Under the pieces are notes generated by a model. That model had not been told where the DNA came from and did no database searches. It was given only the letters and a program-made list of their open reading frames with translations. The position numbers and the translations under genes were made by a program. DNA of 64,000 bases from Variovorax paradoxus NBRC 15149. Lineage in GTDB: Bacteria > Pseudomonadota > Gammaproteobacteria > Burkholderiales > Burkholderiaceae_C. Location of the stretch: contig NZ_BCUT01000001.1 of the NCBI RefSeq assembly GCF_001591365.1, positions 372,001 through 436,000 on the forward strand. The letters run 5' to 3'. Of the stretch, positions 1 through 64,000 are shown one piece after another (the first letter of the stretch is position 1; each line of letters starts with the position of its first letter).

Positions 1-450
1 GTAGCCTGCGGCCTCGCACACCAGCATGGCCTCTCGCGTCTTCTCGGCCACGCCGCCGAGCGTGCCGCTCGAGGGACTGGGCCGGATGTAGGCGCGCTCG
101 TGCACCGAGAGCCGCTCCATGCGCGTCTTGTCGCCGAGGATGGAGCCGCCCGAGACAGTGGAGGAAGGATCGATGGTGAGCACCGCCACGCGGTGGCCCT
201 TGCCGATCAGCAGCAGGCCCAGCGTCTCGATGAAGGTCGACTTGCCGACGCCCGGCACGCCGGAGATGCCGAGCCGAAACGACTGGCCGGTGCGCGGCAG
301 CAGCGCGGTGAGCAGTTCATCGGCCTGTGCGCGGTGGTCGGCGCGGGTCGATTCGAGCAGCGTGATGGCCTTGGCGATGGCGCGGCGCTGCGCCATGCCG
401 CCTGATTCGGCAATCGCGCGCTCCAGTGCAGCCGCCGGCTTGTTCAGCAC
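1..450 (-). CDS. meaB: MeaB/ArgK-type GTPase, chaperone of methylmalonyl-CoA mutase (3' end outside window)
   Basis: A G3E-family P-loop GTPase that protects and reloads adenosylcobalamin-dependent methylmalonyl-CoA mutase in the cytoplasm. The minus strand reads from a GTG at 450 into [17 protein letters not shown] and then a Walker A loop GVPGVGKST around residue 65, followed by the family-typical DPSS and GDKTRM motifs ([18 protein letters not shown]). The GTG overlaps the stop of the upstream acetyltransferase (444-446), which suggests translational coupling. Only about 150 of the usual 320-330 residues lie in the window. The mutase gene two positions upstream on the same strand supports the assignment. 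An in-frame ATG lies about 19 codons downstream as an alternative start. Confidence 0.93.
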
Positions 451-920
451 GCGTCCTCCGGGGACGACACGCGCCAGCGGTAGTGCAGGTCGACGCCCTC
501 TTCGCCTTCGAGCACGAAGCCATGCCGCAGGTAGAAGCGGTTGGCATCGCTCTGCACGAGCGCGGTGAGCTTGATGTCCATCCGCTGTTCTCGCGCCTGC
601 GACTTGGCCCACTCGAGCACCCACTCGCCGATGCCCAGGCCCTGGAAGCCGGTGCGCAGGTAGAGGTGGTCGAGCCGCAGCGCATCCGCGCCTTCGGGCT
701 TGAGCGTGACGAAGCCGATGCGCAGCTCGCCGTCGAGCACGATGTGGTGCATGAAGGGCACGACGAAACCGGCTTGCAGCCGCTCGCGTGAGCGCGCGGG
801 GTCGAAGCGCCCCACGCGCTCCAGGCTGGGGCGCATCGCATCGACGCGCAGGGCCAGCATGGCCTCGAAATCGCTGGATTCAACCGGCTGCAGCGACAGC
901 CGCGACAAGAGATCGCCCAC
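444..920 (-). CDS. GNAT-family N-acetyltransferase
   Basis: A 158-residue cytoplasmic acetyltransferase of the GNAT fold. The acetyl-CoA-binding stretch is visible as [18 protein letters not shown] (about residues 87-104), a variant of the Q/R-x-x-G-x-G/A loop, and the C-terminal [10 protein letters not shown] matches the family's last conserved helix/strand. It sits between the methylmalonyl-CoA mutase gene (10 bp gap) and meaB (8-bp overlap), so it is probably co-transcribed with them. The acceptor substrate cannot be read from the sequence; a small amine or a protein of propionyl-CoA metabolism is possible. Confidence 0.85.
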
Positions 921-930
921 GCTCTGCTTC

Positions 931-3093
<2,163 letters not shown>

Positions 3094-3221
3094 GAGGGGG
3101 CTTTTCGCAGTGTCTTGCAGGGTAGTCGCAAATTCGCCTGCAAGGGATTTGCAAGCCGGCCGCGAGTCTAACCGATCCGTAATTATTAATTCAAACCCGT
3201 TTTTGCGGTACAGTCCGCCCC
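3094..3221. promoter_or_regulatory. Divergent promoter region between scpA and gntR
   Basis: A 128-bp intergenic segment between two divergent starts. It contains an AT-rich core around 3180-3192 with the near-symmetric sequence TAATTATTAATT, which stands out against the GC-rich surroundings. That is a plausible promoter/operator core for both genes. No match to a specific GntR consensus was recognised. Confidence 0.45.
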
Positions 3222-3869
3222 ATGTCCGCCCTCACCCTCACCCCGCGCGCCCTCTATGAAGAGGTGGCCGAACTGCTGCGCCAGCGGATCTTCCGCCGCG
3301 AGCTCGAGCCGGGCAGCTGGATCGACGAACTCAAGCTGGCCGAGGAATACGGCATCAGCCGCACGCCGCTGCGCGAAGCCCTGAAGGTGCTGGCCGCCGA
3401 AGGCCTGGTGACCATGAAGGTACGGCGCGGCGCCTACGTCACCGAGGTGTCCGAGCAGGACCTGGCGGACGTCTACCACCTGCTCTCGCTGCTGGAAAGC
3501 GATGCGGCCGGCGTGGTGGCCGAGCGCGCGAGCGAGGCCCAGCGCGCGGAGCTCAAGGCGCTGCATGCCGAACTCGAAGCGGCAGGCGCACCGGGCAAGG
3601 AAGACCGCGAGCATTTCTTTGCGGTCAACGAGCGCTTCCACATGTGCCTTCTGGCCATTGCGAACAACAAGTGGCGCGACCAGATGGTGGCCGACCTGCG
3701 CAAGGTGATGAAGCTCAACCGGCACAACTCGCTGCTGAAGGCGGGGCGCATCGCGGAATCGCTCGCGGAGCACCGGTCGGTGATGGCGGCCATCGAGGCG
3801 CGGGATGCCGCGGCGGCGATGGCGCGGATGCGCGAGCATTTCACGAACGGCCTGGAAGCCGCGAACTGA
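3222..3869 (+). CDS. GntR-family (FCD/FadR-type) transcriptional regulator
   Basis: A 215-residue DNA-binding regulator. The N-terminal winged helix (about 10-75) contains the GntR signature [20 protein letters not shown] followed by [17 protein letters not shown]. The C-terminal all-helical FCD ligand domain (about 85-210) shows [11 protein letters not shown], the metal-ligand-like [11 protein letters not shown] and [13 protein letters not shown]. It is divergent from scpA with a 128-bp shared upstream region, so it probably senses an acyl-CoA or organic acid of propionate metabolism and controls that operon. ATG 3222 is the first start that gives the full winged helix. Confidence 0.9.
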
Positions 3870-3927
3870 GTTCTCCCCCAGTCTTCGCGCACTTCGTGTC
3901 GCTTCGCCCACCCCCTTCCGGGAGCAA

Positions 3928-3960
3928 CACCAGGGGACCGGCAAAGCCGGATCCCCGGTG
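3928..3960. terminator. Stem-loop between convergent gntR and iclR genes
   Basis: CACCAGGGGACCGGC and GCCGGATCCCCGGTG can pair around an AAA loop (12 of 15 positions) in the gap between the converging stops at 3869 and 3993. There is no strong T-run on either side, so it could be a bidirectional hairpin terminator of moderate strength. Confidence 0.5.
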
Positions 3961-3992
3961 TTTCACGAAGAGAGCCGTGGCAGCGGCGGGGA

Positions 3993-4778
3993 TCAGTCGG
4001 TGCTGACGGTGCCGGCTTCCTGGGAGATCCGCTGGGCGGTTTCGAGGAGCCTGGGGGCGACGCGGCCGAGCATCACGTCCTTGGGCAGCAGGTAGGCGGG
4101 GCCGCCGCAGCTCACGCCGTAGCGCTCGCCGCGCGGGCCCTTGAGCGCAAAGCCCAGGGCGTGGATGTGCGGATGCCACTCGCCGAACGAGCTGCAATAG
4201 CCCAGGCGCGCGTATTCGTCGAGCCCGGCCATCAGGCGCGGCTCGATCGAAGGCCAGTTCTCGCCGCTTTCCAGGCGGATCTGCTCGAGCACCTCGGCCT
4301 GCTCGGCGGCGGGTAGCGCGCCGAGGTAGGCGCGGCCCGCGGCCGAGGTGGCAATGGTCATGCGCGAGCCCACTTCGATGCGCGAACTGATCAGCGCGGA
4401 GCGGGGGCGCAGCGAATCGATGATGAGCATGTCCAGCTCGTCGCGCACGCCCATGTGGACGCTGGCGCCGGCAAATTCGGACAGCTCCGAGAGATGCGGC
4501 CGGGCCACCGTGCGCAGGTCGAAGTGGCGCAGGTAGCGGCTGCTCATGTCGAGCAGCGCGGGCCCGAGGCTGAAGCGGTCGCTGTCCTGCGACTGCTTCA
4601 GGTAGCCCGCGGCCACCAGCGTGGCCGTGAGGCGGGACACGGTGGCCTTGGGGATGCCGGTGGTTTCGGCCAGGTCGCGATTGCTGATGGGTGCGGCTGC
4701 CATTCCGATGACCTTGAGCAAGGCCAGCCCCCTGGCAAGCGCGCTGACTTCTTCTTTGCCGCCAATCGCGTCATTCAT
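3993..4778 (-). CDS. IclR-family transcriptional regulator
   Basis: A 261-residue regulator with an N-terminal winged helix-turn-helix (LARGLALLKVIG, then NRDLAETTGIPKATVSRLTATL, about 15-60) and a C-terminal GAF-like effector domain (RSALISSRIEVGSRMTIATSAAGRAYLGALP, then LKGPRGERYGVSCGGPAYLL). It is divergent from a Bug receptor/dioxygenase pair, so it most likely controls uptake and oxidation of the compound those two proteins handle. ATG at 4778 gives the canonical N-terminus. Confidence 0.9.
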   Translation of the reverse strand: MNDAIGGKEEVSALARGLALLKVIGMAAAPISNRDLAETTGIPKATVSRLTATLVAAGYLKQSQDSDRFSLGPALLDMSSRYLRHFDLRTVARPHLSELSEFAGASVHMGVRDELDMLIIDSLRPRSALISSRIEVGSRMTIATSAAGRAYLGALPAAEQAEVLEQIRLESGENWPSIEPRLMAGLDEYARLGYCSSFGEWHPHIHALGFALKGPRGERYGVSCGGPAYLLPKDVMLGRVAPRLLETAQRISQEAGTVSTD

Positions 4779-4861
4779 GTATCCAAACCCTTTTTTTTAG
4801 ATGTTCGTTCATTCTTCAGCAAAAAACGGTTGACGTGACGGCGCTCGGGAATCATTATTTC

Positions 4862-4874
4862 GAAACAATGTTCC
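4862..4874. promoter_or_regulatory. Possible IclR operator (near-palindrome)
   Basis: GAAACAATGTTCC is an imperfect 13-bp palindrome in an AT-rich stretch between the divergent iclR and Bug genes. It overlaps the ATG chosen for the Bug gene, which either means the start is further downstream or that the operator covers the start. The assignment rests on position and symmetry only. Confidence 0.3.
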
Positions 4875-5914
4875 ATTTATACAGAAATTCGAGACATTCC
4901 GCTGGCGGCTCAACCGCCCTTCTTCCCTCGCGAGACCGGCGCCTGCTGCTGTTGGCGGGAAGCGGCCTGGCGCTCTCCGGCTTTGCGGCCGCCGCGCCGG
5001 CGGCCACCGCGGGCGACGCGGGCGGCTACCCCAAGGGGCCCGTCAAGCTCATCGTTCCCTTCGCGCCCGGCGGGCCGACCGACACAGTGGCGCGCCTGAT
5101 CTCGCTCAAGCTGCAGGAGATGTGGGGCCAGCCGGTGCTTGTCGACTACAAGCCGGGGGCCGGCACGGCCATTGGCGTCGACTTCGTCGCCAAGGCGCCG
5201 GCCGACGGGCTGACCTTCGGCATGGTGAATTCGTCCTTTGCGGTCAATCCGTCGCTGCGCAAGAGCCTTCCCTACGACACGGTGAAGGACCTGGCGGGCA
5301 TCACGCAGATCGCCAACCTGCAGCTCGCGATCGTGGCGCGGCCCGATGCGCCCTTCGGCACGCTGGCCGAACTCATCGCCTACGCGAAGAAGAACCCGGG
5401 CAAGCTCAGCTACGGCACGCCCGGCGCCGGCAGCACCACGCACCTGGGCGCCGAGCTGCTCAAGCGCGAAGCGGGCTTCGACATGCTGCACGCGCCCTTC
5501 AAGGGCAGCGCGCCGGCGCACACCGAACTGCTGGGTGGGCGGCTCGACCTCGTGTTCGACCCTTTTCTTTCGGTGCTGCCGTACGTCAAGGCGGGCCGGA
5601 TGAAGATGATCGCCACGCTCGGCGAGAAGCGGATTCCGGGCTACGGCTATCCGACCGTGGCCGAGACCCTGCCGGGATTCCACGTGAGCGCGCTGCTCGG
5701 CTTCGTTGCGCCGCGCGCCACGCCGCCGGCGGTGGTCGCGAAGATCCAGGCCGACACCGCAAGAGTGCTGCACGACCCCGAGATGCGCCGCCGCGTCGAG
5801 GAACAAGGCATGGACGTGGTGGCTTCCACGCCCGCGCAGTTCGACGCCTTCGTCCAGAGCGAGATGAAGCGCTGGTCGCGCGTGATCGCCGAAGCCGGCA
5901 TCCAGGCCGAATAG
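4868..5914 (+). CDS. Bug-family (TctC-like) tripartite tricarboxylate-type solute-binding protein
   Basis: A periplasmic receptor of the Bug family, greatly expanded in Burkholderiales; it binds small carboxylates or amides. After an Arg-rich n-region and hydrophobic core (RRLLLLAGSGLALSGFAAAAPA) the mature protein begins GGYPKGPVKLIVPFAPGGPTDTVAR, the Bug N-terminal signature. VLVDYKPGAGTAIGVDFVAKAPADG and the Asp-rich loop SLPYDTVKDLAGI follow. About 348 residues. Two starts are possible, GTG 4835 and ATG 4868; the later gives the more normal signal peptide. No TctA/TctB membrane partners are adjacent, so it is an orphan receptor. It is followed after 36 bp by a TauD/TfdA dioxygenase. Confidence 0.88.
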   Translation: MFHLYRNSRHSAGGSTALLPSRDRRLLLLAGSGLALSGFAAAAPAATAGDAGGYPKGPVKLIVPFAPGGPTDTVARLISLKLQEMWGQPVLVDYKPGAGTAIGVDFVAKAPADGLTFGMVNSSFAVNPSLRKSLPYDTVKDLAGITQIANLQLAIVARPDAPFGTLAELIAYAKKNPGKLSYGTPGAGSTTHLGAELLKREAGFDMLHAPFKGSAPAHTELLGGRLDLVFDPFLSVLPYVKAGRMKMIATLGEKRIPGYGYPTVAETLPGFHVSALLGFVAPRATPPAVVAKIQADTARVLHDPEMRRRVEEQGMDVVASTPAQFDAFVQSEMKRWSRVIAEAGIQAE

Positions 5915-5950
5915 GCATCGCCATTTCCCATTCTTTCATTGGCAAGATCC

Positions 5951-6832
5951 ATGTCCTCCCTCGAACTCACCCCCCTGCACCCGCTCTTCGCCGCCGAGGC
6001 GCGGGGCATCGACATCAGGCAGCCGCTCTCGCCTTCCGAGGTGAAGCAGATCAACGCGGCCATGAACCGATACGCCGTGCTGGTGTGGCGCGGACAGCCG
6101 CTCACGGGCCAGCAGCAGATCGATTTCGCGAAGTCGTTCGGCCCGCTCGACCTGGGCCTGAAGAAGGTCTTCAAGCGCCCCGAGCGGCTGGAGGACGAAC
6201 GGCTGATCGACATCTCCAACGTCGATGCAGAAGGCAAGGTGGCGCGCCGCGATTCGCCCAAGAACCTGTCGAACTTTGCCAACCAGCTCTGGCACAGCGA
6301 CAGCTCCTTCCAGAACCCGCGCGCCGCCTATTCGATGCTGCACGCGCTGGTGCTGCCGAGCTGGGGCGGCAACACCGAGTTCGCGGATCTTCGCGCCGCC
6401 TACGACGCCCTGCCCGAGCGCACCCGCTCGGAGATCGAGGGCCTGTGCGCCGAGCACTACGCACTGCACACCCGCATCCTGCTGGGCGACGAGGCCTACA
6501 CCGACGACCAGAAGAAAGCCATTCCACCCGCCGTGTGGCCGCTGGCGCAGACGCACCCGGGCTCGGGGCGCAAGCTGCTGTTCGTGGGCGTGCATGCACG
6601 CGAGATCATCGGCTGGCCGGTGGCCGAGGGGCGCATGTTCCTATCGGACCTGCTCGAGCATGCAACGCGCCGCGAGTTCGTCTACACGCACGAATGGCAG
6701 GTGGGCGACCTCGTGATGTGGGACAACCGCAGCACCCTGCACCGCGGCCGGCGCTACGACATCGGCGAGCGCCGCGAACTGCGCCGCACCACCATCGAGG
6801 ACGTGCCCGAGGCCACGCTGATGGCAGCTTGA
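5951..6832 (+). CDS. TauD/TfdA-family Fe(II)/2-oxoglutarate dioxygenase
   Basis: A 293-residue cytoplasmic non-haem iron oxygenase that uses 2-oxoglutarate to hydroxylate a substrate, often releasing a leaving group. The metal triad is visible as H115-x-D117 (in NQLWHSDSSFQNP) and H264 (in WDNRSTLHRGRRYD); R275 or R279 would bind the 2-oxoglutarate carboxylate. These features resemble TfdA and related aryloxyalkanoate or taurine dioxygenases. The context (IclR regulator, dedicated Bug receptor) suggests catabolism of an imported carboxylate such as an aryloxy or sulfonate acid; the substrate is not determinable here. ATG 5951 is preferred over an in-frame TTG at 5939. Confidence 0.88.
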   Translation: MSSLELTPLHPLFAAEARGIDIRQPLSPSEVKQINAAMNRYAVLVWRGQPLTGQQQIDFAKSFGPLDLGLKKVFKRPERLEDERLIDISNVDAEGKVARRDSPKNLSNFANQLWHSDSSFQNPRAAYSMLHALVLPSWGGNTEFADLRAAYDALPERTRSEIEGLCAEHYALHTRILLGDEAYTDDQKKAIPPAVWPLAQTHPGSGRKLLFVGVHAREIIGWPVAEGRMFLSDLLEHATRREFVYTHEWQVGDLVMWDNRSTLHRGRRYDIGERRELRRTTIEDVPEATLMAA

Positions 6833-6847
6833 GGCCGCGCGGCTTCA
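6830..6847. terminator. Palindrome at convergent gene ends
   Basis: TGAGGCCGCGCGGCTTCA is an 18-bp palindrome with one mismatched pair. It covers the stop codons of the dioxygenase (+) and dusA (-), which converge here with 12 bp between them. It may act as a short bidirectional terminator. Confidence 0.35.
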
Positions 6848-7846
6848 GGCCTCTTGCGTGGCGGGTTCGTGCGCCAGTGCCATCACCTCGTGCGGCGGGC
6901 GCGTCTTGAGCCGATGGTCGCTCCAGACCTGTCGCCAGCGGCGCGCGCCGGGCAGTCCGTTGCGCAGGCCCAGCATGTGGCGCGCGATCGACGACCACTG
7001 CGTGCCGTGTTCCGCCGCCTCGCGGACCATGTAGTCGCACATCAGCGATTCGACCTCCTCGCGCGTCAGCGGCTGCGGCGCGGCGCCGTAGAACTCCGCG
7101 TCCCACTCGGCCAGCCACCAGGGATTGTGGTAGGCCTCCCGGCCGACCATCACGCCGTCGAGCAGCCGCAGGTGCTCATGCACCTGCGCGTTGGCCGAGA
7201 TGCCGCCATTGATCGAGAAATCCAGCTCCGGAAATTCGTGCTTCAGGCGATGCACGAGCTCGTAGCGCAGCGGCGGAATCTCGCGGTTCTGCTTCGGGCT
7301 CAGGCCCTGCAGCCACGCGTTGCGCGCATGCACGATGAAGCCCCGGCAGCCGGCCTCGCTCACCGCACCGACAAAGTCGCGCACGAACTCGTAGCTCTCG
7401 ATCTTGTCGATGCCGATGCGGTGCTTGACCGTGACCGGCAGGCGGGTGGCGTCGACCATGGCCTTCACGCAATCGGCCACCAGCGCCGGCTCGGCCATCA
7501 GGCAGGCACCGAAGGCGCCGCGCTGCACCCGCTCGCTGGGACAGCCGCAGTTGAGGTTGATCTCGTCGTAGCCCCACTCCTCGCCGAGCCTGGCGCAATG
7601 CGCGAGATCGGCCGGTTCGCTGCCGCCCAGTTGCAGGGCCACGGGATGCTCTTCCTCGTTGAAGCGCAGGTGCCGCGGAACATCGCCGTGCACCAGCGCG
7701 CCGGTGGTCACCATCTCGGTATAGAGCAGCGCATGGCGCGACATCAGGCGATGGAAGTAACGGCAATGGCGGTCCGTCCAATCCATCATCGGAGCGACGG
7801 AGACGATTTTCTCTTTTAAATTCAACAACTTAGCGTTATCATTCAT
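6845..7846 (-). CDS. dusA: tRNA-dihydrouridine(20/20a) synthase DusA with altered 5' end
   Basis: An FMN-dependent enzyme that reduces uridine in the tRNA D-loop. The 333-residue product shows SVAPMMDWTDRHCRYFHRLM near the N-terminus, the catalytic-Cys region NLNCGCPSERVQRGAFGACLM, HGNARNAWLQGLSPK-like sequence and SINGGI. The C-terminal part is the usual tRNA-binding helical domain. ATG 7846 was chosen because family homology starts just downstream; the longer open frame to 7936 enters the integrase promoter region. The first 14 or so codons (AAT GAT AAC GCT AAG TTG TTG AAT TTA AAA) are far more AT-rich than the rest. This is the pattern expected when a dusA-targeting element has replaced the native 5' end while keeping the frame. 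Confidence 0.94.
   Translation of the reverse strand: MNDNAKLLNLKEKIVSVAPMMDWTDRHCRYFHRLMSRHALLYTEMVTTGALVHGDVPRHLRFNEEEHPVALQLGGSEPADLAHCARLGEEWGYDEINLNCGCPSERVQRGAFGACLMAEPALVADCVKAMVDATRLPVTVKHRIGIDKIESYEFVRDFVGAVSEAGCRGFIVHARNAWLQGLSPKQNREIPPLRYELVHRLKHEFPELDFSINGGISANAQVHEHLRLLDGVMVGREAYHNPWWLAEWDAEFYGAAPQPLTREEVESLMCDYMVREAAEHGTQWSSIARHMLGLRNGLPGARRWRQVWSDHRLKTRPPHEVMALAHEPATQEA
7765..7846. other. Predicted island attachment junction (attL-like) in dusA
   Basis: Transition zone between GC-rich native dusA codons (from about codon 18, SVAPMMDWTDRHCR) and AT-rich replacement codons next to a tyrosine recombinase. dusA 5' ends are a known target of a family of dusA-associated integrases. 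The exact crossover cannot be placed, because no second copy of the core repeat was recognised elsewhere in the window. Confidence 0.5.
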
Positions 7847-7860
7847 ACACTTAGAACCCC

Positions 7861-7940
7861 TCGTGTGCACGCTCGTGTGCACTCCAAAACGCCCGAATAC
7901 GCCCCATTTCGCCCTGTCAGTGCACACGTAGCGCACACGA
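7861..7940. repeat. GTGTGCAC repeat cluster upstream of the integrase
   Basis: TCGTGTGCAC occurs twice as a direct repeat (7861-7870 and 7873-7882, 12-bp period). The inverted form GTGCACACG lies at 7920-7928, with a variant GCGCACACGA at 7931-7940. They flank the integrase start at 7942 and lie between it and dusA. They could be recombinase or excisionase arm sites or an autoregulatory operator. Confidence 0.55.
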
Positions 7941-7941
7941 A

Positions 7942-9162
7942 ATGCCCACCTTCAAGCAGCTTCCGTCCGGCAACTGGCGCGCGCAAGTCCGCCGCAAGGG
8001 TGTCTACGCGAGCGAAACCTTTCGGCGGCACAAGGATGCCCAGGAGTGGGCTCTCGCGACCGAGCGCCGCATCGATCTGGGCGAGCCCGCCAGCCGCTCA
8101 AAGGTCAAGGACCCGACCACCTTCGGCGACCTGATCGATCTGCATATCACGGACATGAAGGAGGTGCTGCGAGCGCCCCGACGCTCCAAAGCCTTCACCC
8201 TCGATGCACTGAATACGAAGCTGGGCAAGCTGAAGCTGAAGGACCTCACGCGCGAGCGGCTCATCCAGTTCGGCAAGGACCGCGCCAGGGAAAGCGCCGG
8301 CCCCGTCACCATCAGCATGGACATCGGCTACATCAAGCTGGTAGTTTCTCACGCGGCGGCCGTTCACGGGATTCGCGTTCAGGTAGAGCCCATTGATCTG
8401 GCCCGCATGGCGCTCAAGCGCCTGGGCCTGGTCGGCAAGGGGCGGGAACGGGACCGCCGCCCTACCCTCGATGAACTGCAGGCGCTTGCCGACTACTTCG
8501 CCAGCAATTCACGGCAGATCATCCCGCTGGGACGAATCATGCGATTCGCGATCGCCACCGCGATGCGCCAGGACGAGATCTGCCGCATCCGATGGGAGGA
8601 CATCGATGCCAAGGCTCGTACCGTGATCGTGCGTGACCGGAAAGATCCGCGGGACAAGAATGGCAATGACCAGAAGGTGCCGCTGCTCGATGTCACCGGA
8701 TTCGATGCCTGGGCCATTCTCGAGGAGCAGAAACCGTTCTCCGGGAACAGCAGCTTGATCTTTCCGTATAACGGTCGCTCGGTCGGGACCGCTTTCCGTC
8801 GGGCATGCAAGGAATTGAAGATCAAGGACCTCAAGTTCCATGATCTACGGCACGAAGCAGCCAGTCGCCTCTTCGAGGCGGGGTTCACCATCGAGCAGGC
8901 TGCGCTTGTGACTGGGCACAAGGACTGGAAGATGCTCAAGCGATACACCCACCTGAGGCCTGAGCATCTGCGCAGCATCAAGCCAAAGAACATCCCGACG
9001 TCGCTCGATATACCCCCCGGCCCGACGCCGGCAGACATCGCGTTGGGTGCCTGGAGCAACCCGGAGCGCCGTGCCCCACAGCCCAACTCGGCCCATTCCT
9101 CGCAAATTGCAAAGCCACATCATCATGAACATGAAGCCCTCGGCCTGAGCGCTTCAATCTAG
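7942..9162 (+). CDS. Tyrosine recombinase (dusA-associated phage-type integrase)
   Basis: A 406-residue site-specific recombinase. The N-terminal arm-type DNA-binding region (about 1-55, FKQLPSGNWRAQVRRKGVYAS) is followed by a SAM-like core-binding domain (about 60-165) and the catalytic domain. The catalytic residues are R209 (ATAMRQDEICRIRW), H300-x-x-R303 (FHDLRHEAASRLF), H326 (VTGHKDWKM) and Y335 (LKRYTHLRP), so it looks active. A Pro/His-rich tail of about 45 residues follows the catalytic Tyr. The start abuts a cluster of GTGTGCAC repeats and lacks a clear Shine-Dalgarno sequence. Its position beside the 5' end of dusA identifies it as the integrase of a genomic island or prophage remnant; no phage structural genes follow. 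Confidence 0.92.
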   Translation: MPTFKQLPSGNWRAQVRRKGVYASETFRRHKDAQEWALATERRIDLGEPASRSKVKDPTTFGDLIDLHITDMKEVLRAPRRSKAFTLDALNTKLGKLKLKDLTRERLIQFGKDRARESAGPVTISMDIGYIKLVVSHAAAVHGIRVQVEPIDLARMALKRLGLVGKGRERDRRPTLDELQALADYFASNSRQIIPLGRIMRFAIATAMRQDEICRIRWEDIDAKARTVIVRDRKDPRDKNGNDQKVPLLDVTGFDAWAILEEQKPFSGNSSLIFPYNGRSVGTAFRRACKELKIKDLKFHDLRHEAASRLFEAGFTIEQAALVTGHKDWKMLKRYTHLRPEHLRSIKPKNIPTSLDIPPGPTPADIALGAWSNPERRAPQPNSAHSSQIAKPHHHEHEALGLSASI

Positions 9163-9177
9163 TTTTGACTTCGGACC

Positions 9178-9640
9178 GTGCCACTTCAACAGACGCCCTT
9201 CTATCGATCACACCTCGCTGACTTGCACCAAGTCCTGCTTGCCCATGAAATCACGCGAACTTACCTGACTGGCACGCGCGTCAGGTTTGATGGCGTTGAG
9301 CTGGGGCCAACAAACAGTTTTGAGTTCGCTTTTGGCCGGGCTGGACGAAATCTCACTGATCGCCGCGGGCGGCAAGGGATTCCAGGAGCGCCATGTCGGG
9401 TTCAAGGTATGGCCGAAGCTTGGTTTTGACGCCGAGTTCTTACCCGATGAGCAGCGCAGCACGCCGCATCTACAGGGCTGTCAAACCGTCCAGGATATTC
9501 TGGAGGCCGATCCGGCATGGTGGGAGGCGGAAGGATCACAGCGCCTGATGACCTTCGATTTACGGCCTGGCAGCAGGTCCTGGCGCAAACTGCTAACCTA
9601 CACGAGTGAGAAATTCTCTGTCGGAGGTCCCCATGACTAG
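9178..9640 (+). pseudogene. Frameshifted hypothetical gene of the island
   Basis: Two overlapping frames read like one protein. The first gives TGTRVRFDGVELGPTNSFEFAFG to about 9340. The second, about one codon later in another frame, gives LDEISLIAAGGKGFQERHVG, then VWPKLGFDAEFLPDE, QTVQDILEADPAWW and LMTFDLRPGSRSWRKLL to the TAG at 9640. The second part alone is open from ATG 9290 (116 residues). No family was recognised. The conserved-looking aromatic motifs and the sudden frame change suggest a broken accessory gene rather than random open frames. The alternative is a short intact gene 9290-9640. Confidence 0.4.
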
Positions 9641-9818
9641 CCCCACAGCCATCAAGAAGCCCGCAAAGGCAGCCAAGGCAGCGCCCGGCCGCGTTTTCAC
9701 CGTTTCAAGCAAGGGCATCCCGCGCGTGACCACCCAAGTCAAGGCGAAGATCGAAGCGGCTGCGAGGTCGACAAGCAGCAGGCGGCGTAAATTTCCTGAG
9801 TTGATCACGGACTCTTGA
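9633..9818 (+). CDS. Small basic hypothetical protein
   Basis: A 61-residue Lys/Ala-rich protein (MTSPTAIKKPAKAAKAAPGR, then VTTQVKAKIEAAARSTSSRR). ATG 9633 is preceded at 6-nt spacing by a strong GGAGG, and the start overlaps the stop of the preceding open frame (9638-9640), which indicates coupled translation. The N-terminal Lys/Ala repeats resemble histone-like tails, but no family is recognised. It belongs to the integrase-proximal island cargo. Confidence 0.45.
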   Translation: MTSPTAIKKPAKAAKAAPGRVFTVSSKGIPRVTTQVKAKIEAAARSTSSRRRKFPELITDS

Positions 9819-10120
9819 TTCCGTGCGAGGGCCTCAGTCCCTTCTAGTCACTCGATAGCGGCACCTAAATTTAAAGGCTCGCCGAGCGCGTGGACCGGCG
9901 TTGAAGGACCTACTGGACCAAGTCGCGTAAGCCATCCTGAAAAAACGGCAGAAGCGGTTCATCGGCTCACCTGCAAGCTGAGCCCCGTATGCTCACTTCA
10001 GTATAGGTCTGAAAATTTCTGGGATCTCGCAGCTTGTCAGTCGTTCAACGGACAGCTTTGACATGCTGACCGACTGGTGGGTACAACTGATCGGCCGCAT
10101 CGACCTGCGTTCCGAGCACC
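9819..10120. other. Gene-free stretch in decayed island segment
   Basis: About 300 bases with no credible gene on either strand, no recognisable repeat and no second dusA-like attachment sequence. Composition is locally more AT-rich than neighbouring genes (for example CACCTAAATTTAAAGG around 9866). It separates the small island gene from the truncated putA. Confidence 0.5.
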
Positions 10121-12439
10121 TTGCGTACCACAGCAGCTCTTCTTTCGATCGCGAATGGCGCCAACACCTCGTTCGTGAACCGTGTCGCAGACCCCAGCAT
10201 TCCGATCGAAGCCTTGGTCGAGGACCCGGTCGAGGCGGTGGAGCGCATGGCCGAGGCGGAGGGCTCGCTTGGCCTGTCCCATCCGCTGATTGCGGAACCG
10301 TCGAGCCTATACGGTGCCGGCCGTCGCAATTCGCAAGGCCTGGATCTGTCGAACGAGCAGACGCTGCAGTCACTCGAGCTGGCACTCACAGAATCAGCCG
10401 GGGTCCGGTGGACAGCCCAACCCATGCTGAGCCAAGCCGCACCGATGGTCGACGCCGGCTGGAAGCCTGTTCGCAACCCGGCGAACCACCTAGACATCGT
10501 GGGCCGGTGCCGCGCCGCGACCGAAGACGAGATTGAGTCCGCCCTGAAGTCCGCCACCGAATTCGCTCCCTCCTGGGCGGCGACTTCGCCGGCAGGGCGC
10601 GCCGACTGCCTGGAGCGGGCAGCGGACCTCATGCAGGCGCGCATGCCCCTTTTGCTCGGCCTCCTCGCCCGAGAAGCGGGCAAGACCTATTCCAATGGAA
10701 TTGCCGAAGTTCGGGAAGCCATCGACTTCCTGCGTTTCTATGCCGCCCAAGCCCGAAATGACTTCGACAACCATGCCCATCGAGCCCTGGGCCCCGTGGT
10801 CTGCATCAGCCCGTGGAATTTCCCGCTGGCTATCTTCGTCGGCCAAATCGCAGCGGCGGCGGCGGCAGGCAACACCGTGCTGGCCAAGCCTGCGGAGCAG
10901 ACCTCGCTGATCGCTGCAGCGGGTATTGGGCTTCTGCGCGAAGGCGGAGTGCCGCCCGCGGCCGTGCAGCTAGTCACCGGCCGCGGTTCTGTCGTCGGCG
11001 CTCGGATGATCGCGGATGCGCGGACGCAAGGGGTGATGTTTACCGGTTCCACCGAAGTCGCCCGCCACCTGCAGCAAACGCTCGCAGGGCGCGTCGGCCC
11101 CACGGGCGACCCGATTCCATTGATCGCGGAAACCGGTGGACAGAATGCCATGCTGGTGGACTCCTCCGCACTCCTGGAGCAGGTCGCAGCCGACATCGTG
11201 GGATCTGCCTTCGATAGCGCTGGCCAGCGATGCTCCGCCCTGCGGGTGCTGTGCGTACAGGACGAGATCGCCGATAGCCTCATTGCCATGGTGCGCGGCG
11301 AGATGGCCGAGTCGGATGTCGGAAATCCGGCGATGCTTCGCACCGATGTCGGGCCGGTCATCGACGCCGGTGCCCGCCGCGGCATCGAAGACCACATCGA
11401 AGCGATGCGCGCGAAGGGCCGCAAGGTGCATCGGCTCGGTCGCCATGCGCGCGCGGTGATCGAGGGGGGCACTTATGTTCTGCCCACCCTCATCGAGCTG
11501 GAGAGCATTTCCGAACTGACGAAGGAAGTTTTTGGTCCGGTTCTGCACGTGGTGCGCTTCTCGCGCCAGAACCTGCTGGCAATGCTCGATCAAGTCAATG
11601 CCACCGGATATGGCCTGACCATGGGTCTGCACACCCGAATCGACGAAACGATCGAGCGCGTGGTGGCGCGTGCCCGTGCCGGCAACCTCTACATCAACCG
11701 GAACATGGTGGGTGCGGTGGTGGGCGTGCAGCCGTTCGGTGGAGAAGGCCTGTCGGGCACCGGTCCCAAGGCGGGCGGCCCGCTCTATATGTACCGGCTG
11801 ATTGCGGCCACGCCGCAAGACGTCCTAAGCCGGGCGCTGGCTGTCGGCCTGCCTGGATCGCAGCCAGTGCAGATGAACCGACGAACGCCCGAAGTGTTTG
11901 GTTCGTTGCTGGCGTGGCTTGCGGAACACCAGGCCCACCGCACGGCCGCGCAATGCCGTAAGTTCGCCGACCTCGTGGGTGACTGCAGTGAGCGCGTCCT
12001 GGCCGGCCCCACCGGCGAACGCAATGTGTATTCGCTGCATCCGCGGGAAGCCGTGTTCTGCATGGCGGATTCGACCGATGGGTATCTCCATGCCCTGGCG
12101 GCGGCGCTGGCAGTCGGAACGCAAGTCATTTGGGAGGCAAGCTCAACCACAGAGGCACTAAGGGCCAACCTGCCGCCTGATGTCCAGAAGCGGATCGTGC
12201 TGGCAAAGGACTGGCTGTCTTCAAATGTCGCCTTCGATGTGGCCTTGCATCAGGGCAGCGAATCGGAGCTGAAGCGGGTGTCTGCCCTCCTTGCCCGACG
12301 CGACGGCCCTATCGTGAGCCTACGCCGCTTCTCCGCGGAGCAGGCAAGCATGCCGCTCGAAGCGTTGATGGTGGAGCGAGCCATCAGCACCAACACCACC
12401 GCCGCCGGGGGCAACGCCAGTCTCATGACGATTGCGTGA
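10121..12439 (+). pseudogene. putA: 5'-truncated putA: P5C dehydrogenase and C-terminal domains only
   Basis: PutA normally has about 1,200-1,300 residues: DNA-binding/arm, proline dehydrogenase, then NAD-dependent L-glutamate-gamma-semialdehyde dehydrogenase and, in long forms, a C-terminal ALDH-like domain. This reading frame enters at NGANTSFVNRVADPSIPIEA, the very end of the proline dehydrogenase barrel, and is intact from there on. The dehydrogenase shows PWNFPLAIF, E337 (ETGGQNAMLVDSSA) and nucleophile C371 (SAGQRCSALRVL), followed by an approximately 180-residue C-terminal domain. The two arginines that precede NGAN in full PutA proteins are absent (LLSIANGAN). There is no ATG or ribosome-binding site at the break (only a TTG at 10121). 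It is most likely a rearrangement remnant, although a P5C dehydrogenase fragment could still be made. proC follows. Confidence 0.85.
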
Positions 12440-12493
12440 GCCGAACAGGCCCTGCTGCACGGCGTGGCAGGGCACAACCAAGCAGAACACTTC

Positions 12494-13324
12494 ATGCACA
12501 CCAACGACATCATCACACCATCCATCGTGTTCATCGGCGGAGGCCAGATGGCCAGCGCCATCATCGCCGGCCTCGTCGGGACGTCGAACGGCGGCAGCCA
12601 CATTCTGGTCGTCGAGCCGATCGAAACGCAGCGCGAGCTTCTGTCGTCGCGCTATGGCGTACACACTTCGGCCGAGGCCAACGAACGGATTGGGCAGGCC
12701 GAAATAGTAGTCTGGGCGATCAAACCGCAGATGTTCCGGGAAGCAGCTGCGGCCGCCCTGGAGCACCTGGGCAGCGCCTTGCACATCAGCATTGCTGCAG
12801 GCATTTCTGTCGAAGCCCTCTGCGTATTGTTGCAAACCCACCGCGTGGTGCGTGTCATGCCTAATACCTCGGCTTTGGTCGGTGCCGGCGTCTCCGGGAT
12901 GACCGCTTCCAAAGAACTGTCGCATGCCGACCGCGCGCGGGTCGAAGCGTTGCTGTCCGCGACTGGACACAGCTTTTGGGTCGATAACGACGAACGCCTG
13001 GATGCAGTGACCGCGGTAAGCGGGAGCGGCCCTGCCTATGTGTTCCATTTCTTGGAAGCCTTTCAATCGGCCACTGAAGCCCTCGGATTCAGCCCTGACA
13101 CCGCGCGTGAACTGGTGCTGCTAACTGCCCTGGGCGCTCTAGAGCAGGCGAAATGGGGAGAGGCTTTCGGCGCGCTGCGCGCTCGGGTGACTTCCCGGAA
13201 GGGCACCACGGAAGCGGCGCTGTCGGTGCTCGATGCGAGGGCGACTCCTGCAGCGCTTGCGGAGGCGGTGAAGTCGGCCTACCTCCGGGCTGGAGAGTTG
13301 TCGCTGGAGTTGTCCAAGTCCTGA
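12494..13324 (+). CDS. proC: Pyrroline-5-carboxylate reductase
   Basis: A cytoplasmic enzyme that reduces 1-pyrroline-5-carboxylate to proline with NAD(P)H, the last step of proline synthesis. 276 residues, the standard length. The N-terminal Rossmann motif VFIGGGQMASAIIAGL (about 11-26) is followed by WAIKPQM, RVMPNTSALVGAGVSGM, and the family signature SGSGPAYVFHFLEAF with C-terminal RVTSRKGTTEAAL. ATG 12494 was chosen over an in-frame ATG at 12464 because homology starts directly after it. It lies 54 bp after the truncated putA on the same strand. Pairing a degradative and a biosynthetic proline gene is unusual and may reflect an island-borne copy or P5C recycling. Confidence 0.93.
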   Translation: MHTNDIITPSIVFIGGGQMASAIIAGLVGTSNGGSHILVVEPIETQRELLSSRYGVHTSAEANERIGQAEIVVWAIKPQMFREAAAAALEHLGSALHISIAAGISVEALCVLLQTHRVVRVMPNTSALVGAGVSGMTASKELSHADRARVEALLSATGHSFWVDNDERLDAVTAVSGSGPAYVFHFLEAFQSATEALGFSPDTARELVLLTALGALEQAKWGEAFGALRARVTSRKGTTEAALSVLDARATPAALAEAVKSAYLRAGELSLELSKS

Positions 13325-13347
13325 GCAGACGATAGAGGCATCGGACG

Positions 13348-13476
13348 ATGAGCCCCGTCGGCGGGTGGCGATCAGCCAGGCGGGTGGGCATTGTGCGGCG
13401 CGCCTCCGGCTATCTCAGCCCTGCGGCATCGCAAGCCATGCAAGCACTGGAAGCCATGCTGCGCAAGGAGCGCTGA
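13348..13476 (+). pseudogene. C-terminal remnant of a LysR-family regulator
   Basis: A short in-frame tail GIVRRASGYLSPAASQAM, then LEAMLRKER and stop, resembling the end of a LysR-type effector domain. Nothing upstream continues the family. It lies between proC and the shattered oxidoreductase gene, consistent with a divergent LysR/oxidoreductase pair that was deleted and scrambled. Confidence 0.45.
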
Positions 13477-13527
13477 GGGCAATGGGCGTCTCAATGGAAA
13501 TCGCCGCTCGAGCCCTGCCGACCTTCG

Positions 13528-13858
13528 GTGGCAATCAACACCTCCGCACTCGGGCTCATGTACGTTCACGTGCTCGACCGCTCGCCCCGGGCACTCCGCC
13601 TGTTCCGCCGAAGCTTAAGACCGACCTATGGGCTGCCTTCGACGGTCCTTGCATTCTTGCCGGCGGACCCGACAAGCCAGCGCGCAGCAGGCCCTCAGCG
13701 AAGGCCGCGCAGACCTCGCGGCGATGTGCAAGACTTTCATCACCAACCCGACCTGGTCGACCGCAGGCGCCACGAAGGCCGCTGAACGCCCCTGCCCCGG
13801 TACCGTTCTACACGCCCGATGCAAAGGGCTATACGGACTATCCGGCGCTCGCTAGCTA
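13528..13858 (+). pseudogene. Old-yellow-enzyme (NemA-like NADH:flavin oxidoreductase) C-terminal remnant
   Basis: Pieces of one protein appear in order but in changing frames: AINTSALGLMYVHVLDRS (from 13528), then GTPPVPPKLKTDLWAAFDG and ILAGG (about 13594-13670), then ASAQQALSEGRADLAAM (about 13673-13725), FITNPDLVDR, and finally PLNAP with FYTPDAKGYTDYPALAS and the stop at 13857. This is the typical C-terminal end of alkene reductases of the OYE family (GGFD, then EGRADLVAFGRPFIANPDL, then FYTP-x-x-x-GYTDYP). At least three frameshifts and the missing FMN-binding N-terminal two thirds make it non-functional. Confidence 0.75.
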
Positions 13859-13972
13859 GGCGTCGCCTGTCTGGCGATTCGCTGTCGATGGAGAGGGTGC
13901 GCGACTTCGCTCACACGCCACGCTGGCGACTGATGGGGTGAACGGAGGGGGATCCAGCTGTGCCCAACAAGA

Positions 13973-14875
13973 TCAAACCGAATTTCCCCCGAGCCCTCGC
14001 ACATGCCGCACCACAGTCGCAACAAACGCCGCGGCGGCAGGGGTTGGCGGCCGCCTCGGGTGTGTCACGCACACGAGCTGCCGCGTCAGGCGAGGCGCTA
14101 TCACTGTGTGACCGCGCAGCGAAGCATGCTCAAGCTGTTTTCGAACGGCGATGCGCGGCAGCACCGTACAGAACTCACTCTCGAGAACCAGCTTCAGAAT
14201 CGCGCTGATCGAATCGATCTCGACGCCAGGAGCCAGCGACACGTCTTCGGCTTCGCCAAAGCTCTCGATGATGCCGCGCAGACCATGTTGGCGCGTGGGC
14301 AGCACGAGCTTCAGATGCGCAAGCTCACGGAACGGAACGGTTTCGTCCAATGCAGTATGCAGAGGGCCGGTGACCAGCAGCAGTTCTTCTTCGGCGATGG
14401 GTTCGGAGTTGAGGGCCAGCGATCGCCGCGGCTTGTTGATGATCGCTGCGTCCAACTGACCGACCGACACCGCATCGGTCAACGTGCCGCTGAAGCCATC
14501 GGTCAATGAAAGCTCCACTTTCGGATGCAGGCTCGAGAACTCCAGCAGGGCGTCGACCAACACTCCTTGGGCGATGGTCGCGATCATTCCCACGCGCACC
14601 TGCCCCGTCAGTTCCGCGCTGGTCTGCATGACCTGTTCGCGCGCTCGCGAGAAATCACCCAGCACGGGCAGAAACAGGCGGTACATGCGCCGTCCGTCAC
14701 TGGTCGGCTGCATGCCCTGCGGCCTTCGCACGAACAGCTGCTGCCCGACCTCTTCCTCCAGCTTGGCGATCTGCATGCTGAGCGCCGGCTGGACGATGTT
14801 GAGGCGCCGTGCCGCGCGGGTCACCGAGCCTTCTTCGTAGAGGCAGACGAAATATTGGATCTGACGGAACTCCAT
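13973..14875 (-). CDS. LysR-family transcriptional regulator of the adjacent catabolic operon
   Basis: 300 residues. The N-terminal winged helix reads MEFRQIQYFVCLYEEGSVTR, ARRLNIVQPALSMQIAKLEEE and VGQQLFVR (1-60), followed by a periplasmic-binding-like effector domain (VRVGMIATIAQGVLVDALLEF, then DGFSGTLTDAVSVGQLDAAI). The sequence is close to the CbnR/NAC-like group often linked to aromatic catabolism. ATG 14875 gives the canonical LysR start; the longer frame from 14926 would run through the predicted operator. It is divergent from the enolase-superfamily gene at 15012 and is the obvious candidate activator of the 15012-31525 operon. Confidence 0.92.
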   Translation of the reverse strand: MEFRQIQYFVCLYEEGSVTRAARRLNIVQPALSMQIAKLEEEVGQQLFVRRPQGMQPTSDGRRMYRLFLPVLGDFSRAREQVMQTSAELTGQVRVGMIATIAQGVLVDALLEFSSLHPKVELSLTDGFSGTLTDAVSVGQLDAAIINKPRRSLALNSEPIAEEELLLVTGPLHTALDETVPFRELAHLKLVLPTRQHGLRGIIESFGEAEDVSLAPGVEIDSISAILKLVLESEFCTVLPRIAVRKQLEHASLRGHTVIAPRLTRQLVCVTHPRRPPTPAAAAFVATVVRHVRGLGGNSV

Positions 14876-14907
14876 GAACCTTCTCCCAGCGTGAGTGGCA
14901 TCACTGC

Positions 14908-14936
14908 AAATGATCGCTCGTATCATTTAATATTAA
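14908..14936. promoter_or_regulatory. Predicted LysR operator: inverted repeat plus AT-rich palindrome
   Basis: AAATGAT at 14908-14914 and ATCATTT at 14922-14928 form perfect 7-bp arms around a 7-nt spacer. They run directly into the 10-bp palindrome TTAATATTAA (14927-14936). The pair lies in the divergent region between the LysR gene (start 14875) and the first operon gene (start 15012). Size and spacing fit a LysR recognition site overlapping the regulator's own promoter. Confidence 0.6.
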
Positions 14937-15011
14937 TTGACCTGATGCAAGGCGATTTTTAGACTTTCTCCCAGACGGCCACCCTCGTGCCGCTCATGGA
15001 GACAAGTTCAC

Positions 15012-16196
15012 ATGCCCTCTTCGCTCGCGTCGGACGCGCCGTCCGCCACGTCCGGGTCCGCCATCGCCGACATCCAGGCCTGGGCCACGTCGTTCCCCGT
15101 TCCCGCCGCGCACAGCGTGCGACTGGGCGTCGGCCGCACGCTCAAGCGCGACGCCGTGATCGTCAAGGTGACGACCGAGAACGGCCTGGTCGGCTGGGGC
15201 GAATCGCACCACGGCCGCGCGCATTCGAGCATCGCGCACTTCGTCACCCATGCGCTCCGGCCGATGGTGCTCGGCATGGACGCGACCGACGTCAACGGCG
15301 TGTGGCAGCGCATCTATTCGCGCCAGCTGGCGAGCCACGGCATCGGCGCGGGTTGCGCCATTGCCATGAGCGGGATCGACATGGCGCTGTGGGACATCCG
15401 CGGCAAGGCGACGGGGTGGCCGCTGTACAAGCTGCTGGGCGGCGCGTCGAAGCCGATCGCTGCCTACGCCGGCGGCGTGGCGCTGGGCTGGCAGGATCCG
15501 TCGGCGCTGGTCGACGAAGCCTCCGCCCACGTGCAGGCCGGCTACAAGGCGGTGAAGCTGCGGTTGGGCGACACGGTGGAGCGCGACGTGGCGCGCGTGG
15601 CCGCGGTGCGCAAGGCTTTTGGCGAAGGCATCGAGATCCTGACGGACGTGAACGCCGCCTACTCCCTGGCCGATGCGCGGCGCGCCATGCCTCAGCTGGA
15701 CGCGCTGAACGTGGGCTGGCTCGAAGAACCCTTCCCCGCACATGACTACCGCAGCTACGAGCTGGCGCGCGCCTACGGCCGTGTGCCCTTCGCCGCCGGC
15801 GAGAACCACTACACACGCTTCGAGTTCAACCGGCTGGTGGACGACCGCGTGGTGTCGATCCTGCAGCCCGACCTGTCGAAGACCGGCGGCATCACCGAGA
15901 CGATGCGCATCGCGGCCTTGGCCTCGGCGCACAAGCTGCCGATCCATCCGCACTCGTCGATGACAGGCATCAACATGGCCGCGACGCTGCACGTGCTCGC
16001 TGCCATCGAGGGCCATGGCTACTTCGAGGCCGACGTGTCGCGCGGCAACTTGTTCCGTGACGAGCTGGTCGCCACGCCCTTCGCGATCGGCGCCGACGGC
16101 TGCGTGCGTCCCTCCGATGCGCCCGGCATCGGCGTGGAGGTCGATGAAGCCTTCCTCGCTGCGCACCCCGCCATCGAAGGTCCGGCCTACGCCTGA
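15012..16196 (+). CDS. Mandelate racemase/muconate lactonizing-type enolase-superfamily enzyme
   Basis: A 394-residue (alpha/beta)7-beta barrel enzyme that abstracts a proton alpha to a carboxylate. The metal ligands are visible as D212 (ILTDVNAAYS), E238 or E239 (GWLEEPF) and E264 (AAGENHY). The mandelate-racemase-type His/Asp pair is D287 (LQPDLSKTGG) and H314 (IHPHSS). The second-strand catalytic motif, usually Lys-x-Lys, is K182-L-R184 here (YKAVKLRLG), which suggests dehydration or racemisation of a substrate different from mandelate. It is the first gene of the operon, divergent from LysR, and precedes a Bug receptor. The pathway role is inferred: racemase or dehydratase for an alpha-hydroxy acid. 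Confidence 0.85.
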   Translation: MPSSLASDAPSATSGSAIADIQAWATSFPVPAAHSVRLGVGRTLKRDAVIVKVTTENGLVGWGESHHGRAHSSIAHFVTHALRPMVLGMDATDVNGVWQRIYSRQLASHGIGAGCAIAMSGIDMALWDIRGKATGWPLYKLLGGASKPIAAYAGGVALGWQDPSALVDEASAHVQAGYKAVKLRLGDTVERDVARVAAVRKAFGEGIEILTDVNAAYSLADARRAMPQLDALNVGWLEEPFPAHDYRSYELARAYGRVPFAAGENHYTRFEFNRLVDDRVVSILQPDLSKTGGITETMRIAALASAHKLPIHPHSSMTGINMAATLHVLAAIEGHGYFEADVSRGNLFRDELVATPFAIGADGCVRPSDAPGIGVEVDEAFLAAHPAIEGPAYA

Positions 16197-16242
16197 CGTC
16201 TTGCATCCGCTTCGCCGCACAACAACTTCCGGAGACAAACCC

Positions 16243-17235
16243 ATGCAGACATTCCAGCGCCGCCGTGCGCTCCTGGCGGCCGCCGTGGGCGCCGCTCTCG
16301 CGCTCGCCTTCGTTGCCGGTCCGGCACGGGCGCAGGACAGTTACCCCGCCAAGCCGATCCGCATCGTCGTGCCGTACCCTGCGGGCGGCTTCAACGACAC
16401 GCTCGGCCGGCTCGTCGCGAACAAGCTCTCGGCCGCATGGAAGCAGCCCGTGATCGTCGACAACAAGCCGGGTGGCGGCACAGTGATCGGCACGCAGGCC
16501 GCCGCCACCGCACCGGCCGACGGCTACACGCTGCTGGTGGTGCAGTTCCCGTTCGCGGCCAACCCGTGGCTCTACAAGTCGCTGCCCTACGACAGCGCCA
16601 AGGCCTTCGCGCCGGTAGTGCTGGCGGGCCGTTCGCCGATGCTCATCGTGTCGCACGCGGCCGGTCCTCTGCGAACGCTCGGCGACGTGCTCGCGGCGGC
16701 CAAGGCGAAGCCCGGCGCCCTCAATTACGGGTCGTCCGGCTCGGGTTCTTCCAACCATCTGGCGATGGCGCTGTTCGAGAGTGTGTCAGGCACCCGTATG
16801 ACGCAGGTGCCCTACAAGGGCAGTACGCCGCTGCTGACCGATCTGGCGGGCGGGCAGGTCGACCTGGCCGTCGACCTCCTGCCGCACGCGCTTCCCTTCA
16901 TCCAATCCGGCAAGGTGCGTGCGCTGGCGATCGCGAGCACCAAGCGCTCGCCGCTGATGCCCGAGCTGCCCACGGCAGCCGAAGCGGGCGTGCCGGGCTA
17001 TGAAGTGAGCTCCTGGCACGGGTTCGTGGTGCCGGCCGGCACCCCACAGCCGGTGATCGACAAGCTCAACCGCGAGATGAACGCGATCTTCGCGATGGAC
17101 GATGTCAAGAAGGTGTTCGCGCAGCAAGGCGTGGTGCCCGACGGCGGAACGCCCGCGCAGTTCCAGCGCTTCATCGACTCGCAAATGGCACTGTGGAAGA
17201 AGGTCGTGCAAGACGGCCGCATCACAGCCGAATGA
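16243..17235 (+). CDS. Bug-family solute-binding protein (operon copy 1)
   Basis: A 330-residue periplasmic receptor with a clear signal peptide (RRRALLAAAVGAALALAFVAG, then PARAQ at about residues 25-29). The Bug start SYPAKPIRIVVPYPAGGFND is followed by VIVDNKPGGGTVIGTQAAATA. SLPYDSAKAFAPVVLAG and the C-terminal PTAAEAGVPGYEVSSWHGF are also typical. It lies 46 bp after the enolase-superfamily gene. The ligand is unknown but should be a carboxylate fed into this operon. A second Bug gene two positions on shares the aromatic-rich binding loop YPxGGFNDT, so the two may bind related compounds. Confidence 0.9.
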   Translation: MQTFQRRRALLAAAVGAALALAFVAGPARAQDSYPAKPIRIVVPYPAGGFNDTLGRLVANKLSAAWKQPVIVDNKPGGGTVIGTQAAATAPADGYTLLVVQFPFAANPWLYKSLPYDSAKAFAPVVLAGRSPMLIVSHAAGPLRTLGDVLAAAKAKPGALNYGSSGSGSSNHLAMALFESVSGTRMTQVPYKGSTPLLTDLAGGQVDLAVDLLPHALPFIQSGKVRALAIASTKRSPLMPELPTAAEAGVPGYEVSSWHGFVVPAGTPQPVIDKLNREMNAIFAMDDVKKVFAQQGVVPDGGTPAQFQRFIDSQMALWKKVVQDGRITAE

Positions 17236-17257
17236 CGCGCCTACCTCAGCCACACCC

Positions 17258-18712
17258 ATGAACGACCTCCAAGCCAAGAACCTGATCCACGGCGAGTGGC
17301 GGCCCGCGCAATCCGGCGCCTGGGGCACCCGCCACAACCCGGCCGACGGCACCGCGCTGGGCCGCTATGCCGCCTCCAGCCGCGTCGACGGCGATGCCGC
17401 CATCGCATCCGCACGCCGCGCCTTCGACCAGCCCGGCTGGGCACAGAATCCACGCCTGCGCCAGATGGTCATGCTGCGCTGGGCCGACCGCATCGAAGCC
17501 CGCGCGGAAGAGCTCGCTCGCCTGCTTACGTTGGAGAACGGCAAGGTCATTGCGCAGTCGCGCGGCGAAATCGGTGCCGCCGTTTCCGAGATCCGCTACT
17601 ACGCCGGCCTCGCGCGCTATATGCCGGGCCATGTTTTCGAGGTGGAGCCAGGCGCCTTCTCCACGCTGCTGAAGGAGCCCGCCGGGGTGGTCGGCATCAT
17701 CGTGCCGTGGAATGCGCCGGCGGTGCTGCTGATCCGCTCGCTCGCGCCTGCGCTGGCGGCCGGCTGCGCCACGGTCGTCAAGCCGGCGCCGCAGACCGCG
17801 CTGATCACCGCCGCGCTCATCGCCGAACTGCACGCCGCCCCGGGCCTTCCGTCCGGTGTGGTGAACCTGGTGAGCGAAGACGGTCACGAGGTCGCCGCGC
17901 GCCTGGTCGAGTCGGCCGACGTCGACGTCATCAGCTTCACCGGCTCCAACGCGACGGGCCAACGCATCATGGCCGCAGCGGCGCCGACGATGAAGAAGCT
18001 GTCGCTCGAGCTCGGCGGCAAGTCCGCCTGCCTGGTCTTCGACGACGCCGACGTGCAGGCGGTGGCGCCTGCGCTCGCGGCGGCAGCCACCATCATCAGC
18101 GGCCAGCAGTGCACCGCCGCGCGCCGGGTGCTGGTGCACGCGAAGCACTATGACGCGATGAAGCTGGCGCTGACCGCCTCGCTACGGGCGCTGAGCGTCG
18201 CGCCCGGCCTAGCCGAGGGCGCGCACATCGGTCCGATGATCGACGAAGATTCCGCGCGCAGCGTCGGCCAGCGCATCGACGAGGCGATGGCTGCAGCCGA
18301 CGAGGTGCTGCTGCGCGGCAGCCGCGGTGCCGGTGCGCTCGCGCGCGGCGCCTTCCTCACGCCCACCCTGGTCGCGCATCGCGACACCAGCGCCTTTTTC
18401 GTACAGGAAGAGATCTTCGGGCCCCTCCTTGTCGTCGAGCGCTTCGAAGACGAAGCCGAGGCCGTGGCGCGTGCCAACCACTCGGAGTTCGGCCTCTCGG
18501 CCAGCGTGTGGACGCGCGACGGCGCGCGCGCCTTGCGCGTGGCCCGCGCGCTGCGCAACGGCACGGTCTGGATCAATGACCACAACAAGCTTTTCGCCGA
18601 GGCGGAGACCGGCGGCTACCGCCGCAGCGGCCTCGGCCGCCTGCACGGCTACGACGCGCTGATCGACTTCCAGGAGATCAAGCACATCTATCAGCAGGTC
18701 GGCGCGATCTGA
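17258..18712 (+). CDS. NAD(P)-dependent aldehyde dehydrogenase (benzaldehyde-dehydrogenase-like role)
   Basis: A 484-residue cytoplasmic aldehyde dehydrogenase. The active-site residues are N152 (VPWNAPAVL), E251 (LSLELGGKSACL) and nucleophile C285 (SGQQCTAARR); K175 is in VVKPAPQT and the cofactor loop is SFTGSNATGQ (227-236). ATG 17258 directly precedes homology. In this operon it is the natural oxidiser of an aldehyde made by the downstream ThDP-dependent decarboxylase, as benzaldehyde dehydrogenase does in the mandelate pathway or furfural oxidation does in the furan pathway. The substrate is an inference. Confidence 0.88.
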   Translation: MNDLQAKNLIHGEWRPAQSGAWGTRHNPADGTALGRYAASSRVDGDAAIASARRAFDQPGWAQNPRLRQMVMLRWADRIEARAEELARLLTLENGKVIAQSRGEIGAAVSEIRYYAGLARYMPGHVFEVEPGAFSTLLKEPAGVVGIIVPWNAPAVLLIRSLAPALAAGCATVVKPAPQTALITAALIAELHAAPGLPSGVVNLVSEDGHEVAARLVESADVDVISFTGSNATGQRIMAAAAPTMKKLSLELGGKSACLVFDDADVQAVAPALAAAATIISGQQCTAARRVLVHAKHYDAMKLALTASLRALSVAPGLAEGAHIGPMIDEDSARSVGQRIDEAMAAADEVLLRGSRGAGALARGAFLTPTLVAHRDTSAFFVQEEIFGPLLVVERFEDEAEAVARANHSEFGLSASVWTRDGARALRVARALRNGTVWINDHNKLFAEAETGGYRRSGLGRLHGYDALIDFQEIKHIYQQVGAI

Positions 18713-18759
18713 GCGCCGCGACACCTGCGACCGAATCGACATCAAAGAACGGAGACATC

Positions 18760-19737
18760 ATGGACAAGAAGACCTTCCTCCACTGCCTTGCCGCAACCGC
18801 GCTGGCACTCACGCTGCCCGCGGTGCAGGCCCAGCCCGGCAGCTACCCCGACAAGCCGATCCGGATCATCGTGCCGTACACCCCGGGTGGCTTCAACGAC
18901 ACGATGGCGCGCGTGTTCGCGCGCAAGCTGCAGGACGCCTGGGGCCAACCCACGGTGGTCGACAACCGGCCCGGCGCCGGCACCGTGCTTGGCACCGATG
19001 CCGGCGCCAAGGCGGCACCCGACGGCTACACCCTGGTGGTGGCCGGCTTCCCGCTTGTGGTGAACCAGTACATCTATCCCAAGCTGCCCTACGACACGAA
19101 GAAGGACTTCGCGCCGGTCATCCTCGGTGGACAGACACCCAACCTGCTGTTGGTGCGCGCCGAATCGCCCATCAAGTCGATGGCCGACTTGATTGCCAAT
19201 GCGAAGGCGAATCCCGGCAAGCTCAACTACGCCTCGGCCGGCAACGGAACTTCGCTGCACCTTGCGATGGAGTACTTCAAGAGCGTGACCGGCACGGACA
19301 TGAACCAGATTCCGTACAAGGGCAGTGCGCCGATGGTGACCGACCTGCTGGGCGGACAGGTCGACGTGATGTTCGACAACCTGCCCAACGCCCTGCCCCA
19401 CGTGAAGGCCGGCAAGATGCGCGCGCTGGCCGTGACCACGCCGAAGCGCCTGGCGGCCATACCCGACGTGCCCACCGTCGCGGAGCAGGGCTACCCGGGC
19501 TTCGAGGTCGCCGTGTGGTATGGCCTGGCCGCGCCCAAGGGCACGCCCAAGCCGATCCTCGACAAGCTCAACGCAGAACTGCAAAAGGCCCTCAAGTCCG
19601 ACGACGTGAAAGCCATCTTCGCGGCGCAGGGCGTCGAGGTGCTGGGCGGCTCGGTGGCGGACTTCGAGAAGTTCTTCGCCGCGCAGGATGCCAAGTGGGC
19701 GCCCGTGATCCGGAAGGCCGGCATCAAGGCCGAGTGA
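18760..19737 (+). CDS. Bug-family solute-binding protein (operon copy 2)
   Basis: 325 residues with a signal peptide ending ALTLPAVQAQ (about residue 24) and the mature Bug start GSYPDKPIRIIVPYTPGGFN. It also carries TVVDNRPGAGTVLGTDAGAKA, KLPYDTKKDFAPVILGGQTP and PTVAEQGYPGFEVAVWYGLA. It is related to the receptor at 16243, with which it shares the GGFNDT binding loop. Preceded by a good GGAGA ribosome-binding site at 18751. No TctA/TctB transporter genes are in the window, so transport must use partners elsewhere, or the protein serves in sensing. Confidence 0.9.
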   Translation: MDKKTFLHCLAATALALTLPAVQAQPGSYPDKPIRIIVPYTPGGFNDTMARVFARKLQDAWGQPTVVDNRPGAGTVLGTDAGAKAAPDGYTLVVAGFPLVVNQYIYPKLPYDTKKDFAPVILGGQTPNLLLVRAESPIKSMADLIANAKANPGKLNYASAGNGTSLHLAMEYFKSVTGTDMNQIPYKGSAPMVTDLLGGQVDVMFDNLPNALPHVKAGKMRALAVTTPKRLAAIPDVPTVAEQGYPGFEVAVWYGLAAPKGTPKPILDKLNAELQKALKSDDVKAIFAAQGVEVLGGSVADFEKFFAAQDAKWAPVIRKAGIKAE

Positions 19738-19742
19738 ACTTG

Positions 19743-22700
19743 ATGCTGATGAGCGCTCCTCCCTTCGTCGACGCACCCGCGCGGCCCCATGTCGGCCGGC
19801 CGGCCCAGCGCGTCGAAGACCGCGCGCTGCTCACCGGGCGCGGCCGCTATGGCGACGATGCCCCCGTGCGCAGCGACACCTTGCATGCCGCAGTGCTGCG
19901 CTCGCCGCATGCGCACGCCCGGGTGCTGGCGGTGCGCACCGCGCGGGCCGAAGCTATGTCCGGCGTGCGCGCAGTGCTCACGGGCGCCGACGTCCAGCGC
20001 TGGTCCAAGCCTTTCATCGTCGGCGTCAAGCAGCCGATGGAGCTGTGGGCCCTGGCGGTGGACAAGGTGCGCTATGCCGGCGAGCCGATCGCAGTGGTGG
20101 TGGCCGAGAGCCGCTACCTCGCCGAGGACGCGCTTGAGTTGCTGGAGGCCGACTACGAACAGCTGCCCGCCGTCGTCGACATCGAGTCGGCCGCCGCCGA
20201 AGGCGCACCCGTGCTGCACGAGCGCGTAGGCAGCAACGTGGTGAGCGACCGTTCCTTCTGCTACGGCGACCCGGACGCGGCCTTTGCCGCCGCGCCGCAC
20301 CGCGTGGCGCTCAGCGTGCATTACCCGCGCAACTCCTGCACGCCGATCGAAACGGCGGTGGTCATCGCCGAGTTCCTCTCGGAGCAGGACGGCTACGACA
20401 TCCAGTCCAACTTCATGGGCCCGTTCTCGCTGCACACGGTGATGGCGATGGCCCTCAAGGTGCCCGGCAACCGGCTGCGGCATCGCACCTTCGCCGACTC
20501 CGGCGGCAGCTTCGGCGTCAAGCAGGCGGTGATGGCGCCGGCCGTGCTGATGTGCCTGGCTGCGCGCAAGGCCGGCTCGCCGGTGAAATGGGTCGAGGAC
20601 CGGCTCGAGCACCTGACCGCCGCCACCTCGGCCACCGGCCGGCTGTGCCATGCCGAGGCCGCGGTCGAAGCCGACGGCCGCATCACCGCACTGTCGCTCG
20701 ACCAATTCGACGATTGCGGCGGCTACCTGCGCGCGCCCGAGCCGGCCACCTTCTACCGCATGCACGGCTGCCTCACCGGCGCCTACGCCATCGAGCACCT
20801 GCGCGTGCGCAACCGCGTGGTGCTGACCAACAAGACGCCGAGCGGCCTGGTGCGCGGCTTCGGCGGGCCGCAGGTGTACTTCGCGCTCGAACGACTGGTG
20901 CAGCGCATCGCGGTCGAGCTGAGCCTCGATCCGCTCGACGTGTACCGCCGCAACTTCATCGCGAGCGATGCCTTCCCGTACCGCGCAGCAGCCGGCGCGC
21001 TGATCGACTCCGGCGACTACCAGGCGGCACTGGCCATGGCAGTGCGCGACGGCGGCCTGGCCGAACTGCGCCAGCGGCAGGAAACGGCCCGCGCCGAGGG
21101 CCGTCTCTACGGCATCGGCTTCGCGGCCATCGTCGAGCCTTCGGTGTCGAACATGGGCTACATCACGACCGTGATGCCGCGCGAGCAGCGCACCAAGGCC
21201 GGGCCGAAGAACGGCGCCATCGCTGCCGCGACCGTGGGCATCGATCCGCTGGGCGGACTCAGCGTGGTGATCGCCTCGTCGCCGGCCGGCCAGGGCCATC
21301 GCACGGTATGCGCGCAGATCGTGGCCGACGTGTTCGGCGTCGAGCCGTCCGAGGTATCGGTGAACGTCGAGTTCGACACGCAGAAGGATGCCTGGTCGGT
21401 CGCAGCGGGCAATTACTCGAGCCGGTTCGCCGGCGCCGTGGCCGGCACCTTGCACCTCGCGTGCACGCGGCTGCGCGACAAGCTGGCCGGCATTGCCGCG
21501 GCCTCTCTCGATTGCGCGGCAGCGGACGTCGTGTTCGCCTATGGCAAGGTGTACGCCAGGCACGCACCCGAGCGCAGCCTGCCCTTCGCCCGGTTCGCCG
21601 CCAGCCCGCATTGGGCGCCGGGCCTGCTGCCAGCGGGCACCGATCCCGGCCTGCGCGAGACCGCGTTCTGGACGCCGCCGCAACTCACGGCGCCCGACGA
21701 CCAGGACCGCGTCAACACCTCGGCCGCCTATGGCTTCGCCTTCGACATCTGCGCAGTGGAAGTCGACCGCGACACCGGCCGCGTGCGCATCGACCGCTAC
21801 GTCACCACCCACGACGCCGGCACCCTGCTCAATCCGGCGCTGGCCGATGGCCAGATCCGCGGCGCCTTCGCGCAGGGGCTGGGCGCGGCGCTGATGGAGG
21901 AGTTCCGCTACGGCGCCGACGGCAGCTTCCAGTCGGGCACCTTCGCCGACTACCTGGTGCCGACCACCTGCGAGGTGCCCGACCCCGTGATCCTGCACCT
22001 GGAAACGCCCAGCCCCTTCACGCCGCTGGGCGCCAAGGGCCTCGGCGAAGGCAACAACATGAGCACGCCGCCGTGCATCGCCAACGCGGTGGCCGACGCG
22101 CTGGGGCGCGCCGATATCGTGCTACCGCTCACGCCCTCGCGCGTGATGCACCTGCTGGGCATGGATGACCCGCCGCCCTCCGCAGGCAGCGCCGCCGCAG
22201 CCATGCCGGCCTCGGAACCCCCTGCGAACCCGAAAGGAGGCAAGGGCAAGGCCCTGTCGGCGCGGGGCGAGATCCTGCTGCCCGCCACACCCGAGGCGGT
22301 GTTCGCAGTGCTGCTCGACCCGGTCGCGCTGGCCCGCGTCATCCCCGGCTGCAATGCGCTGGAGTCGGTCGGGCCCAACCGCCATCGCGCCGACGTGACG
22401 GTCGGTGTCGGCATGATCAAGGCACGCTACGCGGCAGAGATCGCGCTCAGCGAAATCGAGGCGCCTCGGCGCCTGCGGCTCGCCGGCTCGGGCCTGTCGA
22501 GTGTGGGCGCGGCCAAGGGCAGCGGCCTGGTAACGCTGGAACCGAAAGACGGCGGCACCCTGCTGCGCTACGACTACGAGGCCGAGGTCTCGGGCAAGGT
22601 CGCGGCGGTCGGCGGGCGCATGCTCGAAGGCGCGGCCAAGATCGTGCTCAAGCAGCTGTTCGAGCAGCTCGGCCGGCAGGCCGGCGGCCAGGGGGCAGCG

Positions 22701-22757
22701 CCGGTGGCCGATCCCTGGTGGCGTCGCCTGCTGCGCATGCTCGGAGGCGCAAAGTGA
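19743..22757 (+). CDS. Molybdenum hydroxylase large subunit fused to a CoxG-like domain
   Basis: A 1,004-residue fusion. Residues 1 to about 800 are a xanthine dehydrogenase/CoxL-type molybdopterin subunit: RVEDRALLTGRGRYGDD and RSPHAHARVL at the N-terminus, the Moco-binding segment PSGLVRGFGGPQVYFALE, the loop SSPAGQGHRTV, and the catalytic-Glu region GAKGLGEGNNMSTPP. Residues from about 836 on are a CoxG/SRPBCC domain (ILLPATPEAVFAVLLDPVAL, then IPGCNALESVG), ending in a basic tail. CoxG normally is a separate membrane-tethering or maturation protein. ATG 19743 is preferred; ATG 19749 or GTG 19734 are alternatives. With the two downstream subunits it forms a three-chain hydroxylase that inserts water oxygen into an aromatic CoA thioester, by analogy with 2-furoyl-CoA dehydrogenase. 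Confidence 0.9.
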   Translation: MLMSAPPFVDAPARPHVGRPAQRVEDRALLTGRGRYGDDAPVRSDTLHAAVLRSPHAHARVLAVRTARAEAMSGVRAVLTGADVQRWSKPFIVGVKQPMELWALAVDKVRYAGEPIAVVVAESRYLAEDALELLEADYEQLPAVVDIESAAAEGAPVLHERVGSNVVSDRSFCYGDPDAAFAAAPHRVALSVHYPRNSCTPIETAVVIAEFLSEQDGYDIQSNFMGPFSLHTVMAMALKVPGNRLRHRTFADSGGSFGVKQAVMAPAVLMCLAARKAGSPVKWVEDRLEHLTAATSATGRLCHAEAAVEADGRITALSLDQFDDCGGYLRAPEPATFYRMHGCLTGAYAIEHLRVRNRVVLTNKTPSGLVRGFGGPQVYFALERLVQRIAVELSLDPLDVYRRNFIASDAFPYRAAAGALIDSGDYQAALAMAVRDGGLAELRQRQETARAEGRLYGIGFAAIVEPSVSNMGYITTVMPREQRTKAGPKNGAIAAATVGIDPLGGLSVVIASSPAGQGHRTVCAQIVADVFGVEPSEVSVNVEFDTQKDAWSVAAGNYSSRFAGAVAGTLHLACTRLRDKLAGIAAASLDCAAADVVFAYGKVYARHAPERSLPFARFAASPHWAPGLLPAGTDPGLRETAFWTPPQLTAPDDQDRVNTSAAYGFAFDICAVEVDRDTGRVRIDRYVTTHDAGTLLNPALADGQIRGAFAQGLGAALMEEFRYGADGSFQSGTFADYLVPTTCEVPDPVILHLETPSPFTPLGAKGLGEGNNMSTPPCIANAVADALGRADIVLPLTPSRVMHLLGMDDPPPSAGSAAAAMPASEPPANPKGGKGKALSARGEILLPATPEAVFAVLLDPVALARVIPGCNALESVGPNRHRADVTVGVGMIKARYAAEIALSEIEAPRRLRLAGSGLSSVGAAKGSGLVTLEPKDGGTLLRYDYEAEVSGKVAAVGGRMLEGAAKIVLKQLFEQLGRQAGGQGAAPVADPWWRRLLRMLGGAK

Positions 22758-23584
22758 AGCCCGCGGCCTTCGACTACGTGCGCGCCGAATCGGCCGACGA
22801 GGCCGTGCAGCAGTTGCGTGCGCTGGGTGCCGATGCGCGCATCCTCGCCGGCGGCCAGTCGCTGATGGCCGTGCTCAACATGCGCCTGGCTCAGCCCAGC
22901 GCGCTGATCGACATCTCGCGCACCGCCGACCTCGACTACGTGCGAGCGGACGGCGGCATGCTCGCCATCGGCGCGGCGGCCACGCAGGGCAGCGTCGAGT
23001 GGCGCAAGTCGCTCGTGCACGAAGTCCCGCTGCTGGCGCAGGCCTTCCCCTTCATCTCGCACTTCCAGATCCGCAACCGCGGCACGGTCTGCGGCTCGGT
23101 CGCGCATGCCGACCCGAGCGCGGAGATTCCGCTGGTGCTGCTGGCGCTCGGCGGTGAAGTCGTGCTGCGCAGCGCCTCGAAGCGCCGCACGTTGCCGGCC
23201 GCGGATTTCTTCCAGGGCATGCTGATGACGGCGCGCGCACCGGACGAGCTGCTGGCCGAGGTGCGCTTTCCGCTGGCCGCTGCCGGCCAGCGCAGCGCGT
23301 TCACCGAGTTCTCGGCGCGGCACGGTGATTTCGCCATCGTGTCGGCCGCGGCCACGGCCGATGCGCGCGGGCTGCGCCTGGCCGTGGGCGGCGTGGCCGA
23401 CCGGCCGCGCCTCGCGCAGTGGCCCGCCGGCCTGCGCGGCGCCGACCTCGACAGCGCCCTCAACGACTTCGCCTGGGAACTGGAGGCGCAGGACGACGCG
23501 CATGCCAGCGCCACCTTCCGGCGTCACCTGGTGCGCCGGCTCGGCGCGCAGGTGCTCGCCCGTGTCATGGAGAACCACTCGTGA
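22754..23584 (+). CDS. Molybdenum hydroxylase FAD-binding (medium) subunit
   Basis: A 276-residue CoxM-type flavoprotein that passes electrons from the iron-sulfur subunit to an acceptor. The FAD-binding motifs are [19 protein letters not shown] (about 27-45) and [20 protein letters not shown]-like sequence (here [20 protein letters not shown], about 99-118), with [16 protein letters not shown] in the C-terminal domain. GTG 22754 overlaps the TGA of the large-subunit gene by the GTGA arrangement, so the subunits are translationally coupled. Confidence 0.93.
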
Positions 23585-24108
23585 AACAGATCGGCCGCGA
23601 CAGCCTGCACACGGTGCGGCTGCAACTCAACGGCACCGCGCGCAGCGCGCCCTGCACGCCGCGCATGCTGCTGTCGGACTTCCTGCGCGAGGGCCTGGGC
23701 GCCACCGGGACGCATGTGGGCTGCGAGCACGGCGTGTGCGGCGCCTGCACGGTTCAGATCGATGGCGTCGCCAGCCGCGCGTGCATGACGCTCGCGGTGC
23801 AGGCCGAAGGCCGCCACATTGCCACCGTCGAAGGCTTGTGCGATGCCGACGGTCCGCTGTCGGACCTGCAGGAGGCCTTCAAGCGCCACCACGCGCTGCA
23901 GTGCGGCTTCTGCACCGCCGGCATCCTGATGTCCTGCGACGACTACCTGCGCCGCCGCCCCGACCCCAGTGAGGCCGAGGTGCGCGACATGCTCTCCGGC
24001 CACCTCTGCCGCTGCACCGGCTACACGCCCATCGTCCAGGCGGTGCTCGATACCGCCGCCCTGCGCCGCATCGCCGTCGCCTCCCAACCCCTCCCAATGG
24101 ACAACTGA
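23581..24108 (+). CDS. Molybdenum hydroxylase [2Fe-2S] small subunit
   Basis: A 175-residue CoxS-type protein with two iron-sulfur clusters. The plant-ferredoxin-type cluster ligands are in [16 protein letters not shown] and RACMTL; the alpha-helical domain cluster is bound by [11 protein letters not shown] and CRCTGY. GTG 23581 overlaps the preceding TGA in a GTGA junction. It relays electrons between the molybdenum centre and FAD. The gene order large-medium-small and the next gene (CoA ligase) match the furoyl-CoA dehydrogenase arrangement. Confidence 0.95.
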
Positions 24109-24109
24109 C

Positions 24110-25690
24110 ATGCTCGACCTCGCAACCACATTCCTTCAAAGCGTCGAGCGCAGTCCCCACGCGCTCGCGCTGGTGGACGACGGCGTGCGCTTGACCTATG
24201 CGCAATGGCAAGACCAGGTGGCGCGCGCCGCCGCCGGCCTGCGCAGGCTCGGCCTGGCGCGCGGCGACCGGCTGCTCTCGGTGCTGCAGAACCGGCACGA
24301 GGCGGCCACGCTGCATTGGGCCTGCCAGTTCGCCGGCGTGGTGATCGTGCCGCTCAACTGGCGCGCCAAGCCGGAGGAGATCGACTACTGCCTGTCCGAC
24401 GCAGGCGCCAAGGCCCTCGTCTTCGAGGCCGCGAGCGAAGCGGCCACGCAGTACAGCACCGGCGCGCGCGCCGTGCCGCGCATCGGCGTGGGCGCGCTGG
24501 AAGGCGGCGACGCGACGCTCAGCTGGGCCGAACTGCTCCAAGGCGAGGCCGCCATGCTGGAATTCGCCGCCGAGGCCGACGACGTCTCGCTGATGCTCTA
24601 CACCTCCGGCACCACCGGCAAGCCCAAGGGCGTGCCGAGGCGCCATCGCCAGGAGCGCGCCGCCGCGCTGGCGCACGTGGCACAGAACCTCTACCGCCGC
24701 GGCGAACGCACGCTCGGCGTGATGCCGCTCTACCACACGATGGGCGTGCGCTCCCTGCTGGCGATGGCGCTGGTCGATGGCACCTTCGTCTGCCTGCCGC
24801 GCTTCGACACGCATGCCGCGCTGGCGCTGATCGCGCGCGAGCGCATCACCTGCCTGTACCTCGTGCCAACGCTTTACCACGACATGCTGACGCAACGCCA
24901 GCGCGCCGGCGCCGGCGACGGACCGGGTGAGGACATCGCGTCGGTCACCAAGCTGGGCTTCGCCGGTGCGCCCATGCATGACGCGCTGCTGCAGCGCCTG
25001 ACGCGTGCCTTCCGGCCCGAGCTCTTCGTCAACCACTACGGCTCGTCGGAGATCTACACCGTCTCGATCGACCAGGACGCGGTGAAAAAGCCCGGCAGCG
25101 CCGGCCGCGCCGGGCTCAATACGCGGCTGCGTATCGTGCGGCTCGACGCGACCGGCGCGGACGACCGCGTCGGCCCCAACCAGGAAGGCGAGATCATCGC
25201 GGACCTGCGCGGCGACGAGGCCTTCGAAGGCTACTGGAACCGGCCCGATGCCAACGCCCGCGCGCTGCGCAACGGCTGGTATCACACCGGAGACATCGGC
25301 TACTTCGACGACGACGGCGACCTCTACGTCACCGGCCGCGTCGACGACATGATCATCAGCGGCGGCGAGAACATCTCGCCGGTCGACATCGAATCGGTCA
25401 TCTCGCTGTGCCCCGGCGTCGGCGAAGTCGCGGTGGCCGGCCTCTCGGACGAGCGCTGGGGCCAACGCGTGGTGGCCTTCGTGACCCGCAGCGGCGAAGA
25501 GCCCGGGCTCGATGCGCAGACGCTCGACGCCCACTGCCGCAACTCCGACCTGCCCAACTTCAAGCGGCCGCGCGAATACGTCTTCGTTGCGGAGATCCCG
25601 AAGTCGCCGGTCGGAAAGATCCTGCGGCGCAAGCTCGTCGCCGGCGAATACGAAGCGCTCGGCAGCCATCCCGATACCCCGGCGGCCTGA
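24110..25690 (+). CDS. AMP-forming acyl-CoA ligase (2-furoyl-CoA-synthetase-like role)
   Basis: A 526-residue ANL-superfamily enzyme activating a carboxylic acid to its CoA thioester in two steps via an acyl-AMP. The P-loop is LMLYTSGTTGKPKGVPR (about 162-178); NHYGSSEIYTV is the A5 motif, GWYHTGDIGYFDDDGDLYV and GRVDDMIISGGENI are the hinge region, and the C-terminal catalytic Lys is in KSPVGKILRRKL. It starts one base after the small-subunit stop. It probably makes the CoA ester that the molybdenum hydroxylase acts on. Confidence 0.93.
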   Translation: MLDLATTFLQSVERSPHALALVDDGVRLTYAQWQDQVARAAAGLRRLGLARGDRLLSVLQNRHEAATLHWACQFAGVVIVPLNWRAKPEEIDYCLSDAGAKALVFEAASEAATQYSTGARAVPRIGVGALEGGDATLSWAELLQGEAAMLEFAAEADDVSLMLYTSGTTGKPKGVPRRHRQERAAALAHVAQNLYRRGERTLGVMPLYHTMGVRSLLAMALVDGTFVCLPRFDTHAALALIARERITCLYLVPTLYHDMLTQRQRAGAGDGPGEDIASVTKLGFAGAPMHDALLQRLTRAFRPELFVNHYGSSEIYTVSIDQDAVKKPGSAGRAGLNTRLRIVRLDATGADDRVGPNQEGEIIADLRGDEAFEGYWNRPDANARALRNGWYHTGDIGYFDDDGDLYVTGRVDDMIISGGENISPVDIESVISLCPGVGEVAVAGLSDERWGQRVVAFVTRSGEEPGLDAQTLDAHCRNSDLPNFKRPREYVFVAEIPKSPVGKILRRKLVAGEYEALGSHPDTPAA

Positions 25691-25734
25691 GAGCCGCCGC
25701 CTCGCCACACCTTTCCCCAGGCCGGAGAATATCC

Positions 25735-27198
25735 ATGACCACCTCCACGACGTCGACCTCCCCGGGCGCGCCCTTCACCGATCTGCGCCGCTGGCTCGCC
25801 CACCTGAGCAACAGCGGCCGCGTCGCGGTCATGCGCGAGGACACGCCGCTGCAGCACACGCTGGCCGCGATCGCCAAGCGCCTCGACGGCCGGCAGGCCG
25901 CCTACTTCCCCAAGCCGGGCGGACACGCGGTGCCGGTGGTGTCCGGCTTCATGTCGCGCCGCGCCTGGATCGCCGAGGCCATGGGCGTGCCGGAGTCGGA
26001 GCTGCTGCAGCGCTTCCGCGATGCGGCAGAGCGTCCGCTGCGCTGGCAGGAAGTGGCCAAGGGCGAGGCCGCCTGCCAGCAGGTGGTGCACCGCGACCGC
26101 GACGTGCGCGAGGTGCTGCCGGTGCCCACGCACAGCGAGCACGACAATGGCCCCTACATCACGGCCGGCCTCGTGATCGCCCGCAACCCAGCGACTGGCG
26201 TGCAGAACGTTTCGATCAACCGCATCCAGGTGCACGCCCCGGATCGCATGGCCATCCTGATGCTGCCGCGCCACCTGTGGGCCTTCTACAAGACGGCCGA
26301 AGCGCGCAACGAGGCGTTGGAAGTCGCGGTCGTGATCGGCATCGACCCGCTCACGTTGCTGGCCTCGCAAGCCATTGCGCCGATCGACTGCGACGAACTG
26401 GAGATTGCGGGCGCACTGCACGGCGCGCCGCTGCGCGTGACGAAGTGCCTGACGAACGAGGTGCGGATGCCGGCCGACAGCGAGATCGTGATCGAGGGCC
26501 GCATCCTGCCGGGCGTGAAGGAGCCCGAAGGCCCGTTCGGCGAATTCCCCAAGTACTACAGCGCGCGCGAGCACCGCGAGGTGATCCAGGTCGATGCCAT
26601 CACGCACCGGCGCGAGCCGATCTACCACACCATCGTGCCGGCCGAGATGGAGCACCTGCTGCTCGGATCGATCCCGCGCGAGGCCACGCTGCTGGCGCAC
26701 CTGCAGCGCAGCTTTCCGAACGTGCTGGACGTGCACCTGGCCATCGGCGGCGTCGGCCGCTACCACCTCTACGTCAAGATCAAGAAGACGCACGAAGGCC
26801 AGCCGAAGAACGTGATCTGCGCCGCCTTCGGCGCCCACTACGACATCAAGCAGGTGATCGTGGTCGACGACGACGTGCAGGTGCACGAGCCGCAGCAGGT
26901 CGAGTGGGCGGTGGCCACGCGCTTCCAGGCCGACCGCGATCTGGTCGTGATCCAGGGCGCGCAGGGCTCGGTGCTCGACCCCTCGACCACCATCGGCCAG
27001 GAATTCGGCGACGGCGTCGCACCGCCGCCGCACCTGCAGGGCCTGAGCGCCAAGATGGGCCTGGACGCCACCAGGCCGGTGGCTTACCACGAGCATGTCT
27101 TCACCAAGGTGCGCGTGCCGGGCGAGGACGAGATCGACCTCGCGGCGGTGATCGACACGGCCGCGCGCGTGGACTTCGCCGTCGGAGCCATGCGATGA
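25735..27198 (+). CDS. UbiD-family prenylated-FMN decarboxylase
   Basis: A 487-residue reversible (de)carboxylase of unsaturated or aromatic acids that needs prenylated FMN. The metal/cofactor motif NVSINRIQV includes N162 and R163. The catalytic Arg-Glu-Glu set can be read as R163, E265 and E270 (KEPEGPFGEFPKYY), the spacing known from fungal Fdc1. The length matches AroY- and HmfF-type enzymes. The flavin prenyltransferase follows with a 4-bp ATGA overlap. In furan degraders HmfF removes CO2 from 2,5-furandicarboxylate; a comparable role on a heteroaromatic or phenolic diacid is inferred here. Confidence 0.93.
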   Translation: MTTSTTSTSPGAPFTDLRRWLAHLSNSGRVAVMREDTPLQHTLAAIAKRLDGRQAAYFPKPGGHAVPVVSGFMSRRAWIAEAMGVPESELLQRFRDAAERPLRWQEVAKGEAACQQVVHRDRDVREVLPVPTHSEHDNGPYITAGLVIARNPATGVQNVSINRIQVHAPDRMAILMLPRHLWAFYKTAEARNEALEVAVVIGIDPLTLLASQAIAPIDCDELEIAGALHGAPLRVTKCLTNEVRMPADSEIVIEGRILPGVKEPEGPFGEFPKYYSAREHREVIQVDAITHRREPIYHTIVPAEMEHLLLGSIPREATLLAHLQRSFPNVLDVHLAIGGVGRYHLYVKIKKTHEGQPKNVICAAFGAHYDIKQVIVVDDDVQVHEPQQVEWAVATRFQADRDLVVIQGAQGSVLDPSTTIGQEFGDGVAPPPHLQGLSAKMGLDATRPVAYHEHVFTKVRVPGEDEIDLAAVIDTAARVDFAVGAMR

Positions 27199-27791
27199 GC
27201 ACGAAGAAGCGCCTCATCGTCGCCATCACCGGCGCGAGCGGCACCATCTACGGCGTGCGCCTGCTGCAGCTGCTGCGCGCCATGCCCGATTGGGAGACGC
27301 ACCTGGTGATGTCGGCCTCCGGGGCGCTCACCGCCTCGCAGGAGATCGACATGAAGCGCGCCGACATCGAGGCTCTGGCCGATGTCGTGCACAACGTCAA
27401 GGATATCGGTGCGGCCGTCTCCAGCGGTTCATTCCGCACGGCCGGCATGGTGATCGCGCCCTGTTCGATGAAGACGCTGGCCAGCGTGGCGCACGGGCTG
27501 GCCGACAACCTGATCAGCCGCGCCGCCGATGTGATCCTGAAGGAGCGTCGTCGGCTGGTTCTGATGGCGCGCGAGACGCCCTTCAACCTCGCGCACCTGC
27601 GCAACATGACGGCCGTCACCGAGATGGGCGGCATCGTGTTTCCGCCGGTGCCCGCCTTCTATGCGCGGCCGAGTTCCCTCGAAGCCATGGTCGACCACAC
27701 GGTCGGCCGCGTGCTCGACCTGTTCGACATCGAGCACCACGATCTCGTGCGCCGCTGGGAAGGGCTGCAACGCCCGAGCTTCGGCGCCTGA
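27195..27791 (+). CDS. UbiX-family flavin prenyltransferase
   Basis: A 198-residue enzyme that attaches dimethylallyl to FMN, making the cofactor of UbiD enzymes. The N-terminal phosphate-binding loop is AITGASGTIYGVRLLQLL, then MSASGALT; SSGSFRTAGMVIAPCSMKTL and the Arg-rich stretch ILKERRRLVLMARETPFNLAHLRN (about 117-140; its first part binds the prenyl phosphate) are typical. Its ATG overlaps the TGA of the UbiD gene, so it is a dedicated partner and not the housekeeping ubiquinone copy. Confidence 0.95.
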   Translation: MSTKKRLIVAITGASGTIYGVRLLQLLRAMPDWETHLVMSASGALTASQEIDMKRADIEALADVVHNVKDIGAAVSSGSFRTAGMVIAPCSMKTLASVAHGLADNLISRAADVILKERRRLVLMARETPFNLAHLRNMTAVTEMGGIVFPPVPAFYARPSSLEAMVDHTVGRVLDLFDIEHHDLVRRWEGLQRPSFGA

Positions 27792-27826
27792 ACCATCCGT
27801 TTCCATTTCTTTAACCAAGGACAACC

Positions 27827-28633
27827 ATGCCTCAACTCGCCCACTCCGCCCAGACCCTGCTCGAGAAGCTCGATGGCTTTCGCGTCGAGATCGATCCGAA
27901 CCGCGAACGCGCCGACATCGTGCTGCAGCGCCCGCCCTACAACATCATCTCGATGGCCCAGCGCGACCAGCTGCGCCTGGTGTTCGAATCGCTCGACGAG
28001 AACCCCGATGTGCGCGTGGTCGTGCTGCGCGCGGAGGGGGAGCACTTCTCCAGCGGCGGCGACATCAAGGGCTTTCTCGAAGCTTCACCCGAGCACGTGT
28101 CGAAGCTCGCCTGGAACATTGCGGCGCCGGCGCGCTGCAGCAAGCCGGTGGTCGCCGCCAACCGCGGCTATTGCTTCGGCGTGGGCTTTGAGATTTCGCT
28201 GGCGTGCGACTTCCGCATCGCCACCGAAACCAGCCTCTACGCCCTGCCCGAGCAGAAACTGGGCCAGATTCCCGGCTCGGGCGGCTCCGCCCGGCTGCAG
28301 AAGATGGTCGGCATCACCCGCACCAAGGACATCGTGATGCGCTCGCGCCGCATTCCCGGCAAGCAGGCCTGCGAATGGGGCGTGGCCACCGAGTGCGTGC
28401 CCGACGCGGAGCTCGAAGCCGCGACCGACCGCCTGGTCGACGAGCTGCGCGCCTTCTCGCCGATCGCGCAGCGCACCGCCAAGAAACTGCTCAACGACAC
28501 GGAGGATTCGACCCTTGCGGTGGCCATCGAGCTGGAGGGCCATTGCTACAGCCGCTTGCGCAGCTCCGACGATTTCCGCGAAGGCGTCGAAGCCTTCCAC
28601 GCGAAGCGCAGCCCGAGCTTCACGGGCCGCTGA
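27827..28633 (+). CDS. Crotonase-fold enzyme (possible 2-oxoglutaryl-CoA hydrolase, HmfE-like)
   Basis: A 268-residue enoyl-CoA hydratase/isomerase-family protein. The oxyanion-hole segments are EHFSSGGDIKGFLE (about 66-79) and NRGYCFGVGFEISLACDFRI (about 110-129). The usual hydratase Glu pair is replaced around LPEQKLGQIPGSGG, where E and Q residues lie. A crotonase-family hydrolase ends the furoyl-CoA pathway by releasing 2-oxoglutarate, and the position next to ligase, hydroxylase and UbiD/X genes matches that role. A plain hydratase cannot be excluded. Confidence 0.85.
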   Translation: MPQLAHSAQTLLEKLDGFRVEIDPNRERADIVLQRPPYNIISMAQRDQLRLVFESLDENPDVRVVVLRAEGEHFSSGGDIKGFLEASPEHVSKLAWNIAAPARCSKPVVAANRGYCFGVGFEISLACDFRIATETSLYALPEQKLGQIPGSGGSARLQKMVGITRTKDIVMRSRRIPGKQACEWGVATECVPDAELEAATDRLVDELRAFSPIAQRTAKKLLNDTEDSTLAVAIELEGHCYSRLRSSDDFREGVEAFHAKRSPSFTGR

Positions 28634-28640
28634 GCAGCGG

Positions 28641-29858
28641 ATGCGGACCGAACGCGTCCTCTCGATCGACGACCTGGCCGAGGCCGCTCGGCGCCGCCTG
28701 CCGCCGAGCATCCATGGCTATGTCAGCGGCGGCTCCGAGGACCACGTCTCGCTCGAGGCCAACCGCGCCGCCTTCCGGCGCTGGCGCTTTCTCACGCGGC
28801 CGCTGGTCGACGTCTCGAAACGCTCGCAGGCCATCGATCTGTTCGGCGCGGCGTACGCTTCGCCCGTCGGCATCGCGCCAATGGGCGTCTCGGGCCTGTG
28901 CTGCTTCGATGGCGACGTGGCGCTGGCGCGCGCCGCGGCGAAGGCCGGCGTGCCGTCGGTGCTCAGCGCTGCGTCGACCGTGCCGCTGGAGCTCGTGATG
29001 CGCGAGGCACCGGGCACCTGGTATCAGGCTTATCTGCCCGCGCAGCACGCGGTGATCGATCCGCTGCTCGAGCGATTGAAGGCCGCAGGCGTGGGCGTGC
29101 TGGTGATCACCGTCGATGTGCAGATCGCGTCGGTGCGCGAGAACGAGCTGCGCAACGGCTTCAGCATTCCGTTGCGCTTCACGCCAAGGCTGATGGCCGG
29201 CGGCCTGATGCGTCCGCGATGGATGGTCGAGACCTTCGCGCGCACGCTGTGGAAGCAAGGCATTCCGCGCTTCGAGAACTTCACCGCGACGCGGGGCGGC
29301 CGGATCATCACCGCCGCCAAGGGCGACCATCGCGCGGGCCGCGCCGCCATGACCTGGGACGAGCTCGCGCGCATCCGCGAGCGGTGGCCGGGCCGGCTGC
29401 TGGTCAAGGGCCTGCTGCGGCCCGAGGACGCGCGCGCCGCGCAGCGCATCGGAGCCGACGGCATCTTCGTGTCGAATCACGGAGGCCGCCAGCTCGACGG
29501 CGCGGTCGCACCGCTCGACGTGCTTCCGGCCATGGTTGCCGCAGCGCCGCAGCTGACGGTGCTGCTCGACGGCGGTGTGCGCCGCGGCACCGACGTGCTC
29601 AAGGCGCTGGCGCTGGGCGCCCGCGCCGTCTTCGTCGGCCGGCCCGCGATGTACGGCCTCGCGGCCGGCGGCGAGGCCGGCGCTACGCATGCGCTGGCGC
29701 TGCTGCGGCGCGAGATCGACACCGACCTGGCCCTGCTCGGCTGTGCCGACGTGCGGCAGCTCGGCCCCGACTGGCTGGTGCGCGACGACCGGCTTCCGCT
29801 GCAGGATGGCGAGCGCACGGCTTTCATCCACCCTGCCCCATCCCTGAAGGCATCATGA
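28641..29858 (+). CDS. FMN-dependent alpha-hydroxyacid dehydrogenase/oxidase (mandelate/lactate dehydrogenase family)
   Basis: A 405-residue TIM-barrel flavoprotein oxidising an L-2-hydroxy acid to a 2-oxo acid. Active-site residues correspond to the glycolate oxidase set: Y27 (SIHGYVSGG), Y128 (TWYQAYL), D159 (ITVDVQI), K256 (LLVKGLL), H280 and R283 (VSNHGGRQLDG). The phosphate-binding segment is DGGVRRGTDVLKALALGARAVFVGRP (about 317-342). An insertion of about 25 residues with Trp/Arg/Met (FTPRLMAGGLMRPRWMVE) resembles the membrane-facing segment of (S)-mandelate and L-lactate dehydrogenases. With the ThDP enzyme and aldehyde dehydrogenase it completes a mandelate-like route. Confidence 0.9.
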   Translation: MRTERVLSIDDLAEAARRRLPPSIHGYVSGGSEDHVSLEANRAAFRRWRFLTRPLVDVSKRSQAIDLFGAAYASPVGIAPMGVSGLCCFDGDVALARAAAKAGVPSVLSAASTVPLELVMREAPGTWYQAYLPAQHAVIDPLLERLKAAGVGVLVITVDVQIASVRENELRNGFSIPLRFTPRLMAGGLMRPRWMVETFARTLWKQGIPRFENFTATRGGRIITAAKGDHRAGRAAMTWDELARIRERWPGRLLVKGLLRPEDARAAQRIGADGIFVSNHGGRQLDGAVAPLDVLPAMVAAAPQLTVLLDGGVRRGTDVLKALALGARAVFVGRPAMYGLAAGGEAGATHALALLRREIDTDLALLGCADVRQLGPDWLVRDDRLPLQDGERTAFIHPAPSLKAS

Positions 29859-31525
29859 CAACACCCTTACTTGCTGAACGCACCGGCGGCCAGGTCCTGG
29901 TCGATGCGCTGCGCATCCACGGCATCGATACCGCCTACTGCGTGCCGGGCGAAAGCTTCCTGGCCGTGATCGATGCGCTGTACCACGCACGCGACGCCAT
30001 TCGCCTCATCGTCTGCCGACAGGAAGGTGGCGCGGCCCACATGGCCGAAGCACATGGCAAGCTCACCGGCGAGCCGGGCATCTGCTTCGTCACGCGCGGG
30101 CCAGGCTCGACCAATGCGAGCATTGCCGTTCACACGGCGCGGCAGGATTCGACGCCGCTGATCCTCTTCATCGGCCAGGTCGGCCGCGATGCAATGGGCC
30201 GAGAAGCCTGGCAGGAGATCGACTACCGCCACATGTTCGGCCACATCGCCAAATGGGTCGAACAGGTCGACGATGCACGGCGCCTGCCCGAATTCATCAG
30301 CCGCGCGTTCCACGTCGCAACGTCGGGCCGGCCCGGGCCGGTGGTCCTGGCGCTGCCCGAGGACATGCTGACCGATCTCGTGTCCGTGCCCGACGCGCCG
30401 CGCTACCGCCGCAGCGCTTCGGCCCCGACCAGGGAGGCCATGGACGATCTGGCCGCTGAGCTGCAGCGCGCCGAACGGCCGCTGCTGGTGCTGGGCGGCG
30501 GCGGGTGGACGCGCGAGGCCAGTGCCGACATCACTGCCTTCGCAGCGAACTTCGACCTGCCGGTCGCCTGCGCCTTCCGCCGTCAGGACCTGATCGACAA
30601 CCATGACGACCATTACATCGGCGAGGCCGGCCTGGGCATGGACCCACGCATCGCTCAGCGCATGCGCGACGCCGATCTGGTCATCGCGGTCGGTGCACGC
30701 CTGGGCGAAACCACGACACAGGGTTACTCGTTGCTCGACGTGCCGCTTCCGGCGCAGCGGCTGGTGCATGTGCATCCCGACCCGGAGGAACTCGGGCATG
30801 TCTACCATGCCGAGGTGCCGGTGAATGCCTCGATGCCGGCGTTCGCGCGTGCCGCGCGGGCGCTGAAGCCGATGGCTTCAGCGCGTTGGAATGCCTGGAC
30901 CCGCGCCGCACGCGCCGACCAGCTCGACCACATCCAGCCGCCCGCAACGATGCCCGGCGACGTCGATCTGGGCCAGGTCATGGTCCACTTGCGCGAGACG
31001 CTGCCGCCCGACACCATCGTCAGCAACGGTGCGGGCAACTACACGCTGTGGGTGCAGCGCTTCTGGCGCTACCGCGGGATGCGCACGCAGCTCGCACCCA
31101 CCAGCGGCACCATGGGCTATGGCCTGCCCGCGGCCATCGCGGCAAAGCTGGTGCACCCGGAGCGCACGGCCCTGTGCTTCGCAGGCGACGGCTGCTTCCT
31201 GATGAACGGGCAGGAACTCGCGACGGCCGTGCAGTATCGATTGAACGTGATCGTCATCGTCGTCAATAACGGCATGTACGGGAGCATCCGCATGCATCAG
31301 GAGAGGCACTACCCTGGCAATGTATGGGGCACGGCGCTGGGCAATCCCGACTTCGCCATGCTGGCGCGCTCCTATGGTGCGCATGGCGAGACTGTCAGGC
31401 ACACGAGCGAGTTTCCCGCGGCGCTCGAACGCGCCCGCGTAGCCGGCACGCCGGCGCTGATCGAACTGCACGTAAGCCCGGAGGCACTGTCCCCGAAACT
31501 GACCGTGTCCATGTTGCGAAAGTAG
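29855..31525 (+). CDS. Thiamine-diphosphate-dependent 2-oxoacid decarboxylase/acetolactate-synthase-like enzyme
   Basis: 556 residues with the three ThDP-enzyme domains. The PYR domain has the activating E57 (VCRQEGGAAHMAEAHG). The central domain contains RPLLVLGGGGW. The PP domain has AGDGCFLMNGQELATA and ends the GDG-(about 26)-NN motif with VIVVNNGMYGS. Overlap ATGA with the preceding oxidase gene indicates coupling. It is closer in style to acetolactate synthase-like proteins than to the well-known benzoylformate decarboxylase, but a 2-oxoacid made by the preceding oxidase is the obvious substrate. The product would be the aldehyde for the dehydrogenase at 17258. Confidence 0.88.
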   Translation: MTTPLLAERTGGQVLVDALRIHGIDTAYCVPGESFLAVIDALYHARDAIRLIVCRQEGGAAHMAEAHGKLTGEPGICFVTRGPGSTNASIAVHTARQDSTPLILFIGQVGRDAMGREAWQEIDYRHMFGHIAKWVEQVDDARRLPEFISRAFHVATSGRPGPVVLALPEDMLTDLVSVPDAPRYRRSASAPTREAMDDLAAELQRAERPLLVLGGGGWTREASADITAFAANFDLPVACAFRRQDLIDNHDDHYIGEAGLGMDPRIAQRMRDADLVIAVGARLGETTTQGYSLLDVPLPAQRLVHVHPDPEELGHVYHAEVPVNASMPAFARAARALKPMASARWNAWTRAARADQLDHIQPPATMPGDVDLGQVMVHLRETLPPDTIVSNGAGNYTLWVQRFWRYRGMRTQLAPTSGTMGYGLPAAIAAKLVHPERTALCFAGDGCFLMNGQELATAVQYRLNVIVIVVNNGMYGSIRMHQERHYPGNVWGTALGNPDFAMLARSYGAHGETVRHTSEFPAALERARVAGTPALIELHVSPEALSPKLTVSMLRK

Positions 31526-31556
31526 CTTCCTCTTCTGCCGGCTCCAGCCTTCGCCC

Positions 31557-32105
31557 ATGACTGAAATCACACCCGACGCCTTTTCCCGCGAATGGGATTA
31601 CGCCCTGCGTATCTATGCACAGCCGGGCGTCGCCGAGGCTTGCCTCCTGCTGCAGGACCGTGCGGGCGTCGACGTGACAGTGCTGTTGCATGCGATGTAT
31701 CTCTTCACGGCCAACCGCATTGCCCTTGACGAGCAGGCGCTTGCAAGCGCTGAGGCGCGTGTGGGAGCGTGGCGGCGTGAAGTCACTGCCCCACTGCGTG
31801 CGCTGCGCGCTACCCTCAAGCCCGGGTTCGCCTGCATCCCGGCAACGGCCGTGGAGCAAACCCGACAAAAGATCAAGGCAGCGGAGTTCGATGCGGAGCA
31901 CGCTGCCCTCGCTGCGTTGTCTATGGATGCCGGAATGGATCAGGGCAGTCCGGCATCCTCAGCCGGTGCCGCGGACTTACTGAATCGAGTGCTGAAACTG
32001 TATGCGAGCAACGCACCCCGTCCGCAGCGGCAAGATGCCGCGGTGCGAGAAGCTGTTCTTTGCATGCAGAACCTGCTTAACAAGGAAGACCGGGCAAGAT
32101 CCTGA
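31557..32105 (+). CDS. TIGR02444/DUF2390 family protein
   Basis: A 182-residue protein of unknown function. The family hallmark WDYALRIYAQPGVAEACLLL, then QDRAGVDVTVLLHAMYLF, lies in the first 50 residues, and ALRALRATLKP follows. It is mostly helical, with no signal peptide and no membrane segment. It follows the ThDP enzyme gene after 31 bp and is followed by a promoter region, so it may be the last gene of the catabolic operon or a single gene. The C-terminal 40 residues are less conserved-looking and low-complexity at SSAGAAD. Confidence 0.75.
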   Translation: MTEITPDAFSREWDYALRIYAQPGVAEACLLLQDRAGVDVTVLLHAMYLFTANRIALDEQALASAEARVGAWRREVTAPLRALRATLKPGFACIPATAVEQTRQKIKAAEFDAEHAALAALSMDAGMDQGSPASSAGAADLLNRVLKLYASNAPRPQRQDAAVREAVLCMQNLLNKEDRARS

Positions 32106-32187
32106 ATTCAAGCTCACGAAGTGAAGCTATGGATCGTGGCTGCGCGACCCTGTCTTAGGGTTTATGCGGGTCCGCGTGGGGCGTAGG

Positions 32188-32199
32188 ATTGTTGACAAT
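32188..32199. promoter_or_regulatory. Predicted GntR operator upstream of the ABC transporter operon
   Basis: ATTGT-TG-ACAAT is a perfect palindrome with 5-bp arms. It fits the TNGTNNNACNA-like pattern of FCD-type GntR regulators; such a regulator is encoded at 35307-36017. It lies 53 bp before the first transporter gene, and TTGACA at 32192-32197 inside it could be the -35 element, so binding would block transcription. Confidence 0.6.
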
Positions 32200-32251
32200 A
32201 GGACGACTGAGAAATGTCGTTCCTGTTATCTATCTCCACTGGAGTCCTCCA

Positions 32252-33091
32252 ATGCCAACCGCACTCAAACCCCTCATGGCCAAGGTCTCGTCCTGGCTCG
32301 CCATAGCGTTCTGCATGGTGATGGTGGCCCAGGCCGCCTCTGCCCAGGAATCCCTCAAGGACATCAAGCAGCGCGGCGTGCTCCGAGTCGGCGCCGCCCA
32401 GGCGGAACCATGGTTCTACAAGGATCCGAGCACTTCCCAATGGAGCGGCGTCGGTGTTTCTTTGGGACGGGCCATGGCGGACTCGATGGGCGTGAAGCTG
32501 GACCTTGTGGAGGTCAACTGGGGCACTGCAATCGCGGCACTTCAAGCGAACAAGATCGACATGATGCCCATGCTCGACGCGACTGCCGAGCGGCGGCAGG
32601 CAGCCGACTTTCCCTCAGTGCCCGTACTCTATTTCGCGCAGGCCGTGCTCGTACGCGACGGCTTGGATGTTGCCACCTGGGAAGACCTGAACAACCCCAA
32701 GGTGACGATTGCCGTCACCCGCGGGACCACCCCCGAGGCCGCCGTGAAACGCATGGCGCCGAAGGCGACGGTTTTGACCTTCCCTTCGAATGCCGAGACC
32801 GTGGCTGCTTTCCAGTCCGGCCGCGTGGACGCCTGCTCGATGTTCCATCCGCCGCTGATCATGCTGCAGCAAAAAATCGGCCAGGGACGCATCGTCGTAC
32901 CTAAGCCGGTGGAGTACGGCACCACAAGCATTGCCTTGCGTAAGGGCGCCGACAAGCAGCTCCTCGATCTCATGGACGCGGAGATCAAGAAGAACTACGA
33001 GTCGAACCAAACGCAGCTCTGGTACGAGCAGTTCCTCAAGACGCGTGGTATCGACCCGTCCAAGGTGCCGTCGGTGCGCAAGGAAGGGTAA
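32252..33091 (+). CDS. Polar amino-acid-type ABC transporter substrate-binding protein
   Basis: A 279-residue periplasmic protein of solute-binding family 3. The signal peptide (SSWLAIAFCMVMVAQAASAQ) ends at about residue 30. The mature N-terminus DIKQRGVLRVGAAQAEPWFY is typical, followed by GVGVSLGRAMADSMGVKLDL and the anion-pairing segment MLDATAERRQAADF. ATG 32252 has GGAG nine bases upstream; an earlier in-frame start would run through the operator. With two permeases and an ATPase downstream it forms a complete importer. The ligand is presumably the substrate of the downstream hydroxyproline-type enzymes, possibly a sulfated one. Confidence 0.92.
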   Translation: MPTALKPLMAKVSSWLAIAFCMVMVAQAASAQESLKDIKQRGVLRVGAAQAEPWFYKDPSTSQWSGVGVSLGRAMADSMGVKLDLVEVNWGTAIAALQANKIDMMPMLDATAERRQAADFPSVPVLYFAQAVLVRDGLDVATWEDLNNPKVTIAVTRGTTPEAAVKRMAPKATVLTFPSNAETVAAFQSGRVDACSMFHPPLIMLQQKIGQGRIVVPKPVEYGTTSIALRKGADKQLLDLMDAEIKKNYESNQTQLWYEQFLKTRGIDPSKVPSVRKEG

Positions 33092-33131
33092 GCATGAGCC
33101 CGCGCCGGATGCATTCCTGGAGCCTTGAGAG

Positions 33132-33809
33132 ATGACTTACAACTGGGACTTCACGTTAGTTCTCGGCAGCTCCGGCGTGCTGATGGCGGGCCTGCTCGGA
33201 ACACTGAAGGTCACCGGCGTGGCGCTCGCCTTCGGCATACCGCTGGGGTTGGTCCTTGCATTGGGGCGACTGTCGCGCTACCGCTGGGTGTCGTTTCCGA
33301 TCGGGGTCGTCATCGAGTTCTTGCGTAGCACCCCACCACTGGCGCAGCTGTTCTGGGTCTTCTTTGCACTGCCCATCCTCACAGGCCTGAAGATCGATCC
33401 TTTTGAAGCTTCCGTCATCACCTTCGCGTTGCAATCCTCGGCTTTCTTTGCAGAGTGCTTCCGTGCGGGCATCGTCTCGATCGAGCGAGGCCAATGGGAA
33501 GCGGCGCGAGCGGTTGGCATGCGGCACGACCAGACGTTGCGCCGCATCGTGCTGCCCCAGGCAGTGCGCCGCATGCTGCCGGTGTTTCTTGAGCGCGTCG
33601 TCGAACTGGTGAAAACAACCACGCTCGTTTCAACGGTTTCCTACTCGGACCTGCTCTTCAAGGCCAGCGAACTGGCGGAGCGGACCTTCCGCCCCCTGGA
33701 GGTCTACACCGTGGCGGCCTTGATGTATTTTGTCCTCATCTTCGCGGCGAGCCTGACCGTCGCTTGGATAGAACGCCGCATGGATGCGGGTCACGTCTCC
33801 GCCCACTGA
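33132..33809 (+). CDS. Amino-acid ABC transporter permease (HisM/GlnP type), first subunit
   Basis: A 225-residue inner-membrane protein with about five hydrophobic segments (first at about 10-35, LGSSGVLMAGLLGTLKVTGVA). The polar amino-acid permease signature is EFLRSTPPLAQLFWVFFALP, and the ATPase-contacting EAA loop reads GQWEAARAVGMRHDQTLRRI, followed by VLPQAVRRMLP. It pairs with the next permease as a heterodimer. Confidence 0.93.
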   Translation: MTYNWDFTLVLGSSGVLMAGLLGTLKVTGVALAFGIPLGLVLALGRLSRYRWVSFPIGVVIEFLRSTPPLAQLFWVFFALPILTGLKIDPFEASVITFALQSSAFFAECFRAGIVSIERGQWEAARAVGMRHDQTLRRIVLPQAVRRMLPVFLERVVELVKTTTLVSTVSYSDLLFKASELAERTFRPLEVYTVAALMYFVLIFAASLTVAWIERRMDAGHVSAH

Positions 33810-33810
33810 A

Positions 33811-34488
33811 ATGAATTCCATGAAGCCACATCACTGGGACTTTGCCGCCGTCCTCGATAACTGGCAGATCCTTGCATCCGGCCTGATCGGCACTTTTGAA
33901 CTTGCACTGGCCAGCTTGCTGTGCGGCACGGCCATCGGCCTGGTCGTGGGGGCCGCACGCTACTCGGCTCGGCCGCTGCTGCACTGGCCCGCGACGGCTT
34001 ACGTCGAGTTTTTCCGCAACACACCTGTGCTGGTCCAGATCATCTGGTTCTTCTTCGCCCTGCCGATCCTGATCCAGGTCGATCTCAGTCCTTATGTTGC
34101 TGCGACGCTGGCGCTATCGCTCAACACCGGTGCGTTCATGGCCGAGATATTTCGTGGCGGCATCCGCTCCATCCACCGTGGCCAATGGGAAGCGGCGCGC
34201 GCTGTCGGTATGACCTACATGCAATGCATGCGTCGCGTGATTCTGCCGCAGGCCATCAAGCGCATGCTGCCGGCCTTCACCAACCGCGCGATCGAGCTCT
34301 TCAAGATGACCACGCTCGCATCCGCCATCGCGTTCCACGAGGTGCTCTACGGCGCCAAGACCATCGCGGCGACCCACTTCAATTCGATAGAAGCCTACAC
34401 CACAGTAGCTTTCATCTTCTTCGGACTCGTCTACCCGATGGTGCAGTTTCTCTATGCGATCGAGCGCAACCTTAAAAGAGGCGACTAA
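33811..34488 (+). CDS. Amino-acid ABC transporter permease, second subunit
   Basis: A 225-residue permease closely related to the preceding one: EFFRNTPVLVQIIWFFFALP and the EAA loop GQWEAARAVGMTYMQCMRRV, then ILPQAIKRMLP. ATG 33811 follows the previous stop by one base; ATG 33784 or 33820 are alternatives. The high similarity in the EAA region suggests the two permeases arose by duplication. Confidence 0.93.
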   Translation: MNSMKPHHWDFAAVLDNWQILASGLIGTFELALASLLCGTAIGLVVGAARYSARPLLHWPATAYVEFFRNTPVLVQIIWFFFALPILIQVDLSPYVAATLALSLNTGAFMAEIFRGGIRSIHRGQWEAARAVGMTYMQCMRRVILPQAIKRMLPAFTNRAIELFKMTTLASAIAFHEVLYGAKTIAATHFNSIEAYTTVAFIFFGLVYPMVQFLYAIERNLKRGD

Positions 34489-35310
34489 GTGAAAATTCCT
34501 AACGAGATTCTCCGCGTCGAGGGCCTGAGGAAGAGCTTCGGAAGCAATGAAGTCCTCAAGGGCGTGGACCTTCGCATCGAAAAGGGAGAGACGGTTGTGC
34601 TGCTCGGCGCCAGTGGCTCCGGAAAGAGCACGCTGCTTCGTTGCTTGAACTTCCTTGAGATCCCGACAGGTGGCCGGATCACCTTCTCAGGGACCATTCT
34701 GGGAGCATCCGACAGCAAGGGCGCCGTCCACTACTCGGAGCGCGAAATGGTGGCCACCCGCAAGCGCATCGGCATGGTGTTTCAGCAGTTCAACTTGTTC
34801 CCGCACATGACCGCCATGCAAAACGTGGTCGAAGCGCAGGTCACCGTATTGGGCCGTACGCGCGCGGATGCCGAAAAACGCGCGCGCACCCTGCTCGACA
34901 AGGTCGGGCTTGCCGCCAAGGGCGACAGCTATCCGGCGCGGCTGTCCGGCGGACAGCAACAACGCGTGGCCATTGCGCGCGCGCTCGCCATGGACCCGGA
35001 ACTCATGCTATTCGACGAAGCGACATCGGCGCTGGACCCCGAGCTGGTCGGGGAGGTACTCCAGACCATGCGAGCGCTCGCTGAGGAAGGCATGACGATG
35101 GTCGTCGTCACTCACGAGCTGGGTTTCGCATACCACGTCGCGAGCCGCGTGATCTTTCTCGACCAAGGCCGCATCCTGGAGCAGGGATCACCGCACGCCG
35201 TCCTGCTGCAACCCAAAGCCGCCAGGCTGCGCGATTTCATGGCAGGGCACGTCCAGTTCCGCCTCCCCGAAATCCACGAAAACCAACAGCCACAGGGAGT
35301 TGCAGCATGA
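34489..35310 (+). CDS. Amino-acid ABC transporter ATP-binding protein
   Basis: A 273-residue ATPase. The Walker A is GASGSGKST (about 40-48), Q-loop QQFNLFP, signature [16 protein letters not shown], Walker [15 protein letters not shown]-loop VVTHELGF. It starts with GTG directly after the preceding stop. A stretch after the Walker A ([20 protein letters not shown]) is slightly longer than in GlnQ-type ATPases, as in histidine/opine-type importers. The C-terminal extension of about 20 residues is Gln-rich. It energises the importer. Confidence 0.95.
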
Positions 35311-36017
35311 ACGATACACAAGACAACGATCTCGCCTGGGAAAAGTCTCCTTCCGTGTCCATGGCGAGCCTGCCGGCTTTGACTCGGCGCTCGCAGATTG
35401 CCTCCTTCCTGCGGGAAGCCATCTTCTCGGGCCAGCTGCAGCCAGGCTCTCCACTCGTGGAGACCAAACTCGCCCAACAGTTCGGGGTGAGCCGAGGCCC
35501 TCTGCGCGAAGCGATCCGCGAGCTCAGCGAAGAGGGCTTGCTTCTCAACAAACCCTATGTAGGCACCTATGTCGTCGAAGTCAGCGCGAAGACCCTGACT
35601 GAGGCCTATGAACTGCGAGGCGTTCTGGAACGCAACGCTTTCGAAACCATCTGGCCGCGTCGCGACGCAGCATTCCGGCGCGAACTGCTTTCGCGCCACG
35701 CAAATTTGTTGAATGCCGTCGACGGTGGCGACCTTGGCAGCGAGATCAGTGCGGAGATGAGCTTCCACCGCTTTCCGTACGAGTTTTCCAGCAACGCCCT
35801 GCTCCTGGACATGTGGGAGTTGCTGTCCCAAAAAATCCGGCTGGGTTTCACGCTCTACCAGAAGTCGATCGGGGAGCCCTTGGCCGGCCGTGATGCACAC
35901 GACGCCTACGTGCGCTGCGCGCTGGGCGACGACCTCGACGCGATGCGCGCCGAGATCGACATCCATATCGCCGCAGGACTGAAGTCCGTCCTGAGCTACC
36001 TGAACAATCGCCGCTGA
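35307..36017 (+). CDS. GntR-family (FCD) regulator of the hydroxyproline-type cluster
   Basis: 236 residues. Winged helix at about 25-95 ([20 protein letters not shown], then [20 protein letters not shown], then [17 protein letters not shown]), then the FCD effector domain ([30 protein letters not shown]). ATG overlaps the ATPase stop (ATGA), an unusual placement of a regulator inside its own operon. It is therefore co-transcribed and probably autoregulated through the palindrome at 32188. The effector is likely an imino-acid intermediate. Confidence 0.9.
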
Positions 36018-36058
36018 GTCGCGCGCGAATCATCAAACTCACCTGGGAACTAGCTGAA

Positions 36059-37603
36059 ATGGAACGCCCTAACATCCTCTTCGTGATGTGCGACCAGATG
36101 TCTGCGCTCGCGCTATCGCTCTACGGCCACAAGGTGACCAAGACGCCGCACCTGGCCGCGCTCGCCGAGCAAGGCGTGCTGTTTGAGAATGCCTACACCA
36201 CTTTCCCGCTGTGCACGCCCGCGCGCGTGTCGCTTGCAACAGGCGAACTTCCGAGCACCATTGGCGGGTACGACAACGGAGCCGAGCTGCCTGCGTCGGT
36301 GCCGACCTTTGCGCACTACGCTCGGCTGCTGGGCTACCAGACTTCCGTCAGCGGCAAGCTGCATTACATCGGGCCCGACCAATTGCATGGATTCGAGGAG
36401 CGCCTGACCACCGACATCTACCCCGCCAGTTTCGAATGGACAGCAAATTGGGACAAGGATGCCCCCCGCTACGACTTTGACGCTCACGGCGGGGTCAGCA
36501 CGACCGAGACCGTGGCCGATGCCGGTCCATGCGCGCGCAGCTTGCAGCTCGACTACGACGAGGAAGTGCTCGAGCGCGCGGTGCGCAAGATCTTCGACCT
36601 CAAGCGCAGTTCGGACAAGCGCCCTTTTCTTCTCAAGGTTTCATTCACCCATCCGCACGACCCTTACGTGATCACGAAGGAGTTCTGGGATCAGTATTCG
36701 GACGAAGAGATCGACCTGCCGAGCACGCCCGAACTCCCGCTGGATCGGTGGGATCAACATAGCCAGTACCTTTTCGCGCATTTCCGAATGGCGGAAACCC
36801 AAATTTCACCACAGCAGGTGAAGAACGCCCGCAGAGGCTACTACGGTGCCATCAGCTATGTCGATCGCAACCTCGGCATCCTGATGCAGGCGCTGCAAGA
36901 TGCAGGCTATGACAAGAACACCGTCGTGATTTTCACGGCCGATCATGGAGACATGATGGGCGAACACGGCCTCTGGTTCAAGAAAACCTTCTATGACTGG
37001 GCCATGCGCGTCCCCCTGCTCATCCACGCGCCCAGCCGGTTTGCGCCCGCGCGAGTGAAGAGCAATGTCTCGCTGGTGGACCTTCTGCCGACCATTGTCG
37101 ACCTGGCCGGGGGTTCCCCCGGCTTGCTGACCGAAGGCCTCCCGGGGCGCAGCCTGGTGCCTGCCCTGGAGGGCGGCGCGATCGAAGGACCCGATGTGAT
37201 CTATGCGGAGCACACCGATGGCGGCACGCCGAAGCCGCGCGTCATGGTGCGCATGGGAAAGTGGAAGTACATCATCAGTCGCGCATTTCCCACGCAGCTT
37301 TTCAATCTCGAAGACGATCCGCTGGAATTGCGGAACCTCGCGGACATTCCCGAAGTGTCGACGCTCCAGGCGCAGCTGCAAGAAATCTGCGACAGCCGCT
37401 GGAATCTTGACCAGCTGGAGAAGGATGTCCGGGCCAGCCAACAGCGTCATCGCCTCGTGCACGCGGCGTTGAACAAGGGACGCTTTCAGACCTGGGAATA
37501 CCAACCCGGTGCGGACGCACACGCGCGGTATGTGCGCCGGGGCGACTCATTTCCCACTGTCGAACAAGCCGGCTACGTGCGGTATCCGGAAAGCGCCGAC
37601 TAG
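36059..37603 (+). CDS. Choline-sulfatase-like (type I) sulfatase
   Basis: A 514-residue cytoplasmic sulfatase (no signal peptide) of the alkaline-phosphatase superfamily. The formylglycine motif is C52-T-P-A-R56 in TTFPLCTPARVSLATG. D12 (MCDQMS) and the DHG site (FTADHGDMMGEHGLWFKK) provide metal ligands. Sequences such as YIGPDQLHGFEERLTTDIYP match BetC choline sulfatases closely, and the length is the same. Activity needs conversion of C52 to formylglycine by an enzyme not seen in the window. No choline dehydrogenase is nearby; the neighbours are hydroxyproline-type enzymes and an amino-acid importer. The substrate may therefore be an O-sulfated imino acid instead of choline sulfate. Confidence 0.88.
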   Translation: MERPNILFVMCDQMSALALSLYGHKVTKTPHLAALAEQGVLFENAYTTFPLCTPARVSLATGELPSTIGGYDNGAELPASVPTFAHYARLLGYQTSVSGKLHYIGPDQLHGFEERLTTDIYPASFEWTANWDKDAPRYDFDAHGGVSTTETVADAGPCARSLQLDYDEEVLERAVRKIFDLKRSSDKRPFLLKVSFTHPHDPYVITKEFWDQYSDEEIDLPSTPELPLDRWDQHSQYLFAHFRMAETQISPQQVKNARRGYYGAISYVDRNLGILMQALQDAGYDKNTVVIFTADHGDMMGEHGLWFKKTFYDWAMRVPLLIHAPSRFAPARVKSNVSLVDLLPTIVDLAGGSPGLLTEGLPGRSLVPALEGGAIEGPDVIYAEHTDGGTPKPRVMVRMGKWKYIISRAFPTQLFNLEDDPLELRNLADIPEVSTLQAQLQEICDSRWNLDQLEKDVRASQQRHRLVHAALNKGRFQTWEYQPGADAHARYVRRGDSFPTVEQAGYVRYPESAD

Positions 37604-37713
37604 ACGCGCTCCACCCTGCCCCGCTGATCTTCCAGGTCGTTTGCCCCGGCCGGTGGCGCAGCTTTGCCCAAAAGAACTACCCATTCCTTCTACTTTTACC
37701 TCAGGAGCCCTCC

Positions 37714-38589
37714 ATGAAACTCACTGGCGTCATGCCCGCACTGGTCACACCTTTCGACGACAAGGGAAAAATTGATTTCAACAGGTTCGAAAAGCTCTTG
37801 CACAAGCTGCGCGATGACGGCGTCAAGGGTTGGGTGCCCTGCGGATCGACGGGCGAATACAACGCGCTCACGATGGACGAACGGGCATCGGTGCTCAAGT
37901 TCGTCGCCAACTTCGCGAACAAGGACGAATTGCTCATTGCAGGAACGAATGCCGGGTCGACGTGGGAGGTCATCGAACACACCAGGCGCGCTCGCGAACT
38001 CGGCTACACGGCGGTGCTGCTGTCCGCGCCCTTCTACGCCACCCCGGCTCCCGATGAGCTGATTGCGCATTACCGCTCGGTGCTCGATGCTGTCGACGTG
38101 GAGCTCGTTCTCTACAACTACCCGCCCAAGGTCGGCGTGGAAGTCGGCCTCGAGGTGCTGGAAGCCTTCAAGGACGACAAGCGCGTGATCGGCATCAAGG
38201 AGTCCAGCGGCAATCTGCTGCGGGCCATCGACATTCGCAGCCGCTTCGGTGATCGCTACCAGCTCACCAATGGCTCAGACGATCAGACGCTGGACTTCTT
38301 CCTCTGGGGGGCGACTTCCTGGATTTGCGGCCCTGCCAACTGCATGGCAAGGGCCTGCGTCGATCTGGTCAACACGATTGAATCCGGCAACTGGCTCGCT
38401 GCGCGCGACAAGATGCAGGTCATCTACGGCGCCATGGCCAGCCTCGAGAGCGGCAAATTCGTGCAAAAGGTCAAGTACGGATGCGAACTCGCCGGCACGC
38501 CGGTTGGCGTTGGCCGCGAGCCGCTGCTGCCGCTGACAACCGGAGAGAAGGCGGCATTCCGCAAGGCCATGGAACCCGTGCTGGGCTGA
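37714..38589 (+). CDS. DHDPS/NAL-family lyase or deaminase (pyrroline-4-hydroxy-2-carboxylate-deaminase-like)
   Basis: A 291-residue TIM-barrel class I aldolase-like enzyme. The Schiff-base Lys is in VIGIKESSGNL (about residue 165), the catalytic Tyr in VLYNYPPKVG, and the carboxylate-binding motif is GSTGEYNAL. In hydroxyproline degradation this family deaminates 1-pyrroline-4-hydroxy-2-carboxylate to 2-oxoglutarate semialdehyde, which the aldehyde dehydrogenase two genes on would oxidise. True dihydrodipicolinate synthase is less likely because of the context. Preceded by CAGGAG 8 bases upstream. Confidence 0.88.
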   Translation: MKLTGVMPALVTPFDDKGKIDFNRFEKLLHKLRDDGVKGWVPCGSTGEYNALTMDERASVLKFVANFANKDELLIAGTNAGSTWEVIEHTRRARELGYTAVLLSAPFYATPAPDELIAHYRSVLDAVDVELVLYNYPPKVGVEVGLEVLEAFKDDKRVIGIKESSGNLLRAIDIRSRFGDRYQLTNGSDDQTLDFFLWGATSWICGPANCMARACVDLVNTIESGNWLAARDKMQVIYGAMASLESGKFVQKVKYGCELAGTPVGVGREPLLPLTTGEKAAFRKAMEPVLG

Positions 38590-38595
38590 TCGGCA

Positions 38596-39867
38596 ATGAC
38601 TTCAGGCACCGAGCATCGGCGCATCGCGGTTGTCGGTGCCGGCATCGTGGGCGTCGCGGTTGCGCTGACCCTTCAGCGTCGCGGTCGGCCTGTGACACTG
38701 ATCGACCGCGACGAGCCCGGACGCGGCGCGTCCTACGGCAACATGGCAAGCATCGCTGTCACCGAATTCATGCCGGCGTCCCGCCCGTCGATGTGGGCGC
38801 AGTTGCCAGGCTGGCTCCTCGACCCACAGGGGCCGGTCCGCCTGCGCCCGACCTATCTTCCAAAGCTCGCACCTTGGTTCATGAGGTTCGTCGCTGCCAG
38901 CCGGCCTTCACGCGTGCGCGAGCTCGAGGCAGCCGGCGCGGCTTTGTGCCAACGGGTCTATGAAGATCTCGAGCCGTTGCTGGACGAAGCCGGTGCCGCC
39001 GGCCTGCTGGGCGAAGAGGGTTGTCTCAGCCTGTATGCCGATGATGCGCAGTTCGCGGCGGACCGCGAACACCTTCAGGTCATCGAACGCTTCGGCTTGC
39101 CGCACAGACTGCTTCAGGGCGAAGCGATCCAAGCGCTCGAGCCTGCCATTGGCAGCAACATCCGACGCGCCGTCTTGCTACCGCACAATCGCTCGATCAG
39201 CGATCCCCTGCTGCTGACACAGACGCTGATCAAACGATTCCAGTCACTTGGGGGGCGTGTCGAACGCGGAGAAGTGATCGCATTCGGACAATGCGAGGGC
39301 GCCGTCAGTTCAGTGCGCATCGCAGATGGACGCCATATCGAATCCGGAACCGTCATTCTCTGTTGCGGCGCATACACCGCCCGGCTGTCAAAGCTCGTAG
39401 GCGACTTCATTCCGATGGAGACAGAGCGCGGCTACCACACACAAATCATGTCGCCCGGCATTTCGATGCGCCACTCGATCATCTGGCCCGCCAAGGCGTT
39501 CATGGTCACGCCGACCGCTGGGGGCATTCGTGTCGGGGGAACCGTCGAGATGGCGGGGCTGGAAGCGCCACCGGATTACCGGCGTGCCCGCGTTCTGGTG
39601 GAACGTGCTAAGCAGGCATTGCCCGGGCTGCAAGTGCGCGATACCTCCGAGTGGATGGGACATCGCCCGGCGCTCCCCGACACGGTCCCGGTGATAGGCC
39701 CGTCCGCCCGGGTCCGAGGGGTGTACTACGCGGCAGGTCACGGCCACCTTGGACTGACCCTTTCCGCCACGACCGCCCGATTGATCGCAGACCTGGTGTG
39801 CGGCATGACGCCACCGGTGGATATGTCGCCGTATCGAGTCAGTCGCTTTGGAAGAACATCCCGATGA
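38596..39867 (+). CDS. FAD-dependent D-amino-acid/D-hydroxyproline dehydrogenase
   Basis: A 423-residue DadA-type flavoprotein. N-terminal dinucleotide motif RIAVVGAGIVGVAVALTLQR, ending in Asp at the ribose-binding position (LIDRDEPG), followed by GRGASYGNMASI. The C-terminal region reads TPTAGGIRVGGTVEMAGLEA, MGHRPALPDTVPVIGPS and YYAAGHGHLGLTLSATTARL, typical of D-amino-acid dehydrogenases that pass electrons to the respiratory chain. In the hydroxyproline pathway it oxidises cis-4-hydroxy-D-proline to the pyrroline. The start is 7 bp after the preceding stop and its own stop overlaps the next ATG. Confidence 0.9.
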   Translation: MTSGTEHRRIAVVGAGIVGVAVALTLQRRGRPVTLIDRDEPGRGASYGNMASIAVTEFMPASRPSMWAQLPGWLLDPQGPVRLRPTYLPKLAPWFMRFVAASRPSRVRELEAAGAALCQRVYEDLEPLLDEAGAAGLLGEEGCLSLYADDAQFAADREHLQVIERFGLPHRLLQGEAIQALEPAIGSNIRRAVLLPHNRSISDPLLLTQTLIKRFQSLGGRVERGEVIAFGQCEGAVSSVRIADGRHIESGTVILCCGAYTARLSKLVGDFIPMETERGYHTQIMSPGISMRHSIIWPAKAFMVTPTAGGIRVGGTVEMAGLEAPPDYRRARVLVERAKQALPGLQVRDTSEWMGHRPALPDTVPVIGPSARVRGVYYAAGHGHLGLTLSATTARLIADLVCGMTPPVDMSPYRVSRFGRTSR

Positions 39868-41339
39868 GAACACAATTATTTATCGACGGCCGATGGACAA
39901 CGCCCCTGGAGGGCGGCAGCTTCGACGTCCTGGACCCAGCCACTGGCAAGGTGATTCACAGAGCGCCAGCCGCAACAGCCGTGGACGTCGACGCCGCCGT
40001 CCGGGCCGCGCGCCGCGCGTTCGACGAGGGCCCGTGGCCGCGCATGAAAGGCGCGCAGCGCGCCCGATATCTGCGTGCCATGGCGGCGTCAGTTCGCCGC
40101 CGGCTGGAAGAACTCGCGACGCTGGAGGTGCTTGACAACGGCAAGCCCTTGCCGGAAGCGCGCTGGGACATCGGCGATGTCGCGGGCTGCTTCGAGTACT
40201 ACGCAACGCTGGCCGAAGAGCTCGACAATCATGACATCGAGCCCATCGCCCTGCCGGATCCCAGGTTTGTATCAAAGGCGGTGCGTGAGCCTCTCGGTGT
40301 TGCCGGCGCGATCATTCCATGGAACTTCCCGCTCTTGATGGCCGCATGGAAAGTCGCTCCCGCACTCGCCGCTGGCTGCACAATGGTGCTGAAGCCTTCC
40401 GAGCTGACCCCGCTGACGGCCCTTGAGCTCGGCGCAATCGCACAGGAAGCCGACCTGCCGGCAGGCGTGCTGAATATCGTCACCGGCCTCGGTCCCGATG
40501 CCGGTCAGCCGCTGAGCGAGCACCCCGGCGTGGACAAGCTGGCATTCACCGGGTCGGTGCCTACGGGCGCGAAGATCATGGCCAGTGCTGCACGCGACAT
40601 CAAGAACATCAGCCTCGAACTGGGCGGCAAGTCGCCGTTCCTGATCTTCGAGGATTCGGACATCGAGAAAGCCGTCGAGTGGATTCTTTTCGGCATCTTC
40701 TGGAACCAGGGCCAAGTGTGCTCGGCCACCTCGCGCGTGCTGGTTCAAGACGCCCTGCACGACCGCCTTGTGGCGAGGTTGGTCGAAGAAGCGCGCAAGA
40801 TCAAGATTGCTCCTGGCATGACGGAAGGCGCCTTGCTGGGGCCACTGATCTCTCATGGCCAATTCCTCAAGGTGCGCGCCGCGATCGATACGGCCTGCAC
40901 CGAAGGCGCAAAACTTCTGTGCGGAGGCGTCCGGCCACTAGGTCTGGAGCAGGGCTATTTCATGGAACCCGCAGTGCTCGTCGACGTGCCGCTCGACAGC
41001 CAGGCCTGGCGCGAGGAAATCTTCGGCCCTGTGGTCTGCGTCCGGCGCTTCGACACCGAGGCGCAAGCCGTGGCACTGGCCAACGACAGCCGCTTCGGCC
41101 TGGCCGCCGCCGTCATGTCGAGCGACGATGAGCGGACCGAGCGTGTCGCATCCCGGTTGCGCGCGGGCATTGTCTGGATCAATTGCTCGCAGCCGACGTT
41201 CACGGAGGCACCATGGGGTGGTTACAAGCAATCAGGGATCGGCCGCGAGTTGGGCCGCTGGGGCCTGGACAACTATCTCGAAACCAAACAGATCACCCGG
41301 CTCGTCGACGACAAGCCATGGGGCTGGTACATCAAGTGA
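39864..41339 (+). CDS. Aldehyde dehydrogenase (2-oxoglutarate-semialdehyde or betaine-aldehyde type)
   Basis: A 491-residue NAD(P) enzyme. N154 (IPWNFPLLMA), E252 (ISLELGGKSPFL) and nucleophile C286 (NQGQVCSATSRVLV) are in place, with cofactor loop AFTGSVPTGAK. The NQGQVCSATSR segment is reminiscent of betaine aldehyde dehydrogenases, while the gene context predicts oxidation of 2-oxoglutarate semialdehyde to 2-oxoglutarate. Either substrate class would be chemically consistent with part of the cluster. ATG overlaps the preceding TGA. Confidence 0.88.
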   Translation: MRTQLFIDGRWTTPLEGGSFDVLDPATGKVIHRAPAATAVDVDAAVRAARRAFDEGPWPRMKGAQRARYLRAMAASVRRRLEELATLEVLDNGKPLPEARWDIGDVAGCFEYYATLAEELDNHDIEPIALPDPRFVSKAVREPLGVAGAIIPWNFPLLMAAWKVAPALAAGCTMVLKPSELTPLTALELGAIAQEADLPAGVLNIVTGLGPDAGQPLSEHPGVDKLAFTGSVPTGAKIMASAARDIKNISLELGGKSPFLIFEDSDIEKAVEWILFGIFWNQGQVCSATSRVLVQDALHDRLVARLVEEARKIKIAPGMTEGALLGPLISHGQFLKVRAAIDTACTEGAKLLCGGVRPLGLEQGYFMEPAVLVDVPLDSQAWREEIFGPVVCVRRFDTEAQAVALANDSRFGLAAAVMSSDDERTERVASRLRAGIVWINCSQPTFTEAPWGGYKQSGIGRELGRWGLDNYLETKQITRLVDDKPWGWYIK

Positions 41340-41347
41340 GGGCGAGC

Positions 41348-42400
41348 ATGCTGGAGCAACCCAAGTGTTGGACGCAGGCGCTGCAACTTGTCGAAGTGCA
41401 TTGCCAAGGCGAGATCGGCAAGGTGATCGTGGCGGGGGCACCAAAGATCCCCGGGCGCACGATGGCCGAGAAGATGAACCACATCAATCAGGTCGACGAT
41501 CGCCTGCGCCGTTTCGTGACCTTGGAGCCGCGCGCCAGCGTCAACATGTCTGTCAACCTGCTGGTCCCGCCCACCAGGGCCGACGCCGATGCGGGATTCA
41601 TCGTGCTGCAGGCTGATCGGGCGCACGCGATGTCCGGAAGCAACTGCATCTGCGTAGTGACGGCTTTGCTGGAAACGGGGCGCATCGCCATGACGGAGCC
41701 CGAGACCGTCGTGAAACTTGACACGCCCGCGGGTCTCGTGACCGCGACGGCGCGTTGCCAGGATGGGCGCTGTTTGTCGGTGAGCCTCGACAACGTGGCC
41801 GCTTTCGTCGAAGTGCTTGATCAACCGCTGTCAACGCCCGAGTGGGGAGAGATTCGCCTCGATATCGCATTTGGCGGGGTGTACTACGCGATCGTCGATG
41901 TACAGCAAGTAGGCCTGAGAATCGAGCCCAGTCACGCGCGAGAGCTAGCGGTGGCCGGCATCAAGATCAAGCGGCTGCTGCAGCAGCAAGTGAGCGTTCA
42001 GCATCCGGAGATCGAGGGGCTCGACGAGATCGCCTATGTCATGTTCCGCCACTTCGAATCGGACGGAGTCATCCAGACCTGTACGACCTTGCAGCCAGGC
42101 CGCGTGGACCGGTCCCCTTGCGGGACGGGCAGTTCGGCCAATCTGGCGGTACTGTTCTCACGCGGGGAAGTAAGGGTTGGAGACCAGAGAACATCCCGCT
42201 CGATCATCGGCGGAGAGTTCACCGCCCAAGTGCTGGCGCAAACCAGTGTGGGCGGGCGGCCGGCGATCCTGCCCCGTATCACCGGTCAAGCGTGGATCTA
42301 CGGGATGGAATTGATGCGATTCGATGACGATGACCCGATGTCGAAAGGGTTTGCGCTTTCGGATACATGGGGGCCGCAAGTGGATCTGCTTAGGAATTGA
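41348..42400 (+). CDS. Proline-racemase-superfamily enzyme, Ser/Cys variant (hydroxyproline 2-epimerase-like)
   Basis: A 350-residue cofactor-independent epimerase or dehydratase. The second catalytic site is intact: DRSPCGTGSSANLAVL with C258. The first site, normally Met-Cys-Gly-His, reads HAMSGSNCICVVTALLETG, so the catalytic Cys is S96. Ser/Cys members exist in the superfamily and differ in specificity from Cys/Cys 4-hydroxyproline epimerases and Cys/Thr trans-3-hydroxyproline dehydratases. It ends the operon, 8 bp after the aldehyde dehydrogenase. Most likely it epimerises the alpha carbon of a hydroxyproline-like acid before the flavin enzyme oxidises it. Confidence 0.87.
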   Translation: MLEQPKCWTQALQLVEVHCQGEIGKVIVAGAPKIPGRTMAEKMNHINQVDDRLRRFVTLEPRASVNMSVNLLVPPTRADADAGFIVLQADRAHAMSGSNCICVVTALLETGRIAMTEPETVVKLDTPAGLVTATARCQDGRCLSVSLDNVAAFVEVLDQPLSTPEWGEIRLDIAFGGVYYAIVDVQQVGLRIEPSHARELAVAGIKIKRLLQQQVSVQHPEIEGLDEIAYVMFRHFESDGVIQTCTTLQPGRVDRSPCGTGSSANLAVLFSRGEVRVGDQRTSRSIIGGEFTAQVLAQTSVGGRPAILPRITGQAWIYGMELMRFDDDDPMSKGFALSDTWGPQVDLLRN

Positions 42401-42600
42401 CACTATGAAGCGCTAGGATAGGCATTCTTCGGCATCGGAGCGAGATCAACTGGGCCATGCGCATGCAGCGGCACGGGCCACGCCTCAGATCTCTGTCACG
42501 TCCTGGCTCGCCGGCGTAAAGCGCATCACGGGGCCGCACACATGCCTGTCAACAGCGCCCAAGTGAGCGGCGGATCTTCCTCCTCCAGAATCTGCTGGTC
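42401..42600. other. Intergenic stretch left of the insertion element
   Basis: About 200 bases without a credible gene. A weak minus-strand peptide tail (VCGPVMRFTPASQDVTEI, then stop, at roughly 42484-42540) reads like the C-terminus of an unidentified protein but has no upstream support. The last bases, TGCTGGTC (42593-42600), are the left copy of the insertion-element target duplication. Confidence 0.35.
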
Positions 42601-42605
42601 GGAGT

Positions 42606-42629
42606 TGTCAGGATTTTTGTGTTCGAGGC
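42606..42629 (+). repeat. Left terminal inverted repeat of the IS256 element
   Basis: TGTCAGGATTTTTGTGTTCG and the following AGGC. It matches the inverse of 44010-44033 at about 20 of 24 positions; differences are confined to the GGAT segment. Confidence 0.8.
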
Positions 42630-42663
42630 CGGTTGATTGATTTGCTCTCGATTTCTTATGTCT

Positions 42664-43985
42664 TCAGGCCCCTGCCAGGCCGCCGGAGGCGCCCCGGTTG
42701 AGTTGCCTTGGGCCGCGTGCGTGAAGCGCTCTTCGTAGAGGATCGCGAATTGATTCATCGCCCTCCTTCCAATTGTGCGCCGCGCGCCCCCAGTCGGTCG
42801 TGATGTTGCGCAACGCCAGCCAGCTCAGCTTGGAGGCCGCGTCATCACTGGGGAAGTGGCCGCGCGACTTGATGATCTTGCGCAACTGCGCGTTGATGCT
42901 CTCGATGGCGTTGGTCGTGTAGATCACCCGGCGGATGGACGGCGGAAACGCGAAGAACGGAATCACCCGATCCCACGCACGGCGCCAAGCTGCGACCACA
43001 GTCGGGAACTTGATACCCCAGGGGCCTTGAGCAAAGGCATCGAGTTCGGCCTCGGCCGCTTCGGCGCTCGCGGCCGTGTAGATTGGCTTGATCGCCGCGG
43101 CCAGCAGCTTGCGGTCCTTCCAGCTCGCGTAGTCCAGCGAGTTGCGTATCAGGTGCACGATGCAGGTCTGCAACGTGGTAGCCGGATACACCGCCGCCAG
43201 CGCCTCGGGCATGCCCTTCAAGCCATCGGTGACGGCGATGAGGATGTCACCCACGCCGCGGGTCTTCAGGTCGTTGAATACCTTCATCCAGAACTTGGCG
43301 CCCTCGGTGCCTTCGATCCACAGGCCGAGGATGTCGCGCGTGCCATCGGGCAGCACCCCCAAGGCCAGGTAGATGGCCTTGTTGCGCACCACCGCATCTT
43401 CTTTGATCTTCACGCGCAAGGCGTCGAAAAAGACCACCGGGTACATCGGCTCCAGCGGCCGGGCCTGCCAGGCTCCGACCTCGGCCATGACGGCGTCGGT
43501 GACCGAGCTGATGAACTCGGGCGACACCTCCACCGCGTAGCTCTCCATCAAGAAGCCCCTGGATCTCGCGCATGGTCATGCCGCGCGCGTACATGGCCAC
43601 GATCTTGTCGTCGAAGCCGGTGAACCGGCGTTCGTGCTTTGGGATGAGCACCGGCTCGAAGGAGCCCTCGCGGTCGCGCGGCACCTCGATGCGAAGTGGC
43701 CCGTCACCGGCCAAAACCGTCTTGGCACTCCTGCCATTGCGCTGATTGCCACCGCTGGCCTCGGGCTTGCTCGCGCCGCTCGGGTAGCCCAGGTGGTGCG
43801 ACATCTCGGCACCCAGGGCGCGCTCGATGAGCGCCTTCTTGAACGCGGCCGTCGCCTCATTGACTGCGTCACCGGTCATGGGGGCCGGTGACGAACTGGT
43901 CAATCAACTCCTTCGGAATCGACGGCAGCGCCGCCATCTTGGCGGCGATCGCCGCGTTCTTCATCTTCGTCTTGCTTGCTGGCAT
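42664..43985 (-). pseudogene. IS256-family transposase, three +1 frameshifts
   Basis: Reading right to left, the product starts MPASKTKMKNAAIAAKMAAL at 43985. It shifts frame at a run of five G/C (43880-43884), continues with MTGDAVNEATAAFKKALIER, and shifts again at a run of four (43556-43559). It then reads FLMESYAVEVSPEFISSVTD and the DDE domain, and shifts a third time at 42761-42763 before NQFAILYEERFTHAAQGN. The catalytic triad is visible: D in VVFFDALRVKI, D in AVTDGLKGMPEAL, E in TTNAIESINAQLRK. Removing one base at each site would restore a full-length protein of about 420-430 residues. It is either a dead copy or a sequence with homopolymer errors. Confidence 0.85.
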
Positions 43986-44009
43986 ACATGCTCCTGCTCG
44001 TCATGCTAT

Positions 44010-44033
44010 GCCTCGAACACAAAATTTATGACA
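44010..44033 (-). repeat. Right terminal inverted repeat of the IS256 element
   Basis: GCCTCGAACACAAAATTTAT and the following GACA; the reverse complement matches the left end at 42606-42629 except for the TAAA segment. Confidence 0.8.
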
Positions 44034-44038
44034 GGCTC

Positions 44039-44236
44039 TGCTGGTCTGGTTGGCGTCGTCGTTGAAGGCCTGCTTACCCAGGACAAGCTGGGGCTGTTCC
44101 TTCTCGACCAGGATGCCGCGGCCGGCGCCGATGGCCACGACAGTGCGCGCAGGGTTTCCTGGCACTTGACATCGCCGCAGGAGACGGCGATGACTTCGGT
44201 GACCGCGCCCTTCTCTTTCAGTCGCACGGTCCCCTT
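44039..44236 (-). pseudogene. Remnant of a second electron-transfer flavoprotein beta gene
   Basis: Aligns by eye with the intact etfB gene in the window (about 48083-48326). [20 protein letters not shown] and CQETLRA correspond exactly to the intact [20 protein letters not shown] and CQETLRT. After a frame change and an internal deletion of roughly 50 bases the pieces GQAFNDDANQT-like sequence can still be followed to the IS boundary. It shows that a divergent etfB copy was present at the right-hand cluster's edge, was deleted internally and was hit by the IS. Confidence 0.82.
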
Positions 44237-44311
44237 CTCAGACCTTCCCCATGGCACTGCACCGGCAAGTCGACGCGAGTTGCAATGGTCAGATCCTCCT
44301 AGCCCGCAGCC

Positions 44312-45469
44312 TCAAAGCCCTCGACCGATCAGATCCTTCATCAACTCGTTCGCACCGCCGTAGATCGGCTCGATGCGCGCGTCGACGAACATGCGTGCAA
44401 TCGGGTACTCCAGCATGTACCCGTGTCCGCCGAAGACTTGCAGGCATCGGCTGACGAGTTCACACTGGCGGTCGCTGGTCCACCACTTGCTCATCGATGC
44501 CAGCTCGGTGTTCATCGTTCCATCAAGCATCCGATCGACCGTGAAGTCGGCAAGAACCCGGGTCACCGTGGCGACGGTCTTGACCTCGGCCAGCTCGAAC
44601 CGGGTGTGCTGAAGGTCGATCAACCGCTTGTCAAACATCGGTCTTTCCTTCGCATGCGCGAGGGTCACGCGATAAGCGTGCTCCATCACGGCCGCGCAGT
44701 TGATCCCCACCAGCGTTCGCTCGTAGGTCAGGTCTTTCATCATCTGGAAGAAGCCCTGGCCCTCGGTGCCGCCCAGAACGCTCTCGGCCGGAACCTCGCA
44801 GTCGTCGAAGAACAGTTCGCAGGTGTCGGAGCCGTGCAGGCCCACCTTGTTCAGGCGGCGCCCGACGCGAAAGCCCGGTGTTGCCGTCTCGAACAGGATC
44901 AGCGAAACGCCCCGGGCCTTTTGGGACGGATCGGTTTTCACCGCCAGCACCAGGAGGTCGGCTGTCGATCCGTTTGTAATGAATGTCTTGGAGCCGTTGA
45001 CTACATAGCTGTCGCCCTGGCGTATGGCGCGCGTGCGCAAGTTCTGCAGGTCTGTTCCCCCGCCGGGCTCGGTCATTCCCATGCCCGCAATCATTTCGCC
45101 GCTGGCCAGCTTGGGAAGGTACTTGCGTTTCTGGTCGGGAGTTCCATAGCGCGAGATGTAGTGCGCGGCAATCACGTGGATCTGCTTGCCCGGGCGCCAG
45201 CTCGTGTCGCCGGCCAGGCACAGTTCGTGGGCGACGACGGCTTCATGCGCAAAGGTGCCGCCGCTCCCGCCGTACGCCTCGTCGATGTCGGGCAGGATGA
45301 TGCCCAGATCGCCAGCCTTGCGCCACAACGCGCGGTCGGTGGCACCTTCGGCAAAGTAGCGCTCCTGGTTCGGCGTGATCTCCTCGGCGGTGAAGCGCCG
45401 GACCAGATCTCCCAACGCCTCGACTTCCTCGGTGTACCAGCGCGGCTTGTAGGTGTCGATGATCATCAT
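44312..45469 (-). CDS. Acyl-CoA dehydrogenase (FAD), first of two
   Basis: A 385-residue flavoenzyme that introduces an alpha,beta double bond in an acyl-CoA, passing electrons to ETF. Family motifs: GMGMTEPGGGTDLQNLRT (FAD/substrate contact, about 130-147), YVVNGSKTFITNGSTADLLV, and the C-terminal LQVFGGHGYMLEYPIARMFVD. In the segment that carries the catalytic Glu of medium-chain enzymes this protein reads EPIYGGANELMKD (Gly at that site), as in the group where the base lies elsewhere. ATG 45469 is chosen because the longer frame from 45517 would enter a palindromic operator. It is the last gene of the minus-strand block. Confidence 0.92.
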   Translation of the reverse strand: MMIIDTYKPRWYTEEVEALGDLVRRFTAEEITPNQERYFAEGATDRALWRKAGDLGIILPDIDEAYGGSGGTFAHEAVVAHELCLAGDTSWRPGKQIHVIAAHYISRYGTPDQKRKYLPKLASGEMIAGMGMTEPGGGTDLQNLRTRAIRQGDSYVVNGSKTFITNGSTADLLVLAVKTDPSQKARGVSLILFETATPGFRVGRRLNKVGLHGSDTCELFFDDCEVPAESVLGGTEGQGFFQMMKDLTYERTLVGINCAAVMEHAYRVTLAHAKERPMFDKRLIDLQHTRFELAEVKTVATVTRVLADFTVDRMLDGTMNTELASMSKWWTSDRQCELVSRCLQVFGGHGYMLEYPIARMFVDARIEPIYGGANELMKDLIGRGL

Positions 45470-45516
45470 TGAACTCTCGAAGTTGATCGTGCAATCGTAG
45501 GGGTCGAAAGCGGGCA

Positions 45517-45542
45517 CGAACTCGTCGCATCCGACGAGTTCG
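45517..45542. promoter_or_regulatory. Palindromic operator, copy A of the TCGTCGCATCCGACGA motif
   Basis: CGAACTCGTCG and CGACGAGTTCG are perfect 11-bp inverted arms around CATC. The core TCGTCGCATCCGACGA recurs exactly, or in its 16-bp core, at 55377 and 59825. It lies 48 bp upstream of the acyl-CoA dehydrogenase start on the minus strand. A hairpin terminator is an alternative reading for this copy alone, but recurrence upstream of other genes favours an operator. Confidence 0.7.
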
Positions 45543-45544
45543 CG

Positions 45545-45652
45545 CTAACGCATGGCAAGCGCCAGAATCTCTTCGTTCAACTGCTTCGACAAAGGCTTCT
45601 TGAGATAGCTCCGGATGCTGCGGCGTTGCTGTACGACTTCATCAAACGTCAT
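45545..45652 (-). pseudogene. N-terminal remnant of a nitroreductase-family gene
   Basis: A 35-residue open frame MTFDEVVQQRRSIRSYLKKP, then LSKQLNEEILALAMR and stop. This is the standard N-terminus of FMN nitroreductases (RRSIRxY with FMN-binding arginines), which are normally about 200 residues. The frame ends at a stop beside the palindrome at 45517, so the rest was lost by deletion. Confidence 0.65.
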
Positions 45653-45698
45653 GGCCAGGACTCTTCAGTTGCGGGTCGATCATGAAAAGTCCGGGCAT

Positions 45699-46679
45699 TC
45701 ACGCCGGCGGACTGGCTTGTTCAAGCATGTCGGGCACACGGCATGCGGCCACGTATTCGGCGCGCAGCCGCAGCACCAGATCACGCACTGTGGGTACATC
45801 GTCGATCAGGTCGATGCCTTGCCCGGCGCTCCATATGTTTTTCCAGGGTTCTGCCTGCGCCGGCAGGTGGTCGTGTCGCATGCCACGACCTGTCGGCACG
45901 GGCAGGTCAGCCGGATCCAGGCCCACCATGCGCATCGATTCCACGAGCCAATTGGCAGCGACACCGGCGATGCGGTCCGTGTAGGCCAGATCGCTCGAGC
46001 CCTGCGACACCAGCATGTCCTTGTAGGCCTGCGGCGCCATCGACTCCCGGGTGGCGATGAACCGGGTGCCGAGGTAGGCAAGGTCGGCGCCCAGCACTTC
46101 GGCGGCGCGAATGGTCGCGCCGTTTGACACGGCGCCACCCATGACGATCACGCCATCGAACATCGAGCGTATCTTGGGGATCATGGCAAGGTGACTGAGC
46201 GTTCCCGAGTGCCCTCCTCCGCCCGCGCCGATGCAGTTGAGTCCGTCGGCGCCCGCCGCGATGGCCTTCTCTGCAAAGCGCAGGCTGGTCACGTCATGGA
46301 AAACGAGCAGTCCGACATCGTGCGCGCGGCGGATCAGGTCGGTCGGGTCTCCGCCAACGGTGATTACGATCTTTACGCCGTATCGGGCGCACAGATCGAA
46401 GTTCTGGCTCAGTTCGTCATCGCGCACGCGCGTCGCCAGGTTCACCGCCAGTGGCCCCGCTGCCGTGCCGGTCTCGCCTTCGAAGCGCTCCGTCGCCGAA
46501 CTGATCTCGGCCAGCCATGACTCGAACTCGCTGAACGTGCGCGCGTTCTGCCGCGGAAGACCACCGACCAGGCCAGCCAGACAGGCCTCGCGCACGAGCG
46601 CCGGGCCGCTGACGAGAAACATCGGCGCGCACACGGCCGGCAGTTTGAGGGCAGCGCGGATGGGGGCAGGCAGGGACAT
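45699..46679 (-). CDS. NAD(P)H-dependent flavin oxidoreductase/nitronate-monooxygenase family protein
   Basis: A 326-residue FMN TIM-barrel protein of the 2-nitropropane dioxygenase family. Motifs: APMFLVSGPALVREACLAGL at the N-terminus, AGADGLNCIGAGGGGHSGTL (FMN phosphate region, with the family's catalytic-His position), and IVMGGAVSNGATIRAAEVLG, ADLAYLGTRFIATRES. Members found in acyl-CoA degradation clusters often act as enoyl-CoA or dienoyl-CoA reductases, or as enoyl reductase-like enzymes; the sequence alone does not decide. It lies 74 bp downstream of etfA on the same strand. Confidence 0.85.
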   Translation of the reverse strand: MSLPAPIRAALKLPAVCAPMFLVSGPALVREACLAGLVGGLPRQNARTFSEFESWLAEISSATERFEGETGTAAGPLAVNLATRVRDDELSQNFDLCARYGVKIVITVGGDPTDLIRRAHDVGLLVFHDVTSLRFAEKAIAAGADGLNCIGAGGGGHSGTLSHLAMIPKIRSMFDGVIVMGGAVSNGATIRAAEVLGADLAYLGTRFIATRESMAPQAYKDMLVSQGSSDLAYTDRIAGVAANWLVESMRMVGLDPADLPVPTGRGMRHDHLPAQAEPWKNIWSAGQGIDLIDDVPTVRDLVLRLRAEYVAACRVPDMLEQASPPA

Positions 46680-46752
46680 GGCTAGGCTTTGTCATTCGCG
46701 AAATGAAAGGGCCTGCCACCACCTTCCGGCTGGACAGAACACTCGGGAGGCA

Positions 46753-47697
46753 TCAGGAATGGTTCGACAGTGCCTGGGTCAACTCCGGCACCGCCGTGAA
46801 CAGGTCGGCCACCAGGCCGTAGTCGGCTACCGAGAAGATCGGCGCCTCTTCGTCCTTGTTGATCGCCACGATCACCTTGGAGTCCTTCATGCCGGCCAGA
46901 TGCTGGATCGCGCCCGAGATGCCGCAGGCGATGTACAACTGCGGCGCGACGATCTTGCCGGTCTGGCCCACTTGCCAATCGTTCGGGGCGTAGCCTGCGT
47001 CGACTGCAGCGCGGCTGGCGCCCAAGCCGGCGTTGAGCTTGTCGGCCAGCGGCGTCATCACTTCGGTGAACTTCTCGGCGCTGCCCAAGGCCCGGCCGCC
47101 CGAGACGATGATCTTGGCGGCGGTGAGTTCGGGGCGGTCGCTCTTGGTGACTTCGCGGCCCACGAAGCTGGACTTGCCCGAATCGGCCACGCCTTCGGCC
47201 GTTTCAACGCTCGCGCTGCCACCGGTGGCGGCTGCGGCGTCGAAGCCGGTGGTGCGCACGGTGATCACCTTGGTGGCGTCGCTGCTCTGCACGGTGGCGA
47301 TGGCGTTGCCGGCGTAGATCGGGCGCTCGAAGGTGTCGGGGCTTTCGACCTTGGTGATGTCGGAGATCTGCGCCACGTCGAGCTTGGCGGCCACGCGCGG
47401 CGCGACGTTCTTGCCGTTGGCAGTCGAGGGGAACAGGATGTGGCTGTAGTTGGCCGCGATGGCCAGCACCTGGGCGGCCACGTTCTCCGCGAGGTTCTCT
47501 GCGAGCGAAGGGCCGTCGGCCACGATGACCTTGGCGACGCCTGCGATCTGGGCGGCGGCCTTGCTGGCTTCGGCGGCATTGGCACCGGCGACGAGCACGT
47601 GCACGTCGCCGCCGCAGGCGAGCGCCGCGGTCACGGTGTTGAGGGTCGCGGGCTTGACGGTCGCGTGGTCGTGTTCGGCAATAACTAGTGCGGTCAT
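46753..47697 (-). CDS. etfA: Electron transfer flavoprotein alpha subunit
   Basis: A 314-residue FAD-binding subunit that transfers electrons from acyl-CoA dehydrogenases to the membrane ETF dehydrogenase. The C-terminal FAD motif region reads [18 protein letters not shown], then [20 protein letters not shown] and [14 protein letters not shown]. The start is 13 bp after etfB. Its presence inside a beta-oxidation block with two acyl-CoA dehydrogenases suggests a dedicated electron carrier in addition to the housekeeping pair. Confidence 0.96.
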
Positions 47698-47710
47698 GTC
47701 GTTGTCTTCC

Positions 47711-48460
47711 TCAGATCACTTTGGCTTCGTTCTTGAGCTTGTCCACCAGGGTGGCGACGTCGGGCACCTTGATGCCGGCGCCGCGCTTGGGCGGCTCGCT
47801 GACCTTGAGGGTCTTCAGGCGCGGCTTCACGTCCACGCCCAGGTCTTCGGGCTTGAAGGTGTCGAGCTGCTTCTTCTTGGCCTTCATGATGTTGGGCAGC
47901 GTCACATAGCGCGGCTCGTTCAGGCGCAGGTCGGTCGTGATGACGGCCGGCAGGCTGAGCGTGATGGTTTCCAGGCCGCCGTCCACTTCGCGCGTGACGG
48001 TGGCCTTGCCGTCGGCCACTTCGACCTTGGAGGCGAAGGTGGCTTGCGGCAGGTCGGCCAGCGCGGCGAGCATCTGGCCGGTCTGGTTGGCGTCGTCGTC
48101 GATGGCCTGCTTGCCCAGGATGATCAGCTGGGGCTGTTCCTTGTCGACCAGGGCCTTGAGCAGCTTGGCGACGGCCAGCGGCTGCAGCTCTTCGGTGGTC
48201 TCGACCAGGATGCCGCGGTCGGCACCGATGGCCATGGCCGTGCGCAGGGTCTCCTGGCACTTGGCGTCGCCGCAGGAGACGGCGATGACTTCGGTGACCA
48301 CGCCCTTTTCCTTCAGGCGCACGGCTTCTTCCACGGCGATCTCGTCGAAGGGGTTCATGCTCATCTTGACGTTGGCAATGTCCACTCCGGTGCCGTCGCT
48401 CTTCACGCGCACCTTGACGTTGTAATCGACGACCCGTTTGACCGGCACTAGAACCTTCAT
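47711..48460 (-). CDS. etfB: Electron transfer flavoprotein beta subunit
   Basis: A 249-residue AMP-binding partner of EtfA. N-terminal [20 protein letters not shown], then [38 protein letters not shown] and the signature [20 protein letters not shown] with NIMKAKKK. Preceded by AGGAG. A damaged paralogue lies at 44039-44236, so at least one more etfB existed in this genome. Confidence 0.96.
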
Positions 48461-48497
48461 GAATCAACTCCTGGATTTGTAGAAGAATGCGACCGCA

Positions 48498-49316
48498 CTA
48501 GCGACCCGGAAATACCGGCGGCCTCTTGGCCGCGAGCGCTCGCAGGCCTTCGGCGAACGATTCGCTGTCGATCAGCTCGCGCTGCCTGGTGCGCTCATAG
48601 GCCAATTGGTTCGGCAGGCTTTGCTGTTCGGAGGCCTGGAACAAGGTGCGAATCTCCTGTGCGGCGCCCGCTGGCAGGGCCGCGAGTCGAGCGGCGATCC
48701 CAAGGCCCTCGGCCATGAGGTTTTCGTCGTCGACGCACGCCCAGACCAGCCCCATTCCCGCTGCCCGTTCCGCGCTCACCCGTTCTCCCAGCAGCGTGAG
48801 GCCGGACGCGCGCGCCCGCCCGACCAGCCGCGGCAAGAACCAGCTGATGCCCAGGTCGGGCACCAATCCCAGTGCCGGCACGAATGGCAAGTAGAAGTAG
48901 GCGGACCGCGCAGCGATGACGACATCGGCCGCCAGCGCCAGGCCCACGCCAGCGCCGACTGCCGCACCGTTGACGGCACAGACGACCGGCACCGGCAGAT
49001 TTCTCAAGCATTCGATGATGGGGTTCCCGGTCTTCTCCATCAGGTCGTGAATCTGCTCGCCGAGGCTGGGCGCGCCGGGCTCGATGCTGCCGTTCTGCGC
49101 CAGCATCGCCAGATCCGCACCTGTGCAGAATCCCTTTCCGACCGCGGTCAGGACAAGGGCCCGGATCGATGCATCGGCAACGACGCGCTGAAGGCCATCG
49201 AGCAATCCCTGCTGGAGCGCCGCGGTCAGCGGGTTCATGCGGGTGCCTTGGTTGAGGGTCAGGGTCGCGATGCCGCTGCTCACCTCGAACAGGACGGCTG
49301 ACTCATTCATTTTCAT
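48498..49316 (-). CDS. Enoyl-CoA hydratase/isomerase family protein
   Basis: A 272-residue crotonase. Oxyanion-hole segments GKGFCTGADLAMLA (about 63-76) and NGAAVGAGVGLALAADVVIA (about 112-131). At the usual hydratase Glu positions there is FVPALGLVPDLGISWFLPRL, with one Glu replaced, which resembles the PaaG/isomerase-like and hydrolase-like branch. ATG 49316 overlaps the end of the DUF2889 gene by 14 bp. It lies directly upstream of etfBA in the same transcription direction. Confidence 0.87.
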   Translation of the reverse strand: MKMNESAVLFEVSSGIATLTLNQGTRMNPLTAALQQGLLDGLQRVVADASIRALVLTAVGKGFCTGADLAMLAQNGSIEPGAPSLGEQIHDLMEKTGNPIIECLRNLPVPVVCAVNGAAVGAGVGLALAADVVIAARSAYFYLPFVPALGLVPDLGISWFLPRLVGRARASGLTLLGERVSAERAAGMGLVWACVDDENLMAEGLGIAARLAALPAGAAQEIRTLFQASEQQSLPNQLAYERTRQRELIDSESFAEGLRALAAKRPPVFPGR

Positions 49317-49920
49317 GGCCGAATGGCCCTTCATCGGGATTGGAACGCAGGACAGGACGGGCTGCGCAGAGAAGATGCGGGAAGTGCTGCCGCACCACCC
49401 GGCCGTCGAGACGCAGCGCGTGGCATCCGCCCAGCGGCGAACTGCGCAGCGGACTGTCCTGCGCATCGGCGCCGCCGAAGCCGTCGGGCTTCGACCACAG
49501 GATCTGGAAGGCCGTGGTCGCCATCGGAGGCAGCAGTTCGGTCATGTGCGAGCAACCGAGCACGCCACGAAAGCGGCGCTTCACAGCCTGCGTGAATCCT
49601 GGCTGTATGCGCAGGCCGACGAGTTTCCGGTAGCTGTCGGTGATGTCGCCGCAGACCGCGTACGGCGCACGCAGCGTCCGTGCCTCGGCTTCATGGATGA
49701 CAAAGTCGCGGTCGATGGCCAGTCGCACAGTCATCTGGTGGATCGGCTGTCCGGCTTCGACAGCGCGCTCGGGCAAGGCGAGCACGAACGGCTTGGTGTC
49801 GGTCAGCGTGCCTTCGATGTCGAACAGCCCGTCGTCGCGCGCAAAGCCCTCGCAGACCACCCGGCGCGTGTGCACGGGGCGCCGGCCCACCGCGGGTATG
49901 GCACGCGCAGCGTCGTTCAT
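49303..49920 (-). CDS. DUF2889 protein of the beta-oxidation operon
   Basis: A 205-residue protein of unknown function. Recognisable DUF2889 stretches are RRVVCEGFARDDGLFDIEGT, then LTDTKPF, GQPIHQMTVRLAIDRDFVIH and GLRIQPGFTQAVKRRFRGVL, GCSHMTELLPPMATTAFQ. It has no signal peptide. It is locked between the racemase gene (ATGA overlap) and a crotonase gene (14-bp overlap), so it is surely co-translated with acyl-CoA enzymes. A conserved His/Cys pair (GCSHMTELL) hints at metal or thioester chemistry, but no activity is known. Confidence 0.8.
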   Translation of the reverse strand: MNDAARAIPAVGRRPVHTRRVVCEGFARDDGLFDIEGTLTDTKPFVLALPERAVEAGQPIHQMTVRLAIDRDFVIHEAEARTLRAPYAVCGDITDSYRKLVGLRIQPGFTQAVKRRFRGVLGCSHMTELLPPMATTAFQILWSKPDGFGGADAQDSPLRSSPLGGCHALRLDGRVVRQHFPHLLCAARPVLRSNPDEGPFGHENE

Positions 49921-51122
49921 AGGCATCGCTGCGGCAGTGGAACCGGCATGTCAGCCGCACCAGGAGGTCGGTACACGGTGCCGGACTCGCACAGCGCCGC
50001 GATGTCGCCATCGGCCAGGCCCAGCGAGCGCAGCAGCGCCGTGCTGTCGCGCCCGATCACCGGTGCGGGCGCCGGCAATTCGCTCGGCGTGCGGCCAAAG
50101 CGTGGCGCAGGCGCCGGCTGCACCACACCGTCGGGCGCCACGAAGGTGCCGCGGGCGAGGTTGTGCGGATGCCGCGGCGCCTCGCTCATGGCCAGCACCG
50201 GCGCGAAGCAGACGTCGCTGCCCTCGAGCAGGTCACACCATGCATCACGGCTGCGCGTAAGGAACAGCGCAGACAGCTTGGCCTTCAGCGCCGGCCATTC
50301 GCCACGCTCCCACTGCTGGAGGAAGTGCGGGTCGGTGATCTCGCACTTGTCGAGCAACTGCCGGTAGAACTGCGGCTCGATCGAGCCGATGGAGACGAAA
50401 CGGCCGTCCGCGCATTCGTAGTTGCCGTAGAAGTGCGCCGCGCCGTCCAGGAAGTTGCTTTCGCGCGCATCACCCCAGTGGCCCTTGGCCATGAGGCCGT
50501 ACTGAGCCGCCATCAGCACGGCGGCGCCATCGGTCATGGCCGCATCGACTACCTGGCCCTGCCCCGAGCTGCGCGCGTCCACCAGCGCCGCGACCACGCC
50601 GAGCGCCAGCAGCATGCCGCCGCCGCCGTAGTCGCCGACCAGGTTGAGCGGCGGCGCGGGCGGCCGGTCCTGCGGCCCCATCGCATGCACCGCGCCAGAC
50701 AGCGCAATGTAGTTCAGGTCGTGCCCGGCCGCGTGCGCCAGCGGTCCGGTCTGGCCCCAGCCGGTCATGCGGCCGTACACCAGCCTGGGGTTGCGGGCGT
50801 GGCAGACATCGGGGCCGAGGCCCAACTTCTCGGTCACACCGGGCCGGAAGCCTTCGATTAGGATGTCCGCGCGCTCGATCAGCGCGAGCACAGTCTCGAT
50901 GCCGCGCGGGTCCTTCATGTTGACCGCAATCGACTCGCGGCCACGGTCCACGATGCTGTCGTTGCGCATCAGGCCTTCGAGCGCACTGCCACCGCATGGC
51001 GACGGAATGCGGTCGATGCGGATCACCCGTGCGCCCATGTCGGCCAGCATCATCCCGGCGAAAGGCCCGGGGCCGATGCTGGCGAGTTCGATGACGGTGA
51101 CGCCTTGAAGAGGGCCTGCCAC
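49917..51122 (-). CDS. CaiB/BaiF family alpha-methylacyl-CoA racemase-like enzyme
   Basis: A 401-residue family III CoA-transferase-fold protein. H134 and D164 (AAGHDLNYIALSG, LNLVGDYGGGGM), 30 residues apart, match the catalytic His126/Asp156 pair of mycobacterial alpha-methylacyl-CoA racemase; RLVYGRMTGWGQTGP is also racemase-like. It would epimerise 2-methyl-branched acyl-CoAs so that the S-specific acyl-CoA dehydrogenase can act. GTG 51122 lies one base after the stop of the FadJ-like gene. Other CoA-transferase roles are less likely given the His/Asp pair. Confidence 0.88.
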   Translation of the reverse strand: MAGPLQGVTVIELASIGPGPFAGMMLADMGARVIRIDRIPSPCGGSALEGLMRNDSIVDRGRESIAVNMKDPRGIETVLALIERADILIEGFRPGVTEKLGLGPDVCHARNPRLVYGRMTGWGQTGPLAHAAGHDLNYIALSGAVHAMGPQDRPPAPPLNLVGDYGGGGMLLALGVVAALVDARSSGQGQVVDAAMTDGAAVLMAAQYGLMAKGHWGDARESNFLDGAAHFYGNYECADGRFVSIGSIEPQFYRQLLDKCEITDPHFLQQWERGEWPALKAKLSALFLTRSRDAWCDLLEGSDVCFAPVLAMSEAPRHPHNLARGTFVAPDGVVQPAPAPRFGRTPSELPAPAPVIGRDSTALLRSLGLADGDIAALCESGTVYRPPGAADMPVPLPQRCL

Positions 51123-51123
51123 G

Positions 51124-53250
51124 TCAGACCGCGTGGTAGCGCTGGTGGGATTCGGCCATCTCGCGCAGCGAGGCCGGCACCGCGAAGCGTTCGCCGTGGG
51201 ATTTGGCCAGCGCATCGCATTCCTCGACGAAGCGGGCCGCGCCGATCATGTCGATGTAGCTGATCGCGCCGCCGAGCACCGCCGGGAAGCCCCAGCCGAG
51301 CAGCGAGCCGACGTCTGCGTCCTTGACGCTCACGATGCCCTCGGCCACGCAGCGCGCGGCTTCGAGCGACTGCGAATACATCAGGCGGTTGCGCACCGTG
51401 TCGAGCGTGGGCTGCTCCCTGGCCGGCGGATAGTGCTCGGCCAGGCCGGGCCACAGGCGCTTTTTGCCGTCGGTCGGATAGTCGTAGAAGCCCTTGCCTG
51501 TCTTGCGCCCGATGCGTTCGAAATCCTCGACCATGGCCTTCATGACGGCATCCTGCGGCTGCTCGCGGTAGGTATCGCCCATGTCCAGCTTTGCCTGCTT
51601 GAGCGCCTTGTAGAGCAGCTCGACGGTGACCTCGTCGATCAGCGCCAGCGGCGGCATCGGCATGCCGGCCAGGCGGGCGGCATTCTCGATCAGGTTCGGC
51701 TCGACGCCTTCGCGCAGCATGGTCATCGCCTCGTACGGCAGCATCGCGAACGCGCGGTTGGCATAGAACGAAGGGCAGTCGTTCACCACGATCGGCGTCT
51801 TGCGGATGCGCTTGACGAAGTCCATTGCCTGGCCGATGGTGGCGTTGGATGTCTTCTTGCCGCGAATCACCTCGACCAGCGGCATCTTCTCGACCGGCGA
51901 GAAAAAATGCAGCCCGACGAACAGCCCCGGCCGCACCGACACTTCGGCCAAGCCGGTGATCGGCAAGGTGGAGGTGTTCGTCGCGAAGATCGCGTCCGGG
52001 TCCATCGCCGCCTCGGCGCGACGGGTGACTTCGGCCTTCACTTCGCGGCTCTCGAAGACCGCCTCGATGACGATCTCGCAACCGGCCAGCGCCGCATAGT
52101 CGGTGCTCGGCGTGACCAGTGCCAGCGCCTGGTCGCGGCGCTCGGCCGACAGGCGGCCTTTCGCCACCTGCGCGTCGAGCAGCTTCGCGCCGTAGGCCTT
52201 GCCCTTCTCGGCCGCTTCGAGCGTGGTGTCGAGCAGCACGACCTGCAGCCCGGCCTGCGCGCTCACGTAGGCCAGCCCCGCGCCCATCATGCCGGCGCCG
52301 AGCACGGCCACCTTCGTGAACTTGCGGGTCGGCGCGTCCTTGGGCCGGTCGGCCAGCCGGTTCGCATCGCCCATCGAATAGAACAGCGTGCGGATCATGT
52401 TCTTGGTCTGCGCAGAAGTCGCCAGCCGCGCGAACTGGCGCTGCTCGATCTTCAGGCCGTTGTCGATATCGACCTGGCAACCGTCGTACACGCAGGCCAG
52501 GATCGCCTCTGGCGCCGGATACAGCGCCTGGGTCTTGCCCAGCAGATGGGCGGAGACGCCGAAGAAGACCTGCGAAGCGCCGGGCTCCTGCGGCGTGCCG
52601 CCCGGAAACCTGAAGTTCTTGGCATCCCAGGGCTTGACGACGGCCGACGGGCCGTCGTCCAACAGCCACGCCTTTGCACGCGAGAGCAGTTGCGCCGCAG
52701 GCACTACCTCGTCGACGATGCCCGCGGCCAGTGCCTGGGCCGGTGCGACCTTGCGGCCTTCGAGCAGGTAGGGCAACGCGGCCTTGATACCGATCATGCG
52801 CGGCAGGCGCTGCGTGCCACCGGCCGCGGGCAGCAGCCCCAGCGTCACTTCGGGCACGCCGAGCTGGGCCTTCGGATCGTCCACCGCAATGCGGCGATGG
52901 CAGGCCAGGCAGACCTCCAGGCCGCCACCCAGCGCGGTGCCGTTGATGGCGGCCACGAAGGGCTTGCCGGAGGTCTCCAGCAGGCGCAGCGTGCGGCTGA
53001 AGGGGCCGGAACTCGCCATCGACTCTTCCGCCGTGCGGATTTCGCGGATCAACCCGAGGTCGCCGCCAGCCACGAATTCGGGACGTGACGAAGTGACGAT
53101 CACGCCCTTCACCCGCGGGTCGGCAATGGCTTTGCGCACCGCCTCGTCGAAGGCGGCGATGGACGCCAGGTTCAACACGTTCATGGGACGATCGGCCACG
53201 TTCCACGTGAGCGTGGCGATGCCGTCGTCGTCAGTCTGGTAATCGATCAT
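51124..53250 (-). CDS. Bifunctional enoyl-CoA hydratase/3-hydroxyacyl-CoA dehydrogenase (FadJ-like)
   Basis: 708 residues. The N-terminal crotonase domain (about 1-190) has EFVAGGDLGLIRE and NGTALGGGLEVCLACHRRIA. The Rossmann domain begins VAVLGAGMMGAGLAYVSAQ (about 313), with VIEAVFESREVKAEV, NTSTLPIT and the His/Glu dehydrogenase site GLHFFSPVEKMPLVEVIRG. C-terminal helical domains follow (GKGFYDYP). ATG 53250 was chosen at the start of homology. It performs the hydration and NAD-linked oxidation steps, followed by the thiolase encoded just upstream. Confidence 0.94.
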   Translation of the reverse strand: MIDYQTDDDGIATLTWNVADRPMNVLNLASIAAFDEAVRKAIADPRVKGVIVTSSRPEFVAGGDLGLIREIRTAEESMASSGPFSRTLRLLETSGKPFVAAINGTALGGGLEVCLACHRRIAVDDPKAQLGVPEVTLGLLPAAGGTQRLPRMIGIKAALPYLLEGRKVAPAQALAAGIVDEVVPAAQLLSRAKAWLLDDGPSAVVKPWDAKNFRFPGGTPQEPGASQVFFGVSAHLLGKTQALYPAPEAILACVYDGCQVDIDNGLKIEQRQFARLATSAQTKNMIRTLFYSMGDANRLADRPKDAPTRKFTKVAVLGAGMMGAGLAYVSAQAGLQVVLLDTTLEAAEKGKAYGAKLLDAQVAKGRLSAERRDQALALVTPSTDYAALAGCEIVIEAVFESREVKAEVTRRAEAAMDPDAIFATNTSTLPITGLAEVSVRPGLFVGLHFFSPVEKMPLVEVIRGKKTSNATIGQAMDFVKRIRKTPIVVNDCPSFYANRAFAMLPYEAMTMLREGVEPNLIENAARLAGMPMPPLALIDEVTVELLYKALKQAKLDMGDTYREQPQDAVMKAMVEDFERIGRKTGKGFYDYPTDGKKRLWPGLAEHYPPAREQPTLDTVRNRLMYSQSLEAARCVAEGIVSVKDADVGSLLGWGFPAVLGGAISYIDMIGAARFVEECDALAKSHGERFAVPASLREMAESHQRYHAV

Positions 53251-53288
53251 TGAATTTCTTTCCTGCAGATGAGGTGCACTGTCACCAA

Positions 53289-54497
53289 TCAGACGCGCTC
53301 GATGACCATCACCGAACCCATGCCGCCGCCAACGCACATGGTGACCAGGCCGGTCGACAGGTCGCGCCGCTCGAGTTCGTCGAGCAGGGTGGCCAGCAGC
53401 ATGCCGCCGCTCGCGCCCAACGGGTGGCCCATGGCAATGGCGCCGCCGTTCACGTTGACCTTGTCGTGCGGCACGTCGAGTGCTTCCATGAAGCGCAGAA
53501 CCACGGCCGCAAAGGCTTCGTTGCACTCGAACAGGTCGATGTCGTTGGCCGACATGCCGGCGCGCTTGAGCGCCGCTTCGGCCGCAGGTGCCGGGCCGGT
53601 CAGCATGATGGTCGGTTCGGAGCCGACCGTACCGAAGGACAGCACCCGCGCGCGCGGCCGCAGGCCCTGCTGCGCGGCACCTTCCTTCGTGCCGATCAGC
53701 ACTGCGGAGGCGCCATCCACAACGCCGGATGAATTGCCGGCATGGTGGACGTGCGCGATGCCGCCGAGCTGAGGATAGCGATGCAGCGCCATGGCATCGA
53801 AGCCCATCTTCTCGCCCAGGGTGCCAAAAGACGGTTCGAGCTGGGCGAGCGATGCCAACGTGGTGTCGCCCCGAACGTGCTCGTCATGGCCCAGGATCAG
53901 CAGCCCGTTGATGTCCCGCACCGGCGCGACCGACTTCGCGAAGTAGCCTTCGGCCCAGGCGGCGGCGGCGCGGCGCTGGCTCTCGACCGCATAGCGGTCG
54001 ACGTCCTCGCGGCTGTAGCCGTAGAGCGTGGCGATCAGGTCGGCCGACACGCCCTGCGGGACGATGCGGTTCGCGATGGTGATCTGCGGGTCGGTGATCC
54101 ATGGACCACCGGCGGCCGCCATAGGCACGCGCGACATGCTCTCGACGCCACCGCCGATGGCGAGCTCGGCCTGCCCCGCCTTGACCAGCGCCGACGCGAA
54201 GTTGCAGGCTTCCAGGCCCGAGCCGCAAAAGCGGTTGATCTGGATTCCCGGCACGGCCTCGTCGTAGCCGGCAGCGAACACCGCGGCCTTGCCGATGTCG
54301 GCCGCCTGCTCCATCACCGGCCCGGCGCAGCCGAGGATCACGTCGTTCACTTTGGACGTGTCGAGTCCGTTGCGCTCGCGCAGCGCCTGAAGCACGCCAG
54401 CCGCCAGACGCACGGGCGCCACTTCGTGCAGGCTGCCGCTGGCGCGGCCACGCCCGCGTGGCGTGCGCACGGCGTCGAGAATGTAGGCTTCTGTCAT
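53289..54497 (-). CDS. Acetyl-CoA C-acyltransferase (FadA-type thiolase)
   Basis: A 402-residue thiolase cleaving 3-oxoacyl-CoA. Nucleophile C91 (INRFCGSGLEACNFA), second-site His in GGAIAMGHPLGASGGML and the C-terminal Cys in MCVGGGMGSVMV are present. The N-terminus MTEAYILDAVRTPRGRGR and ATG 54497 agree with the family. It is 38 bp upstream of the FadJ-like gene, a normal FadB/A-type pairing in reverse order. Confidence 0.94.
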   Translation of the reverse strand: MTEAYILDAVRTPRGRGRASGSLHEVAPVRLAAGVLQALRERNGLDTSKVNDVILGCAGPVMEQAADIGKAAVFAAGYDEAVPGIQINRFCGSGLEACNFASALVKAGQAELAIGGGVESMSRVPMAAAGGPWITDPQITIANRIVPQGVSADLIATLYGYSREDVDRYAVESQRRAAAAWAEGYFAKSVAPVRDINGLLILGHDEHVRGDTTLASLAQLEPSFGTLGEKMGFDAMALHRYPQLGGIAHVHHAGNSSGVVDGASAVLIGTKEGAAQQGLRPRARVLSFGTVGSEPTIMLTGPAPAAEAALKRAGMSANDIDLFECNEAFAAVVLRFMEALDVPHDKVNVNGGAIAMGHPLGASGGMLLATLLDELERRDLSTGLVTMCVGGGMGSVMVIERV

Positions 54498-54537
54498 CTG
54501 GAATTTGCCTTTGGGTTGGAAATGCGGTGCGGCGCCA

Positions 54538-55347
54538 TCAGGCGCCAGTGAAACGGGGTTTGCGACGCTGCTGGAAGGCGGCGATGCCTTCATGCAGGTC
54601 AGCGGTCGCGAACACCTTGCGAAGTTGGCGCCCCTCGTGGGCAACCATTTCCTCGAAGTCACTCCCCTGCAGGAGGATCTCCTTGGACAATCGGAACGCC
54701 TCGGTCGGCCCGCTGGCGATGTTCTGTGCCAGCGCATGCGCCTCTGCGGCGACCCCGCCATTGGCGACGGCGCGGTTGATCAGCCCCAGCCGGGCCGCCT
54801 CCTCCCCGCCGACCATGCGGCCGGTGTAGATCAGCTCCGCAGCCATCGGATAGCCGAGGCGGCTCAGCAGGAAGTAATGGGCCCCGGTGTCCGGCACCAT
54901 GCCGATGTGACGGAACGGACTGCCGAAGAGCGCATCGCCGTCGGCCAGGCAAACGTCGCAACAAAGCGCCAGGCCAAGCCCGAAGCCGAGCGCCGGGCCG
55001 GCCACCGCGGCGATGGTGGGCACCGGCAGCTCGCGCAGCTTGCGGCAGAAGGGACCGACGACGTTGGCGATCACCGCCATCGGGTCGTCGGCGGCCGGAT
55101 CGATCGAGCCAATGTCCCACCCGGCGGAAAAGACGCCGCCCGCGCCGCGGATCACCAGACAGCGCGCCCCGGATTTCACCGCCTCGTCGATCATCGCGTC
55201 GAGACGCTCGACGTCGGGTGCGCGAAAGCTGTTCTTGGGTTGCGCCAGGTCCAGCAGCAGGGTGGCGACGTCGCCGTCCCGATGCAGCTCGATGCCGGCT
55301 TTGGCGACGGCTGCGCTGGCTTGATGCGATGTTTCTGTCATGGCCAT
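54538..55347 (-). CDS. Enoyl-CoA hydratase/isomerase family protein
   Basis: A 269-residue crotonase. Oxyanion-hole segments GGVFSAGWDIGSIDPA (about 70-85) and GPALGFGLGLALCCDVCLAD (about 118-137); FRHIGMVPDTGAHYFLLSRL covers the second catalytic region, with Asp at the place of the usual Glu. The ATG (55347, or 55341) lies 30 bp downstream of operator copy B, so the gene may begin a transcription unit running through the thiolase and FadJ-like genes. Confidence 0.88.
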   Translation of the reverse strand: MAMTETSHQASAAVAKAGIELHRDGDVATLLLDLAQPKNSFRAPDVERLDAMIDEAVKSGARCLVIRGAGGVFSAGWDIGSIDPAADDPMAVIANVVGPFCRKLRELPVPTIAAVAGPALGFGLGLALCCDVCLADGDALFGSPFRHIGMVPDTGAHYFLLSRLGYPMAAELIYTGRMVGGEEAARLGLINRAVANGGVAAEAHALAQNIASGPTEAFRLSKEILLQGSDFEEMVAHEGRQLRKVFATADLHEGIAAFQQRRKPRFTGA

Positions 55348-55376
55348 GACTGTCGCTGCGGCGGCTGCGGGAGGTA

Positions 55377-55392
55377 TCGTCGCATCCGACGA
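55377..55392. promoter_or_regulatory. Palindromic operator, copy B of the TCGTCGCATCCGACGA motif
   Basis: TCGTCGCATCCGACGA, with 6-bp arms around CATC, lies in the 50-bp gap between two crotonase genes, upstream of the one ending at 54538. It is identical over 16 bp to copies at 45522-45537 and 59825-59840. Confidence 0.7.
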
Positions 55393-55397
55393 ATCCT

Positions 55398-56192
55398 TCA
55401 AGTGGCCTGACGCTGGCCGCGGCGCATCACCATGGCACGGCGCTCGCCGAAGCCGCCCGCGTCGAACCGCGAAAGGCAGGCCCGCGCCAGCTCGCCTTCC
55501 AGCGCAAGACCTTCGTCCAGCGTACCGTGCAGCCCGCCGTCGATGGCGCGTTTCAGGTCGCGAACGGTTGCCGAGTCGCATTCCAGGATGTCTTGCGCAA
55601 TGCGGTGGCAGAACGGCATCAGCTCCTCGGGCGGGACCACGTCGAGCACAAGGCCCCACGCCTTGGCGGTGGCGGCATCCAGGTAGTTGCCGGTGAAGCT
55701 CAGGTAGCGCGCACGAACCGGCCCGATGAGTTCGCGCAGATACTGCGACAGGCCCCAGGCTGATACCAGCCCGACGCGGGCATGCGTGTCGGCAAACTGC
55801 GCCCGCGTGGAAGCCACAAGGATGTCGCAGTGAATGGCCAGTTCGAAGCCACCGGTGATCGCAAAGCCGTTGATCGCCGCAATCGTCGGCTTCGTCAACG
55901 CAGCGAAAGCCTGCATCATGGGCGCGGCTGGCCCCAGCTCGTCAGCACCGAGCTGGGCGACCTGCATTTCCTTCAGGTCCGCGCCAACCGAGAAGGACTT
56001 GTCACCCGCGCCGGTGAGGATGACGACGCCGACCTCGTCGTCGTCCTGCAAGGCGCGAAGTGCCGTCAGCAGGTTGGCGCGCAACTCGCGCGAGAGCGCG
56101 TTGTGCTGGCTCGGCCGATTGAGCGTGATGGTGGCGATGCCTTCAGCGACTTCGACGCGCAGGCTGTCGCCCTGCAGCGGATAGCGGGCCAT
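55398..56192 (-). CDS. Enoyl-CoA hydratase
   Basis: A 264-residue crotonase with a canonical start (VAEGIATITLNRPSQHNALS). Oxyanion-hole segments GDKSFSVGADLKEM (about 62-75) and NGFAITGGFELAIHCDILVA (about 103-122). The second catalytic segment is HARVGLVSAWGLSQYLRELI, where the usual Glu is not obvious. It follows the second acyl-CoA dehydrogenase gene after 57 bp and probably belongs to its transcript. Confidence 0.9.
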   Translation of the reverse strand: MARYPLQGDSLRVEVAEGIATITLNRPSQHNALSRELRANLLTALRALQDDDEVGVVILTGAGDKSFSVGADLKEMQVAQLGADELGPAAPMMQAFAALTKPTIAAINGFAITGGFELAIHCDILVASTRAQFADTHARVGLVSAWGLSQYLRELIGPVRARYLSFTGNYLDAATAKAWGLVLDVVPPEELMPFCHRIAQDILECDSATVRDLKRAIDGGLHGTLDEGLALEGELARACLSRFDAGGFGERRAMVMRRGQRQAT

Positions 56193-56249
56193 GGATCAAC
56201 TCCTTTGTGCTTGTCCTTCGTGAGCCGCAGTCGGGCAAGCCGACCGGGT

Positions 56250-57410
56250 TCACATGCGCTTGGCCACTTCCTCGAGCATGACCTCGGTGGCGCCGCCGCC
56301 GATGGTCAGGATGCGTGCGTCCCGCGCCATTCGCTCGATCGGCGTGCCTGTGATGTAACCCGTGCCGCCATGCAACTGCAGGCAGCCGTACAGTACCTCC
56401 TGCAGGCTCTCGCACACGAACGCCTTGACCATCGAGACCTCACGGACGACGTCCTTGCCCTCGTCGATCATCTGCGCGCAGGAATAGACCATGCTGCGAC
56501 AGGCAAAGGTCTTCGATGCCATCGAGGCCAGCTTGTTCCGCACCACCGGTTGTTCCCACAGCGACTTGCCGAAAGCCTGCCGCTGCCTGACGTAGTCGAG
56601 CGTCAGCTCGATACCCTTGACCATCTGGCCCACGCTCATCGCACCTGCCACCAGCCGCTCGTTCTGGAAGGTGCTCATGATGTAGTAGAAGCCCTTGCCC
56701 TCCTCTCCCAGCAGCGCGTCCTCGGGCAGCTTTAGGTCGTCGAGGAACAGCTCCGCCGTGTCGGACGCGCGCCAGCCATGCTTGTCGAACTTGCGCGTGA
56801 CCTTCAGGCCCGGATTGCCCTTCTCGACGATGAACAGCGAAATGCCGCGGCTGCCCTTGGCGGCCGGCTCGGTGCGCGCGGCGACGATATAGATGTCGCC
56901 GTACACGCCGTTTGTGATGTAAGTCTTGGAGCCGTTGATCGTCCATCCGTCAGCGGTGCGTACGGCTCGCGTCTTGATGCCCGCCACATCGCTCCCCGCA
57001 TGCGCCTCGGTCACGCAAACCGCGCCGATCTTCTCGCCCGCACAGGCGGCCGGCAGGTAGCGCTGCTTCTGCTCGTGCGTGCCGCGGTGCGCGATGTGGC
57101 CGATCGACATGTCGCTGTGAACGGTGAAGGCGCTTGCCACCCCGCCGAAGGTGCAACGGGAAAGCTCTTCGCCAAGGATCACCGAGCTCATCGCCCCCAG
57201 CCCACCGCCGCCGTACTCGACCGGGTGACGCATGCCCAGGAAGCCGAGCTCGCCGAAGTCGCGGAAAGCCTTGCGGGGAATCTCGCCGGCCTGCTCCCAG
57301 GCGTCAGCCTGCGGCACGATCACTTCTTCCACATAGCGGCGCACCTGGGCGCGCACCATGCGCATGTCTTCGTCGAGGAGATCGGGTTCGTTGAATTCGA
57401 AATCGTTCAT
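56250..57410 (-). CDS. Acyl-CoA dehydrogenase (FAD), second of two
   Basis: 386 residues. Motifs: YGGGGLGAMSSVILGEELSR, AVCVTEAHAGSDVAGIKTRA, WTINGSKTYITNGVYGDIYI, and FCRSMVYSCAQMID-like helices with YGCLQLHGGTGYITGTPIER near the C-terminus. At the medium-chain catalytic Glu position it reads ILTIGGGATEVMLEEVAKRM, the Gly variant shared with the isovaleryl/citronellyl-type group. It is the first gene of the minus-strand block, preceded by an AT-rich promoter with a CCGACGCGTCGG palindrome and divergent from the TetR gene. Confidence 0.93.
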   Translation of the reverse strand: MNDFEFNEPDLLDEDMRMVRAQVRRYVEEVIVPQADAWEQAGEIPRKAFRDFGELGFLGMRHPVEYGGGGLGAMSSVILGEELSRCTFGGVASAFTVHSDMSIGHIAHRGTHEQKQRYLPAACAGEKIGAVCVTEAHAGSDVAGIKTRAVRTADGWTINGSKTYITNGVYGDIYIVAARTEPAAKGSRGISLFIVEKGNPGLKVTRKFDKHGWRASDTAELFLDDLKLPEDALLGEEGKGFYYIMSTFQNERLVAGAMSVGQMVKGIELTLDYVRQRQAFGKSLWEQPVVRNKLASMASKTFACRSMVYSCAQMIDEGKDVVREVSMVKAFVCESLQEVLYGCLQLHGGTGYITGTPIERMARDARILTIGGGATEVMLEEVAKRM

Positions 57411-57436
57411 GGAGCATCCTGAGGTTCAATATTTTA

Positions 57437-57461
57437 TTATAGTCCGACGCGTCGGGTTATA
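57437..57461. promoter_or_regulatory. Palindrome in the divergent acyl-CoA dehydrogenase/tetR promoter
   Basis: TATAGTCCGACG and CGTCGGGTTATA form a 24-bp imperfect palindrome whose 12-bp centre CCGACGCGTCGG (57444-57455) is perfect. It lies in a strikingly AT-rich 150-bp divergent region, 27 bp from the dehydrogenase start. It is a good candidate operator of the adjacent TetR protein. Its half-sites are oriented oppositely to those of the TCGTCGCATCCGACGA sites. Confidence 0.6.
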
Positions 57462-57564
57462 TTTTATATTGCTGATCGGTGGCTCGTGCGAATGGCAGAA
57501 CCAGCAGTTACCATCTGTCGCCTTGCACCCGCCCGCACCTCGAAGACTTCCATGAGAAAAGCAC

Positions 57565-58158
57565 ATGCCACGCATTCGCGCCGATGATTACGATGCGAAG
57601 ACCCAGTCGATCCTGGACAGCGCTGCCAGCCTGTTCGCGAAGGTGGGATATCCGAACGCCAAGATGCAGGACATCGCCAAGGCCTGCGGTGCCACGAAGT
57701 CGATGCTCTACCACTACTTCCCGGCCAAGGACGACCTGCTCTTCGCCATGCTGGAAGAGCATCTGGAGAATCTGATTGCCAGCATCGAGGAGATCACGGC
57801 GCAGGCTGGAACTGCCCAGCAGCGATTCGCCGCCTTCGTGGAGGTCTATGTCCAGAAGTCAGCGCAGTCGCGCCGCCGCCACCTGAGCGCAATGAACGAC
57901 GTCAAGTTCCTGCCGAAAAACCTGCAGAACCCCCTGCTCGCGCTGGAAACCCGGGTCACGGAACTGGCGGCCAGCCTGCTTCGGGAGCTCAATCCCAAGC
58001 TTTCCGAAGACGCCTACAAGCCCTACACCATGCTGCTGCTTGGCATGCTCAACTGGACAGACACCTGGTACAAGCCTGCCGGCACCATGAAGCCGCAGGA
58101 ACTGTGCGACCGAATCTCCAGGCTGTTCCTGACCGGCTTTCTCGCCGAGAAGAGTTGA
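57565..58158 (+). CDS. TetR-family transcriptional regulator
   Basis: 197 residues. The N-terminal helix-turn-helix covers AKTQSILDSAASLFAKVGYP, then MQDIAKACGATKSMLYHYFP and AKDDLLFAMLEEHLE (about 8-65). The C-terminal ligand domain contains FVEVYVQKSAQSRRRHLSAM and ends in LFLTGFLAEKS, typical of the acyl-CoA- or phenylacetyl-CoA-responsive group with a TetR_C domain. It is divergent from the acyl-CoA dehydrogenase gene and convergent with the ligase gene. It probably represses the surrounding beta-oxidation genes until a CoA ester binds. Confidence 0.9.
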   Translation: MPRIRADDYDAKTQSILDSAASLFAKVGYPNAKMQDIAKACGATKSMLYHYFPAKDDLLFAMLEEHLENLIASIEEITAQAGTAQQRFAAFVEVYVQKSAQSRRRHLSAMNDVKFLPKNLQNPLLALETRVTELAASLLRELNPKLSEDAYKPYTMLLLGMLNWTDTWYKPAGTMKPQELCDRISRLFLTGFLAEKS

Positions 58159-58209
58159 CGGGCTGACCGTCCGAAGGGGCCGCCCACAGGTCGCGCCCCA
58201 TCAGCTCTT

Positions 58210-59766
58210 TCATGCGACTTGGCGCTCGCGACCGGTCCAATAGGCCTCGCGCAGCTTGTACTTGAGCAGCTTTCCAGCGCCCGAAACCGGGAGTTCCGCG
58301 CGGAACTCGATGCTGCGCGGGCACTTGTATCCAGCGATCAGTTGCTTGCAGTGCGCGACGACGGCCGCCGCATCGACCGTCGCGCCCGGCTGCAACACCA
58401 GCACGGCATGCACCCTCTCCCCCCAGTCCTTGTCGGGCACGCCCAGCACTGCGCACTGCGCCACGCCGGGCAACGACAGCACGGCGTTCTCCACCTCCGT
58501 AGAGTAGACATTCTCGCCGCCCGTGACGATCATGTCCTTGAGGCGGTCGACGATGTAGAGCAAGCCATCGCCATCGATGCGGCCGCCGTCACCGGTACGC
58601 ATCCAGCCGTTCTGCAGCGCCTGTGCAGTGGCCTCGGGCAGCCCCCAGTAACGCAGCATCACACCCGGACCGCGTAGCCAGACTTCCCCAACTTCGCCGC
58701 GCGCGCATTCCTCGCCATTCGGCGTGGCGATGCGGACCTCCATGCAGGCGGTCGGCAGCCCAGCCGCCAGGTGCCGACCCTGGGCGCGGCTTTCCTCGCC
58801 ATGGCACCAGGCCGGCAGCGCGACCGCGATGCCGGAGGTCTCGGTCATTCCGTAGAACTGCGTTAGGCTAAGGTGCGGCAGCCTCTCGATGGTCTGCTCC
58901 AGCAGCGTGCCGTCGATCGACGAGCCGCCGTAGTAGAGCCGTTCCAGGCTGTCAAGCGTACGGCCGACAAGTGCCGGATGGTCGATCAGGCGACGGATCA
59001 TGGTGGGCACCAGGGCGGCTTCCACCACGTGTTCGCGTTCCATCAACTCGATAAAGGCGGCCGGGTCGAAGGCCGGCAGTAGGATCTGCGTGTCCTGCGC
59101 GACCATGGCCTGCAGCATCATCGCCAAGCCAGCCACGTGGAACATCGGCAAGGCATGCAGGCATGCGACGCCGGGCGCGCGCTGCCCGATGGCAATCGAC
59201 GCCAGCGTGGTCGTGTAGAGCCCGGCATGCGAGAGCAGCACGCCCTTGGAGCGGCCGGTGGTGCCGCCCGTGTAGAACAGCACCGCAGCATCGTCGCCAT
59301 GGCGCCGCGCATCGGCCACGGGCGTGGCGCCAGCGATCAGCGCCTCATAAGACACGGTGCCGTTGAACGCCTGCGTGGCGCCTACGCCGATCACGGTCTC
59401 CAGCGTCGGCACGCGGGCCCGCAGAGGCTCCACCAGGGGCGCGAACTGTTCGTCAACGACCAACACGCGCGCGCCGCAGTCGACCAGCGAGAACGCCATC
59501 TCCTCGATGCTCCATCGGCAGTTGACGGGCGCCAGCACGGCACCGGCCCACCAGCTCGCGTAAAAGGCTTCCACAGCGAAATCGCTGTTGTAACCAAGAA
59601 AGGCGACCCGGTCGCCCGGCTGCAAACCAAGCGATTGCAGCGCGCCGGCGACTCGCTCGACGCGGTCGCCGAATTCGGCATAGCCGGTGCGACGCTGCGC
59701 GCACACCAGGGCGGTGCGGTCGGGGTGCTCACGGCGTGCCTTGTGCAGGGCTTGTGTCAGATGCAT
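58210..59766 (-). CDS. AMP-forming acyl-CoA ligase (FadD-like)
   Basis: 518 residues, ANL superfamily. P-loop VLFYTGGTTGRSKGVLLSHA (about 157-176), A5 motif TQFYGMTETSG, GWMRTGDGGRIDGDGLLYI, hinge DRLKDMIVTGGENVYS and C-terminal catalytic Lys SGAGKLLKYKLR. ATG 59766 is preceded by GAGAGACAT; the longer frame from 59871 would cross operator copy C. It supplies the CoA ester that enters the beta-oxidation block. Confidence 0.93.
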   Translation of the reverse strand: MHLTQALHKARREHPDRTALVCAQRRTGYAEFGDRVERVAGALQSLGLQPGDRVAFLGYNSDFAVEAFYASWWAGAVLAPVNCRWSIEEMAFSLVDCGARVLVVDEQFAPLVEPLRARVPTLETVIGVGATQAFNGTVSYEALIAGATPVADARRHGDDAAVLFYTGGTTGRSKGVLLSHAGLYTTTLASIAIGQRAPGVACLHALPMFHVAGLAMMLQAMVAQDTQILLPAFDPAAFIELMEREHVVEAALVPTMIRRLIDHPALVGRTLDSLERLYYGGSSIDGTLLEQTIERLPHLSLTQFYGMTETSGIAVALPAWCHGEESRAQGRHLAAGLPTACMEVRIATPNGEECARGEVGEVWLRGPGVMLRYWGLPEATAQALQNGWMRTGDGGRIDGDGLLYIVDRLKDMIVTGGENVYSTEVENAVLSLPGVAQCAVLGVPDKDWGERVHAVLVLQPGATVDAAAVVAHCKQLIAGYKCPRSIEFRAELPVSGAGKLLKYKLREAYWTGRERQVA

Positions 59767-59824
59767 GGGGATGTCTCTCGGTCTGTGCGAGAACAGAGTT
59801 TCTACGTCAAACCGGCTCGCCATA

Positions 59825-59840
59825 TCGTCGCATCCGACGA
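59825..59840. promoter_or_regulatory. Palindromic operator, copy C of the TCGTCGCATCCGACGA motif
   Basis: TCGTCGCATCCGACGA in the divergent gap between the acyl-CoA ligase (start 59766, minus) and the SnoaL-like gene (start 59916, plus), 58 and 75 bp from the two starts. It could control both genes. Confidence 0.72.
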
Positions 59841-59915
59841 CATTGCGGTGCACCGGGCTTGCAAGAATCAACGTGTCGAACCGACACCCCTCAACCCGAG
59901 ATTGGAGACGAGTCC

Positions 59916-60368
59916 ATGCAACCCCTTAAGATGATCCCCTACGGTCAGCCCGGCTTCCTGGCTGCCTATGGCGACGTGTGGAGCAGCGGCGATGCCGCGC
60001 TGCTCGGCAACTATTTCAGCGAAGACGGCTGCTACGTGGAATCGAGTTATCAGCACAGCTACAACGGGCGCCGGGAAATCATGCGCTTCTCGAAGTTCAT
60101 GCATGCATTCTCAAGCGGCGTGAAGATCGAATATGTGAGCGAATGCGGCACCGCTGACGGCTTCGCGCTCGAATGGGTCTGGACTGGACTGGCCGACGGC
60201 CCGATCCGCATCGACGGCGTGGTCTATCCGGCGGCCCACAAACGCTACGAAATCCCCGGTGCGGCAATCTGCCGAGCGAACGCGCAAGGCGAGATCACGT
60301 ACCACCGCGACTACTACGACCTGCTCACGCTGACGCGCCAACTCGGAATCGCGAAGGCGGCCAGCTGA
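59916..60368 (+). CDS. SnoaL/NTF2-like fold protein
   Basis: A 150-residue protein with the alpha+beta barrel pattern of SnoaL-like domains: FLAAYGDVWSSGDAALLGNYFSEDG at the N-terminus, YNGRREIMRFSKFMHAF, and WVWTGLADGPIRIDGV with a final ITYHRDYYDLLTLTRQLG. Such proteins act as isomerases, hydrolases or dehydratases on cyclic compounds, as in terpenoid and steroid pathways. ATG 59916 has GGAGACGAG 8-15 bases upstream. It shares a divergent promoter with the acyl-CoA ligase and the same operator, so it likely works in the same pathway. Confidence 0.8.
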   Translation: MQPLKMIPYGQPGFLAAYGDVWSSGDAALLGNYFSEDGCYVESSYQHSYNGRREIMRFSKFMHAFSSGVKIEYVSECGTADGFALEWVWTGLADGPIRIDGVVYPAAHKRYEIPGAAICRANAQGEITYHRDYYDLLTLTRQLGIAKAAS

Positions 60369-60380
60369 GTTGGCGACGCT

Positions 60381-63146
60381 TCAGACCAGTACGCCACGGC
60401 GGCGCGCGACCGCAATCGCTTCCATGCGGTTGCGCACGTCGAGCTTCACGTTGATGTTGCGCAGATGGGTGCGCACCGTGGTCTCGGCGACGAAAAGGCG
60501 TTCGGCCATCTGGTCGTTAGACAGGCCCTCGGCCACCAGCCCGAGCACCTGCACTTCCTTGCGGGTCAGCAACTCGCTGGCACCGGCCGCGCTCGCAGGC
60601 TGCCGCACCGGCGTATCGGAGGCAGGCTGCGCCCCGTCGGGCGCGGCATTTCGCAGCAACTGGTCGACAAAGGCGGTCACCGCCTCGCCGCCCTCCTCCA
60701 GCAGCACCGTCGATACGGCGCGCAGTTCGCGCAGCATTGCGAGCAGCAGGCGTCCTTCGTCCAGAAAAGCACGCACATAGCCTTCCGCCGCCGCGAAGCG
60801 CACCGCCTTGGCCAGCACCCGCATTGCCTTGTTGCGCTGTTCGTCGCGGTAGAGCGCCTGCGCCAGCAGCAGGCGCAGGGTCAGCGCACGGCGCTCGCGC
60901 TGGGCCCGCTCGGCCAAGTCGAGTTCGCTGCGCAGGCTGTGCAGCACCTCGTGTGGATGGCCGCTCTGCACCGACCAGCGCGCCACCGCAAGCTCGTGCG
61001 TCTCGACCTCGTTGGCGCGCAGGGACAGCTGCGACACGCGCGCCCACAAAAGTTTGTCGCCGCAGCGGTCGAGTTCGGCACGCGCGCGCGCCAGGCGGTC
61101 TTCCACGACCAGCAAGCGCACACGCTCGAGCCGCGCCGATGCCAGCACCCGCGGCAGGCTGTCGCGATGGCCGATGTGTTCGAGCTCGGTCAGCAGTTGC
61201 TGCGCCCGCTCGCCATCGCCGCGCCCGTAGGCGATGCGGGCCATCACGACGTGCGCAATGATCAGCTGGTCCGGGATGCCGACGCGCCGGATCAGCGGGA
61301 TGTACACGGCCAGCAGGCGCTCGGCCTGCGCGCACTGGTCGGCTTCGTACAACGCTTCGGCCAGCAACACGCCCGCCATCGCGTTGCCGTTGGTGGCGCG
61401 CGACGCATCGATCGTGCCAGCGCTCACCGCCAGCCGCAGCCTCGGGATCGCCTTGCGCAGTCGGCCCTGCGTGAGGTCCACCGCGCCTTCGACGGCATCG
61501 GAAAGCGTGAAATTGAAGCTGCTGCTGTGCTCGGGCCGGTGGCTGCGCACGGCGTCGGCGAAGCGCAGCGCCTCGTGATAGCGTCCGGCGATCATCGCCA
61601 GATTGGCCAACACAACCTGGAGGAAACCACGCACGAAAGCGACGCTCTGCGGCAGGCCGTCGAGCAGCGCAGTGGCCAGCGGCATCGCCTCGTCGGTACG
61701 GTCGGTCAGCACCATGAAGAGCGGACGCATGGCATCGCGGTGCGCGAGCACTTGGATTGACGGATCGGCGCGTGCTTCGAGCCGGTCGAGCAGCGTCGCG
61801 GCAGCGCGCGGTCCGCGCGCGAAGCACACAGCCCAGGCATGCACCACTTGCAGCATCGGATGCGCATCGAGCTGCCCGCGTTCGAGCAGCGGGTCGAGCC
61901 AGCGCGACAGCAGCCGCACGCGTCCCTGGTCGAGCAGGCCCTGCGCATGCGTCCCGAGCAGTTCCATCGCAAGCGGCAGGTCCTGCGCGGCCAACGCATG
62001 TTCGATGGCGGGCACCGGGCGCCCCTGGTCGAGGAACCAGTGCGAAGCCGCGCGGTGCAGCACCGCAATCTCCTGCGGATGCTGGCGCAACAGCTGGGTG
62101 CGAAGGAACTCCGCGAACATCGCGTGGTACCGGTAGCCACCGCCATCGACCTGCAGCGGGATGAGGAAAAGGTTGGCCTGCTCGAGCGCATGCAGCATGG
62201 CGGCACTGTCATCGCGCGCGCAGATTACGTTGCAAAGCGCCGCATTCAGGTCGCCCAGGATGCTGGTGCGCAGCAGGAAGCCGCGCACGTCCTCTGTCTG
62301 GCGCGACAGCACGTCTTCCACCAGGTAGTCCACCACGGCGGCGTTCGAGCCAGAGAAGCCGGCGATGAAGCGACCGGGATGCTCGCGATGCTCGAGCGAT
62401 ACCGACGCGAGCCACAGCGCCGCTGCCCAGCCATCGGTGCTGCGGTGCAGACGCACCACGTCTTCCTGCGCCAGCACCAGGCCGCGGCGTTGGCGCAGGA
62501 AGCCATCGGTTTCGGCCACCGAGAAACGCAGCTGCTTCGGCTGCACTTCCAGCAGCCGGCCGCGCGCGCGCAGGCGGCCGAGGCTGAGTTCGGGGACGCC
62601 GCGCGAGCCTACCGCCACCTGCACGCCGCGCGGCAGCTGGTCGATCAGTTCGTTGACGAGCCCGACAACCGCCGGGCTCTGCAGTACCTCGAAGTCGTCG
62701 AGGAACAGCACGAAAGGCGTCGGATGCGCGGCCACGCGGTCGATCAGCGCAAAGGCCATGCCGTCCGGCCCCGCGCCCGCTGTGGCGGAAGCGGCTTGGG
62801 CGAGCCCGGGCACCAGCGGATCGAGTGCCGAGGCCAGCACGGCGAGAAAGCGGCCCACGTCGTTGTCAGCGCGATCGAGCGTGAGCCATGCGGTGGGCAC
62901 GCCCGCCTCGTCGAAGCGGCGCCGCACCTGCAGCATGACCGTGGTCTTGCCGAAGCCGGCGGGTGCGCGCAGCAACACCAGCTTGGCCGCGCCCGCATTG
63001 AAGATGGCCTCGCAGATCTCGGTGCGGGCCACCTCGAAGGGTGTCGGCTGCGGTGCGTTGAGCTTGGATGCGAGCGGTGACGCCGACCGGGTCTCACGCC
63101 GCGACATCAGCGATTCAAGGACGGGAAGGGGCACGGGTTCGACCAT
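60381..63146 (-). CDS. MalT-type LuxR-family ATP-dependent activator
   Basis: A 921-residue STAND-class regulator. Walker A RAPAGFGKTTVM (about 60-71), Walker B-like FVLFLDDFEVL (about 147), an ARM-like and TPR-like superhelix in the middle (about 380-820; for example EALYEADQCAQAERLLAVYI), and a C-terminal LuxR helix-turn-helix (TRKEVQVLGLVAEGLSNDQM, AERLFVAETTVRTHLRNINV, about 855-910). Such activators oligomerise on binding an inducer and ATP. It stands between the SnoaL-like gene (convergent, 12-bp gap) and a thiolase gene, so it probably activates the right-hand degradation genes, perhaps together with genes beyond the window. Confidence 0.92.
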   Translation of the reverse strand: MVEPVPLPVLESLMSRRETRSASPLASKLNAPQPTPFEVARTEICEAIFNAGAAKLVLLRAPAGFGKTTVMLQVRRRFDEAGVPTAWLTLDRADNDVGRFLAVLASALDPLVPGLAQAASATAGAGPDGMAFALIDRVAAHPTPFVLFLDDFEVLQSPAVVGLVNELIDQLPRGVQVAVGSRGVPELSLGRLRARGRLLEVQPKQLRFSVAETDGFLRQRRGLVLAQEDVVRLHRSTDGWAAALWLASVSLEHREHPGRFIAGFSGSNAAVVDYLVEDVLSRQTEDVRGFLLRTSILGDLNAALCNVICARDDSAAMLHALEQANLFLIPLQVDGGGYRYHAMFAEFLRTQLLRQHPQEIAVLHRAASHWFLDQGRPVPAIEHALAAQDLPLAMELLGTHAQGLLDQGRVRLLSRWLDPLLERGQLDAHPMLQVVHAWAVCFARGPRAAATLLDRLEARADPSIQVLAHRDAMRPLFMVLTDRTDEAMPLATALLDGLPQSVAFVRGFLQVVLANLAMIAGRYHEALRFADAVRSHRPEHSSSFNFTLSDAVEGAVDLTQGRLRKAIPRLRLAVSAGTIDASRATNGNAMAGVLLAEALYEADQCAQAERLLAVYIPLIRRVGIPDQLIIAHVVMARIAYGRGDGERAQQLLTELEHIGHRDSLPRVLASARLERVRLLVVEDRLARARAELDRCGDKLLWARVSQLSLRANEVETHELAVARWSVQSGHPHEVLHSLRSELDLAERAQRERRALTLRLLLAQALYRDEQRNKAMRVLAKAVRFAAAEGYVRAFLDEGRLLLAMLRELRAVSTVLLEEGGEAVTAFVDQLLRNAAPDGAQPASDTPVRQPASAAGASELLTRKEVQVLGLVAEGLSNDQMAERLFVAETTVRTHLRNINVKLDVRNRMEAIAVARRRGVLV

Positions 63147-63192
63147 GGCACGAGCTTACCGGCGCCCTGCGCGAATTGGCACTGGGCCATCC

Positions 63193-64000
63193 CTAAGTCC
63201 GCGCGTAGAGCGTCACCACGCAGGCGCCGCCGAGCCCCAGGTTGTGCTGCAATGCCCAACGCGCGCCTTCGACTTGCCGTGCGGCCGCCTGCCCGCGCAG
63301 TTGCCACACCAGTTCGGCGCATTGCGCGAGCCCGGTCGCTCCCAGCGGATGCCCCTTCGAGAGCAAGCCGCCCGACGGATTGGTCACGACCTTGCCGCCA
63401 TAGGTGTTGTCGCCGTCCGCGATGAACTGCTCCGCGCCGCCCTCGGGTGCGAAGCCCAACGCCTCGTAGGTGATCAGTTCGTTGGCGGTGAAGCAGTCGT
63501 GCAGTTCCGCCACCGGAATGTCTTCCGGCCCGATGCCGGCCGCTTCGTACACCTGCCGCGCGGCCTTGCGCGCCATGTCGTAGCCGACCAGCTTGCGCAT
63601 GTCGTTCTCGTCGAAGCTGCTGTTGCCGTCGGTCGTCATGGCCTGTGCCCGGATGACCACGCTGCGGTCCAGCCCGTAGCGCTTGGCGAAATCCTCGGAG
63701 CACAGCACCGCCGCCGCGCCGCCGCAGGTCGGCGGGCAGCACTGCAGGCGCGTGAGCGGATCGAACACCATCGGCGACGCCATCACCTCGTCGAGCGTAA
63801 GCGGCGCGCGAAAGATGGCATTCGGATTGTGCTGGGCATGCCGGCGTGCCTTCACGGCGATGCGTGCGAAGGTTTCGGGCAGCGTCCCGTAGAGCTGCAT
63901 GTGCATGCGACCAGCGCCGCCAAAGAGCTGTGCCGCAATCGGCGCCGGCGGACCGGTGCCCTGCGTGGCCTGCATCGCGTCGAGCAGCCGCTGCGACGGG
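63193..64000 (-). CDS. SCP-x/lipid-transfer-type thiolase (5' end outside window)
   Basis: The minus-strand frame is open to the window edge ([16 protein letters not shown] preceded by PSQR), so about 270 C-terminal residues of a normally 390-400-residue protein are seen. The second-site region [20 protein letters not shown] and the end [13 protein letters not shown] are present. [17 protein letters not shown] is typical of sterol-carrier-protein-x thiolases, which cleave branched 3-oxoacyl-CoAs. The nucleophile-Cys part lies beyond the edge. It supports a branched-chain substrate for the cluster. Confidence 0.88.

Follow-up and report, generated by a model that had tools for sequence, protein, structure and literature searches.

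Does the unusual operon described here, in Variovorax paradoxus NBRC 15149, encode one pathway or two? The window that we analysed (64,000 nucleotides of contig NZ_BCUT01000001.1, with positions counted from its first letter) holds 13 open reading frames on the plus strand at 15012-31525, separated by intergenic gaps of -4 to +47 bp. The families assigned are an enolase of the MR/MLE type, an aldehyde dehydrogenase, a three-subunit molybdenum hydroxylase of the xanthine dehydrogenase type, an AMP-forming ligase, UbiD, UbiX, a crotonase, an FMN alpha-hydroxyacid dehydrogenase, a ThDP enzyme and two TctC/Bug receptors. These are the genes and families that an earlier note on this DNA had named, together with a divergent gene for a LysR-type regulator (13973-14926, minus strand) that is 36-68% identical to the LysR genes of the other hmf loci compared. 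Together with the divergent LysR gene, the 13 genes make up a single compact operon. None of its internal gene junctions carries a terminator-like site; seven such sites were found against 8.2 expected in shuffles, and the two on the plus strand fall inside the crotonase gene (28154) and beyond the operon (32201). The single promoter-like site (14937-14965) stands ahead of the first gene, and with one found and 1.0 expected it is no evidence by itself. A gene for a DUF2390/TIGR02444 protein (31557-32105, plus strand), which was missing from the earlier gene list, begins 31 bp downstream of the ThDP gene; it occurs near UbiX in relatives and is probably the last gene of the operon. Elsewhere in the window an integrase adjoins dus, and a search for the ends of a genomic island found no exact repeat of 14-25 bases from 7701-8000 on either strand anywhere else in the window.

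The gene set is not a chance assembly, because Paracandidimonas soli has all 13 arranged identically, with 59-84% identity, and a divergent LysR gene with 58%. The joining of both halves in one operon, as the earlier note claimed, is thus seen in two organisms. Two separate operons are unsupported in either, given the interleaved gene order and, in the window, the narrow gaps.

The middle genes had been matched to HmfABC, HmfD, HmfE, HmfF and HmfG, and the identities, UbiD matches, motif and trees bear this out. They encode the HmfA-type large subunit of the molybdenum hydroxylase (19743-22757), the HmfB-type FAD subunit (22754-23584), the HmfC-type 2Fe-2S subunit (23581-24108), an HmfD-type acyl-CoA ligase assigned as 2-furoyl-CoA synthetase by family and tree (24110-25690), an HmfF-type UbiD, the putative FDCA decarboxylase (25735-27198), an HmfG-type UbiX flavin prenyltransferase (27195-27791) and an HmfE-type crotonase-fold enzyme, by family and tree a putative 2-oxoglutaryl-CoA hydrolase (27827-28633). 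The assignments of HmfB, HmfC and HmfG come from family and locus comparison. The middle genes are 67-81% identical to plasmid clusters of Cupriavidus and Burkholderia. Compared with eight plasmid loci (L002-L006, L159-L161), the hydroxylase subunits, ligase and crotonase show 53-84% identity. These loci share the order hydroxylase, ligase, crotonase with the window, in which UbiD and UbiX stand between ligase and crotonase. The large subunit, 53-84% identical across the hmf-type loci compared, has a CoxG domain fused at its C-terminus (residues 842-979), and of the 25 plasmid records listed, 24 match across the CoxG part as well. By family and gene order, the middle genes are assigned to an hmf-type (furan) core. 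The first Bug receptor (16243-17235) is also of a kind occurring in other hmf loci, with 63-73% identity in L002, L006, L136, L137, L141 and L144 and 46% in L139. Neither the window nor the hybrid and Azospirillum stretches examined showed an HmfH- or PsfG-type gene for a hydroxymethyl group. The best HmfH-type match in the organism's own genome is 39% over half the length, and the best match to the SDR of the G016 furan locus, which we took as PsfG-like, is 48%.

The UbiD protein matches the solved structures 6H6V and 6H6X best (E = 1e-126 and 1e-125), with the next kind at 7e-58; 6H6V we take to be HmfF. PMC7976604 describes HmfF as decarboxylating FDCA and H297 as setting its furan specificity. 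In our own count this histidine, taken as H297, is at chain position 296, with an arginine eight residues on. Every one of the 17 distinct HmfF-type genes compared, the window's among them, has the His..Arg motif, whereas five distinct other UbiD genes lack it in the stretches that were matched. Together with the tree and the accompanying UbiX, this places the window UbiD, by sequence, in the HmfF type.

The outer genes form a separate "upper" module, or shell, comprising the enolase-superfamily gene, the FMN dehydrogenase, the ThDP enzyme, the aldehyde dehydrogenase and the second Bug receptor. The earlier note had cast them as mandelate racemase, mandelate dehydrogenase, benzoylformate decarboxylase and benzaldehyde dehydrogenase. 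The underlying series, from hydroxyacid to oxoacid to aldehyde to an acid that would feed the core, stands, but the names for the racemase, the decarboxylase and the aldehyde dehydrogenase are analogies of role and are not borne out as families. Mandelate racemase uses two bases, a Lys-x-Lys pair and a His-Asp dyad, whereas the enolase-superfamily protein (15012-16196) reads K-x-R, with the Asp and His of the dyad present. All eight of the commonest forms at this site, accounting for 66 of 76 rows, have K-x-R (rows below 45% identity or 80% coverage, or with a stop within the match, were excluded). Its best solved match is 3BJS, which we take to be functionally unassigned. Its best NCBIfam models are sugar-acid dehydratases, every one of them far under its cut-off. 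Relatives outside the hybrid loci occur in other settings, some of them sugar-acid-like, such as those with sugar-transport and sugar-acid genes close by on plasmids of Shinella and Polaromonas. There are at least 589 relatives; among the best 80 loci, many of them on short contigs, at least two are hybrids, a count that is a lower bound.

The FMN alpha-hydroxyacid dehydrogenase (28641-29858) comes closest to the mandelate pathway, its nearest solved relative being (S)-mandelate dehydrogenase (6BFG, E = 2e-89), and family and conserved residues place it in that type. Y27, Y131, D159, R166, K256, H280 and R283, whose roles presumably include binding of the alpha-hydroxy carboxylate, are kept in all three hybrid loci described below; the Azospirillum FMN enzymes and a Sagittula relative have phenylalanine at the window's Y27. 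The ThDP enzyme (29855-31525) belongs to PRK08199, a model named only "thiamine pyrophosphate protein" (881 bits against a cut-off of 539), and no benzoylformate decarboxylase model is among its best 25 NCBIfam models. Its nearest solved relatives are acetolactate synthases (3e-69), a probable benzoylformate decarboxylase following at 4e-41. We propose that it is a 2-oxoacid (furylglyoxylate) decarboxylase, although decarboxylase and carboligase are not separable by the ThDP sequence alone. The subfamily is common, with matches at E <= 1e-180 in 154 of 399 family genomes. Neither the best non-hybrid match in the family (G389, 60-61%) nor a Rhizobium relative is in a furan locus, and the former has no shell or core gene nearby save a 28-32% ligase-like match.

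The aldehyde dehydrogenase (17258-18712) clusters with those of hmf loci, in a clade holding rows from furan loci only, in a set where most loci were chosen as furan loci. Among plasmids, six records match at E <= 1e-140; four were opened and are furan loci, and the other two are further D. shibae records with the same coordinates. It is a probable 5-formyl-2-furoate dehydrogenase, and the benzaldehyde dehydrogenase label is unsupported, in a comparison set without an mdlD sequence. The second Bug receptor (18760-19737) has relatives of 59-67% identity only in the two other hybrid loci, and of at most 54% in the remaining loci compared.

A neighbourhood search of the kind that the earlier note had suggested recovered three hybrid loci: the window, P. 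soli, and a Polynucleobacter MAG in which the hybrid takes the form of two adjacent blocks at one locus, with genes for the enolase, aldehyde dehydrogenase, second Bug receptor, FMN enzyme, ThDP enzyme, UbiD and UbiX in a single block. The shell proteins of the three cluster together, with support of 100/100 for the enolase (76 rows) and, in quick trees, 97 for the FMN enzyme, 98 for the ThDP enzyme and 86, on a branch that is not starred, for the aldehyde dehydrogenase. These quick trees left out rows below 30% (FMN), 50% (ThDP) or 45% (aldehyde dehydrogenase) identity or below 75% coverage; FMN row L212 contains a stop, and gene copies in overlapping loci were left out or counted once, save for the ThDP duplicate L100/L132. 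The core was represented by ligase and crotonase trees. In the ligase tree, where Polynucleobacter has a long branch, the starred branches require the hybrid label to have changed at least twice, while the crotonase tree alone forces no more than one. Since the shell proteins cluster and the core ligase does not, shell and core appear to be separable modules that recombine. Separability is also indicated by the two blocks of Polynucleobacter and by Azospirillum oryzae, where a block of FMN, ThDP, UbiD, UbiX and aldehyde dehydrogenase genes is on a different plasmid from the hydroxylase, ligase and crotonase genes (L167, L005). The division into independent operons that the earlier note thought would count against it is absent from the window and from P. 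soli.

The core in the window shares 81-94% identity with loci G264 and G318 and 67-84% with the P. soli hybrid. That the shell entered a G264-type operon by one simple and recent insertion is disfavoured, as P. soli shares the window's order; shell loss in G264 and G318, or core replacement, would both fit. G318, on a short contig truncated at its left side, is counted as lacking the shell because its best ThDP match is 54% and it gave no match to the FMN enzyme at E <= 1e-70. An HmfF-type UbiD (E <= 1e-170) is found in eight of 399 family genomes, and none of the other seven, all opened, has the shell. The FMN enzyme is matched at E <= 1e-125 in one of 369 class genomes, the organism's own, and at E <= 1e-120 in four of 101 genus genomes. 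The other three of these (53-54% identity) have, of the operon's genes, only a distant Bug receptor gene (38-39%) within about 1.5 kb.

Taking family and context together, we put at about 0.6 the probability that the whole operon serves to break down a furan-bearing alpha-hydroxy acid by a single route. The Bug receptors would bind the hydroxy acid. The enolase-superfamily enzyme would most likely act first, interconverting the enantiomers or making the hydroxy acid from a more hydroxylated one. The FMN enzyme would give the 2-oxo acid and the ThDP enzyme, by decarboxylation, a furan aldehyde, so that this pair would take over from HmfH or PsfG, which oxidise the alcohol in known hmf clusters. 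The aldehyde dehydrogenase would convert 5-formyl-2-furoate to FDCA where the ring is 5-carboxylated, and otherwise furfural to 2-furoate. HmfF, using prFMN supplied by HmfG, would remove the 5-carboxyl group from FDCA, HmfD would form 2-furoyl-CoA, HmfABC would hydroxylate it, and HmfE would release 2-oxoglutarate. In Polynucleobacter and A. oryzae, UbiD and UbiX adjoin shell genes and not hmfABCDE, which points to a 5-carboxylated furan intermediate, one that was not part of the earlier proposal. The likeliest substrate, tentatively, is 2-(5-carboxy-2-furyl)glycolate, for which no natural supply was found in the literature examined.

Plain 2-furylglycolate, on which HmfF would have no step to perform, is the next candidate and a possible, if doubtful, one. 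In a rival reading, the shell would convert 2-furylglycolate or 2-furylglyoxylate to furfural and 2-furoate while HmfF and HmfG served a parallel FDCA route from the same operon. Mixed loci do exist, L002 and L004 carrying HmfF/G and a GMC oxidase beside furoate genes. Two reports (PMC3813511, PMC6730488) list 2-furylglycolate, one in what the roots of tobacco seedlings exude after Bacillus treatment and one, under the name 2-furanglycolic acid, in cultures of Lactobacillus plantarum. The association of UbiD and UbiX with the FMN, ThDP and aldehyde dehydrogenase genes outside the window nevertheless suggests action in series, and we regard a parallel route as doubtful. It is very improbable that the FMN enzyme simply oxidises 5-hydroxymethyl-2-furoate in place of HmfH or PsfG, leaving the enolase and ThDP enzymes to do something else. 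The search did reveal no close gene of the HmfH or PsfG type, and HMF-using genomes are said, in a statement cited in PMC12064950, to hold one or the other and never both. Yet the residues of the FMN enzyme noted above are conserved, and a ThDP gene beside the FMN gene in both versions of the module would go unexplained.

The sugar-acid setting of the Shinella and Polaromonas relatives bears on two further readings. The shell might be an unrelated hydroxy-acid or sugar-acid route, co-transcribed since both substrates co-occur, and the acetolactate synthases nearest to the ThDP enzyme would suit such a route; we think it quite unlikely, as the aldehyde dehydrogenase clusters with those of furan loci, shell and HmfF/G form one block in Polynucleobacter, and a distant FMN and ThDP pair recurs with HmfF, HmfG and aldehyde dehydrogenase in Azospirillum. 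Alternatively, the pathway might start from a carbohydrate acid, the enolase-superfamily enzyme being a sugar-acid dehydratase that makes a furan precursor, for instance from a C7 aldaric or 3-deoxyulosonic acid. The K-x-R motif, the dehydratase models, although all far below their cut-offs, and the relative beside sugar-transport genes speak for this. Still, the further dehydrations toward a furan have no enzyme in the operon, and no enolase-like gene was found in the Azospirillum stretches examined, so that we consider a carbohydrate origin unlikely.

The published hmfABCDE and hmfFGH genes of Cupriavidus basilensis HMF14, known to us by description, and like plasmid clusters have equivalents in the window of hmfABC, D, E, F and G, LysR and a Bug receptor; where they have the HmfH-type GMC oxidase, the window has the enolase, the FMN dehydrogenase and the ThDP enzyme. 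In Pseudomonas putida the mandelate pathway (mdlABCD) has the same order of chemistry, from enolase-family enzyme through FMN hydroxyacid dehydrogenase and ThDP enzyme to aldehyde dehydrogenase, and the window's FMN enzyme is nearest to (S)-mandelate dehydrogenase. The enolase and ThDP proteins, however, are closest to other groups, the aldehyde dehydrogenase clusters with those of furan loci, and the window's product would be a furan acid instead of benzoate. In Pseudomonas umsongensis GO16, also known by description, the hmf/psf cluster has, according to PMC12064950, a PsfG alcohol dehydrogenase, a PsfA aldehyde dehydrogenase and HmfF. The window aldehyde dehydrogenase would have a PsfA-like role feeding HmfF, with the same lower pathway, but the window has no close PsfG-type SDR, and its aldehyde would derive from an oxo acid by decarboxylation. 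The modules of Azospirillum sp. B510 and A. oryzae (NC_013855.1, NZ_CP054621.1) share HmfF, HmfG, aldehyde dehydrogenase, FMN dehydrogenase and ThDP enzyme with the window. Their FMN (40%) and ThDP (26-27%) genes stand between UbiD and UbiX, the B510 ThDP gene belongs to PRK08327, and a sodium:solute symporter gene is present. Around the Roseomonas and Geminicoccaceae relatives of the Azospirillum ThDP enzyme, neither UbiD nor an hmf set is annotated within 12 kb.

Among the open-licence papers on furan-acid and furoic-acid catabolism that were looked at, titles and abstract openings mention no such hydroxyacid branch. We tentatively suggest an undescribed pathway in which a 5-carboxylated (or any) furylglycolate is racemised, oxidised, decarboxylated and oxidised to FDCA, then passed through HmfF to 2-oxoglutarate. 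It would have been assembled at least twice, with PRK08199 in the Betaproteobacteria and with PRK08327 in Azospirillum, and would mean that members of both families, and 3BJS-type enolases, gain their first function. Read as a furan hydroxy acid route, the operon predicts that bacterial furan catabolism has a third entry besides those through HmfH and PsfG, and therefore that bacteria eat a class of natural furan hydroxy acids. It also offers candidate functions for two ThDP families with generic names in NCBIfam and for the 3BJS enolase group, and its enzymes may be useful to make or degrade FDCA, a bioplastic monomer.

The 13 densely packed genes of the operon (15012-31525, forward strand; intergenic gaps of -4 to +47 bp) run in the order ENO (enolase superfamily), BUG1, ALDH, BUG2, HmfA-type large subunit, FAD subunit, 2Fe-2S subunit, ligase, UbiD, UbiX, crotonase, FMN dehydrogenase and ThDP enzyme, with a LysR gene (13973-14926) divergent from them. 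The open frames, the gaps and the family searches, which agree with each gene's name, bear out the gene set that an earlier note had read here, and no terminator-like site lies at any junction inside the operon to part its halves; such sites occur in the window at chance count. Between 16 and 32 kb the G+C content is 67-72%; it is 60-65% at 8-16 and 32-46 kb and 63-69% beyond these stretches, in a source genome of 6.66 Mb. A gene of the phage-integrase family (7942-9162) and the dihydrouridine synthase gene dus (6845-7936) are immediate neighbours in divergent orientation, and integrases next to dus are known to mark one type of site at which islands insert. The operon may have come as cargo of an island, but the window showed no flanking repeat.

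The shell (ENO, FMN dehydrogenase, ThDP enzyme, ALDH and BUG2) is a module separate from the core. A scan with ENO gave at least 589 relatives, and among the loci around the best 80 of them, all of which were fetched, two were hybrids carrying both modules. In Paracandidimonas soli (NZ_SMBX01000004.1) the 13 genes all recur in the window's order with LysR divergent, so that the union of both halves in one operon, as claimed earlier, holds for the window and P. soli, but a Polynucleobacter MAG (NZ_MHZG01000011.1) keeps them as a pair of blocks at a single locus: one with the HmfA-type subunit through crotonase, an ABC transporter and BUG1, and one with LysR divergent from ENO-ALDH-BUG2-FMN-THDP-UbiD-UbiX. 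The ENO proteins of the three hybrid loci form a clade (support 100/100, 76 rows). Quick trees, used for all other proteins, also group the three, with SH-aLRT values of 97 for FMN (18 rows), 98 for ThDP (36 rows) and 86 for ALDH (16 rows; not starred). Core trees were built on ligase, UbiD and crotonase. In the ligase tree the hybrids are not one group, starred branches forcing at least two changes of hybrid label: the window ligase is nearest to those of G318 and G264, loci with no shell seen, a tie (support 100) that suffices to part the window from P. soli; the ligase of Polynucleobacter sits on a long branch. UbiD likewise needs at least two changes; crotonase takes three at its best, starred branches forcing only one. 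Because the shell proteins of the hybrids group while ligase (and UbiD) do not, we read shell and core as having apparently had different histories.

The middle genes are an hmf-type core, as the earlier note had held, their tie to the C. basilensis HMF14 proteins running through gene order, family and published text. In tblastn searches of plasmids the ligase had matches in 64 records at E<=1e-60, the best of them 71% identical, and the large subunit had matches in 65 at E<=1e-100, the best about 73% identical across 98% of the subunit's length. Annotated plasmid loci have like neighbours (large subunit, FAD, 2Fe-2S, AMP-binding ligase, enoyl-CoA hydratase); in L002 and L004 these are joined by UbiD, UbiX and a GMC oxidoreductase, in L006 by UbiD and UbiX only, and in L003 and L005 by neither. 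Core identities are 67-81% to the Cupriavidus/Burkholderia loci L002, L003, L004 and L006, and 53-84% to alphaproteobacterial loci. The roles HmfABC, D, E, F, G and H are named in passages of PMC6678421 and PMC12064950. A CoxG domain is fused at the C-terminus of the large subunit (19743-22757; residues 842-979) and is covered by the match in 24 of 25 listed plasmid homologues. Among solved structures UbiD matches 6H6V, taken here to be HmfF, with an E value of 1e-126; another kind of UbiD comes next, at 7e-58. Part of the text of PMC7976604 describes H297 of HmfF as key to furan specificity. Equating this residue with the His that we count as chain position 296 in the alignment, we found it, with an Arg eight residues on, in the window and all HmfF-type rows (17 distinct genes), and did not find the motif in the matched stretches of five distinct other UbiD genes. 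Furan loci with a GMC oxidase or SDR gene repeatedly carry a gene of the sterol-desaturase family (L002, L004, L135, L137, L140, L141, L144, L145, L160); none was seen in the hybrid loci.

It is the ALDH that, from its relatives, appears to tie the shell to furans. The earlier note had given it a benzaldehyde dehydrogenase role; among the rows compared it groups with ALDHs of furan loci. Closest to the three hybrids are G016, G093, G185 and G195 (73-75% identical to the window), whose loci have an HmfF-type UbiD and an SDR gene; at G016 the UbiD-side genes were seen within the 30 kb fetched and the hydroxylase core was not. The wider clade holds furan loci of Bosea, Azospirillum, Dinoroseobacter, Cupriavidus, Burkholderia and G310, and just two rows, Sagittula and G264, lie outside it. 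This tree is biased, since most loci compared had entered the set through searches for hmf genes. A direct search of plasmids with ALDH as the query gave six records at E<=1e-140; the four opened were all furan loci, and the other two are further D. shibae records with the same coordinates. PsfA of strain GO16 is reported, in a portion of PMC12064950, to oxidise 5-formyl-2-furoate; we tentatively liken ALDH to PsfA, and the SDR to PsfG, by described role.

The mandelate-like character proposed for the outer genes stands for the FMN enzyme, whose nearest solved relative is (S)-mandelate dehydrogenase (6BFG, E 2e-89), and is not borne out by sequence for ENO and ThDP. All three hybrids keep Y27, Y131, D159, R166, K256, H280 and R283 of the FMN enzyme, residues presumed to be functional; in Azospirillum and Sagittula F replaces Y27. 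ENO retains the acidic motifs as well as Asp and His, but has K-x-R at the position of K-x-K in mandelate racemase; all eight commonest forms of the site (66 of 76 rows) likewise show K-x-R, and ENO relatives outside the hybrids lie in unrelated genomic settings. Relatives of the ThDP enzyme are acetolactate-synthase-like, and its reaction cannot be called from sequence alone. In Rhizobium/Pararhizobium (L089, L090), 60% relatives of it lie beside hydantoinase, aminotransferase and oxidoreductase genes, neighbours that would also suit a 2-oxoacid decarboxylase. On a Sagittula stellata plasmid (L157), near aromatic-acid genes, a 55% relative of the FMN enzyme is no more than about 8 kb away from an ALDH gene and a ThDP gene (38% identical to the Azospirillum ThDP); this is perhaps another mandelate-like branch.

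In Azospirillum sp. B510 (NC_013855.1) one strand bears the crotonase, ligase, hydroxylase-subunit and UbiD genes; after them come genes for a sodium:solute symporter, for an FMN hydroxyacid dehydrogenase that shares 40% identity with that of the window and for a ThDP enzyme (27%), and UbiX, LysR and ALDH are divergent. The same UbiD-FMN-ThDP-UbiX-LysR-ALDH block is on A. oryzae plasmid NZ_CP054621.1, the hydroxylase, ligase and crotonase genes being seen on another, NZ_CP054618.1. The NCBIfam ThDP groups differ (window PRK08199, 881 bits, cut-off 539; B510 PRK08327, 751 bits, cut-off 456); with these identities, the pairing of an FMN dehydrogenase and a ThDP enzyme with HmfF, HmfG and ALDH thus exists in two versions that are distant relatives. 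The symporter-like gene, between UbiD and the FMN gene (L161 9349-10752), possibly encodes a carrier for the hydroxy acid.

HmfF-type UbiD (E<=1e-170) is in 8 of 399 family genomes, and none of the other seven, all opened, has the shell. FMN matched in 1 of 369 class genomes (E<=1e-125) and 4 of 101 genus genomes (E<=1e-120), three of them at 53-54%. The ThDP subfamily is common (154/399 family genomes, E<=1e-180) and therefore marks the route only in context.

A DUF2390/TIGR02444 gene (31557-32105) lies 31 bp past the ThDP gene. The domain occurs once each in 14 of 399 family genomes, with UbiX within about 4 kb in 13 and within 1.5 kb in 9; in the exception, G057, it lies 0.9 kb from a contig end, with no UbiX in 7 kb on the other side. 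Three of the 14 are among the eight HmfF-type genomes (P = 0.0017), and it also lies beside several kinds of UbiD, some just 27-32% identical to the window's. Two alphaproteobacterial plasmids of eight plasmid records searched have it, UbiX adjoining in both; besides the window, the loci are L135, L137, L159, L160 and L179-L188. The link is lineage-bound, since of 22 further class-sample genomes that have the gene just one shows UbiX within 1.5 kb of it. Our guess is a candidate UbiD/UbiX accessory protein that might act in prFMN supply or UbiD activation.

The simplest series would lead from a hydroxy acid through an oxo acid and a furan aldehyde to the acid and the known lower pathway, with ENO as a helper in a step such as racemisation, a role that suits the Azospirillum stretches, in which ENO was not seen. 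Against this route as a whole stand the acetolactate-synthase-like ThDP relatives, the unrelated settings of ENO relatives and the F for Y27 in Azospirillum; it would rest on three hybrid and two Azospirillum loci. For the proposed route we favour a substrate whose ring would carry a 5-carboxyl, giving 5-formyl-2-furoate and furandicarboxylate, because HmfF and HmfG are neighbours of FMN, ThDP and ALDH in those loci where shell and core lie separately; no source of the 5-carboxy compound turned up in the literature searched. A possible substrate is 2-furylglycolate, for which parts of the literature describe chemo-enzymatic synthesis from glucose via cortalcerone (cited in PMC7910265) and list occurrence in root-exudate and culture metabolomes (PMC3813511, PMC6730488).
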